This document shows positions 1 through 64,000 of a stretch of DNA of 64,000 nt, one piece after another (within the stretch, counting starts at the first letter, position 1; each line of letters begins with the position of its first letter). The stretch is taken from the NCBI RefSeq assembly GCF_018446385.1, contig NC_056005.1, positions 95,649,171 through 95,713,170 of the forward strand, in the 5' to 3' direction. The stretch comes from Zingiber officinale. Its lineage: Eukaryota; Streptophyta; Magnoliopsida; Zingiberales; Zingiberaceae. The notes under the pieces are model-generated. The model was not told the DNA's origin. It worked only from the letters and a program-made list of their open reading frames with translations, and ran no database searches. The position numbers and the translations under genes are program-made.

Positions 1-130
1 ATAATTGTATGAGAGTTATTTTTAAATAAAATTAATTTAAAAATTAAAACAAAATGAGAATTAAATGAAATTTAAAAAAAAACAAAAAAACAAAAAGCAG
101 AGGTGGAGGGGTACATGCGTCTTTTGGCAG

Positions 131-151
131 GGAGAGAGAGAGAGAGAGAGG
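131..151. repeat. (GA)n microsatellite
   Basis: About ten GA dinucleotides followed directly by G-rich sequence. The rest of 1-370 is AT-rich with poly-A/T runs, and I see no gene there. Confidence 0.85.
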
Positions 152-370
152 GGGGAGGTGGAGGAGGTGGGTTGACCGGGGGGGAGAAAAGCAGCCCTCA
201 TAAAAAAAAAACCTCACTGGAGGGTTTTCCACCATAGACGTCCTAATACATGCGCAAAGATCAATGGCCAAAAAGTAAATCCATGTAATCCTCCAGAATC
301 TTCTCAATGACAACAAAAATGCGTTGAGTCACGCGAAGAAAAAAGAACTAGTTTTTTTTTTTTTTTTCGC

Positions 371-622
371 TGGATGACCAAAAACTGATGGAAGCTTCGA
401 TTTTGACTGGTACTTGAAGGTGTAGATGGATATGGCGAGAGGCTGCTGCATTGGTGCATCCGTTTCGCTGGTCGACTTCCGAGAAGCCGTCAAAGTCTGA
501 TGGATGACCAAAAACTGATGGAAGCTTTGATTTTGACTGGTACGCATGGTTGAATTTGAAGGTGTAGATGGATATGGCGAGAGGCTGCTGCATTGGTCGA
601 CGTCCGAGAAGCCGTCAAAGTC
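371..622. repeat. Tandem duplication, period 130 bp
   Basis: The segment starting TGGATGACCA at 371 recurs at 501 and both copies end in GTCAAAGTC. Copy 2 has a 13-bp insertion after GACTGGTAC and lacks about 17 bp before TCGAC. No coding function is supported. The repeat lies upstream of the Rossmann-protein gene. Confidence 0.85.
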
Positions 623-1896
623 ATCGCTTCTTTAGTTATTAAGTCGTTAAATATGCGAACAATCAACAACTGCGATCTAGAAGCAGCAGGAGTGGGTCAA
701 TCCGGAGAAGCAGCTTCTCGAGACCATAAAAGGGGCGGCTTTGTTTGCCTTCCTCCAGCAGTACCGCCGCCGAATCGGAAGGAGCAGGGTTTGGGGCTAC
801 AACGATGGCATCGCAGTAAGGGCTTCTTGCTTTTCTCCCCAATTTATGATCTGTTTGTTGTCGGATATTATTTGTAGGTGATCCGTTGGTTGCTCTTCAT
901 GACCTAGGATAAAGTTTAGAGCTTTGTTTACTCTTCATCTATTGCGAGTCAAATCCATGTGTCTGACACTCTACTCGCGTTTGAGTATCTGTGCTAAACC
1001 GATCTTGTTTCCCTACTGTTCGTTAGATATCCTTCCCTTTTGCTAGGCAGGTAATTGAATACTGCGCTCTTAAGAAATAGCTGTCCGTGACTGGGATATT
1101 TTTTTTAGCTTTATGGTGTAGCCTTGAGGAAATTTGCTCTTATCTACTCTCAATCTCTTGGGATCGCAGTAAAATGCCTTTGAAATTTGATGAGGTTGGA
1201 GATTGATATAACACCTCTTTCTAGAATCTACTACCTCATGTAGCCGTAGATCCAAATCCATTGGATTTAGAATGCAGAATTAATTACCTCCACTACAAGA
1301 TCACGAGGCGAAGTGGTGAAGTTTGCATCGATCACGGGAGAATAACATAAATACACAAGAGAAGGGAAATTCATCATGGTTTAGAGTAAGACCATGGTAA
1401 TCAAAAATCAAAATTGCAATCCGGATCTTAGGATCTTATGATCCAAATATCTTGATGATTTGGATCTCAAGTAGGATCTAAATTGGGCTAGGATCTTACA
1501 AATCTACAATTTCCAGATTACCATTCCTATGTAGGATCTTGGTTCCAACAACCTTGGTTAGAAACAATTATTTTCTGTAGCAAATAATTTTTTCATTCCA
1601 TATTAAAAAAAGTTCAATTATATAATATTCTTTTTGACTCCTAAGTAGAAGAATCCGTTTAAATTATTGTTATTATCATCCATCTCTAGCTATTGTTATT
1701 TTCATCATTTTATAATTATCATTCATATTATAAAAGATGTTATCATATAAAGATGGAACACTTTAAGAATTTTATTATAGATAAATGTGTGGGCTTTCAA
1801 GTATCTATTAGATTGAGCAATACTTAGTTAAATTCTTCTGGTCATTGTGAATTCACGTGAAAACTTAGCTAAATGTGTGGACTTTTTCTTTTGCAG
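623..1896 (+). other. Upstream region with unresolved first exon of the Rossmann-protein gene
   Basis: The downstream gene needs a start codon and a first exon here or further upstream. An open stretch covers about 593-877, with an ATG at 652 reading MRTINN, which resembles the short MRT-type starts I associate with this family. I could not find a GT donor in the required phase, so the exon is not called. From about 880 to 1896 the sequence looks like AT-rich intron or spacer. Confidence 0.35.
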
Positions 1897-4800
1897 GTCC
1901 AGTTCAAATAAGCTTCATGAGCCTCTTGTAGTGAAGGGAGCAACTCAACCAACCAAGGTAATTTTGGATCTCATGCTCAACTTCTTTGTTGCTTATCAGA
2001 ATTAAGAGCCTTTTTTAACACCATTTTTTTCCCCCTTTGTCTCCCAACTTATATCGTTCGCATGGCAGTTACTTTTACTTGGTGGCAATGGTTTCATTGG
2101 CACAGAAATTTGCAAACTGGCTTTGGATCAAGGCTTATCTGTTTCAAGTCTTAGCAGGTGCTTTATCTACGACCATCCATTTCCCATTTCATAGCCATGA
2201 CATCTTGATTCCTGTGTTTAGAGTTTCAATACCTACTTATACTTTTTCTATAATTGCAACTTTATTCGTATTGAGCCAAGCTACCTTCAATCATTCTTAA
2301 ATTATTGGTTCCTTGGGGAAACTTTCCAGGTGGTTGAAGTGTATTCTTGATTAGTTAAATCTGCATCGACGTTGAACAGCCAATTTTGTCAAAAGTATTA
2401 GATGATGAAAGAATATACTTTGTCTGTGGTTTAATCAACTCAATTCCTATGGAGTATACTTTGTTATTAAGTTAATCGATTCATTATTTATGTTCTGGAA
2501 TGTTATCCTTGCTTTTTCTTATAAATTTTACCAAAACTAAGGGGAAACTCTTGAAGTTTATTCTCTTCATAGAATGGAGTTTTTCTGAATCAATCAGCCT
2601 TTGTATTTATTTGTTCATGAATGTATTGTTCTTATTTATATAAATGTTCTACTCATTTAAGTCTCTGTGTGCTCCTGCCCTAGCTTGGCCAAATTCTTTC
2701 TACATGATAGTCCTTGGTTGCGATATATATTGATGCTTCTTTTTATTTGACACTTTATTCCACTACCCAGGTCTGGAAGGTCTTCAACACGTGAGCCTTG
2801 GGCTGATAAAGTTGAGTGGCACAAAGGTTAGTATCTAATAGACTAATATTCTCACTCTCTAAATGTTCTAGCCTGTCTTTTAAACGCTTGTTCCTATTTG
2901 GCAGGGAACCTTCTTGAACCTGAATCTTTGAAGGGGGCTATGACTGGTGTCAGTGTTGTGGTATGCATCGCTTGTATAATTCTTTATTATGCATACTGTT
3001 TAAATTGCATTTTGGATCATAACAACGTTTTGTAATACTATGCCGTGCTATGAAAAATGCTTAATCTTCAACGTTAAGGAGAACAAAAAAGGAGAGAAAT
3101 AAACATAAAGATTTGTGTTGGCCTTTAGCCATACAAAGTACATATTCATTTGCGCAGGTTTTTATTGATTTTAAGATTGAATATTCTTTTCAAATATTAA
3201 ATTTCGATACATAAAGACTGACCTAGCTGGACTCTTGGGCTTGTATCTATGTCGTCACATATTACTGTATCTACTAATGGGTTTAACTGGAGGATAAATT
3301 ATCACAGATATCTCTGGTTGGAGGATTTGGATCCTATGAAGAAATGATACAGATGAATGGGACTGCAAACATCAATGCTATAAGAGTTGCTGCTGAAAAA
3401 GGTTTGCATCTTGCTTTCCGTGTTCTTATTCTTCAAAGTTCGAACTAACATAGTTATCTCTAATTGTCGTGCATAAAATATAAATTTTTTAAAATAATGT
3501 GAATAATCTAATTTGTAATCGCTGATCGTATGCCTCAGAAGCTGAATAATAATTGTTATGAAAAAGGGCAGTGTGTGAATCATATAGCCAATCATTGAAT
3601 CTGTGTAGACTAAATCTTTGCATCTGCTTGCTATTCCATGGTTATCTTTGAGATATGGAGAGAAATATGGAATTCTCACTATTTCTTTATTCTTAGATGT
3701 CAATTGATAATTAAGTTTATTTGATTTCATGAGTGTGGAATAGAGAGGGTCTCATGCGAGGCAAGATTAGTTATTTTACCGTTGAGATGAAAAATATGAA
3801 TTGAGAATCATTAAAGTTTGATCCTTTTGAATCATAAAACCTAGGCCGTCTATCCACAATGAAGATGAAGCTTGGGTGAATCTAGTGGATGTCTAAACAC
3901 ACTGATGTTGTTAGGGGGTTAAATGTCATTCAACCCAGAGCTAGTTGATTCTATCAAAGAGTCTATAATAGTGATGAAATTGATTCATTGATCTAATATT
4001 GAGCTATTTCATTTTAACATAACATTAATGTTTATCAATAATATTAGTTCGATCGGGAAATTCTTATCTCACAAACTAGAAATTTATGAAGCAAGCCAAA
4101 ACTTTGATTTCACTACCCAATCATTCTTTTGTGCAGGTGTGGAAAGATTTGTATTTGTATCAGCTGCTGATTTTCGTGCGGTGGAAGGCCTTATTCGAGG
4201 ATATCATGAGGGAAAGGTTTGGTTTCCAAATCCGTTTGTTTATTCCTGTTTCATCTGCTACACTTTAGGTGATTCATGAAAATATTTTAATGGAATCTTA
4301 ATATCCTATTCCTTTGACAAGATAATGCATGCTCAGCACTAATAGTAGTGCACGATTACCTTTACCCTTACGGCATGCAAAAACAAAAGGCGTAGTTAAC
4401 AAATCATGCCATTATATATCTTTTTTGTTTACCCAATTATGTGTTTAAGTCGGGAAAGGTAATAAAGAAACACATGTATTCACACACAAATCACTTGTTA
4501 AATAAAGCAATACATTACGTAAAATGTATACTGCTATAGGGATTGTTAGATCACTTGTTACATGTATCATTATACCCGTATCATTCATCGTTATCTTTAT
4601 GGTGCAGAGATTAGCTGAAGCAGAACTGAAGTCGAAGTTCCCCGAAAAATGTCAGTCTTCGTGTTTCTAGTATATATTTCTGAAGCAGATAGACACCCTT
4701 CACAGCGGAAGTGTAAAGTTGTTCAAACTTTGTTTTTCACAGGCGTAATTCTCAGGCCGGGTTATGTATATGGAACGAAGCAACTTGGGAGTATGAAGCT

Positions 4801-5090
4801 ACCATTATGGCCAGTCTTTGCGCCATTTGAGATGGTACAAGCATCATCCATATACATTTGCGATTGAAAAAGAGAGTTTGGGACTTGAAATGATATGGTA
4901 ATCTTCTGTTCTGCAGGTTCTTCAGCATTTTGGGCCTCTCTACCGTCTGCCGCTTGTGGGCCCTTTCTTCACACCTCCGATTAGCGTTGCTGCAGTCGCA
5001 AAACTTGCACTGAGAGGTGCTACCGATCCAGCATTTCCTCATGGCGCGATAGAGATTCATGACATGATCCGATTGAGCAAACAAAAGTGA
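1897..5090 (+). CDS. NAD(P)-binding Rossmann-fold (atypical SDR) protein, partial gene model
   Basis: Nine in-frame exons can be read: 1897-1957, 2069-2157, 2771-2826, 2905-2960, 3308-3401, 4137-4216, 4608-4650, 4743-4834 and 4917-5090 (TGA 5088-5090). All introns are GT-AG and phases agree. The protein has the nucleotide-binding loop GGNGFIG after a beta strand (LLLLGGNG), then SLSRSGRSS, a GFGSYEEM segment, NGTANINAIRVA, FVSAADFRA, RGYHEGK and ILRPGYVYGT. The Y-x3-K of RGYHEGK fits the SDR active-site pattern; this is inference. The order matches plant proteins such as At5g15910, At5g10730 and At1g32220, atypical SDRs related to NDUFA9-like proteins and predicted to be organellar. The substrate is unknown. 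The first exon and any transit peptide are unresolved. The splice at 4650 splits codon TGC. Confidence 0.88.
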
Positions 5091-5757
5091 TGTGCTTTTG
5101 CTAGTGTGATTCAGAAAACCGAGCAAAGACAGGTAGTGTATGTCTCGAATTGTTGTGTTCTTCTCGAATTGTTGTTGTGTGGATCAAAATGGAGCCGAAA
5201 ACTATTCAACTTCAAAGTATCATTCCAAATGTTATTGAAGAGATTGTTGTGAAAGTACTAATAAAACTCATAGAATTGAATTGAGCATTTACATGAGCTT
5301 TGATGCATTACCATGATTTTCATATTTCGGTATGGCTTCCGATTAGTCACGGTGATTTCTATTAGACTCTCCTTGAGGCAACCACAACAACAAGAACTAA
5401 CCCTATTGACGATGATGTGATCGACAATAAAAAGACGATAGCTATGATTTATAAGTGGCTTATGGTTGTAGTGTGACTGCATGTGCGATATATTCAAGTC
5501 TTCTATCGAGTTAAGAGGGTTTATATACAAAAGAAGAGATAATGACACGATGAGGGTCGTTCAGAATGAGCGAAATTATTTTTTGCTTCATTCATATTAT
5601 CTTTGCATGATGTACTTTTCTTTCACTTTTGATAATGTGGGGGTGTTTTTGATAATTTTGTGGAAACTGAAGTGCAAACAGAATTTTTTTCTCTAATTTT
5701 TATAATATTTTTCAAATATTAATAAAATTTGAAAAGTGACGTGGAAGGCCCCTCCCT
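5091..5757. other. Intergenic spacer between the Rossmann and Ctf4 genes
   Basis: This holds the 3' UTR of the upstream gene and then AT-rich sequence. The short open frames on both strands here look like chance. No repeat or RNA gene is seen. Confidence 0.6.
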
Positions 5758-5758
5758 G

Positions 5759-5808
5759 TTCCCGCCAAAATCGTCCTCTCTCCCGCTTTTTATTGAAAAG
5801 TTCCCGCC
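5759..5808 (+). promoter_or_regulatory. Cluster of E2F-type boxes upstream of the Ctf4 gene
   Basis: TTCCCGCC occurs at 5759-5766 and again at 5801-5808, with a weaker TCTCCCGC at 5779-5786. TTCCCGCC fits the plant E2F consensus (WTTSSCSS). The boxes lie 84-133 bp upstream of the main ATG of a DNA-replication gene, the class that E2F/DP factors drive at G1/S. Binding itself is inferred. Confidence 0.65.
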
Positions 5809-5895
5809 ATGGATGCAAATCTTAGAAATCGGTACGATCGCGAACCGGAACCAGATCTTGGCTTCCGCGACGAGACCAGAAGAGGGCCGCCATGA
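5809..5895 (+). promoter_or_regulatory. Upstream ORF whose stop overlaps the Ctf4 start (ATGA)
   Basis: An ATG at 5809 opens a 28-codon frame ending in TGA at 5893-5895. The last two bases of the main ATG (5892-5894) are the first two of this stop. The uORF start is in good context (CCGCCATGG). If transcription starts upstream of 5809, ribosomes would have to reinitiate or leaky-scan to make Ctf4. If it starts downstream, the uORF is not present in the mRNA. Confidence 0.5.
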
Positions 5896-8800
5896 AGAGA
5901 ACGTCGCTGAAGCTCCGGGAGGCGCACAAGAGCAACGGGTCGCCGGCGTTCTGCTCCATCGCTTGGGGCGCCGACGGCCGCGACCTCGTCACCGCCTCCG
6001 CCTCTGACCCTTCCATCCTCATCCACGACGCTTCCCAGTTGTCGAACCCCGCGAAGGAGCTCCGCTACCACAAGGACGGAGTCACGGCCCTCGCCTTCAG
6101 CCCTGATTACGCTTCCCTCGCCTCCGGCTCCATCGATCACTCCGTCAAGATCTACACCCTTCCGGGTATGCCAATCCTATCATTACCCTCATCAGATCGT
6201 TCTTGAAAGTCTGTTTTTTTCCATTCTTTGTCCCGATTTTGACTTCAAAATTCGGTCTTTTCCGTTCTTTCTTGATTTCAAGAAGTTTTCCTTTGCTTTG
6301 GTCAGAAGGAGAGTTTCAGAGCAACATTACTCGGTTCACCTTACCAATTAGAGCCCTCTCGTTCAACAAATCTGGAAGTTTGCTGGCTGCGGCTGGTGAT
6401 GACGACGGCATTAAACTGGTTGCGACCATAGATAGTACGATCTCCAAGGTGCTTAAGGGACATAAAGGACCTGTGACTAGTCTATCTTTTGATCCATTGA
6501 ATGAGTTCTTGGCGTCTGTCGATTCACTTGGTACTGTCATATATTGGGAACTTCAATCAGGAAAGCAGGTGCACACGCTGAAGGCCATCGCGCGTAATTG
6601 CGATGCAGATCCTTCGTGTATCAACGTGATAAGCTGGAGCCCAAGCGGTGAAACTTTGGCTGTTGCAGGGCTGAAGAATGATGTGGTAATGTATGACAGA
6701 GACACAGCGGAGAAGCTGTACACACTGAAAGGTGACCATGAAAGGCCTGTTTGCTATTTGGCATGGTCTCCCAATGGAAAATACATGGCAACTTCGGGAC
6801 TGGACAAGCAGGTCTTGATATGGGATGTGGATCTCAGGCAAGATATCGAAAGACATAAATTTGATGAAAGAATCTGCTCCTTCGCCTGGAAGCAAAATGG
6901 AAATGCTTTAGCTGTTATTGATGTAATGTGCAAGTTTGGCATATGGGAATCTGCCGTTCCTTCATGCATGAAGTCTCCAACAGAAGGTGCTGCACAGGCT
7001 AGAGACAAAAATGAGCATTTATTCGACGAAGATGATGAAAGCCCAAGTGCTTCTGGAAGTTTGGATGATAATGTTGATGAGAGTCATGATGAATCTGCCC
7101 CAACAACCAGGAAAAGATTGAGAAAGCAATCTGCATCTAATGAGGTTACTGATGCAGATAGTGATGGGGAGGATGCACTGCTGCGCCAGATTGAATCTCG
7201 AAAGAGACACACTGCTAAACACAAGAAGCATGCTAGATATGCGAAAGAAGATAGTGCAAGTTCTTTGAACTTCTCAATGCCAAAAATGCAAGCAGCCTTT
7301 CAACCTGGCTCTACTCCAGCACAGCTCGGGAAGCGGCATTTCCTTGCCTATAATATGCTTGGAAGTATCACCACAATTGAAAATGAGGGATACTCCCACA
7401 TAGAGGTGATTGCAGGTTCTATTGTCTATCTTATTGCTTTTGTGATAAGCTTCTTTTGTGCTTGATTTAAGGAATTAAGCTGCTCTAGACTATCTGTGGC
7501 TTCATATTGATTGATCAATACATCCTATTTATGGTTTCACAGGTTGATTTCCATGATACTGGAAGAGGTCCAAGAGTTCCTGCCATGACTGATTATTTTG
7601 GTTTTACAATGGCTGCTCTGAATGAAAATGGAAGTGTTTTTTCAAATCCATGCAAAGGAGAAAATAACATGAGCACTCTTATGTATCGGCCTTTCGCTAG
7701 CTGGGCCAATAACAGTGAGGTAAGAATCGTAAGACCACCGTAGGCATTTGCATCAACAATAGAGACAATATGCCTTCTTAACATTGTTAGATTTGTTTGT
7801 TTTTTATATGGTTCAGTGGTCAATGAGGCTTGAGGGAGAGGAAGTGAAGGCTGTGGCACTTGGAACTGGCTGGGTGGCTGCAGTAACCAACCTTAATTGT
7901 CTGCGCATCTTCAGCGAAGGCGGTTTGCAGGTGTGAATATGTTAAAACAATCTTTTTTTCTCAGTTTCGTATGGTAGCTATGTTGATTGTATCACAAGGT
8001 CACATTTGTGCTTATTTTTAGGAAATACTTTTCATTTCTTGCACATGCAACTAGTGATATAGTTATTTCATCTTTGATTTCTTCATTTATCGTTTATGCT
8101 ACGGTATATACACCAACAACAGGGTATATTGTTGACATGTCGATCAATCTTCCTTGTAGAGAGACATTCTCTGCCTAAATGGCCCGGTGGTGACTGCAGC
8201 CGGTTACAAGGATAACTTGGCCATAGTCACTCATGCTTCAGCTTGTCTGCCTTCAGGAGATCAGGTTTGTCAATGTAGTTGTTGTCAGTTGGATTACAAC
8301 ATTCTTAATCTAATGCTTTGGTGTCGTCGTATTGACTGCAGATGCTTGAAGTTAGAGTACTCAAAATATCGAAACGAACCGAAGTCATCAAATGTTGCCT
8401 ACCACTAAGCCCTTCTTCTTCTTTAACATGGTTTGGGTTCAGTGAGGAAGGACAATTAAGTTCATATGATTCTAAGGTATGTTCAACTTAAGCATTAATC
8501 TGGACATTATCTTTGGTTCGAAGGCATTATAAACTCGGTGAATCTTCGTAGGGAGTGCTCAGAGTTTTCAGCCATCAGTATGGAGGCACTTGGCTTCCGA
8601 TCTTCAGGTGCCTCACTTTGTGCTTAGATAGTTTACATTGGCTATGATATTGATATTATTATTGTTGCAGTGCTCTTAAAGCTCGCAAATCTGATGATGA
8701 AAATTACTGGATAGTTGGTCTGAATGAAAGCAAATTATTCTGTATCATATGCAAATCCCCCGAAACTTATCCGATGGTACTGATTCAAATTCCTTTTCCA

Positions 8801-9938
8801 TTTATCGATAAATGTTCTACATCTAACATTGCATCTACTTGTTCCCAGGTGATGCCTAAACCTGTTCTCGAGCTACTAAGCTTCTCATTTCCTCTCGCGT
8901 CTTCTGACCTTGGCGCTTCCGATCTCGAAAGTGAACTCTTAATGAATCAGTTCAATCTCTCAAAGGTTCATCCTGTTCAATTTCCCACTTGGCTAATTAC
9001 GATGGTTACTTGCTCATTAGTTCTGAATTTTGTATAACTCAGACCCAGGAGAAGATCGAAGAGTTGGCTATGGCTGGTCTCAATAGTGATGCACTTGATG
9101 ATGAGGCCTTCAACATAGAAACAGCCATCGACCGATGCATATTGAGGCTCATTGCTAGTTGTTGCAATGGTAAGAATGCAAATTCTAAGTCTGAAACTCT
9201 CAGTTAAGCAAAACTATGTGCTCAGCAGATGATCATTACTGTTATTCATGCTGTCAACTGAAGGTAATAAGCTTGTTCGGGCTACTGAGCTGGCTAATTT
9301 GCTGATCCTGGAGAAATCAGTCAGAGGTGCAATCAAACTTGTTACGGCGCTCAAACTTCCCATATTGGCAGAACGGTTGAATGCTATTCTAGAGGTAATT
9401 TTTTGTCGAGTAACTTTTTCACACTTGACTTGGAGCCACTTAATTCTTATAGGAACAAATACTAACTTTTCAGGAAAGATTGTTGAATGGATTTGGAACT
9501 TCAGCCATTGTTCCTCGGGTGTCTGCAGTCGATGTCTCATTGCCATCGGGTGTCATTAGAACTGAGGGTACAATTTTGTCTCCGTCACCCAAACTAGCTC
9601 ACCTACACTTATCGAAGCAAGTAACAACAGAAGATAAGACTAATGCTGTTGGAGTAAAAGATAGTTGTGAAGTCACCAAAATTGAGGAAGCCAGACCTCA
9701 TCAGACAAAGGCATCAGCTAACAAACTCGCAAACAATGAAGCAAACAGCAAAAGCAAAAACTTGGAGGCATGCAGAAGCCATGGCGAGAAGCCAATTGAA
9801 GTCAGTTTGGAAGGGGGGAACAACAATGCAAAGCAGCCTCAGAAACCAACAAATCCTTTTGCTAGGAAGACTACAAAGCAACCTCAAAAACCAATAAACC
9901 CGTTTGCTAAGCTGGAGAAGGCAGACAAGAGATGCTAA
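5892..9938 (+). CDS. CTF4: WDHD1/Ctf4/AND-1 replisome adaptor, complete gene
   Basis: Twelve exons read in phase: 5892-6165, 6306-7405, 7543-7719, 7817-7930, 8160-8264, 8342-8476, 8552-8607, 8671-8776, 8849-8965, 9043-9169, 9264-9394, 9474-9938; 2,907 nt, 968 aa. The start has strong context (GCCGCCATGA). Residues about 15-300 form WD40 repeats (SIAWGADG, VTALAFSPDY, LSFDPLNEFLASV, LAWSPNGKYMATSG, LIWDVD). About 325-430 is an acidic/basic linker (DEDDESPS, RKRLRKQ). About 435-760 matches the second, SepB-type propeller (DYFGFTMAALNENG, LGTGWVAAVTN, ENYWIVGL). A helical part and a tail with two NPFA(R/K) motifs follow; the metazoan HMG box is absent. Ctf4 trimers link CMG helicase to DNA polymerase alpha and act in sister-chromatid cohesion. 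The Arabidopsis homologue is EOL1 (At3g42660). E2F boxes upstream fit S-phase expression. Confidence 0.95.
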
Positions 9939-11726
9939 AATTCAGCTTCAAGCATCATCGCCGCCTCTTAATTCTAAGGCCTGATTTCATGAATTTTACA
10001 CCTTGAGCTTTTGTCCCAAAAGTTACCAAACCTGTAAATGGATGTTAAGAGTTTTATGACCAAATCAAGAGGATCCTAGTTTAACGAACATTATAGCCAT
10101 GTTTTATTGTTGAAGCATGAAATTGGATTTCAATTTGCAAAAATGATACAAAATGATTGAATTTTTTGTTCTAGAATTGTGAGATTTCTGAGAGATTCTC
10201 AATTTCAGTTATTATGTTTATATCTTTTGATTGTAATAGAACAAGTACAACTTTATTTAAGAGTTTGAAATGCATCAAATGCACAGACTAGACACTTGCC
10301 AAACTCCTCGATGATTCGGGTATGATTAATTGTACCTCTTGTATGCAATCCTAACTTGCTTTGTCTAAAACTAACCCTAATCAGCTCGAAACTCTTCACT
10401 AGATTCTCAAAAGCCAAGAATGGTGTCCACATCACTTTTAGAGATGAAAGCACTAAGTGCTCATTTTAAGGGAAACCCTTCTTCAAACTTTCCCGGGAAA
10501 AGATAGATCCTTTCACAGGAAAGGCAAAAGGAAACCAACCAAACATTGAACACATTTTGCACACTTCATAGCTTTTTCCATGGATGAGATGAGCTCTTGA
10601 TCAAACATCATGTAGTACGAGTAAAGTGGATACTATACATGGAAGCTTTGGATGCCATTTTAGGACAATTGAAACTTCAATCATACGGTGTTAGAGGTGA
10701 TCGTGGCATCGATGGTCAGTCCTACTCGGAGCCCCTTCCTTCGGCTCGTGAAGCAAATGATTGGTGGATGTTCTAACCATTGATTAGGTCTTGGGTGTCA
10801 AAATGATAGCATTCTATCCACAAGTACATTGAACCAACATTATCTTCTTTGTTTCAAACTCATTCGATTGAGTGGCCATTGCTCCAAAAGTTCAAATTAT
10901 TGGAAAAAGAGGGAAATTTACTACCCATAAACCCGCAAGATAAAAACAATGAACTCACTCAATCCATTTAAGGTTAAGCGATCTCTTGACGACAACAAGA
11001 GTTAATCTCTTCCTTAGAATTTTTTGTAAACAAAATAGTAGCAATATTCAATTTATTGTTGGCAAATTACAATTGAGGTAGGCATTCAATTCACTAATCA
11101 TAGAACCAATTTCTTGTCCTTCCAAATTCAAGTTTTAGAAAATAGTGGGCATGTGCCATGTGACATCTGCATTTTGTCCATGGCTTGTTGGTCGCAAATC
11201 CTTTTGTTACCATCATTGAGAGGTTGGATGTCCACTTTAGTTGCTTGCGTCTATAATTTGTTTTGACGAAAATTCTAAATCCTAAATCCTAAACTCTCAT
11301 ATGTGCATGGAGTTGGCTAAAAAGAAAAGTTAAGAGTAGACTTGTTTGAATTGATTTTGAACAAAAGAAGCCAAAAGAAGTTTGTCGATTAGCCTAGTCT
11401 CTTAAGTTCGTGTCAAGTTTGATTATGTGAATTAACTATATTTAGATTCAAATGAATCAACATATATAATAAAATTTCTTATAAAGATAGTGTGCACCAC
11501 CATAATTGCCTTGTATGGCACTTTAGGGGTTTGGTGCCCTAATGCCTTGCCCCATCCTTAAGGAAAGGAGAAGAGGAAGATGCATTGTGAAGACAACCCA
11601 ATCAATACTATTAATCATTTAACTCCCTTCACATTGTCCTTTGTATATGAATGATTTATCCTATGTCCGTAAGATATGTGCAAGGCGGATTCAGAATTTT
11701 AGATTTGAGGGGTTGAATTTAAATTT

Positions 11727-11750
11727 GGGGGGGGGGGGGGGGGGGGGGGG
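11727..11750. repeat. Uninterrupted run of 24 G
   Basis: Twenty-four consecutive G on the + strand, between AAATTT and TTCTTG. It can form G-quadruplex or i-motif structures, and its length may be inaccurate in the assembly. Confidence 0.9.
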
Positions 11751-12499
11751 TTCTTGTGCCCCCTAATCATATGCTACATCTGTCCTTGAATATGTGTATT
11801 TTTTTTTGTGCGAATTATTGAATGATTTTTTTTAATGGACAATTGATTTAAGAAAATTGGACTGATGGGTTGTTTAGTGTAAGCGCTTCATGATTTATCC
11901 TGATGATTAATGAGAAATTTTCGTGGGATCAGATCGATTATCCTAAAATTAAAATTAATCAGTGTAAACTGAAAACCGATACCAACTAAAAAACAAAGAA
12001 TGATTTATCAAAGAACCTTGCTTAAAGTTGCTTTCATCTTCCACTGCTCAGACTCCAATCTTCCACCTTTAGGGTTCAACGTTCCTCAACTATTCTATTT
12101 TAATGGTTCATTTTACGATCTTTATTTAGAAATGAAGTTACTAGTAACGATATTATAGTACCACAATGTATTGAGGAGATTTATAAATAGATAATGTTTT
12201 ATATTTTGACAGACTTTTAGTAAACAATTAAAGTCAACAATTTAAAAAAGAGATCGTATTTTTTTTCTTTCAAATTTCTATATACTCTGTAAAAATATGC
12301 TACAAAAGCCAATAAATTTATTGGGTAAAAAATGACACCTTTTTTTTAGTCATAAAGATACTCTCACATATATATATATATATTTTTTAATTTTGTTATT
12401 TTTTTATCAAAGAGTATCTCTTTTCATTGTTCAATCATATACATTTGCCCTTCTACACCCAGTACTATTCTCATTATTATTTTTATCTAAATTTTTAAC

Positions 12500-12780
12500 T
12501 AGTCAGACGTGTTATAATTTTGTAGTTGTTATATATGTTATAGTAACTACAGTTTTATAACTACTACAACATATACTTAATATATTGAAAAATATTCACA
12601 TTGTAACAATTATGAAATTGTAGCTACTATAATTATATATCTAGTTGTAGTAGTTATGATTTTATAGTTATTACAATTGCAGATTCAACCTAATTATAAC
12701 AGTTACAGTTTCGTAGTTATTATAATTGTAGATTCAATTAGCTACAATTATAGATTCAATTTGCTTGACTATAAATTGTT
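12500..12780. repeat. Degenerate AT-rich short-repeat tract
   Basis: Variants of GTAGTTATTATAA and its complement recur many times with imperfect spacing. It reads as a decayed minisatellite with many inverted pairs. No gene is present. Confidence 0.55.
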
Positions 12781-13599
12781 TGAGTTGTAAAGATAAGATA
12801 TTAAAATGGATACGCGAACATATAAGGATGAGCAAGATAAAAAATAAAAATATTAGAAAGAAAATTTTACACTAAACGATCAATAAATAATTCAGTTAGA
12901 ACAAATGTTCATATCAAATGAAGAAGATAAAAAAATTTAATTAATAATAATAAAATAAAATAAATTTTATTTAAATATAAAATAATGATATAATAAAAAA
13001 TAAAATCCAATAACGTAGAAGTACCCATACAGTCAATTACATTTATTGTTATTATTATAATTATTTATAAAATTATCTTCATTTTATATATTTATCCACC
13101 TAAATAAACCCCCGCATATGATAGATGATGAAGGCCAAATCAAAAGGTTAGCATGTCCAAATCAAGGCTTTGGGTGTGGTCCGACCACCCAATTTGGTCC
13201 ATCAATTTTGACCATTTTGGTCTCTTAATGAACCGGTGACGGCGACCACGTACCAATTTCAGTTGATTTAGTTTTCATATAATCAAATTAATCAATTAAT
13301 TAATTAATTATGAAATAGAAGAAAAAACATTCACATCTTTAAAAATATTATGTTTTTAATAAAAAAAAAATAGAGGGTGTTTTGGTATTAATTAAAAATG
13401 TCTATGGGATTTTGAAAAACGGTAAAATTCTAAGTAAGGGAGCAGCAAGAGCAAAGTAATAAAAAGGCAACACATTTCCTTGGAATAAAGAGAACGGTGG
13501 CGATGGTGCTTCTTCCTCTGCCCCCCTTCGCTCGTAGATCGCACTGGGCGGTGGTCAATCAATGATGATTCAACCTCTCTCCTTCTCTCTGATGCGGCA

Positions 13600-14560
13600 G
13601 CGTTGAGGTATAAATGCAGCAATCATCTCTCCTCTCTCTCCTCATCTCCTCCTCCTCCCTCACGGGCACCTCCTTTGTTGCACCTGTACCTCCCTCGGCG
13701 CGATATTAGCCTGCGAGGGCAGAAGAAGACACGGAGGGGGGAAAAGGACAAATTGGAGCGAGCTCGATTTGTCCGGAAGCATTCTAGGGCAAAAGCCGCG
13801 TTTTTGACGGAGGCGGGGAGATTAAAGGTGGGGGAATATCTCGAGCGGGCATCTTCGCTTTCCGGATTCTGGGTCGGGGCGCTCGAGTGGGGGAAAAGGT
13901 GCGATCTTTGATGCGATGGCTTGAGTTCTGCTGCTGTTCCCGTCTTGCTCGCTGATACAGTGATAGGTGGGGATTCTCTCTATGCGTCGCGTTGTCTTTT
14001 CGCCTCTCTTGCGTCTTGATTTCTTCTCGCACCTTGTCGTCTTTGTTCAGTTCTTGAGCTTTTTCTCTGCTATTGGGGAAACCTAGGTAGACCGCTCATT
14101 TACTGCCATTCTTAGCTTTAATTCGGTCATAGTATCGGTTGGTGATAGCTCCTAGAAAAGGTTCCTTTCCTGTTGATTTCACATACTTGTGATGATAAAA
14201 AAAGCTGCTGATATCTGAAGCAGTGTCCTAGTGCCTCTGAAGAATCTCTGGTTCTGTATTTATTAGTTCTTTTCCTTTTTTTTTTTTTTTTTGCTTTTGC
14301 TAATTGTTCATTTCAATGTAGTTTAACTCGCCTCTCATCTATATAGATGTCTCTTCTAGATTGAAAGGGTACTGCTTCACCATTTTCCTTTTTCTCCATT
14401 GTGTCGTTCTGTAGCTGAGATTCTTAAAATTTCTTTCAACAGATCTGAAGTGGAAGATAAAGTTATAATCTTGTTCTTGTTTCTGGGACAAAGTAAGGAT
14501 AAATCGTTTACTGTAGCCGTGTCTGAAGATCCACTGCCAAGGTTGGAGACATCGATCGAC
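13600..14560 (+). promoter_or_regulatory. Promoter and 5' leader of the bHLH gene
   Basis: A CT-rich stretch (CTCTCTCC and CTCCTCCTCC, about 13,628-13,660) sits where a plant core promoter or 5' UTR is expected. A GC-rich leader follows, and then an apparent leader intron with poly-T at 14,277-14,292. A likely acceptor (TTCAACAG) ends near 14,442. The open frame running left from the ATG begins at a non-ATG codon, so 14561 is the first in-frame ATG. Confidence 0.5.
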
Positions 14561-16719
14561 ATGAATGAGAACAAGTTTGTGTTGAATAGCCATCATGATG
14601 GCGGTGAATGGCAATTTAACACCCCTGCGATGAGCATGGTGCCGCTGCTGCCGAACGCCCCTTCTCTTGCAGGCGGCCTCATGAATCAGATAACTCGATC
14701 GTCGTATCTTTCGACTCCTATGGTGGAGGTCTTTAGCCCTGGTCAATGGAACCACCACCCTACTAGTTCACCAAACATGGCCCTTGGAGAAAGCAATTTC
14801 GCAAGCACGAGCTCCATCAACAGCATACCAGTTGGAAAACCAGTAGCAATATCACCCAGAGGGATGCTAGTATCGACTGAACCGAGAATTTTCCCCACCA
14901 GCCTGCCTCATTTCCCTGTTGATTCAGCTTTTGTCGAGAGGGCAGCAAGGTTCTCATGTTTTGGTAGTGGTAATTTTAGCGGCATAAACTTCTTCGGTTC
15001 GTCTCCAGCAATGGCTCCTTCAAACAATGAAGGCATTGGGGATCAGGTTCAGAAGGATGAATTGCTGCAAGTGGATCATGAATCGTTTAATGGAAGCACA
15101 ATGAAAAACCAAGGAGACCAAAACTCTCAGATCGGCAATGGTGAATCGCGTGTGGTGATTTTTCCTGAAGATGGCCTAGAAGGAAATACTGGTTCAACTG
15201 ATGCAGCTTTAAATTCATCGTCTAGTGACCGTGGAGTGAATAAGAGGAGAAAAACCGTACCGGTAAATTCATCGCATTGTTTTCCTATGTTAGCAATTGG
15301 CCTGTGGTACCTAACTCTCAAAGTTTCTTGTTTTTTCTAGGATATTGAAAGGGATCCAGTGCAAGGAGGCCGGCAATCTTCCTCAGAAACCACAAAGGAG
15401 AACATTGAGAATAAACAAAAAGTAGAGCAGATCAATTCTAAACAAACCGAAAAGAATGGGAAAGATAACTCAGAATTTGTCAAGGAGGGCTACGTACATG
15501 TTAGAGCACGGCGTGGACAAGCAACTAACAGTCACAGCCTTGCAGAAAGAGTAAGGTTCTAGTTACTCTGATGAATTGCTTGGAAGCTTTACCGAGTCAC
15601 TCTTTTCCTTCACCTGTGAAAAATATTTATAGTTTGGTTGCATTGATGCAGGTAAGGAGGGAAAAAATAAGTGAAAGGATGAAGTATCTTCAAGAACTCG
15701 TGCCGGGCTGTAGCAAGGTAGGTTGAAGAAGCACTTGAATTGAAAATCATGAAATTTGAACTCTTTGTTTCCGAATTTGTCATGAAACTGTAATGGCCTG
15801 TAGGTCACCGGAAAGGCAGTTATGCTGGATGAAATCATAAACTATGTTCAGTCGCTCCAAAGGCAGGTAGAGGTAAGCATTATGGTATTTTTGATCAAGT
15901 GGACCAAAACCTTGTCATTTGTGTTCCTTTATGCGAGACACTGAATTTGTTTTCTTATTTCTTTTGTTAAGTTTCTCTCGATGAAGCTTGCAGCTGTGAA
16001 TCCACAACTAGACTTCGGCATAGAAGGCCTTCTTGCTAAAAATGTGAGCAATAGCTCCATTTCATGTGATTATTTTGCCGACTCGTGGAATTTCTAAAAC
16101 TTCTTTTAACACAAGCAGCTTCTACGTGCACACGGTAGTTCCTCATCAGCAACAGGATTCTCGCCGGAGATGATATATCCACAAGCATATCCATCTCAGC
16201 ACAATTTGGTACACACTGGAATTTCTGCAATGGCTAGCCATTCAGACACATTTAGGAGAGCAATAAGTACACAATCGACGGCAAGTGGTTATAAAGAATC
16301 TCCACTGCAGGTATACCAACTCATCGAGCCTATACTTCTTTCCATGTGGAAATAATAAATCTAATTATCCATAAGTGATAAGTATTAATGTACTATACGA
16401 AATTTAAGAATGACTTCAAAGGAAAATTGTTAGTTTGTGCTATATGTTTTTTGTTTTCTGTGCTACCACGTTAACCATGTCAGTCAATCATATTTTGTAA
16501 TCTGACTTCACATACTGAAATTGTGTGCATTTTCTCTTCTTTCTTTGGTTATCAAGGTTTATCCTTGTCAGATTTATACAATTTAAATGTTCACTTTCTT
16601 TTCAGGTTCAACCGATGCACATCCCTTGGAATGAAGAGCTCATCACACAAATGGCATACGGTGCCAATCCTTCCAATCCGCAGAACATGGATAGTAAAGC
16701 TGATGACTTTGCCATATAG
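14561..16719 (+). CDS. bHLH transcription factor, bHLH49/62/78 (CIB-like) group, complete gene
   Basis: Seven exons in phase: 14561-15262, 15341-15550, 15652-15717, 15804-15872, 15972-16043, 16119-16310, 16606-16719; 1,425 nt, 474 aa. The long first exon encodes a low-complexity Ser/Asn/Pro region. Residues about 285-355 hold [19 protein letters not shown], then [20 protein letters not shown], a loop [10 protein letters not shown] and helix 2 [19 protein letters not shown]. The H-E-R residues of the basic region ([12 protein letters not shown]) are those that contact G-box/E-box [17 protein letters not shown] is typical of plant subgroup XII (bHLH49, 62, 74, 78, CIB1), which act in growth and blue-light/flowering control. 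The exact orthologue is not determined. bHLH exon borders fall at conserved places (after AER, after CSK, after QVE). Confidence 0.94.
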
Positions 16720-19500
16720 AACGATCACTATTCATGCGGTGATGCTCAGTCCCTATGCATCCTAGCTTCCTACCAAGTGGTTACCTAGATGCTCAAGTTC
16801 AATAAAATTCCCTGTGCATATATATATCTTCCAATATATGCGGAACTGTTGTATGGCTTGTAGGGTTTGATCATCTGGATAAGAGGTAATAGGAGGTATG
16901 TATACAAGTTCATCACTCTGTATCACCGTTGCAGTAGTATCGATGTTACAATGTACACATTTAAGGAGGGAAGTTTACCTCCTGCTTCTTGTTATATGAT
17001 TTAGCAGTACCTTTATGCATGTGAAGGGAACTTTAGCAGAGAAAATCCATGTCCTTTGACATCAAGTTTGTCACTCTTTGTATTAACTCTTAGGAGCAGA
17101 TGTGTAACCAATAAGAAAACTGAAATATTAGAAGTTGATGACAAATGGTGTAAAGTGCATTTTGCTTCTTTGTTTTTTTTTCCTCCCTTTGAATTGAACA
17201 CGAAGTTTTGCACTTTTTTATGGTTCAATTAATCTAACACAGTGACCAATCTGTATTGAAGAACTTATCGAAAACTAGTACATGTGTTGCTAAGATGTTT
17301 AGCGTCCATTGCTTCTATACAGACAAGTATGGTGATCCATTATGTCTATATATATCAAGTATAGTTATGACTATGATGTCGTGTACCTCTAACTCATGAT
17401 GATGATGATGGACATGCTGAAGATAGGATGATTCACATCAAAGCGAAATTTGCGCTTTGAATGGGCATGAGAGGGCATGTCGAAGTTGGGATGTTTGATG
17501 CCTATTAACCTTAGACAAACAAACAAGCATTATAATCCGTTATGTTGTTATGTTATGTCAACTTCCGTCCTAGCATAAAGGTTTAGAAATGCTATCTCAT
17601 TCTAAGTGCATATAGCTAGTGATCAACCACCTATTTGAGAACTTATCCAACATTTATGTAGAACATGGATCTTTGGCTTATAGCTTATTTATTTATGTTA
17701 TTTATTTGATTGTTTAAGTTCTATTATTGTTCATATCAGAATTTTCCTAGTGCAATTGTTTCGGCAATTATTTGTAGAACTAGATATTTATATTACAAGG
17801 TTCCACCAGACTTCCCCCAGTCTTCTTCTATTTATTATCCAGTGCAAGTGTTTGAACATGTAGATGAACTAGTGGTCCTCAACATCAATAATTCTTTCAG
17901 ATGGAATGAAGCACGGCGAGTCGTGTGTGTATTCACTATTAAATCGTAAGGGGGCTCGCGAAGGAGATCCGACCAAGATCTGCTGGTGGTTGGCCTTGGA
18001 CCACCATGAACATAATTGCCTCCAAAAAGACTCTTTAATATCTGTTATTGGTGACTTTTGCTCAGTCTTTTGGTTAAGAAACAAGTGATAGATTTGTTGT
18101 TAATTGAGTTGGACCATCAGTAGTTGCTGTTGCTGCTGTTCTCAGTTTTGAGTGCATGCAATTATTTCTTCTCTTACAATTGAAGGTCCCTAGCAGTGCT
18201 TTTTCAGAACTAAATGAAGTAATAGTAGGGTTTGGTCCCCGCAGTCGAGTGGGGTTTCGAGCTTTAATAGAATAGTTTAGTTTTTACGATGCTTCGAATC
18301 AAGTTTTCGTTACGCTAAGTTGTTTCTCGATGCACTTTCAAGGTGTTTCTGGGTTTTTGTGTGTCTAAATACTACATGTTTACTGTGTTTTCTATGTTTT
18401 TGCTTGTGGTTAACTTGGTTAGTAAATGGAGAACATGGCCGAGAACATTAGTTATTCGGCTACCACTCTGGCCCATTCAACTCACTAAAAGACCCTAACA
18501 CCCGTTAACTTTGCCTTAGCTTATCATTTGGTTTTATAGGAATAGTTAAATTTTCACTAGGGATGACTACACATTACGAAATCAACATGAATGAAATGGT
18601 CATTTGTGATCGGATTATCGCGATATGACCTAAATTATCGCGTCCGACTTTTTACTTCTGTTGAAAGGTTGAGGGTTATGATGATGGTGGTTAGGTCATC
18701 AAAATGATTTATAAGGTGATGGGTGGACTATCTAACCACCATGGCCAGTTTGGTGTCACATAGCTTATCAGACAACTCAAGCATTGCTAGATGAGAAGGA
18801 CATGCTACCCTCTTTTTGTCACAGCAGACGATACGTGTGTGTGTTTGTTTTTTTGGGTTAATCCAGGTATTTCATCTTTACGAGTCATTCTCCTAGTTCG
18901 TCCATCGGATAAATTTGAAAATACTTACGGTAATTCATCTAGCAACCGACTTTTATAGTCAAAAATTCATTATAAAACTTGCCTTTACCCCCAATCGAAT
19001 TTCTTAATTCGTCCATCAGATAAATTTTAAAATACTTACGATAATTCATCTTAGTAACTGACTTTCATAGTCAAAAAATTCATTATAAAACCTGCCCTTA
19101 CCCTCAACTGAATTTTAAATTGTGATGCTCTGTGAATCCATCAAATTTCTGACCACCATGTCCGGAGCAATGTGTGTCATTATTATTATTATTATTATTA
19201 TTATAATAGTTGATATTAGATATTCAACTTACGTTGATTAATTTTGGGATAATTGGTTTGGAATCATCAAAATTTCTTATTGACTATCAGGATAAATTGG
19301 AAAGTATTTGTAACAAATGGTCTATCAATCTAGCGTTTTTAGGTCAACTATGAAAAATTTATCCGTTAATTCATCGTACTTGGGACTTGATGCTTAGATA
19401 TCTAGAAACCTGAGAAGGTGCCCTAGTACTGCATCATTGCTCCCAGGGCAATATGTGTGTTTATTCTATTATAGCAAAATGTGAAGTCATTGTAAATACT
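16720..19500. other. Intergenic region downstream of the bHLH gene
   Basis: The bHLH 3' UTR is followed by AT-rich sequence without a supported gene. There is an ATT trinucleotide tract near 19,180-19,203 and a small tandem duplication at 18,896-19,121. A more GC-rich patch at about 17,930-18,020 has no recognisable protein. Confidence 0.6.
18896..19121. repeat. Tandem duplication, period about 110 bp
   Basis: Two copies share TTCGTCCATC(G/A)GATAAATTT, AATACTTACG, AATTCATCT, TAGTCAAAAA and ATTCATTATAAAAC in the same order, with several substitutions. It is an old local duplication, possibly inside an unrecognised transposon. Confidence 0.75.
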
Positions 19501-19512
19501 TGGGGATAGTTT

Positions 19513-20423
19513 TGATGTAGTCAACTAAATTAAATTATGTTTTATTATGTTTAATCCTTATGTCTAAGTGTGTAAGAACTTAGGAATACAAGAAGTCGAG
19601 TGGAAGATGTAGCTAGCGAGAAGGATGGCACGGGAAGCGAGTTGACAGGCTCGGTGCATCCAAGGGATGAGGTGCTGCAGAAGAGTACACCGACGGACGA
19701 GAAGCCGGAATGGAAGACAGCTTGAGGAGAAGGCCGGAATTGGGTTCGAGTGAGCTTAACTCTGGATGGCTGGAGAATCATCCAAGCGACCGAAGCAGAA
19801 GCTGAACAAGTCAACATGAAGTTGACTTGTCCAGGTGCTCGAACCAAGTCTAGGCACCCAGACCACTCTTGTACTGAACATGTGCCTCTTTGCCTGTTGC
19901 AACGAGGATAACTCTGGGAGTCCATGTTAGCAACACTCCAGGAGCCCAGACCGATCCAGGTACCCGGGTGAGGATAAAAAGTTATCACCGAACCGTTGAA
20001 GAGTCATTGTAAAACAGATAAAGCACCACAGTGGAGGCGCCCAAACCTGCCCAAGCGCTCGGAACCCGCCATATCATCAACGATTATATTTCGACCAAGG
20101 AGCTATAAATAGAGCTATGGTCCTCTTCATTCAAGACAACAACTTTTATAATCAATTCCTAGCTATTTTCTTGAGCTGTCAACGTTTGTAAGAGCCTTCT
20201 CAGCCTACAGCGAAGAAGATTCTTTTGGTATTTTCATTGCCTTGAATTAACAACCATTTAGATGGTAACAAAGTAAAAATTTCTGCCTCTTATTTTATTT
20301 CTTTATGTTGTTATTAATTATTTTTTATCTAATATTTGTGTTGCTAAATTCCAATCAAGAGAAATTTCTAACTCCAATTGCAGGGCTATTCACCCTCTTC
20401 TAGCCGAACTGTCAGGACTTACA
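19513..20423 (+). mobile_element. LTR of a degenerate Ty1/copia element (H1)
   Basis: The right end is well supported: LTR end CTTACA at 20423, then AG and the primer-binding site TGGTATCAAATCCC (20426-20439), which pairs imperfectly with initiator-Met tRNA. A gag-like frame follows. The left end is taken at TGATGTAG (19513), but a start some 10-15 bp further left is possible. No partner LTR is in the window. Confidence 0.65.
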
Positions 20424-20479
20424 AGTGGTATCAAATCCCAACCACCTTAGAAGGGCTAACCGTCAATTGAAGCAACGAG

Positions 20480-21095
20480 ATGATGGTCGAATCTAGCATT
20501 TATCATCTAAAGTTCAAGGGGGATTTAGCAATGTGGGAAAAGAGAATGGAGGTATTTTTTAGAATGGACTTTGAAATTCTTTTAATAATCAAATATGATT
20601 TTGTAACACCTAAAGATCATCATAGAGTTGAAAAAGAAGAATACCAACTTTGTAGTGAACGACAAAGCAGAGTTCCATCTGTTGAGCGTTCTTTCGCCCC
20701 AATAAGTCAATCAAATAGCAGCTACGACTCAGCTAAAAATCTTTGGGAGAAGTTCCTAGAGCTGCATGAAGGAACCTTGGAAGCTAAACTCGTAAGACAG
20801 GACCTGCTCCGGAATCAACTCAACAACCTCCGGATGGAAAAGGAAGAGACGGTAGCTTATCTACACGTAAGAATCAAGGAGCTAATCACCAGATTAACGA
20901 ACCTCGAAGAAACGGTAACTAATTGACTCGCAAATATATGCTTTAAATGCGTTCCCGAGAACACCGAAATGGGCATCTATAGTAGACTTCTACTATATCT
21001 CCAAGGTCCTCAAGGTAAGTACTCTAGAAAGTCTATTTTCTACTTTCAAATTACACTAGTCTCGGTGTGCAGGACAAAGAAACGAACTAAGTCAG
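20480..21095 (+). pseudogene. Ty1/copia gag, N-terminal part (H1), frameshifted
   Basis: The ATG at 20480 starts a UBN2/DUF4219-type gag: KGDLAMWEKRMEVFF, NLWEKFLELHEGT, EAKLVRQDLLRNQLNNLRM. It stops at 20926. A shifted frame continues with gag-like text (YALNAFPRT, VDFYYISKVLK) up to the GTCAG target site at 21091. The rest of the gag resumes at 30184 beyond the inserted solo LTR. Stops and shifts show it is dead. Confidence 0.75.
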
Positions 21096-21673
21096 TGTTA
21101 ATATTAGTCCTAGTACCAATTATGAGATGATTGTAAAGGGCTCCTTTTATATCATATTTCATTATTAATAAAGGCAAAGTTGGTTATTATATTTACTTCA
21201 ATTCAGTACGGAATGAATAAGTATAATAATGTCTTAGAGTAGGAGGTTCTAATCTACAACATATCAATTGGTTGAATTGATAGTGAGATATTGTAGATAT
21301 ATATATAACACTACTCTTAACTATTCATAGTCAAGCATTAATATCCATGGACAATATTAATGCGTTGAGACTAGCATGTAGGTCAACGGATGACTTAATC
21401 TCACAAGTCATGGATATGAGATATCAGGTTGACACATGAGTATATATTAGAGAATATATACTGAATGGCCCGCCATGAGAATGTTTCATGGATCATTATA
21501 TGAGTGTCATAAACATTCTCATATGACTATTATGTTGGTGCAACATCCCTCAGGTCAAGGTTGACCTGGTTGACCAAGCTTGAGTCTTGGTTTGGGTTTC
21601 GATGTTTGACAATGCAAGGTTAATTGAAGAAGAGTCAAGTAGGTCAAGGATGACCGGATACTTGACTGGGAAG

Positions 21674-22025
21674 TCCTAGTGAGTGAAGCTAGGCAGGAGG
21701 AAAATCCTGGTGAGTGAAGCCAGGTGAAAGACCTAGTGAGTGAAGCTAGGCAATTAGGAAGTCCTAGTGAGTGAAACTAGGCAGGAGGAAAATCCTGGTG
21801 AGTGAAGCCAGGTGAAAGACCTAGTGAGTGAAGCTAGGCAATTAGGAAGTCCTAGTGAGTGAAGCTAGGCAGGAGGAAAATCCTGGTGAGTGAAGCCAGG
21901 TGAAAGACCTAGTGAGTGAAGCTAGGCAATTGGGAAGTCCTAGTGAGTGAAGCTAGGCAGGAGGAAAATCCTGGTGAGTGAAGCCAGGTGAAAGACCTAG
22001 TGAGTGAAGCTAGGCAATTGGGAAA
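21674..22025 (+). repeat. 88-bp tandem repeats within the LTR
   Basis: Units start at about 21674, 21762, 21850 and 21938. Each has three sub-units of the form CCT(A/G)GTGAGTGAAGC(T/C)AGG, in which the outer CCTAG...CTAGG or CCTGG...CCAGG can pair with each other. The 3' LTR has only about two to three units. Confidence 0.9.
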
Positions 22026-22370
22026 GTCCTGGTGAGTGAAGCCAGGCAAGAGAAATCCAGATGAGTCAAGATTGACCAGACATCTGGTGAGAGTCCAAGT
22101 AGGTCAAAGGGATTGACCGGATACTTGGCACGAGAAAGAAAAGTCCAAGTAGGTCAGAGGGACTGACCGGATACTTGGCAAGAAGAGAAAAGTCCAAGTG
22201 GGTCAAAGGGATTGACCAGACACTTGGTGAGAGAGTCCTAGCTGGTCAAGGGTGACCGGATGCTAGGTCTTATGTACCAACAAGTCATGGCTGACTAGAT
22301 GTTGGTTTAGGGGGCTTTAGACTTGGTTTTGGGCAAAAACCAAGATTTGGATTGATCAGCCGATTGATCC

Positions 22371-22690
22371 AGCAGGTTTAGATTGATCCGTGGATCGATC
22401 CAGCAGATCTGGATCGATTAGTGGATCGATCCAGAAGATCTGGATCGATCCGCCGATCGATCCGGTGAGTCCCCGCGAACAGAACCCCTCTGGATCGATC
22501 CGTGGATCGATCCAGAGGTCCCAATCGATCAGTGGATCGATTGGGACGCTGCTGCTTCGCGCGATAAGCGCTGGATCGATCCGTGGATCGATCCAGACAT
22601 TTTTCCAGAGCACAGAGGCGCTCTGGATCGATCCGTGGATCGATCCAAAGCCTCCCCGATCGATTGGGAGCAATCCAATCGATTGAGATT
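22371..22690. repeat. Array of ATCGATC-core hairpins in the 5' LTR
   Basis: Several adjacent inverted repeats have 10-12-bp arms and loops of about 4 nt. Examples are CTGGATCGATC / GATCGATCCAG (loops CGTG, AGTG, CGCC) and TCCCAATCGATC / GATCGATTGGGA (loop AGTG). The open frames across this region (WIDP/DRS repeats) are by-products of the palindromes. Confidence 0.9.
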
Positions 22691-23206
22691 CGACCGTTGG
22701 CGTCGTTTATAGCTGTTGGCGTGCGATTTCTTCAGCAGAACTTCACCGATTCATTTTAGATCTTCACTAGCTCCTCCACAACTTTTCTCAAGCTCGAGAT
22801 CGCCAGTTCTTGAAGGTTCTTGGAGGGTCTTCCAAGTCAAGAGGCGGATCAAAGCAAGAAGAAGAAACTAGGGTTAGGGTTTGTGCACTCATTGTAAGCT
22901 TGTAAGCTTGTATTTCTTTACTACCCTTTCTTCTTCTTGTATTGAGTCTTGTAGGGCTTCTCCGCCTTTGGTAGTTACCATAAAGGAGAGTTTCATTAGT
23001 GGAGGGTGCGTGCGTTGTATGGATCCTTGGATTAGTCACCTCCCTTGGAGGTGGATACCAAGTAAAATCCAAGTGTTAGCGTGTTTGTATTTGTTTCTTT
23101 GTATTTCCGCTGCGCATCCTTGAAGAAACAAGCAACGCCGAGCAACGAGCACGCGAAGAGCTATTCACCCCCCCCCCCCCTCTTGCTACTTTTCAGTCAT
23201 AACAAG

Positions 23207-23218
23207 TGGTATCAGAGC
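23207..23218 (+). promoter_or_regulatory. Primer-binding site of TR-GAG A
   Basis: TGGTATCAGAGC two bases after the 5' LTR, complementary to the 3' end of initiator-Met tRNA. Confidence 0.92.
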
Positions 23219-23338
23219 GAGGTCGCTCTTCACCGGAATCATCGCCGGAAGGGTCAAGCATAACAAGAAGAGCTAGAGGGTGAAGAAGTTGAAGCAAAAT
23301 TCTCAAAGTCAAAGAAATTCAAAAGCTCAACTTCTACA

Positions 23339-25096
23339 ATGGAATTCCGAGATGGGCTCGGATTCGACACAAGGGTGGCTCCACCATACACTTCCACGAG
23401 CTTCGATTCTTGGAAATTAAGAATCGAAAATTTTCTTATGATGGAGATAGAGCAATGGTTTGCTCTTATGGAAGGCTTCAAGACTCCAACAAACTCAAAG
23501 GGCAATGTTCTCAAGAGGAGCAAGTGGAGCCAAGAGCAAATCCAAAGGTGCGAGGCCAATGACAAAGTGACCAAGCTTTTGGTCAATTTATTGTCAAGCA
23601 CCATCCTTTGTAAAATTGGAGAATTTGAAGATGCAAAGGAATTGTGGAACAAATTGATCAAGCTCCATGAAGAGATCTCCTTCACTGTACAAGATCAAGA
23701 AAAATCCAAAGAGGGCGACTCATTGGAGCAAGATCAAGAGGAGGACTCCGAGGTTGAGAGATGCTCAACCTCTGAAGATGAAGTCCAAGAAGAAGCCTCA
23801 TCTTCAAGGGAAAGCAATGAAGAGAACAAGGAGGGAGCATACTCCTTGTTCCATGAACAAGATGAAGATGAGGAAGCCTTCACCTCTAGGATTGAGGGGG
23901 AGAGATCTTCTTTGACCCCGGAGCAAGAAGAAGTATCCACATCCGGGTCAAGAGAAGAAGAGGATGAAGAAACTTTCAACTCCACAAGTCAAGCTAAATC
24001 AAATGGAGAAGCTTCCACATCCGGAGCTAGTGCCATCTCTACACAAGAAGGTATAAATGTTTCAATTAAAAATAAAAATCATATAATATGTTTTGAGTGT
24101 AGGGAAAGTGGGCACTACAAGAGCAAGTGTCCCAACTTGGCCAAGAAGAAGGGTCAAGTGACACAAATGGGCAAGGAGAAGCCCAAGGAGACCATCCCCG
24201 GGACAAAGAAGAGCAAGGAGCACATTGTGTGCTTCTTGTGTCAACAAAAAGGGCATTACCGAAGTCAATGCCCCAAGGGGAAGAAGATGGTCAAGGCTCA
24301 AGGAGGCACTAGTCAAGGGGGAGCCTCCAAGGTAAAGAAGAAGGTAACATTTATTGAGCCTACCCCTTTACGTTATGGTGAAAAGCATGATAGTTCAAAT
24401 TTTTATCATTTTAATGCTATTTACCATAAGAATAGAGAGCATGGTAAAATTAAGGAAAATAATGTAGCTTACCATGCTAAAACTACCACACCTAGGATTA
24501 GGAAGGTAGATAAAAATCTAGGCAATCACACTAAGGACCTTAGCTACAAGCCTAGAAATAAAAATGCTCATAAATTTAATGGAAAACCAAAAACTAAGGA
24601 CTTAGTGATAGAAAATCAAGTCTTGAGGTCAAGCCTTGATAAAATGAAAAAGACCCTAAAAAGGATGAAAAATATCCTAAAAGGGCAAAATGAGCATAGT
24701 CTAGGTCTAGGAGCACAAAGGTCATCTAATGGCCATAGGGGTTTGGGATACAAACCAAAGGCTAAGAAGAATGTAATCTCTTACCATAGGGTTCCATATA
24801 GTTATGGAACCAACCCTAGGTCTAGAGGTCAAGTCAAGGATACAAGGGAAGATATCCCTAGAAGTATCTTTGCAACCAAAGTGACTAAGACTTCTAAGAA
24901 GTCTAAGAAAGTCACTAACAAGGTCACAAGGGAGGCTATCCCTAGAGTTGACCTAGAAAATGTGACCAAGGCTTCTAAGAAGCCCAACAAGGTCACTAGG
25001 AAGGTATCTAGGGAAGTTATCCCTACTGAATACCTAGAGCATCCAAGGAGTACCAATAGGTGTTGGGTTCCTAGGAGCATTTTCTCTACCCCATAA
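23339..25096 (+). CDS. Gag-like protein of TR-GAG A (585 aa), intact
   Basis: An uninterrupted frame from ATG 23339. The N-terminal about 120 residues are copia-gag-like (SFDSWKLRIENFLMMEIEQW, ELWNKLIKLHEE). A highly acidic Ser/Glu-rich stretch follows (about 125-240). Two CCHC zinc knuckles come next: CFECRESGHYKSKC near residue 252 and CFLCQQKGHYRSQC near 299. A long Lys-rich C-terminal half has repeated segments VTK(T/A)SKK(S/P)(K/N)KVT. Knuckles bind RNA during particle assembly. No protease motif or pol follows, so the frame ends as gag only. An intact frame in a non-autonomous element suggests selection or youth. Confidence 0.88.
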   Translation: MEFRDGLGFDTRVAPPYTSTSFDSWKLRIENFLMMEIEQWFALMEGFKTPTNSKGNVLKRSKWSQEQIQRCEANDKVTKLLVNLLSSTILCKIGEFEDAKELWNKLIKLHEEISFTVQDQEKSKEGDSLEQDQEEDSEVERCSTSEDEVQEEASSSRESNEENKEGAYSLFHEQDEDEEAFTSRIEGERSSLTPEQEEVSTSGSREEEDEETFNSTSQAKSNGEASTSGASAISTQEGINVSIKNKNHIICFECRESGHYKSKCPNLAKKKGQVTQMGKEKPKETIPGTKKSKEHIVCFLCQQKGHYRSQCPKGKKMVKAQGGTSQGGASKVKKKVTFIEPTPLRYGEKHDSSNFYHFNAIYHKNREHGKIKENNVAYHAKTTTPRIRKVDKNLGNHTKDLSYKPRNKNAHKFNGKPKTKDLVIENQVLRSSLDKMKKTLKRMKNILKGQNEHSLGLGAQRSSNGHRGLGYKPKAKKNVISYHRVPYSYGTNPRSRGQVKDTREDIPRSIFATKVTKTSKKSKKVTNKVTREAIPRVDLENVTKASKKPNKVTRKVSREVIPTEYLEHPRSTNRCWVPRSIFSTP

Positions 25097-27429
25097 ATGG
25101 GTTAGAGAGTGTCAACTCTAAGCGAAAGGGTAGTTAACCCAATCATGAAGAAATTGACACTCAAGGAGCATTTTCAAGGTTTTTGTTAACCTTTGAAAAT
25201 GAAATTGAATTATTATTTACTCCTTGAAAGAGTAAACTGTGCCTAATGGTGAAAAATTGATTTTATCTTAAAATGGCATAAATTGGGAAAACCTAGAGAA
25301 ATACCAAGTTGGGATTTTGGTATTCTCTTAGAAATTTAAGGCAATCCGGGCCTTGATTTATGTGATTATTCTTGAGGAAAAATGGAATATGCCAACATTT
25401 GAGGATATGCTTAATTTTTAAGTGGCATAAACAAATCAAGAGAAATAGAAATGTCAATTTAGGTTTTGGCATTTCTTTGAAGCATTTAGGGCAATCTAGG
25501 TTTAACATTTTAAGTTAAAACAAGTGATATATTTTGGGTTAGCTAAGTGGTTAAGGATACTTAGATAGGTAATCTAGGTATATTTTATTTATGCTAAACC
25601 TTGCCATGATTATTTGCCCATCATATGTCATGACATCATGTCTATTTTTACATTTATGTTTTATTATGAAAAATCCAAAAATACCATGTCATGACATTCA
25701 TACATCAAGTAGTTATAGGATATTTTCTTTTGAAAATTATTTCATCTTGATGTATGCCATAACATAATCATGCATTAAGTTTAAATTCCTTGAAATTAAG
25801 GACAAATGACATTTAACATCACTTATTAACAAGTGACATCCTGGTGGATGTTTAATATTTTTAAAATGCCTAGATAGATATGCATGATCCCTAGAATAGG
25901 GTAAAACCAAAATCTCACATCTCACAAGGACTATAAGGTGACTTGTATGTGTTTAAGTGCACATTAGATACAAGTGAGATGTTAGGAAGATGAACAAAAC
26001 TCAAGATGTTGATTTAGTGCATTCTTCTGAGTTTTAGGTTCATCAAAACACATAGTTATGTGTTTTCCCATCATTGGGAAAGCTAATGTACAAGTCATAT
26101 GCATTAAGCCCAAGGAACATGGTGGGATATTGGTTTTGAAAATGTTTTTAAAGATAATTTTGGAAAACCTTGGTAAATGCTATCTTTTGATAGTAATCAC
26201 CATTGAATAGTTAGACACAAACTTGAAGAAAACACTAAAACTTTAGCAAGTTTTCAAGCTTGTGTTAATCTTTGAAAATATGATGTATTTTCATAGAAAA
26301 CTATTTTTCCATGATAAAGTATGCCCTAAATAATGTCTACACAAATTTTTACGATTTTTGGAATTTTGTAGAATTTTCTAGGGGTTTCTGAAATTGGCTG
26401 AAATTGAATTTCAGCAATTTCAAGCCTCCAATCGATCAGTGGATCGATTGGAGTGCCTCAATCGATTAGCCGATCGATTGAGAAGGCATTTCTCATGAGC
26501 AGAAGCTCGCTGGATCGATCAGCCGATCGATCCAAGAAGACTGAATCGATCAGTGGATCGATTCAGCAGGGCTCAATCGATTGGAACCCAACTCCAATCG
26601 ATTGAAGATGCTGATTTTGGCTGGGAAAGCTTATTTTCAGCATTTTGAACCTATTTTAGTCTAGGTAACCATTCCAAACCCCTGAAAATACATTTGTATA
26701 CATAAAAAAGGGTGTTTTCGTGTGGAAAACAAGGATGAATTGGTTAAGGAAGGCTAAGTTGAAGTTTAGGTTGAGGTTTGTTTCAAATTTTGAATATTTG
26801 AACCTCAAAACTTCTAAAATTGGGTTTCCTAAAGTTTTAGGGATTCCAAGTCATTGTTGGTGCAATGACAGAAGTTACCACCATGTCTTTAGGGGGAGGG
26901 ACTCTTTAAAGACATGAAAATTATTATTTTTCATGAACCTTGGAAGGTGGTCAACCTTCCGTTAAGAACATGCTCAAGGTTGAGCGTTTGAACTTTAATG
27001 GGGAGTGGATATCCTCATTGTTCAAGTGGTTTCAAGTGGATAATGCTCAAGGATGGGCATTTGCCTACATTGGGGGAGAATGTAGGGTTAAGGTTAATGA
27101 AGGGTATGGGACCTTCATTATCGTGCTGATCACAACGAGTGACGTTGTGAACAACGATGAGCAACTCTTTAGGGGGAGAGTTTTCAACAAGTGAATTTGT
27201 TGATATGTGCCCAAAAATGGGGCATGGTTTGATGTGTGCCAATAGGGGGAGAATGAAAGGGAGTAAGTTAGGCTTTCATTACCTAGAGGGAGTTTGCCCT
27301 CTTAGGGGGAGAATGAAGGGCTTAACTTATGTATTCATTACCTAGTGGCATGAAGAAGGTTTAGGCTATGGGATTAGCCTAACTTACATGTGGTATTGTA
27401 AGTGATAGTGTTGGTATTGTCAAACATCA
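25097..27429 (+). other. Non-coding 3' internal region of TR-GAG A
   Basis: About 2.3 kb between gag and PPT without pol domains. A second hairpin cluster lies at 26,425-26,605, and several GGGGGAG-type purine tracts (near 26,890, 27,170, 27,245 and 27,304) resemble extra polypurine tracts. The same layout recurs in element B (53001-55170), so it is a conserved part of the family. Confidence 0.8.
26425..26605. repeat. Internal ATCGATC-core hairpin cluster (TR-GAG A)
   Basis: Four adjacent hairpins with different, fully complementary outer stems: CTCCAATCGATC/GATCGATTGGAG, CTCAATCGAT/ATCGATTGAG, TGGATCGATC/GATCGATCCA and CTGAATCGATC/GATCGATTCAG. Confidence 0.9.
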
Positions 27430-27442
27430 AAAAGGGAGAGAT
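27430..27442 (+). promoter_or_regulatory. Polypurine tract of TR-GAG A
   Basis: AAAAGGGAGAGAT immediately before the 3' LTR, the usual plus-strand priming site. Confidence 0.88.
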
Positions 27443-28935
27443 TGTTGGTGCAACATCCCTCAGGTCAAGGTTGGCCTGGTTGACCAAGCTTGAGTCTTGG
27501 TTTGGGTTTCGATGTTTGACAATGCAAGGTTGATTGAAGAAGAGTCAAGTAGGTCAAGGATGACCGGATACTTGAATGGGAAGTCCTAGTGAGTGAAGCT
27601 AGGCAGGAGGAAAATCCTGGTGAGTGAAGCCAGGTAAAAGACCTAGTGAGTGAAGCTAGGCAATTAGGAAGTCCTAGTGAGTGAAGCTAGGCAGGAGGAA
27701 AATCCTGGTGAGTGAAGCCAGGTGAAAGACCTAGTGAGTGAAGCTAGGCAATTAGGAAGTCCTAGTGAGTGAAGCTAGGCAGGAGGAGTCCTGGTGAGTG
27801 AAGCCAGGCAAGAGAAATCCAGATGGGTCAAGGTTGACCAGACATCTGGTGAGAGTCCAAGTAGGTCAAAGGGATTGACCGGATACTTGGCACGAGAAAG
27901 AAAAGTCCAAGTAGGTCAGAGGGACTGACCGGATACTTGGCAAGAAGAGAAAAGTCCAAGTGGGTCAAAGGGATTGACCAGACACTTGGTGAGAGAGTCC
28001 TAGCTGGTCAAGGGTGACCGGATGCTAGGTCTTATGTACCAACAAGTCATGGTTGACTAGATGTTGGTTTAGGGGGCTTTAGACTTGGTTTTGGGTAAAA
28101 ACCAAGATCTGGATTAATCAGCCGATTGATCCAGCAGGTTTGGATTGATTCGTGGATCGATCCAGCAGATCTGGATCGATCAGTGGATCGATCCAGAAGA
28201 TCTGGATCGATCCGCCGATCGATCTGGTGAGTCCCCGCGAACAGAACCCCTCTGGATCGATCCAGAGGTCCCAATCGATCAGTGGATCGATTGGGACGCT
28301 GCTGCTTCGCGCGATAAGCGCTGGATCGATCCAGCGCTTTTCCAGAGCACAGAGGCGCTCTGGATCGATCCGTGGATCGATCCAAAGCCTCCCCGATCGA
28401 TTGGGAGCAATCCAATCGATTGGGATTCGACCGTTGGCGTCGTTTATAGCTGTTGGCGTGCGATTTCTTCAGCAGAACTTCACCGATTCATTTCAGATCT
28501 TCACTAGCTCCTCCACAACTTTTCTCAAGCTCGAGATCGCCAGTTCTTGAAGGTTCTTGGAGGGTCTTCCAAGTCAAGAGGCGGATCAAAGCAAGAAGAA
28601 GAAACTAGGGTTAGGGTTTGTGCACTCATTGTAAGCTTGTAAGCTTGTATTTCTTTACTACCCTTTCTTCTTCTTGTATTGAGTCTTGTAGGGCTTCTCC
28701 ACCTTTGGTAGTTACCATAAAGGAGAGTTTCATTAGTGGAGGGTGCGTGCATTGTGTGGATCCTTGGATTAGTCACCTCCCTTAGAGGTGGATACCAAGT
28801 AAAATCCAAGTGTTAGCATGTTTGTATTTGTTTCTTTGTATTTCCGCTGCGCATCCTTGAAGAAACAAGCAACGCCGAGCAACGAGCATGCGAAGAGCTA
28901 TTCACCCCCCCTCTAGCTACTTTTCGGTCCTAACA
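27443..28935 (+). repeat. 3' LTR of TR-GAG A (1,493 bp)
   Basis: Very similar to the 5' LTR but shorter: fewer 88-bp units, a shorter C run, and two hairpins collapsed to loop-less palindromes (28249-28268 and 28319-28335). Confidence 0.92.
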
Positions 28936-30183
28936 TATTAGTATGAATAGTCCTCAGACCTGAAGTCACTACGGTTCACTACATAAGAAGTTGTATATTT
29001 TGATATCGATAAACATCACCCATAACAGGGTGGACCATAAAGTCGATCACTGTGTATGCAATAAGTTATGCGGAGGGATGTGAGTGATGTAGATGAGATC
29101 TATCCCTTCCATATAACGGAAGTGATATCTATGGGTCCCTTGATTAGTAGGACGCAAGAATGCATGGTCATGTTTAAATGAGTCAATATGCGATATTGAG
29201 CTTATTTGATTGAGTGTGTCTACTTAGAGATTAAGAAACACAAAGATTGATAAGAGGATGACACGCTCTATGTCTCATTGATCAATCTAGATATCAAGGA
29301 TAGAAGGATTGAGTCATACAAGATAATAGTCACGGAAAGGTTAAGTCGGATCTCAACATTTTTGTCACTTGGGTAGCAATGATGCCTTGCTAGATGCCAC
29401 TCATTGCTTATGTATGTAAATGTTGATTTGGATACATTGCCAACGTTACGAGAACCTATTGGGTCACACACAAAGAACAAGTCAATGGAGATGGATTCAT
29501 ATGATGGATTATTGGATTAAATCTAATTCAAATTAGACTCATTGAGTTAGACTCAATGGGATCCAACTATTAGATTGAGTCCAATTTGAATTAGATTCAT
29601 TGAGTCAATTGGATTGATGATTAATGAGTTTGACTCATTAAATGATTTCATGAAGAAAGAGAAGTGTATAATTTGAATTACTCATGGATTGGATGAAGAG
29701 TGGACAATTTGAATTGCTCATGCATTGTTTTCATTGGATGAAGACAAATATTAATGTCAATTAAGGCAATTGACATTAAGGAATAAGGTAATTTCATGAA
29801 TCTATAAAAAGGGATTTTTGGATTCATTTTCATGATGAGTTTTTGGTGTTCTTGCTCTTCTTCCTCCTTCTCTCTTCACTTGGCCAAAACTTCCAAGAAG
29901 GGTTGCTAGCACAACCTTTGGTTGTTTCATTTTTCACTTTGTGAGTTTGTTAGACAAACAAGGATTGTTCATATGGATACCATAGAGGTGTGACCACTTG
30001 ATCGCGCCAAGATCCGCATCTAAAGAAATGTTGCTGTCGGGATTGTGAAGGGCACGCAACAAAGGTATAACTTCTTTTTCATGTAGAAACTTAGTATATA
30101 GTTTCCTTTTGCATGGATCTTCTGGATGGAAACTAGATGTTTTCCGCTGCGCTTTCACGTGTTTAGCGCCCTAGTTCCTTACA

Positions 30184-30599
30184 GTCAGAACCTAGCTTTG
30201 CAAGCTAAGAAGGATGAATAGGATTTTGACGCATCCCTCGATAAAGATGAAAGAACATATATGGTAAGAAAATTTTTAAATTTTTTTAAGTCTAACAGTA
30301 TTAACAAGTCATGGGCTAAGAAGCTTCTTCGAGAAAAAAGGAGAATAAGATGCTACAACTATAATGAAGAAGGACACGTAAAAGACAACTACTCAAAACT
30401 GAATGAGAAAGATAAGGACAAAAGGCCAACACGAGCGAAACACAAGAACCTTAAGGCGACGTGGGATGATTGTTGTCATCCGAATTAGAGATCGAAGCAT
30501 ACACCGAACTTGTACTAAGGGTAAGTTACCAAAAAGATAAAGACAAAGAAAGTTCATGTGAGATGAGTATCGATGAAGGGGGACTACTTCAGAGGAAAG
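30184..30599 (+). pseudogene. Ty1/copia gag, C-terminal part (H1), decayed zinc knuckle
   Basis: Downstream of the second GTCAG the copia gag resumes (NLALQAKKDE, then after a stop DEDE-like text and MVRKFLNFF). The zinc knuckle at about 30,351-30,395 reads CYNYNEEGHVKDNY: the second and fourth zinc ligands are Tyr instead of Cys. Text up to about 30,599 (EIEAYTELVL, SSCEMSIDEGG) is the usual spacer of such polyproteins. Everything downstream is replaced by another LTR. Confidence 0.72.
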
Positions 30600-31604
30600 T
30601 GTAGGATCGTACCACACGTGAGAGGGGGGAGGGTAAATCATGTGATTTAAAAAGTTAACCTTTTTTCGGTTTTGAAAATGAGTACGCAGTGAAAATAAAA
30701 CAGAAACTGAAAAAGCAAGAACACACTAACTTGAGGAATTACTTGGTTCAGAGCTTTCAGTGACTCCTACTTCAAGAACCACGATCTCTCAAACTATATT
30801 GATGGACAATCCACTATAATTATCTTCCAAAACCATCAGAAGAGAGCATCGAGTACAATAGAAAAACAAGGGCAAGTGTAACAAATCACACTTTCCTTTA
30901 TGCAGAAATTAAGTAAAAAAAATTTTTCGTTACCTAACACTTTGAGAAGATCTGATCGAGCTCAGTGTTGGATAGGTTCTCAGCAGTAGTCGGGCGAAGC
31001 AATGTCGTAGCACTGCAGACAGACGAAGTCGGAGCACCCGCAAACTCGAAAGGTCGCGTATTGAAGTTGTAATTGAGTTGTATTGAAAGCTTGGCTGAAC
31101 CCTTCTTTTATAGGCTATTTAGGGTGCCTCCAAGCCTCGTCCAAGTCGCCTCCAAGAGCAAACTTTATCTCACAAACCTCGGTCATGATAAGCTCCGCAA
31201 CCTTCAATTTTTTATCTTTTGGAGGGCGCCTTCAACGCTCTTCCAAGGTGCCTCTAGCACCAAGCTTAAGGCCCCTCCCAGAGGCATGCGAGGTGCCTCC
31301 ACACCCTCCCGCGCGGAGTCTTCGACCAGCATCCGAGGTGCCTCCAGGAGGCGCCTTCGCGCCATTGTCCAGGGTGCCTCCAATCGACTAGGAGACGCTT
31401 TGAGCATTGTTCACCAAGGCAGATTTTTCTCTTTAACTCCTACAAAAACATGTTAGTCCAAAAATAAAATATAACCTTCAAAATAGAGTTAGCACAATAA
31501 TAAAATAATATTATTAATTAGATCTTGTTTGTCCAAGACTACGATCGAGTTAAGGTCTCAGTTTAGGGATCCAAAATGGACCTAAACTGGACCTGCGCAT
31601 AACA
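30600..31604 (-). mobile_element. LTR-like segment in minus orientation
   Basis: Read on -, it starts TGTTATGCGCAGG (31604) and ends ACGATCCTACA (30600), giving TG...CA ends. A TATA box (complement of TTTTATA, 31106-31112) is near its middle, with GGAGGCACCT-type repeats upstream of it. No matching TSD (GAAAG left, CCCCT right), no PBS and no partner, so it is a fragment or altered solo LTR. Confidence 0.55.
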
Positions 31605-31635
31605 CCCCTAATTGGGTTTCATCCTCACTAGAACA

Positions 31636-33338
31636 TGTTGGTGCAATATTCCCTAGGTCAAGGTTGACCTGGTTGACTGAGCTTGAATTAGATCAAGCTC
31701 GAGTCTTGATGTTTGGGTTTCAATGTTTGACAATACATGAAAACAAGACATGAAGATTGCAGGTGATATTGTTCATGTGGTGAGATTGTGAAGGAGAGTT
31801 AAGTAGACTGTATACTTGACTGGAAAATCCTGGTGAGTGAAGCCAAGTGAAAGTCCTAACTGGGAGGTTAGGCAGAAGGAAAATCCTAGTGAGTGAAGCT
31901 AGGTAAAAGTCCTAGTAAGTGAAGCCAGGCAGAAGGAAAATCCTGGTGAGTGAAGCCAAGTAGGCAGAGGGAAAGTCCTGGTGAGTGAAGCCAGGCAAAT
32001 GAGAAGTCCTAGTGAGTGAAGCTAGGTAGAAAGAAATCATAGTGAGTAAAGCTAGGTGAAAGTCCTGGTGAATGAAGCCAGGCAAATGAGAAGTCCTAGT
32101 GAGTGAAGCTAGGCAGAAAGAAATCCTAGTGAGTGAAGCTAGGTGAAAGTCCTGGTGAGTGAAGCCAGGTACAGAAAATCCAAATGGATCAAGTTTGACA
32201 TCTGGTGTTGGGAAGTCCAAGTAGGTCAAAGGGATTGACCTGATACTTGGAACAGGAAATCCAGGTGTATCAAGGTTGATCGGACACCTGGTGGAGACAA
32301 GTCCAAGTGGGTCAAGGATGACCGGACACTTGGCACGAGGAGAAAAGTCCAAGTAGGTCAAAGGGATTGACCGGACACTTGGTGAAGGGTTTCTAGCAGG
32401 TCAAGGGTGACCAGATGCTAGGCATGATGTACCAACAGGTCATGGTTGATCGGATGTTGGTTTAGGGGACTTTGAACTTATTTTTGGGCAAAAACAAGGG
32501 CTGGATCGATCAGCCGATCGATTGGCTCATGCCCAATCGATCGATCGATCGATTGAGAGAGTCCCCACTACAAGCCTCCTCCCAATCGATCAGTGGATCG
32601 ATTGGGGAGAAGTGTCGTGCAAACAGAAAGCCTCCCAATCGATCAGCCGATCGATTGGGAGCCTCCGATCGATCAGCCGATCGATTAGGAGGTGTGATTC
32701 GCACGATAAGCCCTGGATCAATTAGCCGATCGATCCAGGCATTTCCCGAGAGCACAGAGGCGCTCTGGATTGATCGACCGATCGATCCAAAGCCTCCCCG
32801 ATTGATTGGGAGCAATCCAATCGATCGGGATCCGACCGTTGGCGCAGGATATAGCTGTTGGCGAGCGCTTCTCTCAGTAGAACTTCTACGTCTTTGATTC
32901 TCTTCTACACAGCAGTTCTCCATAACCTTCCTCTCCACTCTCACGCCAGTTCTTGAAGGATCTTGGAGGCACGTCCAAGTCAAGAGGCAAGTTACAACAA
33001 GAAGAAAAAGCTAGGGTTAGGGCTTTCATTGCATATCTTGTAAGATATTTCTTGTATTTGTTTTCCCTTGATTTCTTCTTGTATTGAGAGTGTTGTAAGG
33101 CTTCTCCACCTTCGGTAGTTACCGAAAAGGAGTGTTTACATAGTGGAGGGTGCGTGAGTGTGTGGATCCTTGGATTAGTCACCTCTTCTTGAGGTGGATA
33201 CCAAGTAAATCCTAGAGTTAGCGTTGTGTGTGTGTTTCTTTGTAATTTTCGCTGCACATCATTGAAGAAACAAGCAACGAAGAGCACGAGGAGCGCAACG
33301 AGCTATTCACCCCCTCTAGCTACATTTCGGTCCTAACA
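31636..33338 (+). repeat. 5' LTR of element B (1,703 bp)
   Basis: Starts TGTTGGTGCAATATT and ends CGGTCCTAACA. It contains CCTAGTGAGTGAAGCTAGG-type repeats (31830-32170) and ATCGATC-core hairpins (about 32,500-32,830). It shares termini and layout with the LTR of A but has diverged clearly in sequence. Confidence 0.9.
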
Positions 33339-33389
33339 AGTGGTATCAGAGCGAGGCCGCTCTTCCACTACAAGAAAAAAGCTAAACAA

Positions 33390-33780
33390 CAACGCTTTTT
33401 TGGCGTTGTCGTATGTACTTAAAAAGTGATGTTGTAGATGGTGTTGTAGAAAGTCATATCAAAGACAACGCTTTAAAAGCGTTGTGGTTGGTCACAAAGA
33501 CAACGCTTTTTAAGCGTTGTCTTTTCGTTCTTAAAAAGCGTTGTTATAGATGCTGTTGTAAAAATGCACATATCAAAGACAACGCTTTAAAAGCGTTGTG
33601 GTTGGTCACAAAGACAACGCTTTTTAAGCGTTGTCTATTCGTTCTTAAAAAGCGTTGTTAAAGATGCTGTTGTAAAAATGCACATATCAAAGAAAACGCT
33701 TTAAAAGCGTTGTGGTTGGTCTCAAAGACATTGTTTTTTAAGCGTTGTCTTTTATTACTTAAAAACGTTGTCTTTTTAAA
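33390..33780. repeat. CACTA subterminal repeats, left end
   Basis: About three copies of a unit of roughly 122 bp containing palindromes such as GACAACGCTTTTTAAGCGTTGTC-like arms (AAGACAACGC / GCGTTGTCTT). They match the kind of subterminal sites bound by CACTA accessory proteins. Confidence 0.85.
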
Positions 33781-34019
33781 TTGTTTTTTAATTAAATAGA
33801 AAAATTATAAAAATACTCAAAATTTACATATAATTGAATATCCACAACCACAATCATTTTTATAATAAGACTATTTAACAAATAAATAAAACTTTATATT
33901 ATACAAACAAAATGTATACATATTGATCCACAAATTAAATTTGTATCATACAAGTTATCCTTAACTTCATGACAATAATTTTTCAAACACACAAGTTTTA
34001 CAAAACCTCATCATTGACT

Positions 34020-34150
34020 AACCGCTGTTGTTGGTGTCCATCGCATGGAATTGCTTCTTTAAGTCCAAGAATCTCTTCTTCTGAAAGGCTTTCAGCTATC
34101 ACTCTTAGAGCCATCTTCTTCAACTTGTCATCAACACACCTGGGGTTGTA
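34020..34150 (-). pseudogene. Captured calcium-dependent protein kinase (CDPK) exon fragment
   Basis: On - the frame reads DKLKKMALRVIAESLSEEEI followed by LGLKE, which is the autoinhibitory/junction region of plant CDPKs just before EF-hand 1. In the next frame the following bases read FHAMDTNNSG, the start of the first EF-hand calcium loop, so a small indel (around 34,058-34,063) breaks the frame. The flanks do not continue as kinase. This is a short, dead, transduplicated piece within the CACTA element, on the same strand as its gene. Confidence 0.82.
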
Positions 34151-34492
34151 GGCAATCAAGAAATTTTGTATGAAAACTTTCATACATGTAAATCTCGTAC
34201 TAAATAATATGTCAATGTTATATATACATGTAATTCATACCGTAAGTGTGTTTATATCGTAACTGACAAGTTTTCTTTAGGGCCAACTTCTACTCAAGCT
34301 TTTTAAACACTGCATCAAAATAAAAAAATTGGCATTAGTTCTGTGCTTAATGAAAATCATATTTAGAGGAAAAAGCGGGAGTGCTGTAGATGGATATATT
34401 AACCAAGCATATTAATGTTTGACCTGTCTTTACAAGTTCTAAGCATATATATTAACCAAGCATATAACCTAAGAGGAATAAGTTACAAAATG

Positions 34493-34730
34493 CTACTTGA
34501 TGTTTGACCTGTCTTTATTGGATTTTGCGGCCCCGGTCTTCTTGTAGCCAGGCACAATGTAATACTTGATGTTGACTCTACCTTTGCAGTTGTTTCGGCT
34601 TGAGGAGTGGCAAAGAATGGTGGAGTAGAGGATGGATTTCAGGTATTCATCCGTGCCATCGAGGAAATGACTCCAGTAGGTGACTAGCATGTTGACCAGG
34701 GCATGCTTGGAGAAGATGACTTGTTTCAGA
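34493..34730 (-). other. Exon-like segment of unknown origin inside CACTA
   Basis: An open, GC-richer stretch on - encodes LVTYWSHFLDGTDEYLKS and RVNIKYYIVPGYKKTG. Its composition differs from the AT-rich flanks, like an exon. I do not recognise the protein. It could be another captured host fragment or part of the CACTA coding set. Confidence 0.35.
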
Positions 34731-35963
34731 AGCTTTTTAGATCAAAGATACGAAGTGCATTGTTATAAAACTAGATGCACGAACACTTGCTTATATGGTT
34801 CTTGAAATAAAATACATTCGTAACCGTCACTAGCCCAAGCTCAATAAGGAAAATTCACGGTAAATGTGCATAGTATACCTCAGATACTGCAGATGATAGG
34901 GAAGGCCAGAAAATAATGGAACAAACCTATGAAACAGCTATCAAGGGATTCACTTCAACTTTCCTAAACCAAAGAAGAAACAGATGGATTACAAAAGAAA
35001 ACAATTTGCACCATCAAACTGAAACTTATAATAAGCCTTAATAAATTAATGAAAAAAGAATTGTTTAGAAGTTCACTGAGAAACATATGAAAATACAACA
35101 AATGCAACTGCAAAAAAAAAATAAAAAACTAGTATCCAATTAACTTTTTTTTATACTTTCAGATCAAAAGGTCAAATTTATATACTTTGGTTCATGTTCA
35201 AGCAAGAGGATAACAATCTCATCGACAGTTAGTATTTCCTTTTAATATAGAACACTAAAAAGAAGGAATATCAATGATGAAACAAACCTGAAAATGCGAG
35301 CTACTGAGGCAGCGAGCAATCTGCTTGAACAAGGTAATCATGCAGCGTTGGAACTCTGTCGTGAGCATCAAAGACCAAATATTACCAAATATTAAGATCA
35401 CTGACAAACCAAATAATACCTTATTTTTAACAGCTATCTAGAGGATCTAGCTTTTTGACTTGAAGCTGGTTCAAAGAAGACAAATCAAATATACAAATAC
35501 TAAGATGAAAGCATAATGAAGTAGTTAACTTTTTCTACTTTACCTGATTATAAGATCTACAGCTTCTTGCTCAGTATTTTGCTGCACGAGTAATTATTAG
35601 AAAAACAAACCCAATAGTGGAACAAAAGCTAGATAAAGAAACTAGATAATTTACACTGACAGAACTTTACAGAATAATATATAATACAGTGCTTTGTACT
35701 TGCATATTAATCCAGAAAACATCCTTTCACCTAAGTGACAATTTTTCCAAAACATCATCATTCACAAAACATCATCATTCACTAAAAATTTTCACAAGTT
35801 TTTAAACTTCAGTGACAACTTTTCTTTGGGGTCAATTGCTCAAGGTCGATCTGGTAACTATGCACTGCATCAAAAAAATTGGCATTAACTATGATTCCAC
35901 CAAAAAAACCACCATTCCATGAACTTAAATCTAAATAGAATTATGGCAACTATCATTCCATAC

Positions 35964-38900
35964 CTATTCATAAATATGATCTTGTATGCACTCCGCCAAC
36001 TCGGACCGAACCTCATCAATTTGTTCACGAGAGTACCCTATTTTTGTGAACTGTGAGCATACACAATTTATGTTAATGGAAAAAATAATCAACACTGATC
36101 ACTTTGCAATTTTAAATAGTTTATGTCAAATAATTTGAGATAAGCTAAATAATGTTACTATTGATTGCAGCGAATCTCTCTCAATAGTCTCAACTTCTTC
36201 AATAATTTCTCTCATAAATCGCATCACAAAAAAACCACATTGTTTCGCATCCGGTTGTTGAGGAGCCTATATATAGTAATTAGAGTCAAATTGTTAATGA
36301 AAATTATATACATTACAATATATGTTAAACAAAAGTACACATACCTTAACTACTTCCCACTTAACATTTTTCCTACCTTTCATTCCCTTGGTTGAATTAA
36401 ACAATTTTAAGGCCCTTCATACGTTAAGAATATTTGTTAAATAAGATTTTTATTATAATAAATATTTACTAAAAGAAATCTGAACTCACATTTCCATTAC
36501 GTATTTTGAATCATCATCGCGAATGCGGCAACTTAGGGAATCCAAAGTAAATAGCATCCTTGTAAGGTTCAATAACACTAAGATTCCAATGGAAACTAGG
36601 CAAATACATAGGATTAGATCATAAAATTGAATAAATTATCGAAAGGAAGCAATTGAAAGTGATGTTTTACTTCTTGCTTACCCGACATTACATGGCACTA
36701 ACACTAGTTGATCTGTTGATGCACTTGTCAGCTTATCTGCTAAAAGAGTTGCCCTTTGATTCAGGGTTTCAAGCTTAACTGATTTGTCTTGTGCCGTTTT
36801 TGCCAGATATGGGAGTTTGTGAGGATTCATAAATCTGAATTTCTTTGTCTTGGTATCTTTCACCATCTTTTTATACAGACACCTATCATTGCAAAGAAAA
36901 AAAATATTTAGATACTAAATAATAAAATTTAGATACAAAACACTCATAATAAGTTGGAAAAAATAATGATCACTCATAACACTAAGTTATGGTTGATGAT
37001 AGTAACATCCATACATGAGAACTTACTATGAACAGTCTTGCATATTAAACATACCAGAAATGTATACATGCAAATTCTTTTATTTCTTGAGGACAAGCAC
37101 ATTTAAGATACTTAAAAATATACAAGAAAAAAGATATGAGCAAAGTACTTCCTGTCTAGAAGAACAAATGGCAGAAGGCAAACATTAAGGGCCGGTTGAA
37201 AATGAATGAGCTATATTTATGTAAAGTGTACCACATCAATTGATATTAGTAAACCTCTCAATAGAAATGATGAACTATTAACTTAATGAGAATAACATGG
37301 TATGAGAAAATTACTAGAAGTTGAATTTTTCAAGAGTAAACTTGTTCACACAACAATATTAGTAAACTTCTTGCAGTTCAAATCAGGGATTTTCTGTCTT
37401 GCTAGATATTAGAATTTCCCAACAAACATAAAGCAATGCAGTAATTTCCCAGCATAAGTAAAGCAATGCAGTTGCAATCGAGAAAATAATATTTAGATAC
37501 TAAATAATAAAATTTAGATACAAAACAATCATGTGGATTAAAAAATAATGATCACTCATAATAAGTTGGTGAAATTGTAACAATAAACCATAATAAGTTG
37601 CTAAAATTGGGAAGCAAACATGTGATGAAAAAGTTGCTGAAATTGCTTAAATAAACTTACTTACCATATGTAGGCAACGATCAAATTTCCTGAAATTGAC
37701 TCCAAATGATACAAAGAATTGATGTCCTCAAGGTCAAGAAAAAGTTCACAATCTTCATCAAACACTTCATTATCTAAGCACATTGATATACATTTTCCTC
37801 CATCTAGAGCATGCTTACTGTAACAATATAACATATGTAATGCTCTTGGGACACTTGTTGACAAAGTAGGTTTTGATTTTTTTCGTTCAAACTTCTTCCT
37901 TCTAGGCTTCTAATAATTTCAAATATAAACAAGTTAGATAGCTAGGTTGAATAATAATAAAGTGGCAATATAATTAGAAATATAATAATAAAGTGACAAT
38001 ATAATTAGAAATATAATATCTCATATACCTCATCTTGCTTCACAATCTGCTGTTCAGGCCAAGCCACAACAGTTCCTATGGCATCACCAATTACTTCACA
38101 TTCACTTGGAATTGGATATGGCAAAGGAGCGGATTTGTCCACTGCTTGATCAATGGAGACTCGAATGCAATTCTTGGGAAATGGAATACCATGAAGCATT
38201 TTTTCCATGCCATTGAAACAAACAATTGTACCATATGCAACAATATTTGAGCAAGATTCCAATGTCAATGCAACTGATTGACCCTAAAATATTAAAAAAA
38301 ACATGTTGATTATATTTAGTTTATAATGCTATAATAATAATGAATATCACTATAACTTGTATTTTACCTATAAAACTTCGTCTTTACCCACAATCTGTAC
38401 GTCATCTTCTTCAATATTCTTCTGATGAAACTTCACCGAGCAACTGCCTTTGTCATCAATTGAATTGTCCCATGCACCCCTTTTATGCATTAATGCTTCA
38501 AGTTTTTGGATGCGTACATCTTGTTCTAAAATTTGCATCTTCGCCTCCTTCAGCTCCCTTTTATGCTCAGCGATTATATCTAGGGTAACATCATATTTCT
38601 TCCTTGTTCTACCAACATTGAAATAGATTGTTGGGTTGATATGACCTCCGATACCCCGGACACGCCCAGAATATTCCTGAGTTTCAAGTGCCTTGGTAAG
38701 AATATCCTCTTTTGCTCCTTCGCATTGCAGCTTACCCTCCCTCTTTTGCTGTATATATTCATCCTGTAATGCAACATTAAAAAGAATTATCAGTACTTTA
38801 CCAAGGATAATTACCAAGGATATGCAATATTGGTTTAAAAAATACTGATGTCCAGGCCGGTTCTTCCCGTGATAGCTCAAGTCAAGTGCTTAGTAAGTCA

Positions 38901-40845
38901 TATTGAACAAATATGAAGTTGACTTTGAAATATTTTTTCCTTTTTTGGCATTCAATCATATATTTACTTCTGCACAGTTCTAAAAAAGGCACATATTTGA
39001 TTGAGCAATTGACTACAAGTTTAATAAAATGACAAAATTTTAATAAATTTTCACTACACAAACCCATAAAGAGAGGACCACCACATAATTGAAGCTAATT
39101 GTCTGGAGTTGCAGGAAAGAATAATCAAAAGTAAAGTTGTTCCCAACCTCTCAAGTTCCGATTCATGAATCTTATGCTTTAATTCAAACTAAAACAACAC
39201 AAAGAGAATGCTCAAGGAGACAAGGAGCTTTATTTGTCACCAATCAAGTGGGAAAACATAATAGAAGCTTCAGAGCAGTGGTCTGGGGAACAACTTTACT
39301 GGCCCTTGGGTTACTGAAGCTTACAAATTGCTTACTGCCAAGAACGTTTCAAACCTGGTTGATTTATCTGCATCTGTTCTATAGAAACTCTAGCTATCAC
39401 CTCTAAGTTCTCAATGCATTCACCATTAATTGATTGCAGCAAAAGGAAACCACTGCATGTAATAGACTTTTCGACTTGATCTCTTCTCCAAGTAAGAACA
39501 TTTCAAACCTAGATACCTAGTAAATCCACATCTGTTCTATATAAACCCGTCACCTCTAAGCTCTCAATGCATTCATTCACCATTTACTTCCTCAATACAT
39601 GCTCTAGTACTGAGAATTCAAGCTATGCAAGGAATGGCTGCTAAACTCCTCATTGCACTGCTTGCCTTGGCTTCCTCACGCAAAGGGTATGCATGCATGC
39701 AACTTTACTCTCGAAAACTAGAAGATATATTGAAGTCATTATCAGAAGAACATGAAAATTTACTTACAATCTTGTGTACTGTGTCCACCAAATCTTCACC
39801 TTCAAACTCTCCTCCTTTGTTGGCGCGTCCTTTCTTCCACATAATAGCTCTATTGATGTCATTATCATCACATAATTCAGTCCCCTACAACAAAGAAAAA
39901 TCAAATAACAAATGTGAAATAATTTAATGTGAATCAATTAGAGGGTTCTTAGAGGAAATATATTTTAAAAATACTTACAATTTCTTCAACAAAGCGTGCA
40001 TACCCTTTGCGTGAGAGTCGATGAGGATATCTATTTTTTTTCCTTCGCTCTTTTTGTTGATCACTGAGTTTCTAGTTATTTCAAACAGGCGACATATCAA
40101 ATTTGAATAATACATAATGAATTATGATCGAATAGTTTCAAAAGAAAAAATTTAGAATCTTACAATGAAATCTTCAGAAATGCGACTAATGACAAACGCA
40201 CGCCAATCTTCTCTTGTAATTTCAAAGCCAACAGGTGGCTCATTCAACTCCTCAGGTTTGTCACGCTTGCTTAAAATAAATTTTTGGGTGAGATGGGTCT
40301 TGTATTGCCTCCACTTACTGTTTGCAGACCTCAAACATCCCTTTTTCCACTTTGAGTCAACATTATAAATCAACTGTACATCAAATAAGTGGAAAACATT
40401 AATAAGATTAATTAAGACAAACATAAAATATATCTATCATTAGTAGTGAAATATTATAATTGTTAAAACATGCTAACTTGCTTACATTGACTGATTCCCA
40501 TATTAATTCTTTGACAGCAATTGGGACTTGCTTCCATGTCTTGTATTTAATATTAACCTTTTGCCGAGCCAAGACACCAATGTAACTTTGCATGGCTACA
40601 GCAGCTGGTCCTATCGGTTGTCCAAAATTATTGAATGACACCTCATTTCTAATACCTTGCATTCTTTGCTTTGTAATCTTATCCAACTGTGTGCGACCTC
40701 TAGAAGTTCTTGAGGAGATAGTGTCTTTGGAATCCAACACTTTATCACCCTCGCAACTCTCTTCACGGGCAGCTGTAATGACTTCTTTACCCTTGTCCAA
40801 CTTTGCAAGTTGCCCTATTCTCTTACTCTTTCTAGTAGAATCCAT
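35964..40845 (-). pseudogene. CACTA accessory gene: Ptta/En-Spm domain with C-terminal Ulp1-like (C48) protease domain
   Basis: Twelve exons on -: 40845-40486, 40373-40164, 40071-39979, 39884-39768, 38763-38368, 38283-38029, 37909-37665, 36892-36682, 36595-36490, about 36415-36345, 36266-36159, 36050-35964 (stop). N-terminal text (MDSTRKSKRIGQLAK, FNNFGQPIGP, WKQVPIAVKELIW, FILSKRDKPEEL) is the plant 'transposase Ptta/En/Spm' family. The C-terminal part has the protease-like FHW (His), an LDSL Asp motif and QPDAKQCGFFVMR (Gln, Cys). Two lesions: a TAG at 38368-38370 exactly at the exon-5 border, and a frameshift at about 36,544-36,547 between the His and Asp motifs. Such proteins accompany TNPD in CACTA elements; here TNPD is missing. 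Confidence 0.8.
39340..39700 (+). other. Promoter-plus-signal-peptide-like fragment inside CACTA (opposite strand)
   Basis: On +, a TATA box (CTATATAAACC, about 39,537-39,547) is followed about 85 bp later by an ATG (39625) opening MQGMAAKLLIALLALASS, a classic secretory signal peptide. The core promoter is present twice: CATCTGTTCTATA and CACCTCTAAG...CTCAATGCATTC recur at about 39,368-39,420 and 39,528-39,580. After the signal peptide the sequence runs into an 18-bp inverted copy of the accessory-gene exon 3. It looks like a captured 5' gene end, source unknown, lying within an intron of the accessory gene. Confidence 0.5.
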
Positions 40846-42459
40846 TGATCTGTAACAACTTAGACTGATCAACATAAGTTTAGTTAGAAACATGCATAAA
40901 CTCACAGCAAGATGATATATTTACACCAACAAATTCACAACAGTATGAAAAAAAATAAAAGATAAAAGCAGAAACTTGCAGCAACATCACAACATATCTG
41001 ATTCGAATTAAAGTGAGGAATATAACATATTAATATTGTCCACAAATTCATCCTCATAGGTAAATTGTTTACACACTTATATTCAAAAGCAAAAATTCAG
41101 CAATTAAATATTGTCAATCCAACTTCCATCACAGTCTTCACGAATACATGGTGGTTCATTATCATCTTCTCCGTCAATACGTGATAGTCTATCCTTTGAC
41201 ATCCAATCTTTGTCCATTCTTTATAACTAATCAATCAACAATGAGCTAATACCTAAAAATATTAACACAAACAATAGTGTGAAACTATAACAAAATATTT
41301 AAACAATTAATCAAAATTGTATTTCTACCTGAAAATTTTTGACCATACAGGTTTCTCATCAAAATGCAATCCCAATAGCAAATTTCTCACTTGGGGAGAT
41401 AACCTAGTTATCTATATTATCCATATGTACATGTTTGTTAGAGTCTACGTATAGGTAGTTAGGTACTTTTGCCTTGGTATAAATTGTAGAGTCATATAAT
41501 ATTGGAGCATTCACCAAAACATATTCTCTATTGAAACATGTTAACCTTTAGTTGAAAAATGAAACCATTCCAGGAAAATGCTTGAATTATAACTTATAAT
41601 AAGCAACTTTGTTTCTTTAGCACTTGAGAATCTGCAACTTCCTCAAAGGGACATCAACATAAGCAACTCAATGCAATAGTGCATGATGTATTAAATCATA
41701 CTTAAGCCATTAAGCTCTTAGAAGGCAAGTGACATAAATATAACAATAGTAGTTGATATAAATTCAACAAACTGAGTAGGCACAAGTCACTGCCCAGAAT
41801 TAAGATGAGATAATGCAGAACACAAGTTTTAGATACAATAAAAATGAGAGATATTCTCTGCGCATTAAGGGTACACAATAAAAATAATAGTAGAATAACA
41901 CTAGAGATTGATTAATTTCAAGCTGCACATTATACCTGACGACAAAGAAAGGCTGGAATGTGAATAATATCTGCAACTTGGCCAACAGCTTCACACTGAA
42001 TTTGAGAAAAAAGGATAGCATGTTATATGCTTCATGCTATTTTTAAGGATTAATACCTACTGCCAAAGTCTATAGCTAAACGTTTAAAAATTCCAGATTA
42101 AATCATGAGAAAATACAATCAGGGGAGGGGGAAAATTGATGCAGTATGAATCCGGCAAAATGGCTAGTTCGGAAAATAATCAAAAATAAACAAAATCTTA
42201 TTCTAGAGGGATGGAAGAAATTTTACCTTTCTTTCTTCCGTTCCTCCTACTCTCGAATCTGCTCTGCGAGGAAGGAACTAAGATCGAAGGGTTCAGAGGA
42301 GTTGAGGAGCCGTGAGAAGATTAGGAAGGGTAAGCTGACTTTGATTGAGGAGATGGGGAAATGCGAGATTAGGGATCTCGACTTGGAGGAGTTGGGCCGG
42401 CGTGAGGAGTTTTGCGTGAGGAGTTTGGGTCGAGATTAGGGTTCAGAGGAGATCACGCG

Positions 42460-42655
42460 GCAAGGAGAGGAGAAGGCGCTCGTGGAGAGGAGAAGGCGCT
42501 CGTGGAGAGGAGTGGAGAGGAGAAGGCGCTCGTGGAGTGGAGAAGGAGAGGAGAAGGCACTCGTGGAGAGGAGAAGGAGAGGAGAAGGCACTCGTGGAGA
42601 GGGGTGGAGAGGAGAACTCGTGGAGAGGAGTGGTGAGGAGAAGGCGCGCGCGCGT
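42460..42655. repeat. GA-rich minisatellite in CACTA
   Basis: Irregular tandem copies of GGAGAGGAGAAGGCGCTCGT. The open frames over it (Arg/Glu-rich or Leu/Ser-rich) are by-products of the repeat. Confidence 0.85.
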
Positions 42656-42719
42656 TGAGGGTTTAGAGTTTAGCAAAGCGAGGGCTGCGAATTTATTTTA
42701 AGTGAGTTTAGGGGAAACA

Positions 42720-42930
42720 TACACAACACTTTAAAAAACGTTTTTTAAAAAAATGTTGTCTTTGACCATAAACAACAACACTAAAGACAACACTTCATTA
42801 AAAACCGTTGTCTTTAGTAAAAAGTAAATACCATAGACAACGCTTTTAACTAAAAGCGTTGTAAAACAAAGAACGACAACGTTTTTATTAAAAAGCGTTG
42901 TCTATTGGGTGTTGTTGAATGCAAAAATTC
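42720..42930. repeat. CACTA subterminal repeats, right end
   Basis: Several GACAACGCTTTT / AAAAGCGTTGT units in both orientations, mirroring the left end. Confidence 0.85.
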
Positions 42931-43039
42931 TTGTAGTGTTCACCGGAATCATCGCCGGAAGGGGCAACAAAGATAGAGGGTGTAGAAGTTGGATCAAATT
43001 CTATTAAGTCAAAGACTTCATCATCAAGCTCAACTTCAA

Positions 43040-43600
43040 ATGGAATTCCAAGATGGTCTTGGATTCGACACAAGGGTGCCTCCACCATTCACAATGATGA
43101 GCTTCGATCTTTGGAGATCAAGGATCGAGAATTTCTTAATGGTGGAGATAGAGCAATTTTGCTCTAATGGAATGCTTCGAAGCTCCAAAGAATTCAAGGG
43201 GCAAAATTCTCAAGAGGAGCAAGTGGAGCCCAGACCAAATCCAAAGATGTGAGGCCAATGATAAAGAGCTATAGAGCAAATTGGCCAAGATTCATGAGAT
43301 CCCCACCACTGTACCAATCCAAGAAAAATCCAAAGAGGGTGACTCATTGGAGCAAGACCAAGAGGAGGAGAATTCCGAAGGTGAGAGATGCTCATCTTCC
43401 GAAGAAGAAGTCCAAGAAGCTTCATCTTCAAAGGAATGCAATGAAGAGGGCAAGGAGAGGGCATACTCCTTGTTCCATACACAAGACGAAGATGAAGAAG
43501 CCTCCACCTCTAGGATTGATGGGGAGTGTAGATCATTGACACCGGAGCAAGAAGAAGCCTCCACATCCGGGTCAAGAGAAGAAGAGGATGAAGAAGCTTC
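43040..43600 (+). pseudogene. Gag of element B, part 1
   Basis: From ATG 43040 it parallels the gag of TR-GAG A (MEFQDGLGFDTRV, SFDLWRSRIENFLMVEIEQ). It then shifts frame near 43,155 and lacks a segment around 43,265. The acidic middle (EKSKEGDSLEQDQEEE) resumes in another frame and runs to the GCTTC insertion site of the gypsy derivative. Confidence 0.85.
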
Positions 43601-45562
43601 TGTAACACCCCGCCCTCCTCACTACTGGACTGTGAGGGCGGAGCGCTACTGGACTACTAACTTTACTTAACTATCCTTGTTCACATGTTGATAGAAATTC
43701 CTAAAACTCTCGGAGAACTCAAAACATACAGTTAACTAGCAGCGGAAGACTAAATGACTCATCTAATACATTCTTAATAAATGACAATCTTAATAAATTC
43801 TTATGCTAGGTCCCAAGGCTTCTATAGTCCAGGCATCACACATCCATCCGCACCTCCTTGTCGCCTTCCTTTGCTATAACTTTTTCTTTCCTTTATCTGC
43901 AGTAAGAGGAAAATGCATCTATAAGCAAAATTACTTAGTAAGCGCTATCTAACTCACAAAACTCGAGTATGCATGTAAGCTAAAAGAAATCTAGAAACTA
44001 AATACTCATCTAATAGCAAACGAAACATAGCATACTGAAATACTAAACATGAAAGCAAATCTAAACAACATGTCAGTATATAAGAAAGCTAAACTTGCTG
44101 AATTTTAAACTTATGTGAAGCTTATTTCTTTTGTTTGAAAACTTATACTTTAATACTTCAAAATAATAATCAACTTTCTTCTTGGGCCCAGGCGTAGTAC
44201 CATCTTATGCGCGTTCCCTAATAGGTTGGGGTAGCGAGCCACCAATCCTAAAAGAGCAGACCTCGGTCTACCAGGGCCAAGACCTCAGAATTGGACACCT
44301 GGATTTGTTTAACGACAACCTCGAAAGTCGGGTACTAGCCTCTTAAATAAAGTAAAATACTTGTTATCTTTTATTACTTCTAATATATAATGCCTCAGCA
44401 TTTTCTTTAAGCACCTTGTGTGCCAAAATCCCTAAAGTCTTGACTTTGGGATCTACTTAAGGCCTTGGCCTTTTTCTTTCTTTTCTTTATCTTTCTTATA
44501 CTTGTTAATACCTTTAATAAAATAATGATTCTTTAAAAACTGAAATGTTTAAACAAATTCTAACTTTGAAATGCATAAACAAAAATCTACATACTATGCT
44601 AATCAAAATTCTGCATACTATTCTAATCAAGATTTTGCATTCTATGCTACACTATTTCTACATACTATGCAAACATAAAATCTGCACTATAATCTTAATT
44701 AAAATATGCAATATAAGCTCTACATAAAAATCTACATTATAAGCTTAATTAAAATCTGCACTATAGGCTTAATTAAAAATCTGCACTATAAGCGCTTCTT
44801 ATGCTTCGAATTCAAGAACAAAGGTCCGAAACTACTCCTACTGCAGGTGAGAATCACTTACCTTGCTTCTTGGACTCACAACCGAACAAAAAGGGCTTCT
44901 AGGACCTTAGACGTCCGCCGAAGATGATGCCCTAACTCCCTTTCGTTTTCTGCCCGAGCTCCGCCATCGTACGCAGAAGAGAAGGAGAGAATGGTTTAAG
45001 TCATGAGAAAACAGAGCATCAACTTATCCCTTTTTATAACTTAATATTTCTGTTAACTCCTTAAATAAATTCACTATCTTTTCTAAACAGACAAATCTAA
45101 CATCAACTTATCCCTTTTATAATCCAATATTCTGTTAATTATTTTAAATAAATTCGCTACTTTTTCTAAACAAACAAATCCAACATCAACTTATCCCTTT
45201 TATAATATTCTGTTAACTATCTTAAATAAATTCGCTACCTTTTCTAAACAAACAAATCCAAGATCATCTTATCCCTTTTATAATATTCTGTTAACTATCT
45301 TAAATAAATTCGCTACCTTTTCTAAACAGAAAAATCTGTTTTCCCACCTGTTCAGCTGGGTTTTGACCGAGTCAAAGGTCGTGGGTTCAATTCTCGGCTT
45401 GGACATTTTTTTGTCGAAACTTCCTTCATTTAGTAAAAATACCAAACGACCTCCAAAAATTACATAAAAATACTCTAAAAATCCCTAGAATATTTCTATA
45501 TCATTTTTAAATATTTTTAAATTACTTTTAGGACTCTAATTGAGGAAATTTGGGGTGTTACA
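43601..45562 (-). repeat. Minus-oriented LTR, copy 1 (1,962 bp)
   Basis: Complete TG...CA LTR. It is nearly identical to 49941-51886, including the open frame at 44545-44727, which reappears at 50866-51048. About four copies of an AAATAAATTCGCTACCTTTT-type unit (45,050-45,335) and one diverged tRNA-like module (B-box-like GGTTCAATTCT, 45384-45394) are inside. Confidence 0.88.
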
Positions 45563-45579
45563 ATTCTCCCTACCTTATA

Positions 45580-45770
45580 AAAAGTTCGTCCTCGAACTTA
45601 GAATAATTTTGAACATCTCTGTCTCATACTGTCCTCACGCTCCTAAGTAACTTCCTCGTGCTTCTGGTTCTAAATGACTTTCTCTAATGGTACTCTTTGT
45701 TCCTTAGTCTCTTAACTTCTCGGTCCTCTATAATTCATATCGCATCGTACCCATTAGAGGTCCTTGGAAG
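45580..45770 (-). pseudogene. Remnant of the Ty3/gypsy pol C-terminus
   Basis: On - the text DREVKRLRNKEY and, after a frameshift, EEVT and EREDSMRQR match the conserved C-terminal end of plant gypsy polyproteins. Two positions where the family normally has Trp read TAG. It lies directly before the typical GTTCGAGGACGAACTT and the PPT. The rest of gag-pol is deleted. Confidence 0.65.
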
Positions 45771-45971
45771 GCCTGATATCTTCTCTATCATTTCTAAACA
45801 TACTTATGTATATGAATATAAGAGAGACAAAACTTCTATCTTACTAAAGCGCATTTAAGCAATTACTCCATACTGCAAATAATAAAGAAAGCATAAAAGG
45901 AAAACTTAAATACTTTCTTACTTGAAGACGGCAAGGTTGGTGCTGATGTGTGATGCTGGAGGATAGGAACT

Positions 45972-45983
45972 GCTCTGATACCA
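45972..45983 (-). promoter_or_regulatory. Primer-binding site of the minus gypsy derivative
   Basis: GCTCTGATACCA, the complement of TGGTATCAGAGC, directly inside LTR copy 2. With the PPT-like tract just above 45562 it bounds an internal region of only 423 bp. Confidence 0.88.
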
Positions 45984-46531
45984 ACTGTAACACCCCGCCC
46001 TCCTCACTACTGGACTGTGAGGGCGGAGCGCTACTGGACTACTAACTTTACTTAACTATCCTTGTTCACATGTTGATAGAAATTCCTAAAACTCTCGGAG
46101 AACTCAAAACATACAGTTAACTAGCAGCGGAAGACTAAATGACTCATCTAATACATTCTTAATAAATGACAATCTTAATAAATTCTTATGCTAGGTCCCA
46201 AGGCTTTTATAGTCCAGGCATCACACATCCATCCGCACCTCCTTGTCGCCTTCCTTTGCTATAACTTTTTCTTTCCTTTATCTGCAGTAAGAGGAAAATG
46301 CATCTATAAGCAAAATTACTTAGTAAGCGCTATCTAACTCACAAAACTCGAGTATGCATGTAAGCTAAAAGAAATCTAGAAACTAAATACTCATCTAATA
46401 GCAAACGAAACATAGCATACTGAAATACTAAACATGAAAGCAAATCTAAATAACATGTCAGTATATAAGAAAGCTAAACTTGCTGAATTTTAAACTTATG
46501 TGAAGCTTATTTCTTTTGTTTGAAAACTTAT

Positions 46532-49500
46532 TGTAACACCCCAAATTTCATGATTTGGAGTCCTAAAAGACCTTATTAAAATCTAGAAATGTTTTAGAAA
46601 AATTCTAGAGATTTTTAGAAATTTTTAGAGTATTTTTATGCAATTTTTGGAGGTCGTTTGATATTTTACCAAAAGAAAGAAGTTTTAAAAAAAGAAAATG
46701 TCCAAGCCGAGGCTTGAACCGGCAACCTCTGATCCGAGCAAAACCCAGCTAACCAACTGGGCTAGCAGTTATTATTTGATCTAATAAAGGAAAAATTTTA
46801 TTTAAGTAATAGAAGTTAATAGTGAGAAATAATAGGGAGAAAATAAGTTGCAACCAGGATTCGAACCAACGAACTGCGCCTTAAGCCGAACGCGGCCAAC
46901 CAACTGATCCAGCGATCATTTCTTATTAAAGAAGGAGAAGAATTCCATTTAAGTAGTAGTTAGGAACAGTAAAATAAATTGGAAATAAAAGTGCGCGGCT
47001 GAGGAATCGAAGCCCAGATCTTTGACTTGGTTAAAATCTGGCTAACCAAGTGTGCTGCGGGCGGTTTTGTTTAAGAATAGATAGAAAATTTATTTAAAGA
47101 AGTTAACAGAATATTAAGGTTATAAGAGGAGAACTTAGGGCTTGATTATTTCCCCATGACCTAGCTTTTCCCTTCGCCTTCCTCGCGTGCGACGGCGACG
47201 ATTCTGCCCGAGCGAAGACAAAACGCAGCTGGAAGTTAGCATCTCTCCGGTGGCCGGCCAAAGGGATTCCGCGAGTTCTTCTCGGATTTGAGCTTCCCTC
47301 GTCAAGAGGGAACTGTTAGCACGAAGAAGGGCCGGAGATCTCAAGCCTTCCGAACCCTAGAACCTTCCTTTCCTCTCGGTTTGAATCCAAGAATGCAAGG
47401 TAAGTCGCTTACTCACCTGCAGTAGGATAGCTTCGGATTTCTATTTCCTTTGTGTTCCGAATGTGTTCTGTGAAGAAGGTTAGATTAGGGTTGCTGCCGT
47501 GACCTTCAAAGGAAGAATAGATTGTGTTCTTATCTAAATCTTTTGTGTCCTTAAGTTATCTAAAATAGTTTAAGGATTCATGTTTCCTTCAGTCTTTAGT
47601 TTTCTGCCGAGAATATTAGAGAAGAGAAACGGATTATATCGTTTCGAATTATAGATTTGGTTTCGGTTTCGATAATGAATGTGGTTTCCTTGTGTTTTTC
47701 TTGGTATGTCGTGGGAAAGGATTGAACTTCGAAGTTCTATCGTGAGTTGAGGTTTCAGTGATGTTCTAATTGTTCTTGCTCGTGCTTAATCCATCGCATG
47801 CTTTCTGTTTTGGGTTCTGCACCGGATTGGAGATTGAATTTGTTGCTGCCCTGTTTCTTCGGGTTGTTTGAGTTTCTAGATAGAAGTTTGATTGTGTTCT
47901 GCGATTTGGATATGTTAAGGATCCGGTTTCCAGCATGCTATGTTTTGTTCTATGAGTTTCTTTGTGGTATTCCTTCAATTGGATTCTTCCCAGTTGTCTT
48001 TTGATTCGGCCGGAGGTTTCACAGTCGCTCTTGTTTGTGCTTACTGCTATGAACAAAGAACAGTTATATGTTTGAAAGATCTCAGAATTAAATTTCTTTG
48101 CTATTGTGTAATTTTGATTCAATTGTTAGATTGAGGAAATGAATGAATTGATTAGGTTGTGCATGTTGTTTTATTCAAAGTAGTAGAAACCCACCCCACT
48201 GTATTACCATGCAAATCAACTATGAAGGCCTACATTTTTGTAAACTAAAGTGTACCTTACCTTCTATAAATGGTATATTTAAGAGCAGTAAGTGTCCTTT
48301 GTTTTCTTGCTTGGGATTTTTCTATACAGCATTGGGATGGCTAGAGGTTTAAGAGTAGCTAGCGTGCTTATGATTTGGTGTTCCAGTTTTGACTAAGTTG
48401 TAACAGGCTTAAAGATTATGATTTCCTTATAAAATTATAGCTGTGAATAAGTTTTATATTGGTATTGTTTTAGTTTTCCAGTAAGCTTAATTTGATTTGT
48501 GCATGGAGAGCTTATAGTGCAGATTTCTTAGAGCTTAAAATACAGATTGTATGTGCAGATTTCTTTTTGTATTCTATGCATGATTATGTGTTACATAGTT
48601 AGTTTCATTCATAGATGCATAAGAAAGATAAAGAAAAGTATAAGAAAGATAAAGAAAAGAAAGAAAAGGCCGAGGCCTTAAGTAGATCCCAAAGTCAAGA
48701 CTTTAGGGATTTTGGCGCACAAGGTGCCTATTAAAATGCCGAGGCATTCAAAGAAGAAGTAATTAAGATTATAAGTATTTTACTTTTAAGAAGAGGCTAG
48801 TACCCGACTTCCGAGGTTGTCGTTAAACAAATCCAGGTGTCCAATTCCGAGGTCTTGGCCCTGGTAGACCGAGGTCTGCTCTTTTAGGATTGGTGGCTCG
48901 CTACCCCAACCTATCAGGGAACGCGCATAAGATGGTACTATGCCTGGGCCCAAGAAAAAGTTGATTACTATTTTGAAGTATTATAAGTATAAGCTTTTGA
49001 ACTAATAAAACAATGTGTTTACAAAAGTTTACAAGTATTAAAGAATAAGTTTTAAATAAGTAAAATAAAAGAATAAGTTATTAAGTAAGTTTAATAAGAA
49101 TCAGAAAGTGTTTATAATTCAGTAAGTTAAATCTTTATGCTAGCATGATAGTATAGACTTGTCTTACATGTTTAGCCTTTCAGTATGTTCTTTACTATTA
49201 GGAGAGCATGAGTTAGCTTACTGTTATTTGCTATTTATGAGCATGAGTAGCTTTGCATGTTTCTATTTATATACATGCATATCGAGTTTTTGTGAGTTAG
49301 ATAGCGCTTACTAAGTAAATTTTGCTTATAGACTACACTTCCTCTTACTGCAGATATAGGAAAGGAAAAGATATAGAAAGGAAGGCGACAAGGAGGTGTT
49401 CGAGGGATGTGTGATGCCAGGACTATGGAAGCCTTGGGACTTAGTTTAAGAATTTATTAAGAATGTATTAGATGAGTCATTTAGTCTTCCGCTGTTAGTT

Positions 49501-49788
49501 AACTGTATGTTTTTATTTTGTTTTCGCTATTTATTACTTGCATGCTTTGATTTCATTAAACTGCGTGGTGATGTTATTCCTTTTGGTTGTGAAAATATAT
49601 GTTCCAGCCGCCTGTGGCTGAGTATAGTTTGTTTGTATTGTTGATAAGGTCACCGGTACAGGGGAGACTCTGTCGAAATTTTTCGGTAGGGTTTCCATGT
49701 GATTTTTAATCATACCGGTTAAGTAGAGTTAGTAGTAAGTAACGGTCATCCTTAGAGAGTAGTAGTAGTAAGAAGGGTGGTCGTTACA
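46532..49788 (+). repeat. Plus-oriented related LTR (3,257 bp), followed by PBS
   Basis: It starts TGTAACACCCCAAATTTC, ends GTCGTTACA, and is followed by TGGTATCAGAGC (49791-49802). The first 200 bp, the middle (48,660-48,960) and the end region are clearly homologous to the minus LTRs but diverged. It is longer because of three tRNA-like modules and extra sequence at about 47,100-48,600. It lies in LTR copy 2 in opposite orientation, creating a large imperfect inverted repeat. Confidence 0.82.
46710..47056 (-). repeat. Three tandem tRNA-like modules in a gypsy LTR
   Basis: On -, A/B box pairs: AGCCCAGTTGG (46753-46763) with GGTTCAAGCCT (46710-46720); TGGATCAGTTGG (46900-46911) with GGTTCGAATCC (46857-46867); AGCACACTTGG (47046-47056) with GCTTCGATTCC (47003-47013). 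The gap between boxes is 32 nt in all three, as in tRNA genes, and the period is about 146 bp. Acceptor and T stems do not pair well, so these are tRNA-derived or SINE-like relics, not tRNA genes. Confidence 0.7.
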
Positions 49789-49940
49789 GTTGGTATCAGA
49801 GCAGTTCTCATTCTCCAGCATCACACATCAGCACCGTCCTTGCCGTCTTCAAGTAAGAAAGTATTTAATTTTCTTTTATGCTTTCTTTATTATTTGCAGT
49901 ATAGAGTATCTGCTTATATGTGCTTAGGAAAGAAGATATA

Positions 49941-51886
49941 CACTACTGGACTGCGAGGGCGGAGCGCTACTGGACTACTAACTTTACTTAACTATCCTTG
50001 TTCACATGTTGATAGAAATTCCTAAAACTCTCGGAGAACTCAAAACATACAGTTAACTAGCAGCGGAAGACTAAATGACTCATCTAATACATTCTTAATA
50101 AATGACAATCTTAATAAATTCTTATGCTAGGTCCCAAGGCTTCTATAGTCCAAGCATCACACATCCATCCGCACCTCCTTGTCGCCTTCCTTTGCTATAA
50201 CTTTTTCTTTCCTTTATCTGCAGTAAGAGGAAAATGCATCTATAAGCAAAATTACTTAGTAAGCGCTATCTAACTCACAAAACTCGAGTATGCATGTAAG
50301 CTAAAAGAAATCTAGAAACTAAATACTCATCTAATAGCAAACGAAACATAGCATACTGAAATACTAAACATGAAAGCAAATCTAAACAACATGTCAGTAT
50401 ATAAGAAAGCTAAACTTGCTGAATTTTAAACTTATGTGAAGCTTATTTCTTTTGTTTGAAAACTTATACTTTAATACTTCAAAATAATAATCAACTTTCT
50501 TCTTGGGCCCAGGCATAGTACCATCTTATGCGCGTTCCCTAATAGGTTGGGGTAGCGAGCCACCAATCCTAAAAGAGCAGACCTCGGTCTACCAGGGCCA
50601 AGACCTCGGAATTGGACACCTGGATTTGTTTAACGACAACCTCGGAAGTCGGGTACTAGCCTCTTAAATAAAGTAAAATACTTATTATCTTTTATTACTT
50701 CTAATATATAATGCCTCAGCATTTTCTTTAAGCACCTTGTGTGCCAAAATCCCTAAAGTCTTGACTTTGGGATCTACTTAAGGCCTTGGCCTTTTTCTTT
50801 CTTTTCTTTATCTTTCTTATACTTGTTAATACCTTTAATAAAAGAATGATTCTTTAAAAACTGAAATGTTTAAACAAATTCTAACTTTGAAATGCATAAA
50901 CAAAAATCTACATACTATGTTAATCAAAATTCTGCATACTATTCTAATCAAGATTTTGCATTCTATGCTACACTATTTCTACATACTATGCAAACATAAA
51001 ATCTGCACTATAATCTTAATTAAAATCTGTAATATAAGCTCTACATAAAAATCTACATTATAAGCTTAATTAAAATCTGCACTATAGGCTTAATTAAAAA
51101 TCTACACTATAAGCACTTCTTATGCTTCGAATTCAAGAAGAACAAAGGTCCGAAACTACTCCTACTGCAGGTGAGAATCACTTACCTTGCTTCTTGGACT
51201 CACAACAGAACAAAAAGGGCTTCTAGGACCTTAGACGTCCGCCGAAGATGATGCCCTAACTCCCTTTCGTTTTCTGCCCGAGCTCCGCCATCGTACGCAG
51301 AAGAGAAGGAGAGAATGGTTTAAGTCATGGGAAAACAGAGCATCAACTTATCCCTTTTTATAACTTAATATTTCTGTTAACTCCTTAAATAAATTCGCTA
51401 TCTTTTCTAAACAGACAAATCCAACATCAACTTATCCCTTTTATAATCCAATATTCTGTTAATTATTTTAAATAAATTCGCTACTTTTTCTAAACAAACA
51501 AATCCAACATCAACTTATCCCTTTTATAATATTCTGTTAACTATCTTAAATAAATTCGCTACCTTTTCTAAACAAACAAATCCAAGATCATCTTATCCCT
51601 TTTATAATATTCTGTTAACTATCTTAAATAAATTCGCTACCTTTTCTAAACAGAAAAATCTGTTTTCCCACCTGTTCAGCTGGGTTTTGACCGAGTCAAA
51701 GGTCGTGGGTTCAATTCTCGGCTTGGACATTTTTTTGTCGAAACTTCCTTCATTTAGTAAAAATACCAAACGACCTCCAAAAATTACATAAAAATACTCT
51801 AAAAATCCCTAGAATATTTCTATATCATTTTTAAATATTTTTAAATTACTTTTAGGACTCTAATTGAGGAAATTTGGGGTGTTACA
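49941..51886 (-). repeat. Minus-oriented LTR, copy 3 (lacks first about 19 bp)
   Basis: Starts CACTACTGGACTGCGAGG, which corresponds to base 20 of copy 1, and runs to the element end. Its first about 530 bp duplicate LTR copy 2 (45986-46531). Confidence 0.85.
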
Positions 51887-53000
51887 GCTTCCACCTCCAC
51901 AAGTCAAGCTAAATCAAATGGAGGATCAAGTGCCATCCCTACACATGAAGGTATAAATGTTCAAATTAACAATGAAAATCATATTATATGTTTTTGAGTG
52001 TAGGGAACATGGGCACTACAAGAGTAAGTGCCCCGAATTGGCCAAGAAAAAGAGTCAAGTGGCACCAAAGGGTAAGGAGAAGCCCAAAGAGACCGCTCCC
52101 TCAACAAAGAAGAGCAAGGAGTACATTGTGTGCTTTTTGTACAACCAAAAGGGACATTATAGAAGTCAATGTCCCAAGGGGAAGAAAGCGGTCAAGGCTA
52201 AAGAAGGAAGCACAAATCAAGGGGGAGCCTCCAAGGTAAAACGAAAAGTATCATTTATTGAGCCTACCCCTTTAAATAATGGTAAAAAGCATGCTAGTTC
52301 TAATTTACATCATTTTAATGCTATTTACCATAAAAATAGGAAGCATGATGTCATTCAAGAAAAACACATGACTCTTCATGCTAAAACTACCACACCTAGG
52401 GTTAGGAAGGTAGATGAGAATTTAGGCAATAACTCTAAGGATTTTAGTTATAAGCCTAGAAATAGAAATGCTCATGGACTTAATGAAAAATCAAAAACTA
52501 AGGATTTATGGGAAGAAAATCAAGTCTTGAGGTCAAGACTTGATAAAATGGAAAAGACCCTAAAAAGGATGGAAAATATCCTAAAAGGGAAAAATGAGCA
52601 AAACCTAGGTTTAGGACAACAAAAGTCATCCAATGGCCATAGAGGTTTGGGATACAAACTTAAGGCTAAGAAGGATGTAATTTCTTACCATAGAGTTCCA
52701 TATAGCTATGGAACCGAGTCTAGGTCTAAAGGTCAAGTCAAAAGTACAAGGGAAGTTATCCCTAGGAGTATTTTTGCAACTAAGGTGACTAAGACTTCTA
52801 AGAAGTCTAACAAAATCACTAAAAAGGTTACAAGGGAAGAAATCCCTAGGGTTGACCTAGAAAAGGTGACCAAGGCTTCTAAGAAGCCAAACAAAGTCAC
52901 TAGGAAAGTATCTAGGGAGGTTATCCCTAGCGAGTACCTAGAGCATCCAAGGAGCACCAATAGGCTTTGGGTTCCTAAGAGCATTTTCTCTACCCCATAG
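51887..53000 (+). pseudogene. Gag of element B, part 2 (zinc knuckles and C-terminal half)
   Basis: It resumes after the second GCTTC. An extra T near 51,993 shifts the frame just before the first knuckle (ECREHGHYKSKC); the second reads CFLYNQKGHYRSQC with one Cys changed to Tyr. From there to 53,000 the frame is open and closely parallels the C-terminal half of the gag of A (VTKASKKPNKVTRKVSREVI). Confidence 0.85.
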
Positions 53001-55170
53001 ATGGGTTAGAGAGTGTCAACTCAAGTTGAAAGGGTAGTTAACCTAATCATGATGAAGTTGACACTCAAGGAGCATTTTCAAGGTTATTAATTAACCTTTG
53101 AAAATGATAAGGGGTATATGTTTACTCTAGGGAAGAGTAAAATGTGTCACATTTTGAGAAATTGGATGATATTCTAAGTAACACAAATAGGGAAAATCAA
53201 AAGAACTACCAAGTTGGGATTTTGGTATGTTCTTAGGAAATTAAAGGCAATTTATGCCTTAACTTAAATTGGTTACTCTTTGAGAGAGTAATTTGTGTCA
53301 AATTTTGAGGAATATGCTTAAATTGAATTGACACAATGTAGGAAAGTGCAAAGAAAATGTCAAAATTGGGGTTGACATTTTCTTGATGAAATTGGGCAAT
53401 CTAGGATTTAGCTAAGGTTTTAGAATACTTAGATAGGTAATCTAGGTATATTTCATTAATGCTAAAACTTGCCATGCTTTGTTTGCCCATCATATGTCAT
53501 GACATCATGTTTATTTTTGACATTCATACCTTATTATGAAAAATACAAAAATATCATGTCATGTCATACATACATCATATAGTTATAGGAAATTTTCTTT
53601 TGAAAATTATCTCTTTTTGATGCATGCCATAACATATCATGCATTATTTCAATTCCTTGCAACTTAAGGACAAATGACATTTATTAACAAATCACATCCT
53701 TGGTGGATGTTCATAACCTCAAAATGCCTAGGTAGATATGCATGAACCCTATATTAGGGTAAAACCAAAAGTTTACATCTCACAAAGAACTATAAGGTGG
53801 CTTGTATATGTTTTTATACACATTAGATGCAAGTGAGATGTTAGGATGATGAACAAAACTCAAGATGTAATTTAGTGCATTTTTTTGAGTTTTAGGTTCA
53901 TCAAAACACATAGTTATGTGTTTTCCAATCATTGGGAAAGATAATGTACAAGTCATGTGCATTGAGCCCAAGGAACATGGTTGGATATTGGTTTTGAAAA
54001 TCATTTTAAAATACTTTTGGAAAACCTTGGTGAAGGCTATCTTTTGATAGTAATCATCATTGAATAGTTGAGTACAAACTTGAAGAAAACACTAAAGTGT
54101 TTACAAGTTTTCAAGTTTGTGTCAATTTTTGAAAATATGAAGTATTTTTTTAGAAAACTATTTTTCCATGATACTATATGCCCTAAATAATGTCTACAAT
54201 GATTTTTATGATTTTTGAAATTTTGTAGATTTTTCTAGGGGTTTCTGAAATTGACTGAAATGGAATTTCAGCTTTTTCAGAGCTTCAATCGATCACCCGA
54301 TCGATTGAAGGGTCTCAATCGATCGGGCGATCGATTGAGAGCAAGCTTCTCGCGAACAGAAGCTTCCTGGATCGATCCACTGATCGATCCAGCCCTCCTG
54401 AATCGATCAGTGGATCGATTCAAGCAGGTTCAATCGATTGGGACCCAACTCCAATCAATTGGGAATGCTGATTTTTGCTGGGAAAGCCTGATTTCAGCAT
54501 TTTAGACCATGTTTTAGTCTATGTAACCATTCCTTACCCCTCAAAACATATTTTTATACACCTAAGGGGGAGTTTTCATGATGAGAACAAGGATGGATTG
54601 GTTAATGAAGACTAAGTCGAAGTTTAGGTTGAGGTTGTTTCATTATTGAATTTATGAACCTCAAAACTTCTAATTTGAGTTTCCTAAAGGTTTAGGGATC
54701 CCAAGTCATTGTTGGTGCAATGACAGAAGTTTCGTGCATGTCTTTAGGGGGAGTTACTTTTTAAGGACATGAAATATATTTTTCATATACCTTGGAAGGT
54801 GGTTAACCTTCTTTCACGAAAATGCTCAAGGTTGGGTTTTTGAATATAATGGAGAGTGGATATCTTCATTATTCAGGTGGTGTATGCTCACGGATGAGCG
54901 TTGAGAATAATGAAGGGTATGAGACCTTCGTTATTGTGTTGTGAACAACAAGTGAAGTTGTAAACAACGTTGGGTAACTCTTCAGGGGGAGAGTTTTTGA
55001 TGTGTGCCAATAAGGGGGAGAATGTGTGGTTAAGTTAGGCCTTCATTACCTAAGAGGGAGTTGCCCTCTAGAAAAGGAGGAGAATAAAGGAAACCATCAT
55101 TCTCATATTGGCATGAAGAAAGTTCAGGCTATGGGATTAGCCTAACTTACAAGTGGTATTGTCAAATATC
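53001..55170 (+). other. Non-coding 3' internal region of element B
   Basis: Collinear with 25097-27429 of TR-GAG A, with many small differences. It includes hairpins at 54,285-54,460 and multiple GGGGGAG tracts. No pol domain. Confidence 0.8.
54285..54460. repeat. Internal ATCGATC-core hairpin cluster (element B)
   Basis: Four hairpins: CTTCAATCGATC/GATCGATTGAAG (loop ACCC), TCTCAATCGATC/GATCGATTGAGA (GGGC), CTGGATCGATC/GATCGATCCAG (CACT) and TGAATCGATC/GATCGATTCA (AGTG). They occupy the same place as in TR-GAG A but with different stems and loops. Confidence 0.9.
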
Positions 55171-55184
55171 AAAAAGGGGGAGAT

Positions 55185-55858
55185 TGTTGGTGCAATATTC
55201 CTCAGGTCAAGGTTTACCTGGTTGACTGAGCTTGAATTGGATCAAGCTCGAGTCTTGATGTTTGAGTTTCAATATTTGACAATACATAAAGACAAGACAT
55301 GGAGATTGCAGGTGCAATTGTTCATGTGGTGAGATTGTGAAGGAGAGTCAAGTAGACTGGATACTTGACTGGAAAATCCTGGTGAGTGAAGCCAGGTGAA
55401 AGTCCTAACTGGGAGGTTAGGCAGAAGGAAAATCCTAGTGAATGAAGCTAGGTAAAAGTCCTGGTGAGTGAAGCCAGGCAGAAGGAAAATCCTGGTGAGT
55501 GAAGCCAGGTGAAAGACCTAGTGAGTGAAGCTAGACGGATGGAAAGTCCTGGTGAGTGAAGCCAGACAAATGAGAAGTCCTAGTGAGTGAAGCTAGGCAG
55601 AAAGAAATCCTAGTGAGTAAAGTTAGGTGAAAGTCCTGGTGAGTGAAGCTAGTCAAATGACAAGTCCTAGTGAGTGAAGCTAGACAGAAAGAAATCCTAG
55701 TGAGTGAAGCTAGGAAAAAGTCCTGGTGAGTGAAATCAGACACATAAAATCCAGATGGATCAAGTTTGATTAGACATCTGGTGTTGGGAAGTCCAAGTAG
55801 GTCAAAGCGATTAATCAGATACTTGGCACAGGAAATCCAGGTGGATCAAGGTTGATCG
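55185..55858 (+). repeat. 3' LTR of element B, first part only
   Basis: Starts TGTTGGTGCAATATTC after the PPT and matches 31636 onward. It is interrupted at 55858 (GTTGATCG) by a copia LTR, and the remainder is beyond the window. Confidence 0.88.
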
Positions 55859-58246
55859 TGTTGGTTGCTCTCGGAAAACCTAGAGGTTCCACTGTACAAA
55901 AATTTTGTACAAAGGTCTGAACCCTTTCCTAGCTACCATGTGTTCTTTTAAATTAAATTTTGGATCGCCTGCGGAACTTAACACGTTTGATCCAAAACTT
56001 AATCTATTCGTTCTTTTAGGTTTTGACTTGGGTCTCTTGCGGAACTTAACACGTTCGACCCAAATCACCTTAAGTTATTAATTCCATTAAATATTAATTT
56101 CCATAATCGGTTCCCAGTACTGACGTGGCGAGGCACATGACCTTCTTGGATATGGGAGCAACCACCACCGACTAGACAAAACCTTTTATAGAAAGCTAAT
56201 ATTTAATTTCCTAAAATAACTTTAGGTTAACCGAAAAGAACAATCAAATCACAAGGAAAAGAAAAAACAAAAGAACACAACATCGAAAAACATATTCGAA
56301 ATTCTAGAATCGTAAGCCTCTTGTATTTGGTATTATTTCCAAAAATAACTAGTATGATGCGGAAAGAAAAATTACTAGTTATACCTTTTAGAAAGACCTC
56401 TTGATCTTCTACCATATTCCTCTTCTAGCCTCGGACGTTGTGTGGGCAACGATCTTTCGAGATGAGAAACCACCAACCACCTTCTTCTCCTCCTAGCTAG
56501 GTTCGGCCACAAAAAGCTTAACCAAGGATGAAGAACAAAATACCAACCAAGCTCCAAGAGATGATAGCTTTCTCTCCTTCTTCTTCTTCTTCTTCTCCAA
56601 GTAGTATCCGGCCGCCACAAGAGCTCCAAGCCTTTGAGAGTTTCAGCCACCACAAAGAGGGAGAGAGGAAGAGGATGGCCGGTCACTCCAAGGAATAAAA
56701 GAGGGAGAGAAATAATAGAGGTTGTTTCATGAAGGCACCCTCACCCCTTCTTTTATATTCCTTGGCCTAGGCAAATTAGGAAATTTAATTACAATAAAAT
56801 TTCCTCAATTTCCTTGACATGATTTAATTGAGAAAAATAAAATAAAATTTCCCCAATTGAAATCTTATGGCCGGCCACATTAATGAAATCAAATTGGACA
56901 AGTTTCAATCAACAATTAAAACTTCCTAATTTGTTTCCGAAAATTTTAAAAAATAAAATCTCTTCATGGTTGATAAAAAGGAAATTTCTATAATTTTAAT
57001 TTTACAACATGTGAATAATTTTTAAAGAGAAAATAAAATATCTCACCAATCTACAAATAAGGAAAGAGATCTAATCTCTTTCTTTAATCTTTTGTAGATC
57101 TTTTACAAGAGAGATATTTTAATTTTAATTCTCTTTAATTATTTCTCCCACATAATAAAAATTAAAATTAAAATCCCTTTTTAAATTAATTTGGCCGGCC
57201 CCCACTAGCTTGGGTTCAAGCTAGGGCCGGCCACCCAATTTTATACCTAGGTCGGCCCTAGCTTGGTTCCCAAGCTAGCTTGGCCGGCCCCCTATTGGTG
57301 GGTATAGAAGGTGGGTATAGGTGAGTATAGTACTCTATAAATAAGAGGCTACGATAGGGACCAAGAGGAGGAATTAGTTTTGGTCTCCCGATAAAATTAA
57401 GCATCCCGTGTTCGCCTCGAACACACAACTTAATTTTATCAATAATAATTCATTCCACTAGAGAACTATTATTGAACTACCGCACCAATCCCAAATTACA
57501 TTTTTGGGCTCCTTCTTATTATGAGTGTGTTAGTCTCCCTGTGTTTAAGATATCGAATGCCCACTAATTAAGTGAGTTACTGACAACTCATTTAATTAAT
57601 ATCTTAGTCCAAGAGTAGTACCACTCAACCTTATCGTCATGTCGGACTAAGTCCACCTGCAGGGTTTAACATGACAATCCTTATGAGCTCCTCTTGGGGA
57701 CATTATCAACCTAGTATCTCTAGGACACAGTTTCCTTCTATAATCAACAACACACACTATAAGTGATATCATTTCCCAACTTATCAGGCTTATTGATTCA
57801 TCGAACTAAATCTCACCCATTGATAAATTAAAGAAATAAATATCAAATATATGTGCTTGTTATTATATCAGGATTAAGAGCACACACTTCCATAATAACT
57901 GAGGTCTTTGTTTCTTTATAAAATCAGTATAAAAGAAACGACCTCAAATGTTCCTACTTAATACACTCTAAGTGTACTAGTGTAATTATACAGTCAAGAT
58001 AAACTGATACCTAATTACACTACGACCTTCTAATGGTTTGTTCCTTTCCATTTTGGTCGTGAGCTACTGTTTATAATTTATAAGGTACTGATAACATCAT
58101 CTTCTGCATGTGACACCACATACTATGTTATCTACAGTATAAATTAATTGAACAACTACAACTAAATGTAGACAATTTGACCAAATGTGATTCTTTATTC
58201 ATAATGAATGTTTACAAAGCTTAGGCTTTCAGTATACACTCCAACA
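55859..58246 (-). repeat. Copia LTR (2,388 bp)
   Basis: Complete LTR. It contains a CTT microsatellite (about 56,577-56,596), repeated GGCCGGCC motifs (57,180-57,300) and a TATA-like region near 57,330-57,345. It matches 62844-64000 with few changes, so insertion is fairly recent. Confidence 0.9.
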
Positions 58247-58649
58247 ATCTCCCACTTATACTAAAAGACTAAGCTGCCATATCTGCTGCCATACATCTGA
58301 TTCTCAACCCTTCAACATGCCCATCAAAAGCTCTTGCCTTAAGGACCTTAGTGAAAGGATCTATAGGTCATTACCTGATGCAATCTAGGCGGCAACAACT
58401 TCTCCTCGTTTATACGATTTCTCGTATTGGGTGGTACTTGCGCTCTATTGTGTTTACTTGCCTTATAGACTTATGGTTTCTTTGAGTTTGCTACTGCACC
58501 AACATTATTAGAATAAATTGTAATAATCTTTGGACAAACCAGAAATCATATCTAAGTTTATCTTGAGGTTATTGAGTCATTCAGCTTTTATGGCTACCTC
58601 AGAGACTTACCATATACTAAGCTTCTATGGTGGAGTCCAGAAAAACACC

Positions 58650-61600
58650 TATGCTTATCACTTTTCCATAGTTATGACTTTACCTCCTAAAGTAAACACA
58701 AAACACCGAGGTTGACTTATTATTGTCCTTATCCGATTGGAAGTCAAAATCCGTGTAACCCACAGGGACCAAATTAACTGCCTTGTAAGCTAGCATATAA
58801 TCTCTAGCCCCTCTAAGGTACTTTAATATATGCTTTACTGCAATCCAATGTCCTTGTCTAGGGTTACTTTGATATCTGCTAACTATGCCCTTGGCAAAAC
58901 AGATTTCTGATCTCGTGCATAGCATACATTAGGTTGTCTAACTGCCGAAGCATAAAGAACTGCCTACATGTTCTCAATCTCCTTTGATGTCATCGGAGAC
59001 ATCTCTTTAGATAAAGATACTCCATGCTTAAAAGGTAAGAAACCTGTCGAGGAATTTTGCATGCTTAAAACGAGCAAGGATTTTCTGATGTATCAAGCTT
59101 GGGATAAGTAAAATATATTTTTTCTTTCGATCCCTTATTACTTTGATCTCAAAAATATATACATTCTCCCAAGTCCTTAATATCGAATTATTTGGACAAT
59201 TATACCCTAACTTCTGACAACATTTTGATATTGTTTCCAACTACCAAAAATGTTATCTACGTATGGTACAAGAAATACCACCATGTTTCCATCACACCTT
59301 TTGTATACACAAAACTTATCTGTTTACTCAATAAATCCATAGGTCTGGATTACTTTGATAAACCGGATGTTCCAAGACCTTGAAGCTTTGCCTCAGTCCA
59401 TAGACTGTTTGAGCCTGCACACAAGATGCTCTTAGCCCTTTGCAATGAACCCTTCTGGTTGCTTTATATGGATGCTTTCATCAAGACTTCCATTAAGGAA
59501 TGCTGTCTTGACATCCACTTGCCAAATAGATAAAAGAATCCGAATAGACTTAAGCATGACTACCAGTGAAAAAGTTTCCTTTTTCATCAAGCCTTGCTTT
59601 GAAAGTTACTACCTTCCTTTCTATCCCTCTTTTCCTATTATTGACCTTTTTACACCCAAAGGCTTTTACACCATTTGGTGGTTCTACAAGCTTCCAGATT
59701 TTATTAGAATACATATATTCTAATTCTATTATTCATTACTCTTTGCCAAGATGCTTGCATCTTTATCTTGGAGTACTTTATCATATGACCGGAGATCAGG
59801 TTCATGTCCTCCAGGGATCGAATCCAAAACCTCTCCCAAAACATGAACCTATTTAGGTTGCCTAACAACCCTCCCACTACGACAAGGTACTTTCTGCAAT
59901 TGTGTATTATTTGTGATACGTGTTGCAGTTTTCTTGTGGTATCTCATCTTGTACAGTTGGTACTAGGTTAGACATGTCCTTTATTATTTCCTTAAGAACA
60001 AATTTACTTATGAGCACGTGGTTCATTATATAGTCCTTTTCTAAAAATCAGTCATTGATGCTAACAATGACCTTCTGATTTTTAAGACTATAAACCTACT
60101 TTTGTTTATCTAGGATAACTTACAAACAAGTGAACTCCTATCCAACTTATCATTGTCTCTCTATAACATATGTGCTGGATTTCCTGAATCCGAATAGGTT
60201 TTCACCTATTCAGCAATTCTATATGAGTAGAGAGTTCTAACTTGGAAGGTACTATGTTCACTTTCGTTTTCAGAGTTTATCCTTAAAACAAATTTGGTAA
60301 TTTTCTGAATAACTCATCATCTATCTAATTATTCCATAAGAGTCCTTTACCTTCTTTCTACTACACCATTCTGTTGGGGTGTACCAGATGCAGTTAGTTG
60401 GGATTGAAATCCAACTACTGATAAGTGACTCCTAAAATCTCTCAAGAGGTACTTGCCACTACGATATTCCATAGTGACTTTTTACTTTAACATTTCTCCG
60501 CATCAACCTTGTACTCTTTGAACTAATCAAAGTACTTAGTCTTGCGGTACATTAAGTAAATTTATTTGTATCTTGAATAGTTGTCTATAAAATAGACAAA
60601 ATATTCAATACTACCTCTTGTCTGGATAGTCATAGGATCGCACAAATCAGAATGAACCGTTTTCAACATATCTTTGACTCCATACCCCTCAGACTTAAAA
60701 GCTTCTTGGTTATTTTCATTCCAAGTAAGACTCGCAGGTTGGAAAGATTTCCACTACTAATGAACCCAAAAGTTCATCAGCTACCAATGAATCCTACTCA
60801 AGTATAACCTAGCTTTAGATGCCAAAGATATAATTGGTTCATTTCTAAAGGTTGCTTTCTCTTAAAATTAGAAGATGTGTTACTAATTTCCATTTGTTGC
60901 ATCGTGGGAGTTATTGGATTATAAATTGTCAACCATCATACCAGAATAGATAACTTCCCTATTTTTCTTGATAACAACTTTGTTATCAAAATAGACACAA
61001 TATCTATAATAGTTTAGAAACTGAAATCAGGTTCTTTCTAAACTTGGTACGTAAAGACAATTACTTAAAATCCATATTTTATTCTTATCAAAAGATAAAC
61101 ATCTCCCACTGCAATACCACTTTTACAGAAGTGCCCATGTGGACGGTGATTTACCTTTCATTTAGTTGTCGGGTTTCCTGGAACCCTGCAATGAATTGCA
61201 GACATGATTAATGACATCTTGTATCTACACTCCAGGTTCTGGTAGATAACACCACTAGACATGTTTCAACTAATGAATTAAATACACCTAAATTGTTCTT
61301 AGTTCTAAGAAGATCTACCTTAATGTCCAAGTCCTATTTCCAATCATTACAATTGGGACTACTAAGTCTTTTCTATAGTATGACTACTAGGGATTGACAA
61401 ACATCCTAAGAATCACAAAAATATTTGGTCAAGATCAACTCCTTAAAATCTCCATGAATTTTGTGTATACAAAATCGAAGAGGAGATTTTATTCATTAAT
61501 TTTATTATCTCGTCAACTTTACTTTATGACGAATAAAATTAATAGTTGATCTGTCTTTGATCAAATATTTGGTCAAAACTCTTTGAATTTAAAATAACAT

Positions 61601-62300
61601 TGATTCCTCAAACAATATTATTTAAATTCACCAACACCTCAAACACCGTGAATTTTGCATGCCACGTTAGTGTGGACGTATACAAATTCATCATTTGTAA
61701 AAGGAGGGTTTTACCCATTGACTATCTTGTCAATATAACTTTTTGACAAATAAAATTACCTCAAACACCATGAATCTTGTATGCCACGTTAGTGTGGACG
61801 TATACAAATTCAAACATTTGTAAGAGGGGTTTATTAATTCATTATATTGCCAATCTAGTTTTATGACAAATCAATAGTTGGTTTCCCTTTGGTCACACAA
61901 GTGATAGTAGTGACTCCGTTGGGGAGGATACTATTAAATGTGTCTAAGTGTATACCATTACTTGACACTAAGTCCATTAATAAGATTATGCCTCTTCCGT
62001 TGGGGAAGATCACACGCTCTTAATTAACTTCCTATAGTCATCCAAAATTGGAAATCTATTCTAGTGATCCACAAACAAGCTCATCCGTTATGGAGGAAGG
62101 CACTCAGAGCCAACGCGCAAGCTTGTTTGCATCACTTACAAACCAGTAATGGAGACCATGGGATTTACTTAAAAATCCCTCTCCCACTTAGTTATTTATA
62201 AATGAGGAATTTTAACTATGCTAGCCTACTAAATATGTAAACTAACATGCACACACAACACAATATAAAAGCAATAAATAGAAAATCTAATTTTCAACTA
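58650..62300 (-). pseudogene. Ty1/copia pol remnant (integrase, reverse transcriptase, RNase H)
   Basis: Read on -: integrase text near 60,360-60,620 (SGTPQQNGVVER at about 60,370-60,400); reverse transcriptase near 59,440-59,540 (VDVKTAFLNGSLDE); active-site region near 59,250 reading YVDN where YVDD is expected; RNase H at 58,680-58,925 (YQSNPRQGHWIAVKHILKYL). Stops and frameshifts occur throughout. Near 61,630-61,815 a segment containing GCCACGTTAGTGTGGACGTA is tandemly duplicated (period about 123 bp). Confidence 0.82.
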
Positions 62301-62843
62301 TTATGGCTTTTATCTCTTGTTGTCCTCCGTGTGTTATCATCCCAAGCTGCTGCCATATTTGGCCACTGCCACCGGGTCTAGCTGTCGCATCCATCTTGCT
62401 CCTAGTTCCGCTGCGCCTCTGGTCCTTAGAAGGTTCCACGCTTTGCAAGATTCGATCCGCGACATAAATAGAATTTTACATTTTGATCCTTTATTCCTCG
62501 AAGGAATATACATGTAAACTAGATCGAACATAAAATAAAATTTACATCCATCGATCCTATATTCCATAAAAGGAATGTACATGTATCTAGATCAAAAATA
62601 AAATCCTAATATAACTAAATACAGCTCCTGCTGTATTTTAATACAATCATGCACATACATATAAATGCCCTTGACATGTCCAAGGGTCCAATCACACACA
62701 TAAAACTATAAGCCATAATAGTTGGATCCTGCATCCACAAAGTTAGCACATCCTACTATTATCCTGCCTAAATTATGTATGACATGTGCATAATTAAACT
62801 AATACCAAATACACAGAGGCAAAACCCTAGCTCTGATACCAAT

Positions 62844-64000
62844 TGTTGGTTGCTACTCGGAAAACCTAGAGGTTCCACTGTACAAAAATTTTGTACAAAG
62901 GTCTGAACCCTTTCCTAGCTACCATATGTTCTTTTAAATTAAATTTTGGATCGCCTGCGGAACTTAACACGTTTGATCCAAAACTTAATCTATTCGTTCT
63001 TTTAGGTTTTGACTTGGGTCTCCTGCGGAACTTAACACGTTCGACCCAAATCACCTTAAGTTATTAATTCCATTAAATATTAATTTCCATAATCGGTTCC
63101 CAGTACTGACGTGGCGAGGCACATGGCCTTCTTGGATATGGGAGCAACCACCACCGACTAGACAAAACCTTTTATAGAAAGCTAATATTTAATTTCCTAA
63201 AATAACTTTAGGTTAACCGAAAAGAACAATCAAATCACAAGGAAAAGAAAAAACAAAAGAACACAACATCGAAAAACATATTCGAAATTCTAGAATCGTA
63301 AGCCTCTTGTATTTGGTATTATTTCCAAAAATAACTAGTATGATGCGGAAAGAAAAATTACTAGTTATACCTTTTAGAAAGACCTCTTGATCTTCTACCG
63401 TATTCCTCTTCTAACCTCGGACGTTGTGTGGGTAACGATCTTCCGAGATGAGAAACCACCAACCACCTTCTTCTCCTCCTAGCTAGGTTCGGCCACAAAA
63501 AGCTTAACCAAGGATGAAGAACAAAATACCAACCATGCTCCAAGAGATGCTAGCTTTCTCTCCTTCTTCTTCTTCTCCAAGTAGTATCCGGCCGCCACAA
63601 GAGCTCCAAGCCTTTGAGAGTTTCGGCCACCACAAAGAGGGAGAGAGGAAGAGGATGGCTGACCACTCCAAGGAATAAAAGAGGGAGAGAAATAATAGAG
63701 GTTGTTTCATGAAGGCACCCTCACCCCTTCTTTTATATTCCTTGGCCTAGGCAAATTAGGAAATTTAATTACAATAAAATTTCCTCAATTTCCTTGACAT
63801 GATTTAATTGAGAAAAATAAAATAAAATTTCCCCAATTGAAATCTTATGGCCGGCCACATTAATGAAATCAAATTGGACAAGTTTCAATCAACAATTAAA
63901 ACTTCCTAATTTGTTTCCGGAAATTTTAAAAAATAAAATCTCTTCATGGTTGATAAAAAGGAAATTTCTATAATTTTAATTTTACAACATGTGAATAATT
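62844..64000 (-). repeat. Copia LTR, second copy, truncated by the window end
   Basis: Starts TGTTGGTTGCTACTCGG and follows 55859 onward almost base for base, with minor substitutions and a shorter CTT tract. Confidence 0.9.

Follow-up and report, generated by a model that had tools for sequence, protein, structure and literature searches.

The closest described counterparts of the hairpin arrays reported here are the repeated-motif (RM) boxes of Sireviruses, which are Ty1/copia retrotransposons. According to the available text of the survey by Bousios et al. 2010 (PMC2829016), these boxes are palindromic, lie upstream of the TATA box, form CpG islands in most elements and, in some, recur as a second cluster within the linker; the authors proposed that the palindromes serve as binding sites at this position. 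One consensus is tabulated per element, commonly with more than 85% identity. A CGG-CCG core was found in 12 of the 13 surveyed elements, the exception being tobacco Tnd-1, whose RM box, ACAATCGATTGT, is present in 8 copies and which had no CpG island, TATA motif or linker boxes in that survey (PMC2829016). In maize, Sirevirus palindromes show strong folding and are small-RNA hotspots (PMC10760457, PMC5311732).

In the window (the whole stretch of 64,000 nucleotides of Zingiber officinale DNA that was analysed), two related retroelements carry tandem hairpins built around ATCGAT. An earlier note on this DNA knew of no described motif of this kind; however, the arrays match the palindromic RM boxes in the available text of PMC2829016. 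Both have palindromic units with short intervening bases, at least eight copies per element, a CpG-rich cluster upstream of a TATA-like box and a second cluster in the linker. The elements also share with the Sireviruses of that survey the multiple PPTs, the inverted repeat at the junction, the PBS junction and the polyC signal. It is well supported that the arrays are a variant of Sirevirus RM boxes with an ATCGAT core.

There are also differences from the boxes in the consulted text of PMC2829016. The core is ATCGAT and the CGG-CCG signature of 12 of the 13 surveyed RM boxes is absent here; the arms, of 9-14 bp, differ in their outer part from unit to unit and from family to family, in matched pairs. 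In element 1, the distance from the beginning of the LTR to the cluster is about 660 bp for the 3' LTR and 810 bp for the 5' LTR, compared with 200-400 bp in the surveyed Sireviruses. Both elements have linker arrays without a linker ORF of at least 150 aa, whereas the four envelope-less surveyed elements had none, an association between linker boxes and envelope that is a correlation over 13 elements and not a definition. Furthermore, the elements described here lack pol, unlike the surveyed ones. The maize palindromes share with our arrays the clustering in the regulatory LTR, the strong predicted folding and the high sequence variability (PMC10760457, PMC5311732, citing Bousios et al. 2016); their commonest motif is CACCGGACNNNGTCCGGTG, small-RNA data exist for them, and the available text of these two papers makes no mention of a covariation test.

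The arrays and the elements that carry them

The features of the window, all on the + strand, are the following.

21533..23204, +: 5' LTR of element 1, repeated at 27443-28935 (blastn); PBS TGGTATCAGAGC at 23207
21669..22342, +: U3 stretch ahead of the array of element 1, with two further hairpin series, types A and B
22343..22690, +: CpG-rich hairpin array in U3 of the 5' LTR, element 1; CpG observed/expected (o/e) 1.31 (22371-22690)
22654..22688, +: last unit of that array, with ATCGAT in a longer stem and a 7-nt loop
23168..23180, +: polyC tract near the LTR end of element 1, at the place of the Sirevirus "integrase signal" (as defined in the available text of PMC2829016)
23339..25096, +: gag ORF of element 1, 585 aa, with zf-CCHC and a weak Retrotran_gag_2 match
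26426..26605, +: linker array of element 1, five hairpins lying between gag and the 3' LTR; CpG o/e 1.19
26891..27311, +: four polypurine octamers AGGGGGAG in the linker of element 1, starting at 26891, 27171, 27244 and 27304
27416..27523, +: inverted repeat of 13 bp over the PPT/3' LTR junction of element 1 (27416-27428 with 27511-27523)
27443..28935, +: 3' LTR of element 1 (repeat comparison, blastn)
28105..28430, +: U3 hairpin array of element 1, 3' LTR; CpG o/e 1.21 (28130-28430)
31636..33339, +: LTR of element 2, with PBS at 33341
32500..32830, +: hairpin array in the LTR of element 2, upstream of GGATATAG; CpG o/e 1.20
51957..53000, +: 3' part of the gag ORF of element 2, 79% identical over 338 aa to the Gag of element 1
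54283..54460, +: hairpin array in the linker of element 2; CpG o/e 1.27
55175..55835, +: terminal PPT AGGGGGAG and truncated 3' LTR of element 2, the PPT beginning ten bases before the LTR

The earlier note had placed tandem hairpins in five regions; each of these does contain them, and all 23 matches to ATCGAT[CT]N4[GA]ATCGAT in the window fall within these five arrays. The matched outer stems that it named (CTCC/GGAG and others) are present, and the linker stems of element 2 have CTTCA/TGAAG where those of element 1 have CTCCA/TGGAG. Its arm length of 10-12 bp widens to 9-14 bp among the listed hairpins (the script listed only arms of at least 9 bp). Loops of about 4 nt are the rule for most units, the last units of the LTR and linker arrays of element 1 having 7-nt loops instead; in these, the two ATCGAT lie 19 or 21 bp apart compared with the usual 12, and ATCGAT is still in the stem. 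The outer pair of the unit at 22654..22688 is G.T, whereas most other LTRs have G-C or A-T there, and fixed mismatches are present in some units. Loops were said to vary freely, but among 210 unique hairpins (reverse complements pooled) AGTG accounts for 84, CGTG for 37, AGCC for 29 and GGTG for 20.

The 5' LTR array of element 1 ends about 15 bp upstream of the TATA-like TTTATAG, and two units of the 3' LTR array are shorter than in the 5' LTR and form perfect palindromes. Ahead of the 5' LTR array, the type A series shows CCTAG/CTAGG and CCTGG/CCAGG around TGAGTGAAG, and type B consists of nested CCAAGTA..GGTCA..TGACC..TACTTGG with matched variants; the fold of 21669-22320 gave a z of -9.46. 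The sense strands of the five arrays folded 7.6 to 16.4 s.d. below dinucleotide shuffles (30 each), compared with 1.3 to 4.7 s.d. for three control stretches of element 1, and the minimum free energies of sense and antisense arrays were about equal. The CpG o/e ratio, which was used in place of an island program, was 1.19-1.31 in the arrays, whereas gag, the linker and the early part of U3 had 0.04-0.24, a sign of constraint on the arrays. Sites acting as DNA would equally fit the U3 position and the near-invariant core.

The Sirevirus identity of the carriers rests on non-coding features: PPTs, junction inverted repeat, PBS junction, polyC and TATA-like box. The LTRs of element 1 end near C13 at 23168 and C7 at 28905, and LTR end and PBS read CA-AGTGG-TATCAGAGC at 23203-23218, which fits the Sirevirus CA-A(T/G)TGG-TATCAGAGC. 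The terminal PPT of element 1 is the variant AGGGAGAG at 27433, adjoining the 3' LTR. Element 2 has five copies of AGGGGGAG in its linker, with the terminal one at 55175, and a junction inverted repeat of 14 bp (55156/55272); extra copies of the octamer lie inside gag, two in element 1 and one in element 2. Over 674 bp, the LTR of element 2 shares 89.5% identity with the beginning of the 3' LTR at 55185.

With respect to coding capacity, the profile search found zf-CCHC in element 1 Gag with an E-value of 5.1e-8 and two matched stretches. With regard to a coiled coil, the gag fragment of element 2 matched Rootletin weakly (E 0.046). The ORF list showed no pol ORF of at least 150 aa 3' of gag, and no ORF of that size in the linker of either element. 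Compared with a more distant copy, element 1 Gag has a dN of 0.093 and a dS of 0.274 (NG86), or 0.103 and 0.206 by YN00. The view of these as gag-only retroelements is upheld, Gag being coded with dN below dS and no pol ORF found, and it is well supported that the carriers are pol-less Sireviruses in which a constrained Gag is still encoded. TR-GAG non-autonomous LTR retrotransposons are likewise LTR elements with gag and without pol.

Candidates for an autonomous partner were sought through RVT_2, with 120,716 first-look candidates in the genome; among the 150 that were scored, no link to the gag-only elements was shown. The RVT_2 at C1:4331547, near one of the arrays studied, was rejected, since it is on the opposite strand from the array and the DNA between them yielded no more than two short matches to gag, which likewise lie on that opposite strand.

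Abundance and covariation of the arms

The genome search confirmed that the arrays are real and far more abundant than expected by chance. In the 3.09 Gb genome, ATCGATC-N4-GATCGAT gave 239,928 matches and the reversed control pattern 117; a stricter pattern, with the whole hairpin between two further half-units, gave 138,981 against 0.

The arms covary beyond shuffles and tree nulls. In 204 hairpin clusters, outer pairs 1-3 were Watson-Crick in fractions of 0.853, 0.760 and 0.608, compared with means of 0.518, 0.477 and 0.468 (maxima 0.652, 0.569 and 0.569) in 2000 shuffles of the arms. Sliding the partner columns by 2 or 3 left 9% Watson-Crick, and by 1 about 19%. When the 30 clusters each found in at least three loci were considered, all three outer pairs were Watson-Crick in 80%, against 37% in shuffles (maximum 63%). 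Mismatched arms are not as frequent as matched ones: across 583 hairpins, outer pairs 1 to 4 were Watson-Crick in 93, 87, 80 and 59%, and the 95% pairing of the core in this set is favoured by the search pattern itself.

In a tree of 80 LTRs with 64 stem pairs, both arms changed on the same branch 44 times, compared with 25.5 expected (maximum 39 in 2000 nulls), and 27 of the 44 went from one Watson-Crick pair to another, against 9.1 expected (maximum 20 in 3000 nulls); 22 of these 27 sit on tip branches. Counted as hairpin-branches with one or two co-changed pairs, the 26 observed were within chance (null 18.8, maximum 32). At one stem pair, 27 LTRs have G.G, compared with 38 that have G-C and 8 that have C-G. 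The earlier note had taken compensatory change in LTR and internal copies as a sign of a selected structure; the matched change exceeds the nulls in both, and selection would be one explanation of it. The co-change of the arms suggests that folding itself is kept.

G.U and A.C mismatches

Inherited mismatches lean towards G.U over A.C. On internal tree branches we counted 28 G.U and 16 A.C, a bias that alone is not significant (binomial p 0.096; Fisher p 0.061 against the tips, with 76 and 87). Fixed mismatches in the ten innermost pairs of the clusters were nine G.U and no A.C at two thresholds, although some of the nine are in hybrid-looking units that also have G.G or G.A, without which the ratio is 5:0 (p 0.06); counting the fourth outer pair adds two fixed A.C at the stem end. 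The outer pair of the last LTR unit was G-C in 54, A-T in 13, G.T in 10, A.C in none and C.C in one of 78 LTRs. LTR loci located by a spacer gave 83 G.U and 44 A.C in 2210 cells, and the C1 list 79 and 21 in 1550 cells; a 1:1 expectation for such comparisons is possibly too simple, as the motif slid by one column gives a strong G.U or A.C excess.

Genome-wide, there was no G.U preference at outer pair 1 (2193 G.T against 2584 A.C), where many mismatch cells may be hybrids of neighbouring units. One 5'-arm CpG showed a modest excess, 2884 against 1842, to which one inherited LTR unit contributes. When 270 hairpins were compared, C>T outnumbered G>A in their cores (121 to 17), but this excess was set aside, being partly due to one inherited LTR unit. 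In a close internal family, C>T and G>A were 21 and 15 in the array and 183 and 190 in the flank, the latter scored without CpG changes.

Explanations for the matched arms

The explanation that we prefer, at about an even chance, is that these are ATCGAT-core RM boxes of pol-less Sireviruses whose units are kept self-pairing, with a leaning towards the RNA level. One cluster lies in U3, just upstream of the TATA-like box, and the other in the linker, ahead of the polypurine tracts. Each unit would be held able to pair with itself; the core would stay near-constant, probably through recognition by some factor, and the flanking bases would be free to change provided that the partner arm changes too. 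The data show the identity by non-coding features, the position, the covariation and the retention of CpG, whereas selection in place of a mutational cause, RNA in place of DNA, and the step that might be served, such as stability or packaging, are what we infer from these patterns. Self-pairing is favoured over a fixed DNA spacing because the 7-nt-loop units keep ATCGAT in the stem despite the changed spacing. The linker and the U3 of the 3' LTR are both located towards the 3' end of the genomic RNA, and for this reason we judge it somewhat likelier than otherwise that pairing acts in this RNA, in addition to whatever the U3 copy does as promoter DNA.

The arrays could instead be cis-regulatory dyads acting as DNA only, palindromic sites upstream of the TATA box whose symmetry serves protein binding or a cruciform, which we consider unlikely while giving it real weight. 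The end of the array close to the TATA-like box, the almost invariant core and CpG richness, the equal folding of the antisense strand, and G.U not exceeding A.C at genome-wide outer pair 1 or tree tips all agree with it. Nevertheless, recognition by a protein should hold the outer bases constant, yet these change in matched pairs; the spacing between the two ATCGAT differs among unit types, the linker array is distant from the promoter, and most fixed mismatches among the inner ten pairs are G.U. Cruciform formation would answer the objections from matched change and spacing, whereas a plain DNA-protein inverted repeat as sole cause is not favoured, given that the outer arms co-change and the ATCGAT spacing varies. 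Neutral templated mutation, which we regard as rather improbable, would copy one arm onto the other by quasi-palindrome correction or fold-back template switching, most likely in reverse transcription, and would match the arms without selection for folding. In LTR L053, 51 bp of array sequence recur in inverted orientation with 94% identity, which is what a fold-back switch would leave, and the units of element 1 shortened to perfect palindromes, the concentration of double changes at tips and the lack of a G.U preference at copy level are in line with it. Against it, 20 near-identical linker copies showed 23 one-arm changes and no double change in 1140 cells, and minority changes within clusters were one-arm to two-arm 163:1 (threshold 0.88) and 191:4 (0.82), so that templated change is rare after insertion; in addition, it leaves unexplained the retention of core and CpG, and the inherited mismatches lean to G.U.

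It is very improbable that the hairpins are chiefly templates for host small RNAs and persist as a by-product of copy number and host response. Maize Sirevirus small RNAs do accumulate over the part of the LTR that is rich in palindromes (PMC10760457, PMC5311732, as far as their available text goes), but such a role would select against an element keeping the structure. We also give a small chance to the arrays being a multivalent device for RNA self-association and packaging. The units share the self-complementary AUCGAU, by which an arm could pair with another arm in trans; the covarying outer stems would hold the units in hairpin form ready for exchange, and pol-less elements with their own Gag might bring their RNA into particles alongside autonomous Sirevirus RNA. 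Dimerisation hairpins of Ty1 and retroviruses also have self-complementary sequence in genomic RNA (PMC5454406, PMC5874298, available text); the Ty1 signals are described as lying at the 5' end, whereas here many units are in the 3' part. 

As far as we checked, what is new here is the arm covariation, the abundance, and the presence of a linker cluster where both pol and a long envelope ORF are missing; among the papers listed by keyword searches, none dealt with covarying arms in Sirevirus palindromes or with ginger-family Sireviruses. The maize work asks, in its available text, why elements keep structured regions that are usable as host small-RNA templates (PMC10760457). The matched two-arm change on the tree speaks for the maintenance or regeneration of self-pairing, beyond the core motif alone, and with its roughly 240,000 perfect cores this genome offers a natural experiment of sufficient size to decide between selection on RNA or DNA and templated mutation.

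The pol-less elements of the window and their placement

Two related gag-bearing elements are found in the window (C20:95649171-95713170 of the 3.09 Gb assembly searched, which has 211 contigs), with the following features:

21533-23204 and 27443-28935, LTRs of element 1
23207, primer-binding site (PBS) of element 1
gag ORF of element 1, encoding 585 aa; matches zf-CCHC (knuckles, 2 stretches) and, weakly, Retrotran_gag_2
31636-33339, LTR of element 2, with PBS
about 42.9-43.6 kb and 51.9-53.0 kb, gag pieces of element 2, followed by the linker
from 55185, truncated 3' LTR of element 2
28316-28339 (3' LTR) versus 22568-22601 (5' LTR), palindrome site of element 1
28249-28268 (3' LTR) versus 22487-22518 (5' LTR), palindrome site of element 1

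Between the LTRs of element 1, no sense ORF of at least 150 aa was found besides gag. The LTR pair of element 2 is 89.5% identical across 674 bp, so either this element is older or its LTRs come from two related elements; its parts are separated by other DNA. Inverted repeats of the form ACAACGCTTTT..AAAAGCGTTGT were observed at 33461-33658 and 42837-42862, as 114-bp tandem units where that DNA begins and again near 42.8 kb; they resemble the subterminal repeats of a DNA transposon. The PBS-like TGGTATCAGAGC at 49791-49802, with no LTR match to element 1 adjoining, probably belongs to another element.

A more distant copy on contig C1, L077, retains an open gag frame, listed with 615 aa and a GTG start. 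Compared with element 1, dN and dS were 0.093 and 0.274 (NG86) or 0.103 and 0.206 (YN00) and, as estimated from dN/dS, show Gag to be under constraint. Across 1298 bp of the non-coding stretch from gag to the linker array (25097-26424), these copies show 89% identity, their Gag proteins being 81% identical; the stretch may have a further conserved function. In the list of C1 arrays, several neighbour-to-neighbour spacings are about 4 kb, like the LTR-to-linker-array spacing of element 1, which suggests that the pol-less form is common.

The non-coding features of Sireviruses, as defined in the available portion of PMC2829016, are present: AGGGGGAG tracts, the junction inverted repeat, the LTR/PBS junction, the polyC signal and a TATA-like box downstream of a CpG-rich cluster of palindromic boxes. 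The same portion describes RM boxes, a dyad-symmetric repeated motif specific to Sireviruses, their linker cluster in envelope-bearing Sireviruses, and the tobacco Tnd-1 box, ACAATCGATTGT. On these grounds the element is best filed as a pol-less Sirevirus, placed by its non-coding features and not by reverse transcriptase, and its arrays are best regarded as RM boxes built round an ATCGAT core. Relative to the boxes as presented in that portion, the arrays have no CGG-CCG core, their linker cluster is not followed by a long ORF, their arms are longer and vary in matched pairs, and the LTR arrays start some 660-810 bp from the beginning of the LTR, since two other hairpin series occupy U3 ahead of them.

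This upstream part of U3 (21669-22342, 27579-28104, 31822-32460 and 55371-55860) is a chain of these two hairpin kinds, with matched variants. The first has CCTAG/CTAGG and CCTGG/CCAGG flanking TGAGTGAAG; the second is nested, with CCAAGTA/TACTTGG, CCAAGTG/CACTTGG, CCAGATG/CATCTGG and CCAACA/TGTTGG, and inner GGTCA/TGACC or AGTCA/TGACT. At the palindrome sites of element 1, the perfect palindromes AAGCGCTGGATCGATCCAGCGCTT and CCTCTGGATCGATCCAGAGG of the 3' LTR stand in place of longer 5' LTR units.

Abundance and composition of the arrays

The five hairpin arrays described in the earlier note are present in the window. Genome-wide, ATCGATC-N4-GATCGAT gave 239,928 matches, against 117 for the reversed control, and a single LTR signature of this hairpin kind gave 8,963. 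The proposal that the loops vary freely had to be abandoned, since AGTG, CGTG, AGCC and GGTG together accounted for 170 of the 210 unique hairpins. In more distant LTRs (L047, L048, L059, L060, L070, L071) the ATCGAT hairpins are retained but close on different loops, for example GGTC, GGTT and GGCC; the best LTR matches to element 1 were 68-79% identical for L059 and 69% for L060 (longest stretch). The arrays are rich in CpG, with an o/e of 1.19-1.31, although the elements are otherwise poor in it: the ratio was 0.04-0.24 across gag, the linker and the early part of U3, and 0.66-0.77 downstream of the LTR array.

Matching of the arms and its possible origin

The sample comprised 159 loci (257,025 bases): 129 lie within the first 46 Mb of C1, and the other 30 came from a genome-wide search with the element 1 linker, the best 30 of 3300 first-look candidates, with the window among them. 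For the cluster set, 13 of 158 loci were excluded first (5 were context pieces and 8 near duplicates of other loci). A further 12 were dropped because the loops did not reveal their orientation, which left 804 hairpins from 133 loci plus the window. Mismatches had served to recruit 40 of the loci, by way of two G.U lists and two A.C lists that contributed ten apiece; the recruiting hairpin of each was removed from this set and retained in the tree test. In the 204 clusters (85% identity), arms matched far more often than with 3' arms redealt.

In the tree test each LTR formed a single row (80 distinct rows, those with an anchor found downstream of the array); the test used a tree built on 287 non-stem columns, and parsimony over 64 stem pairs. 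Changes numbered 250 in 5' arms and 215 in 3' arms; both arms of a pair changed on one branch 44 times (25.5 expected), 27 of these being Watson-Crick to Watson-Crick (9.1 expected). This evidence is weakened by the tip branches, which carry 22 of the 27, and by the hairpin-branches with one or two co-changed pairs, whose number, 26, lies inside the null (mean 18.8, maximum 32). At some tips, several co-changed pairs fall within one hairpin, as from whole-unit replacement or misalignment. One clear individual case is the outer pair of the last LTR-array unit (G-C in 54 LTRs, A-T in 13, G.T in 10, C.C in 1, A.C in 0). The window elements also differ in their first linker hairpin, which reads CTCCA/TGGAG in one of them and CTTCA/TGAAG in its relative; other copies show the intermediate T.G.

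A set of 20 near-identical linker copies (1140 cells) showed 23 one-arm and 0 two-arm changes; minority changes in clusters were 163 versus 1 (threshold 0.88), 178 versus 3 (0.85) and 191 versus 4 (0.82). Thus, matched change is rare among recent copies of one family and visible between families, as selection predicts. A fold-back process during reverse transcription would look alike. Events of this type do occur, since the LTR array of locus L053 (C1:1123850-1124750) contains an inverted array copy, 51 bp at 94%, as a fold-back template switch leaves. Constraint is favoured by the retained CpG sites and by a core that hardly varies.

RNA or DNA level, and a possible role

Selection on sense-RNA folding would predict an excess of G.U over A.C among inherited one-arm changes, and no such excess among recent ones. 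The tree gave 28 G.U and 16 A.C on internal branches, and 76 and 87 at tips (Fisher p 0.061). Fixed states in the clusters' ten innermost pairs were 9:0 (thresholds 0.85 and 0.88), 9:1 (0.82) and 6:0 (0.92), or 5:0 once hybrid-looking units were removed; including the fourth outer pair added two fixed A.C. Mismatch cells were 83 versus 44 in loci L119-L158, 79 versus 21 in L039-L076 and 58 versus 46 in L079-L118, and homologous columns, stem ends included, gave 67 versus 90 in LTRs and 25 versus 38 in linkers. This inherited-level bias points in the RNA direction, with not enough weight. The genome-wide counts at outer pair 1 (G.T 2193, A.C 2584) and the equal folding of the arrays in sense and antisense count against RNA-level selection.

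Self-pairing would be the property kept, and the core would be a recognition sequence. A transcript running from R to R has all of its array copies towards the 3' end, in the linker and in U3 of the 3' LTR, and a role in RNA is plausible for that reason; the U3 array may additionally act in the promoter. The corresponding Sirevirus LTR region of maize is a small-RNA hotspot, according to the available portions of PMC10760457 and PMC5311732. Such a hotspot would be a cost, so the structure is likely to benefit the element at some step of its life cycle.
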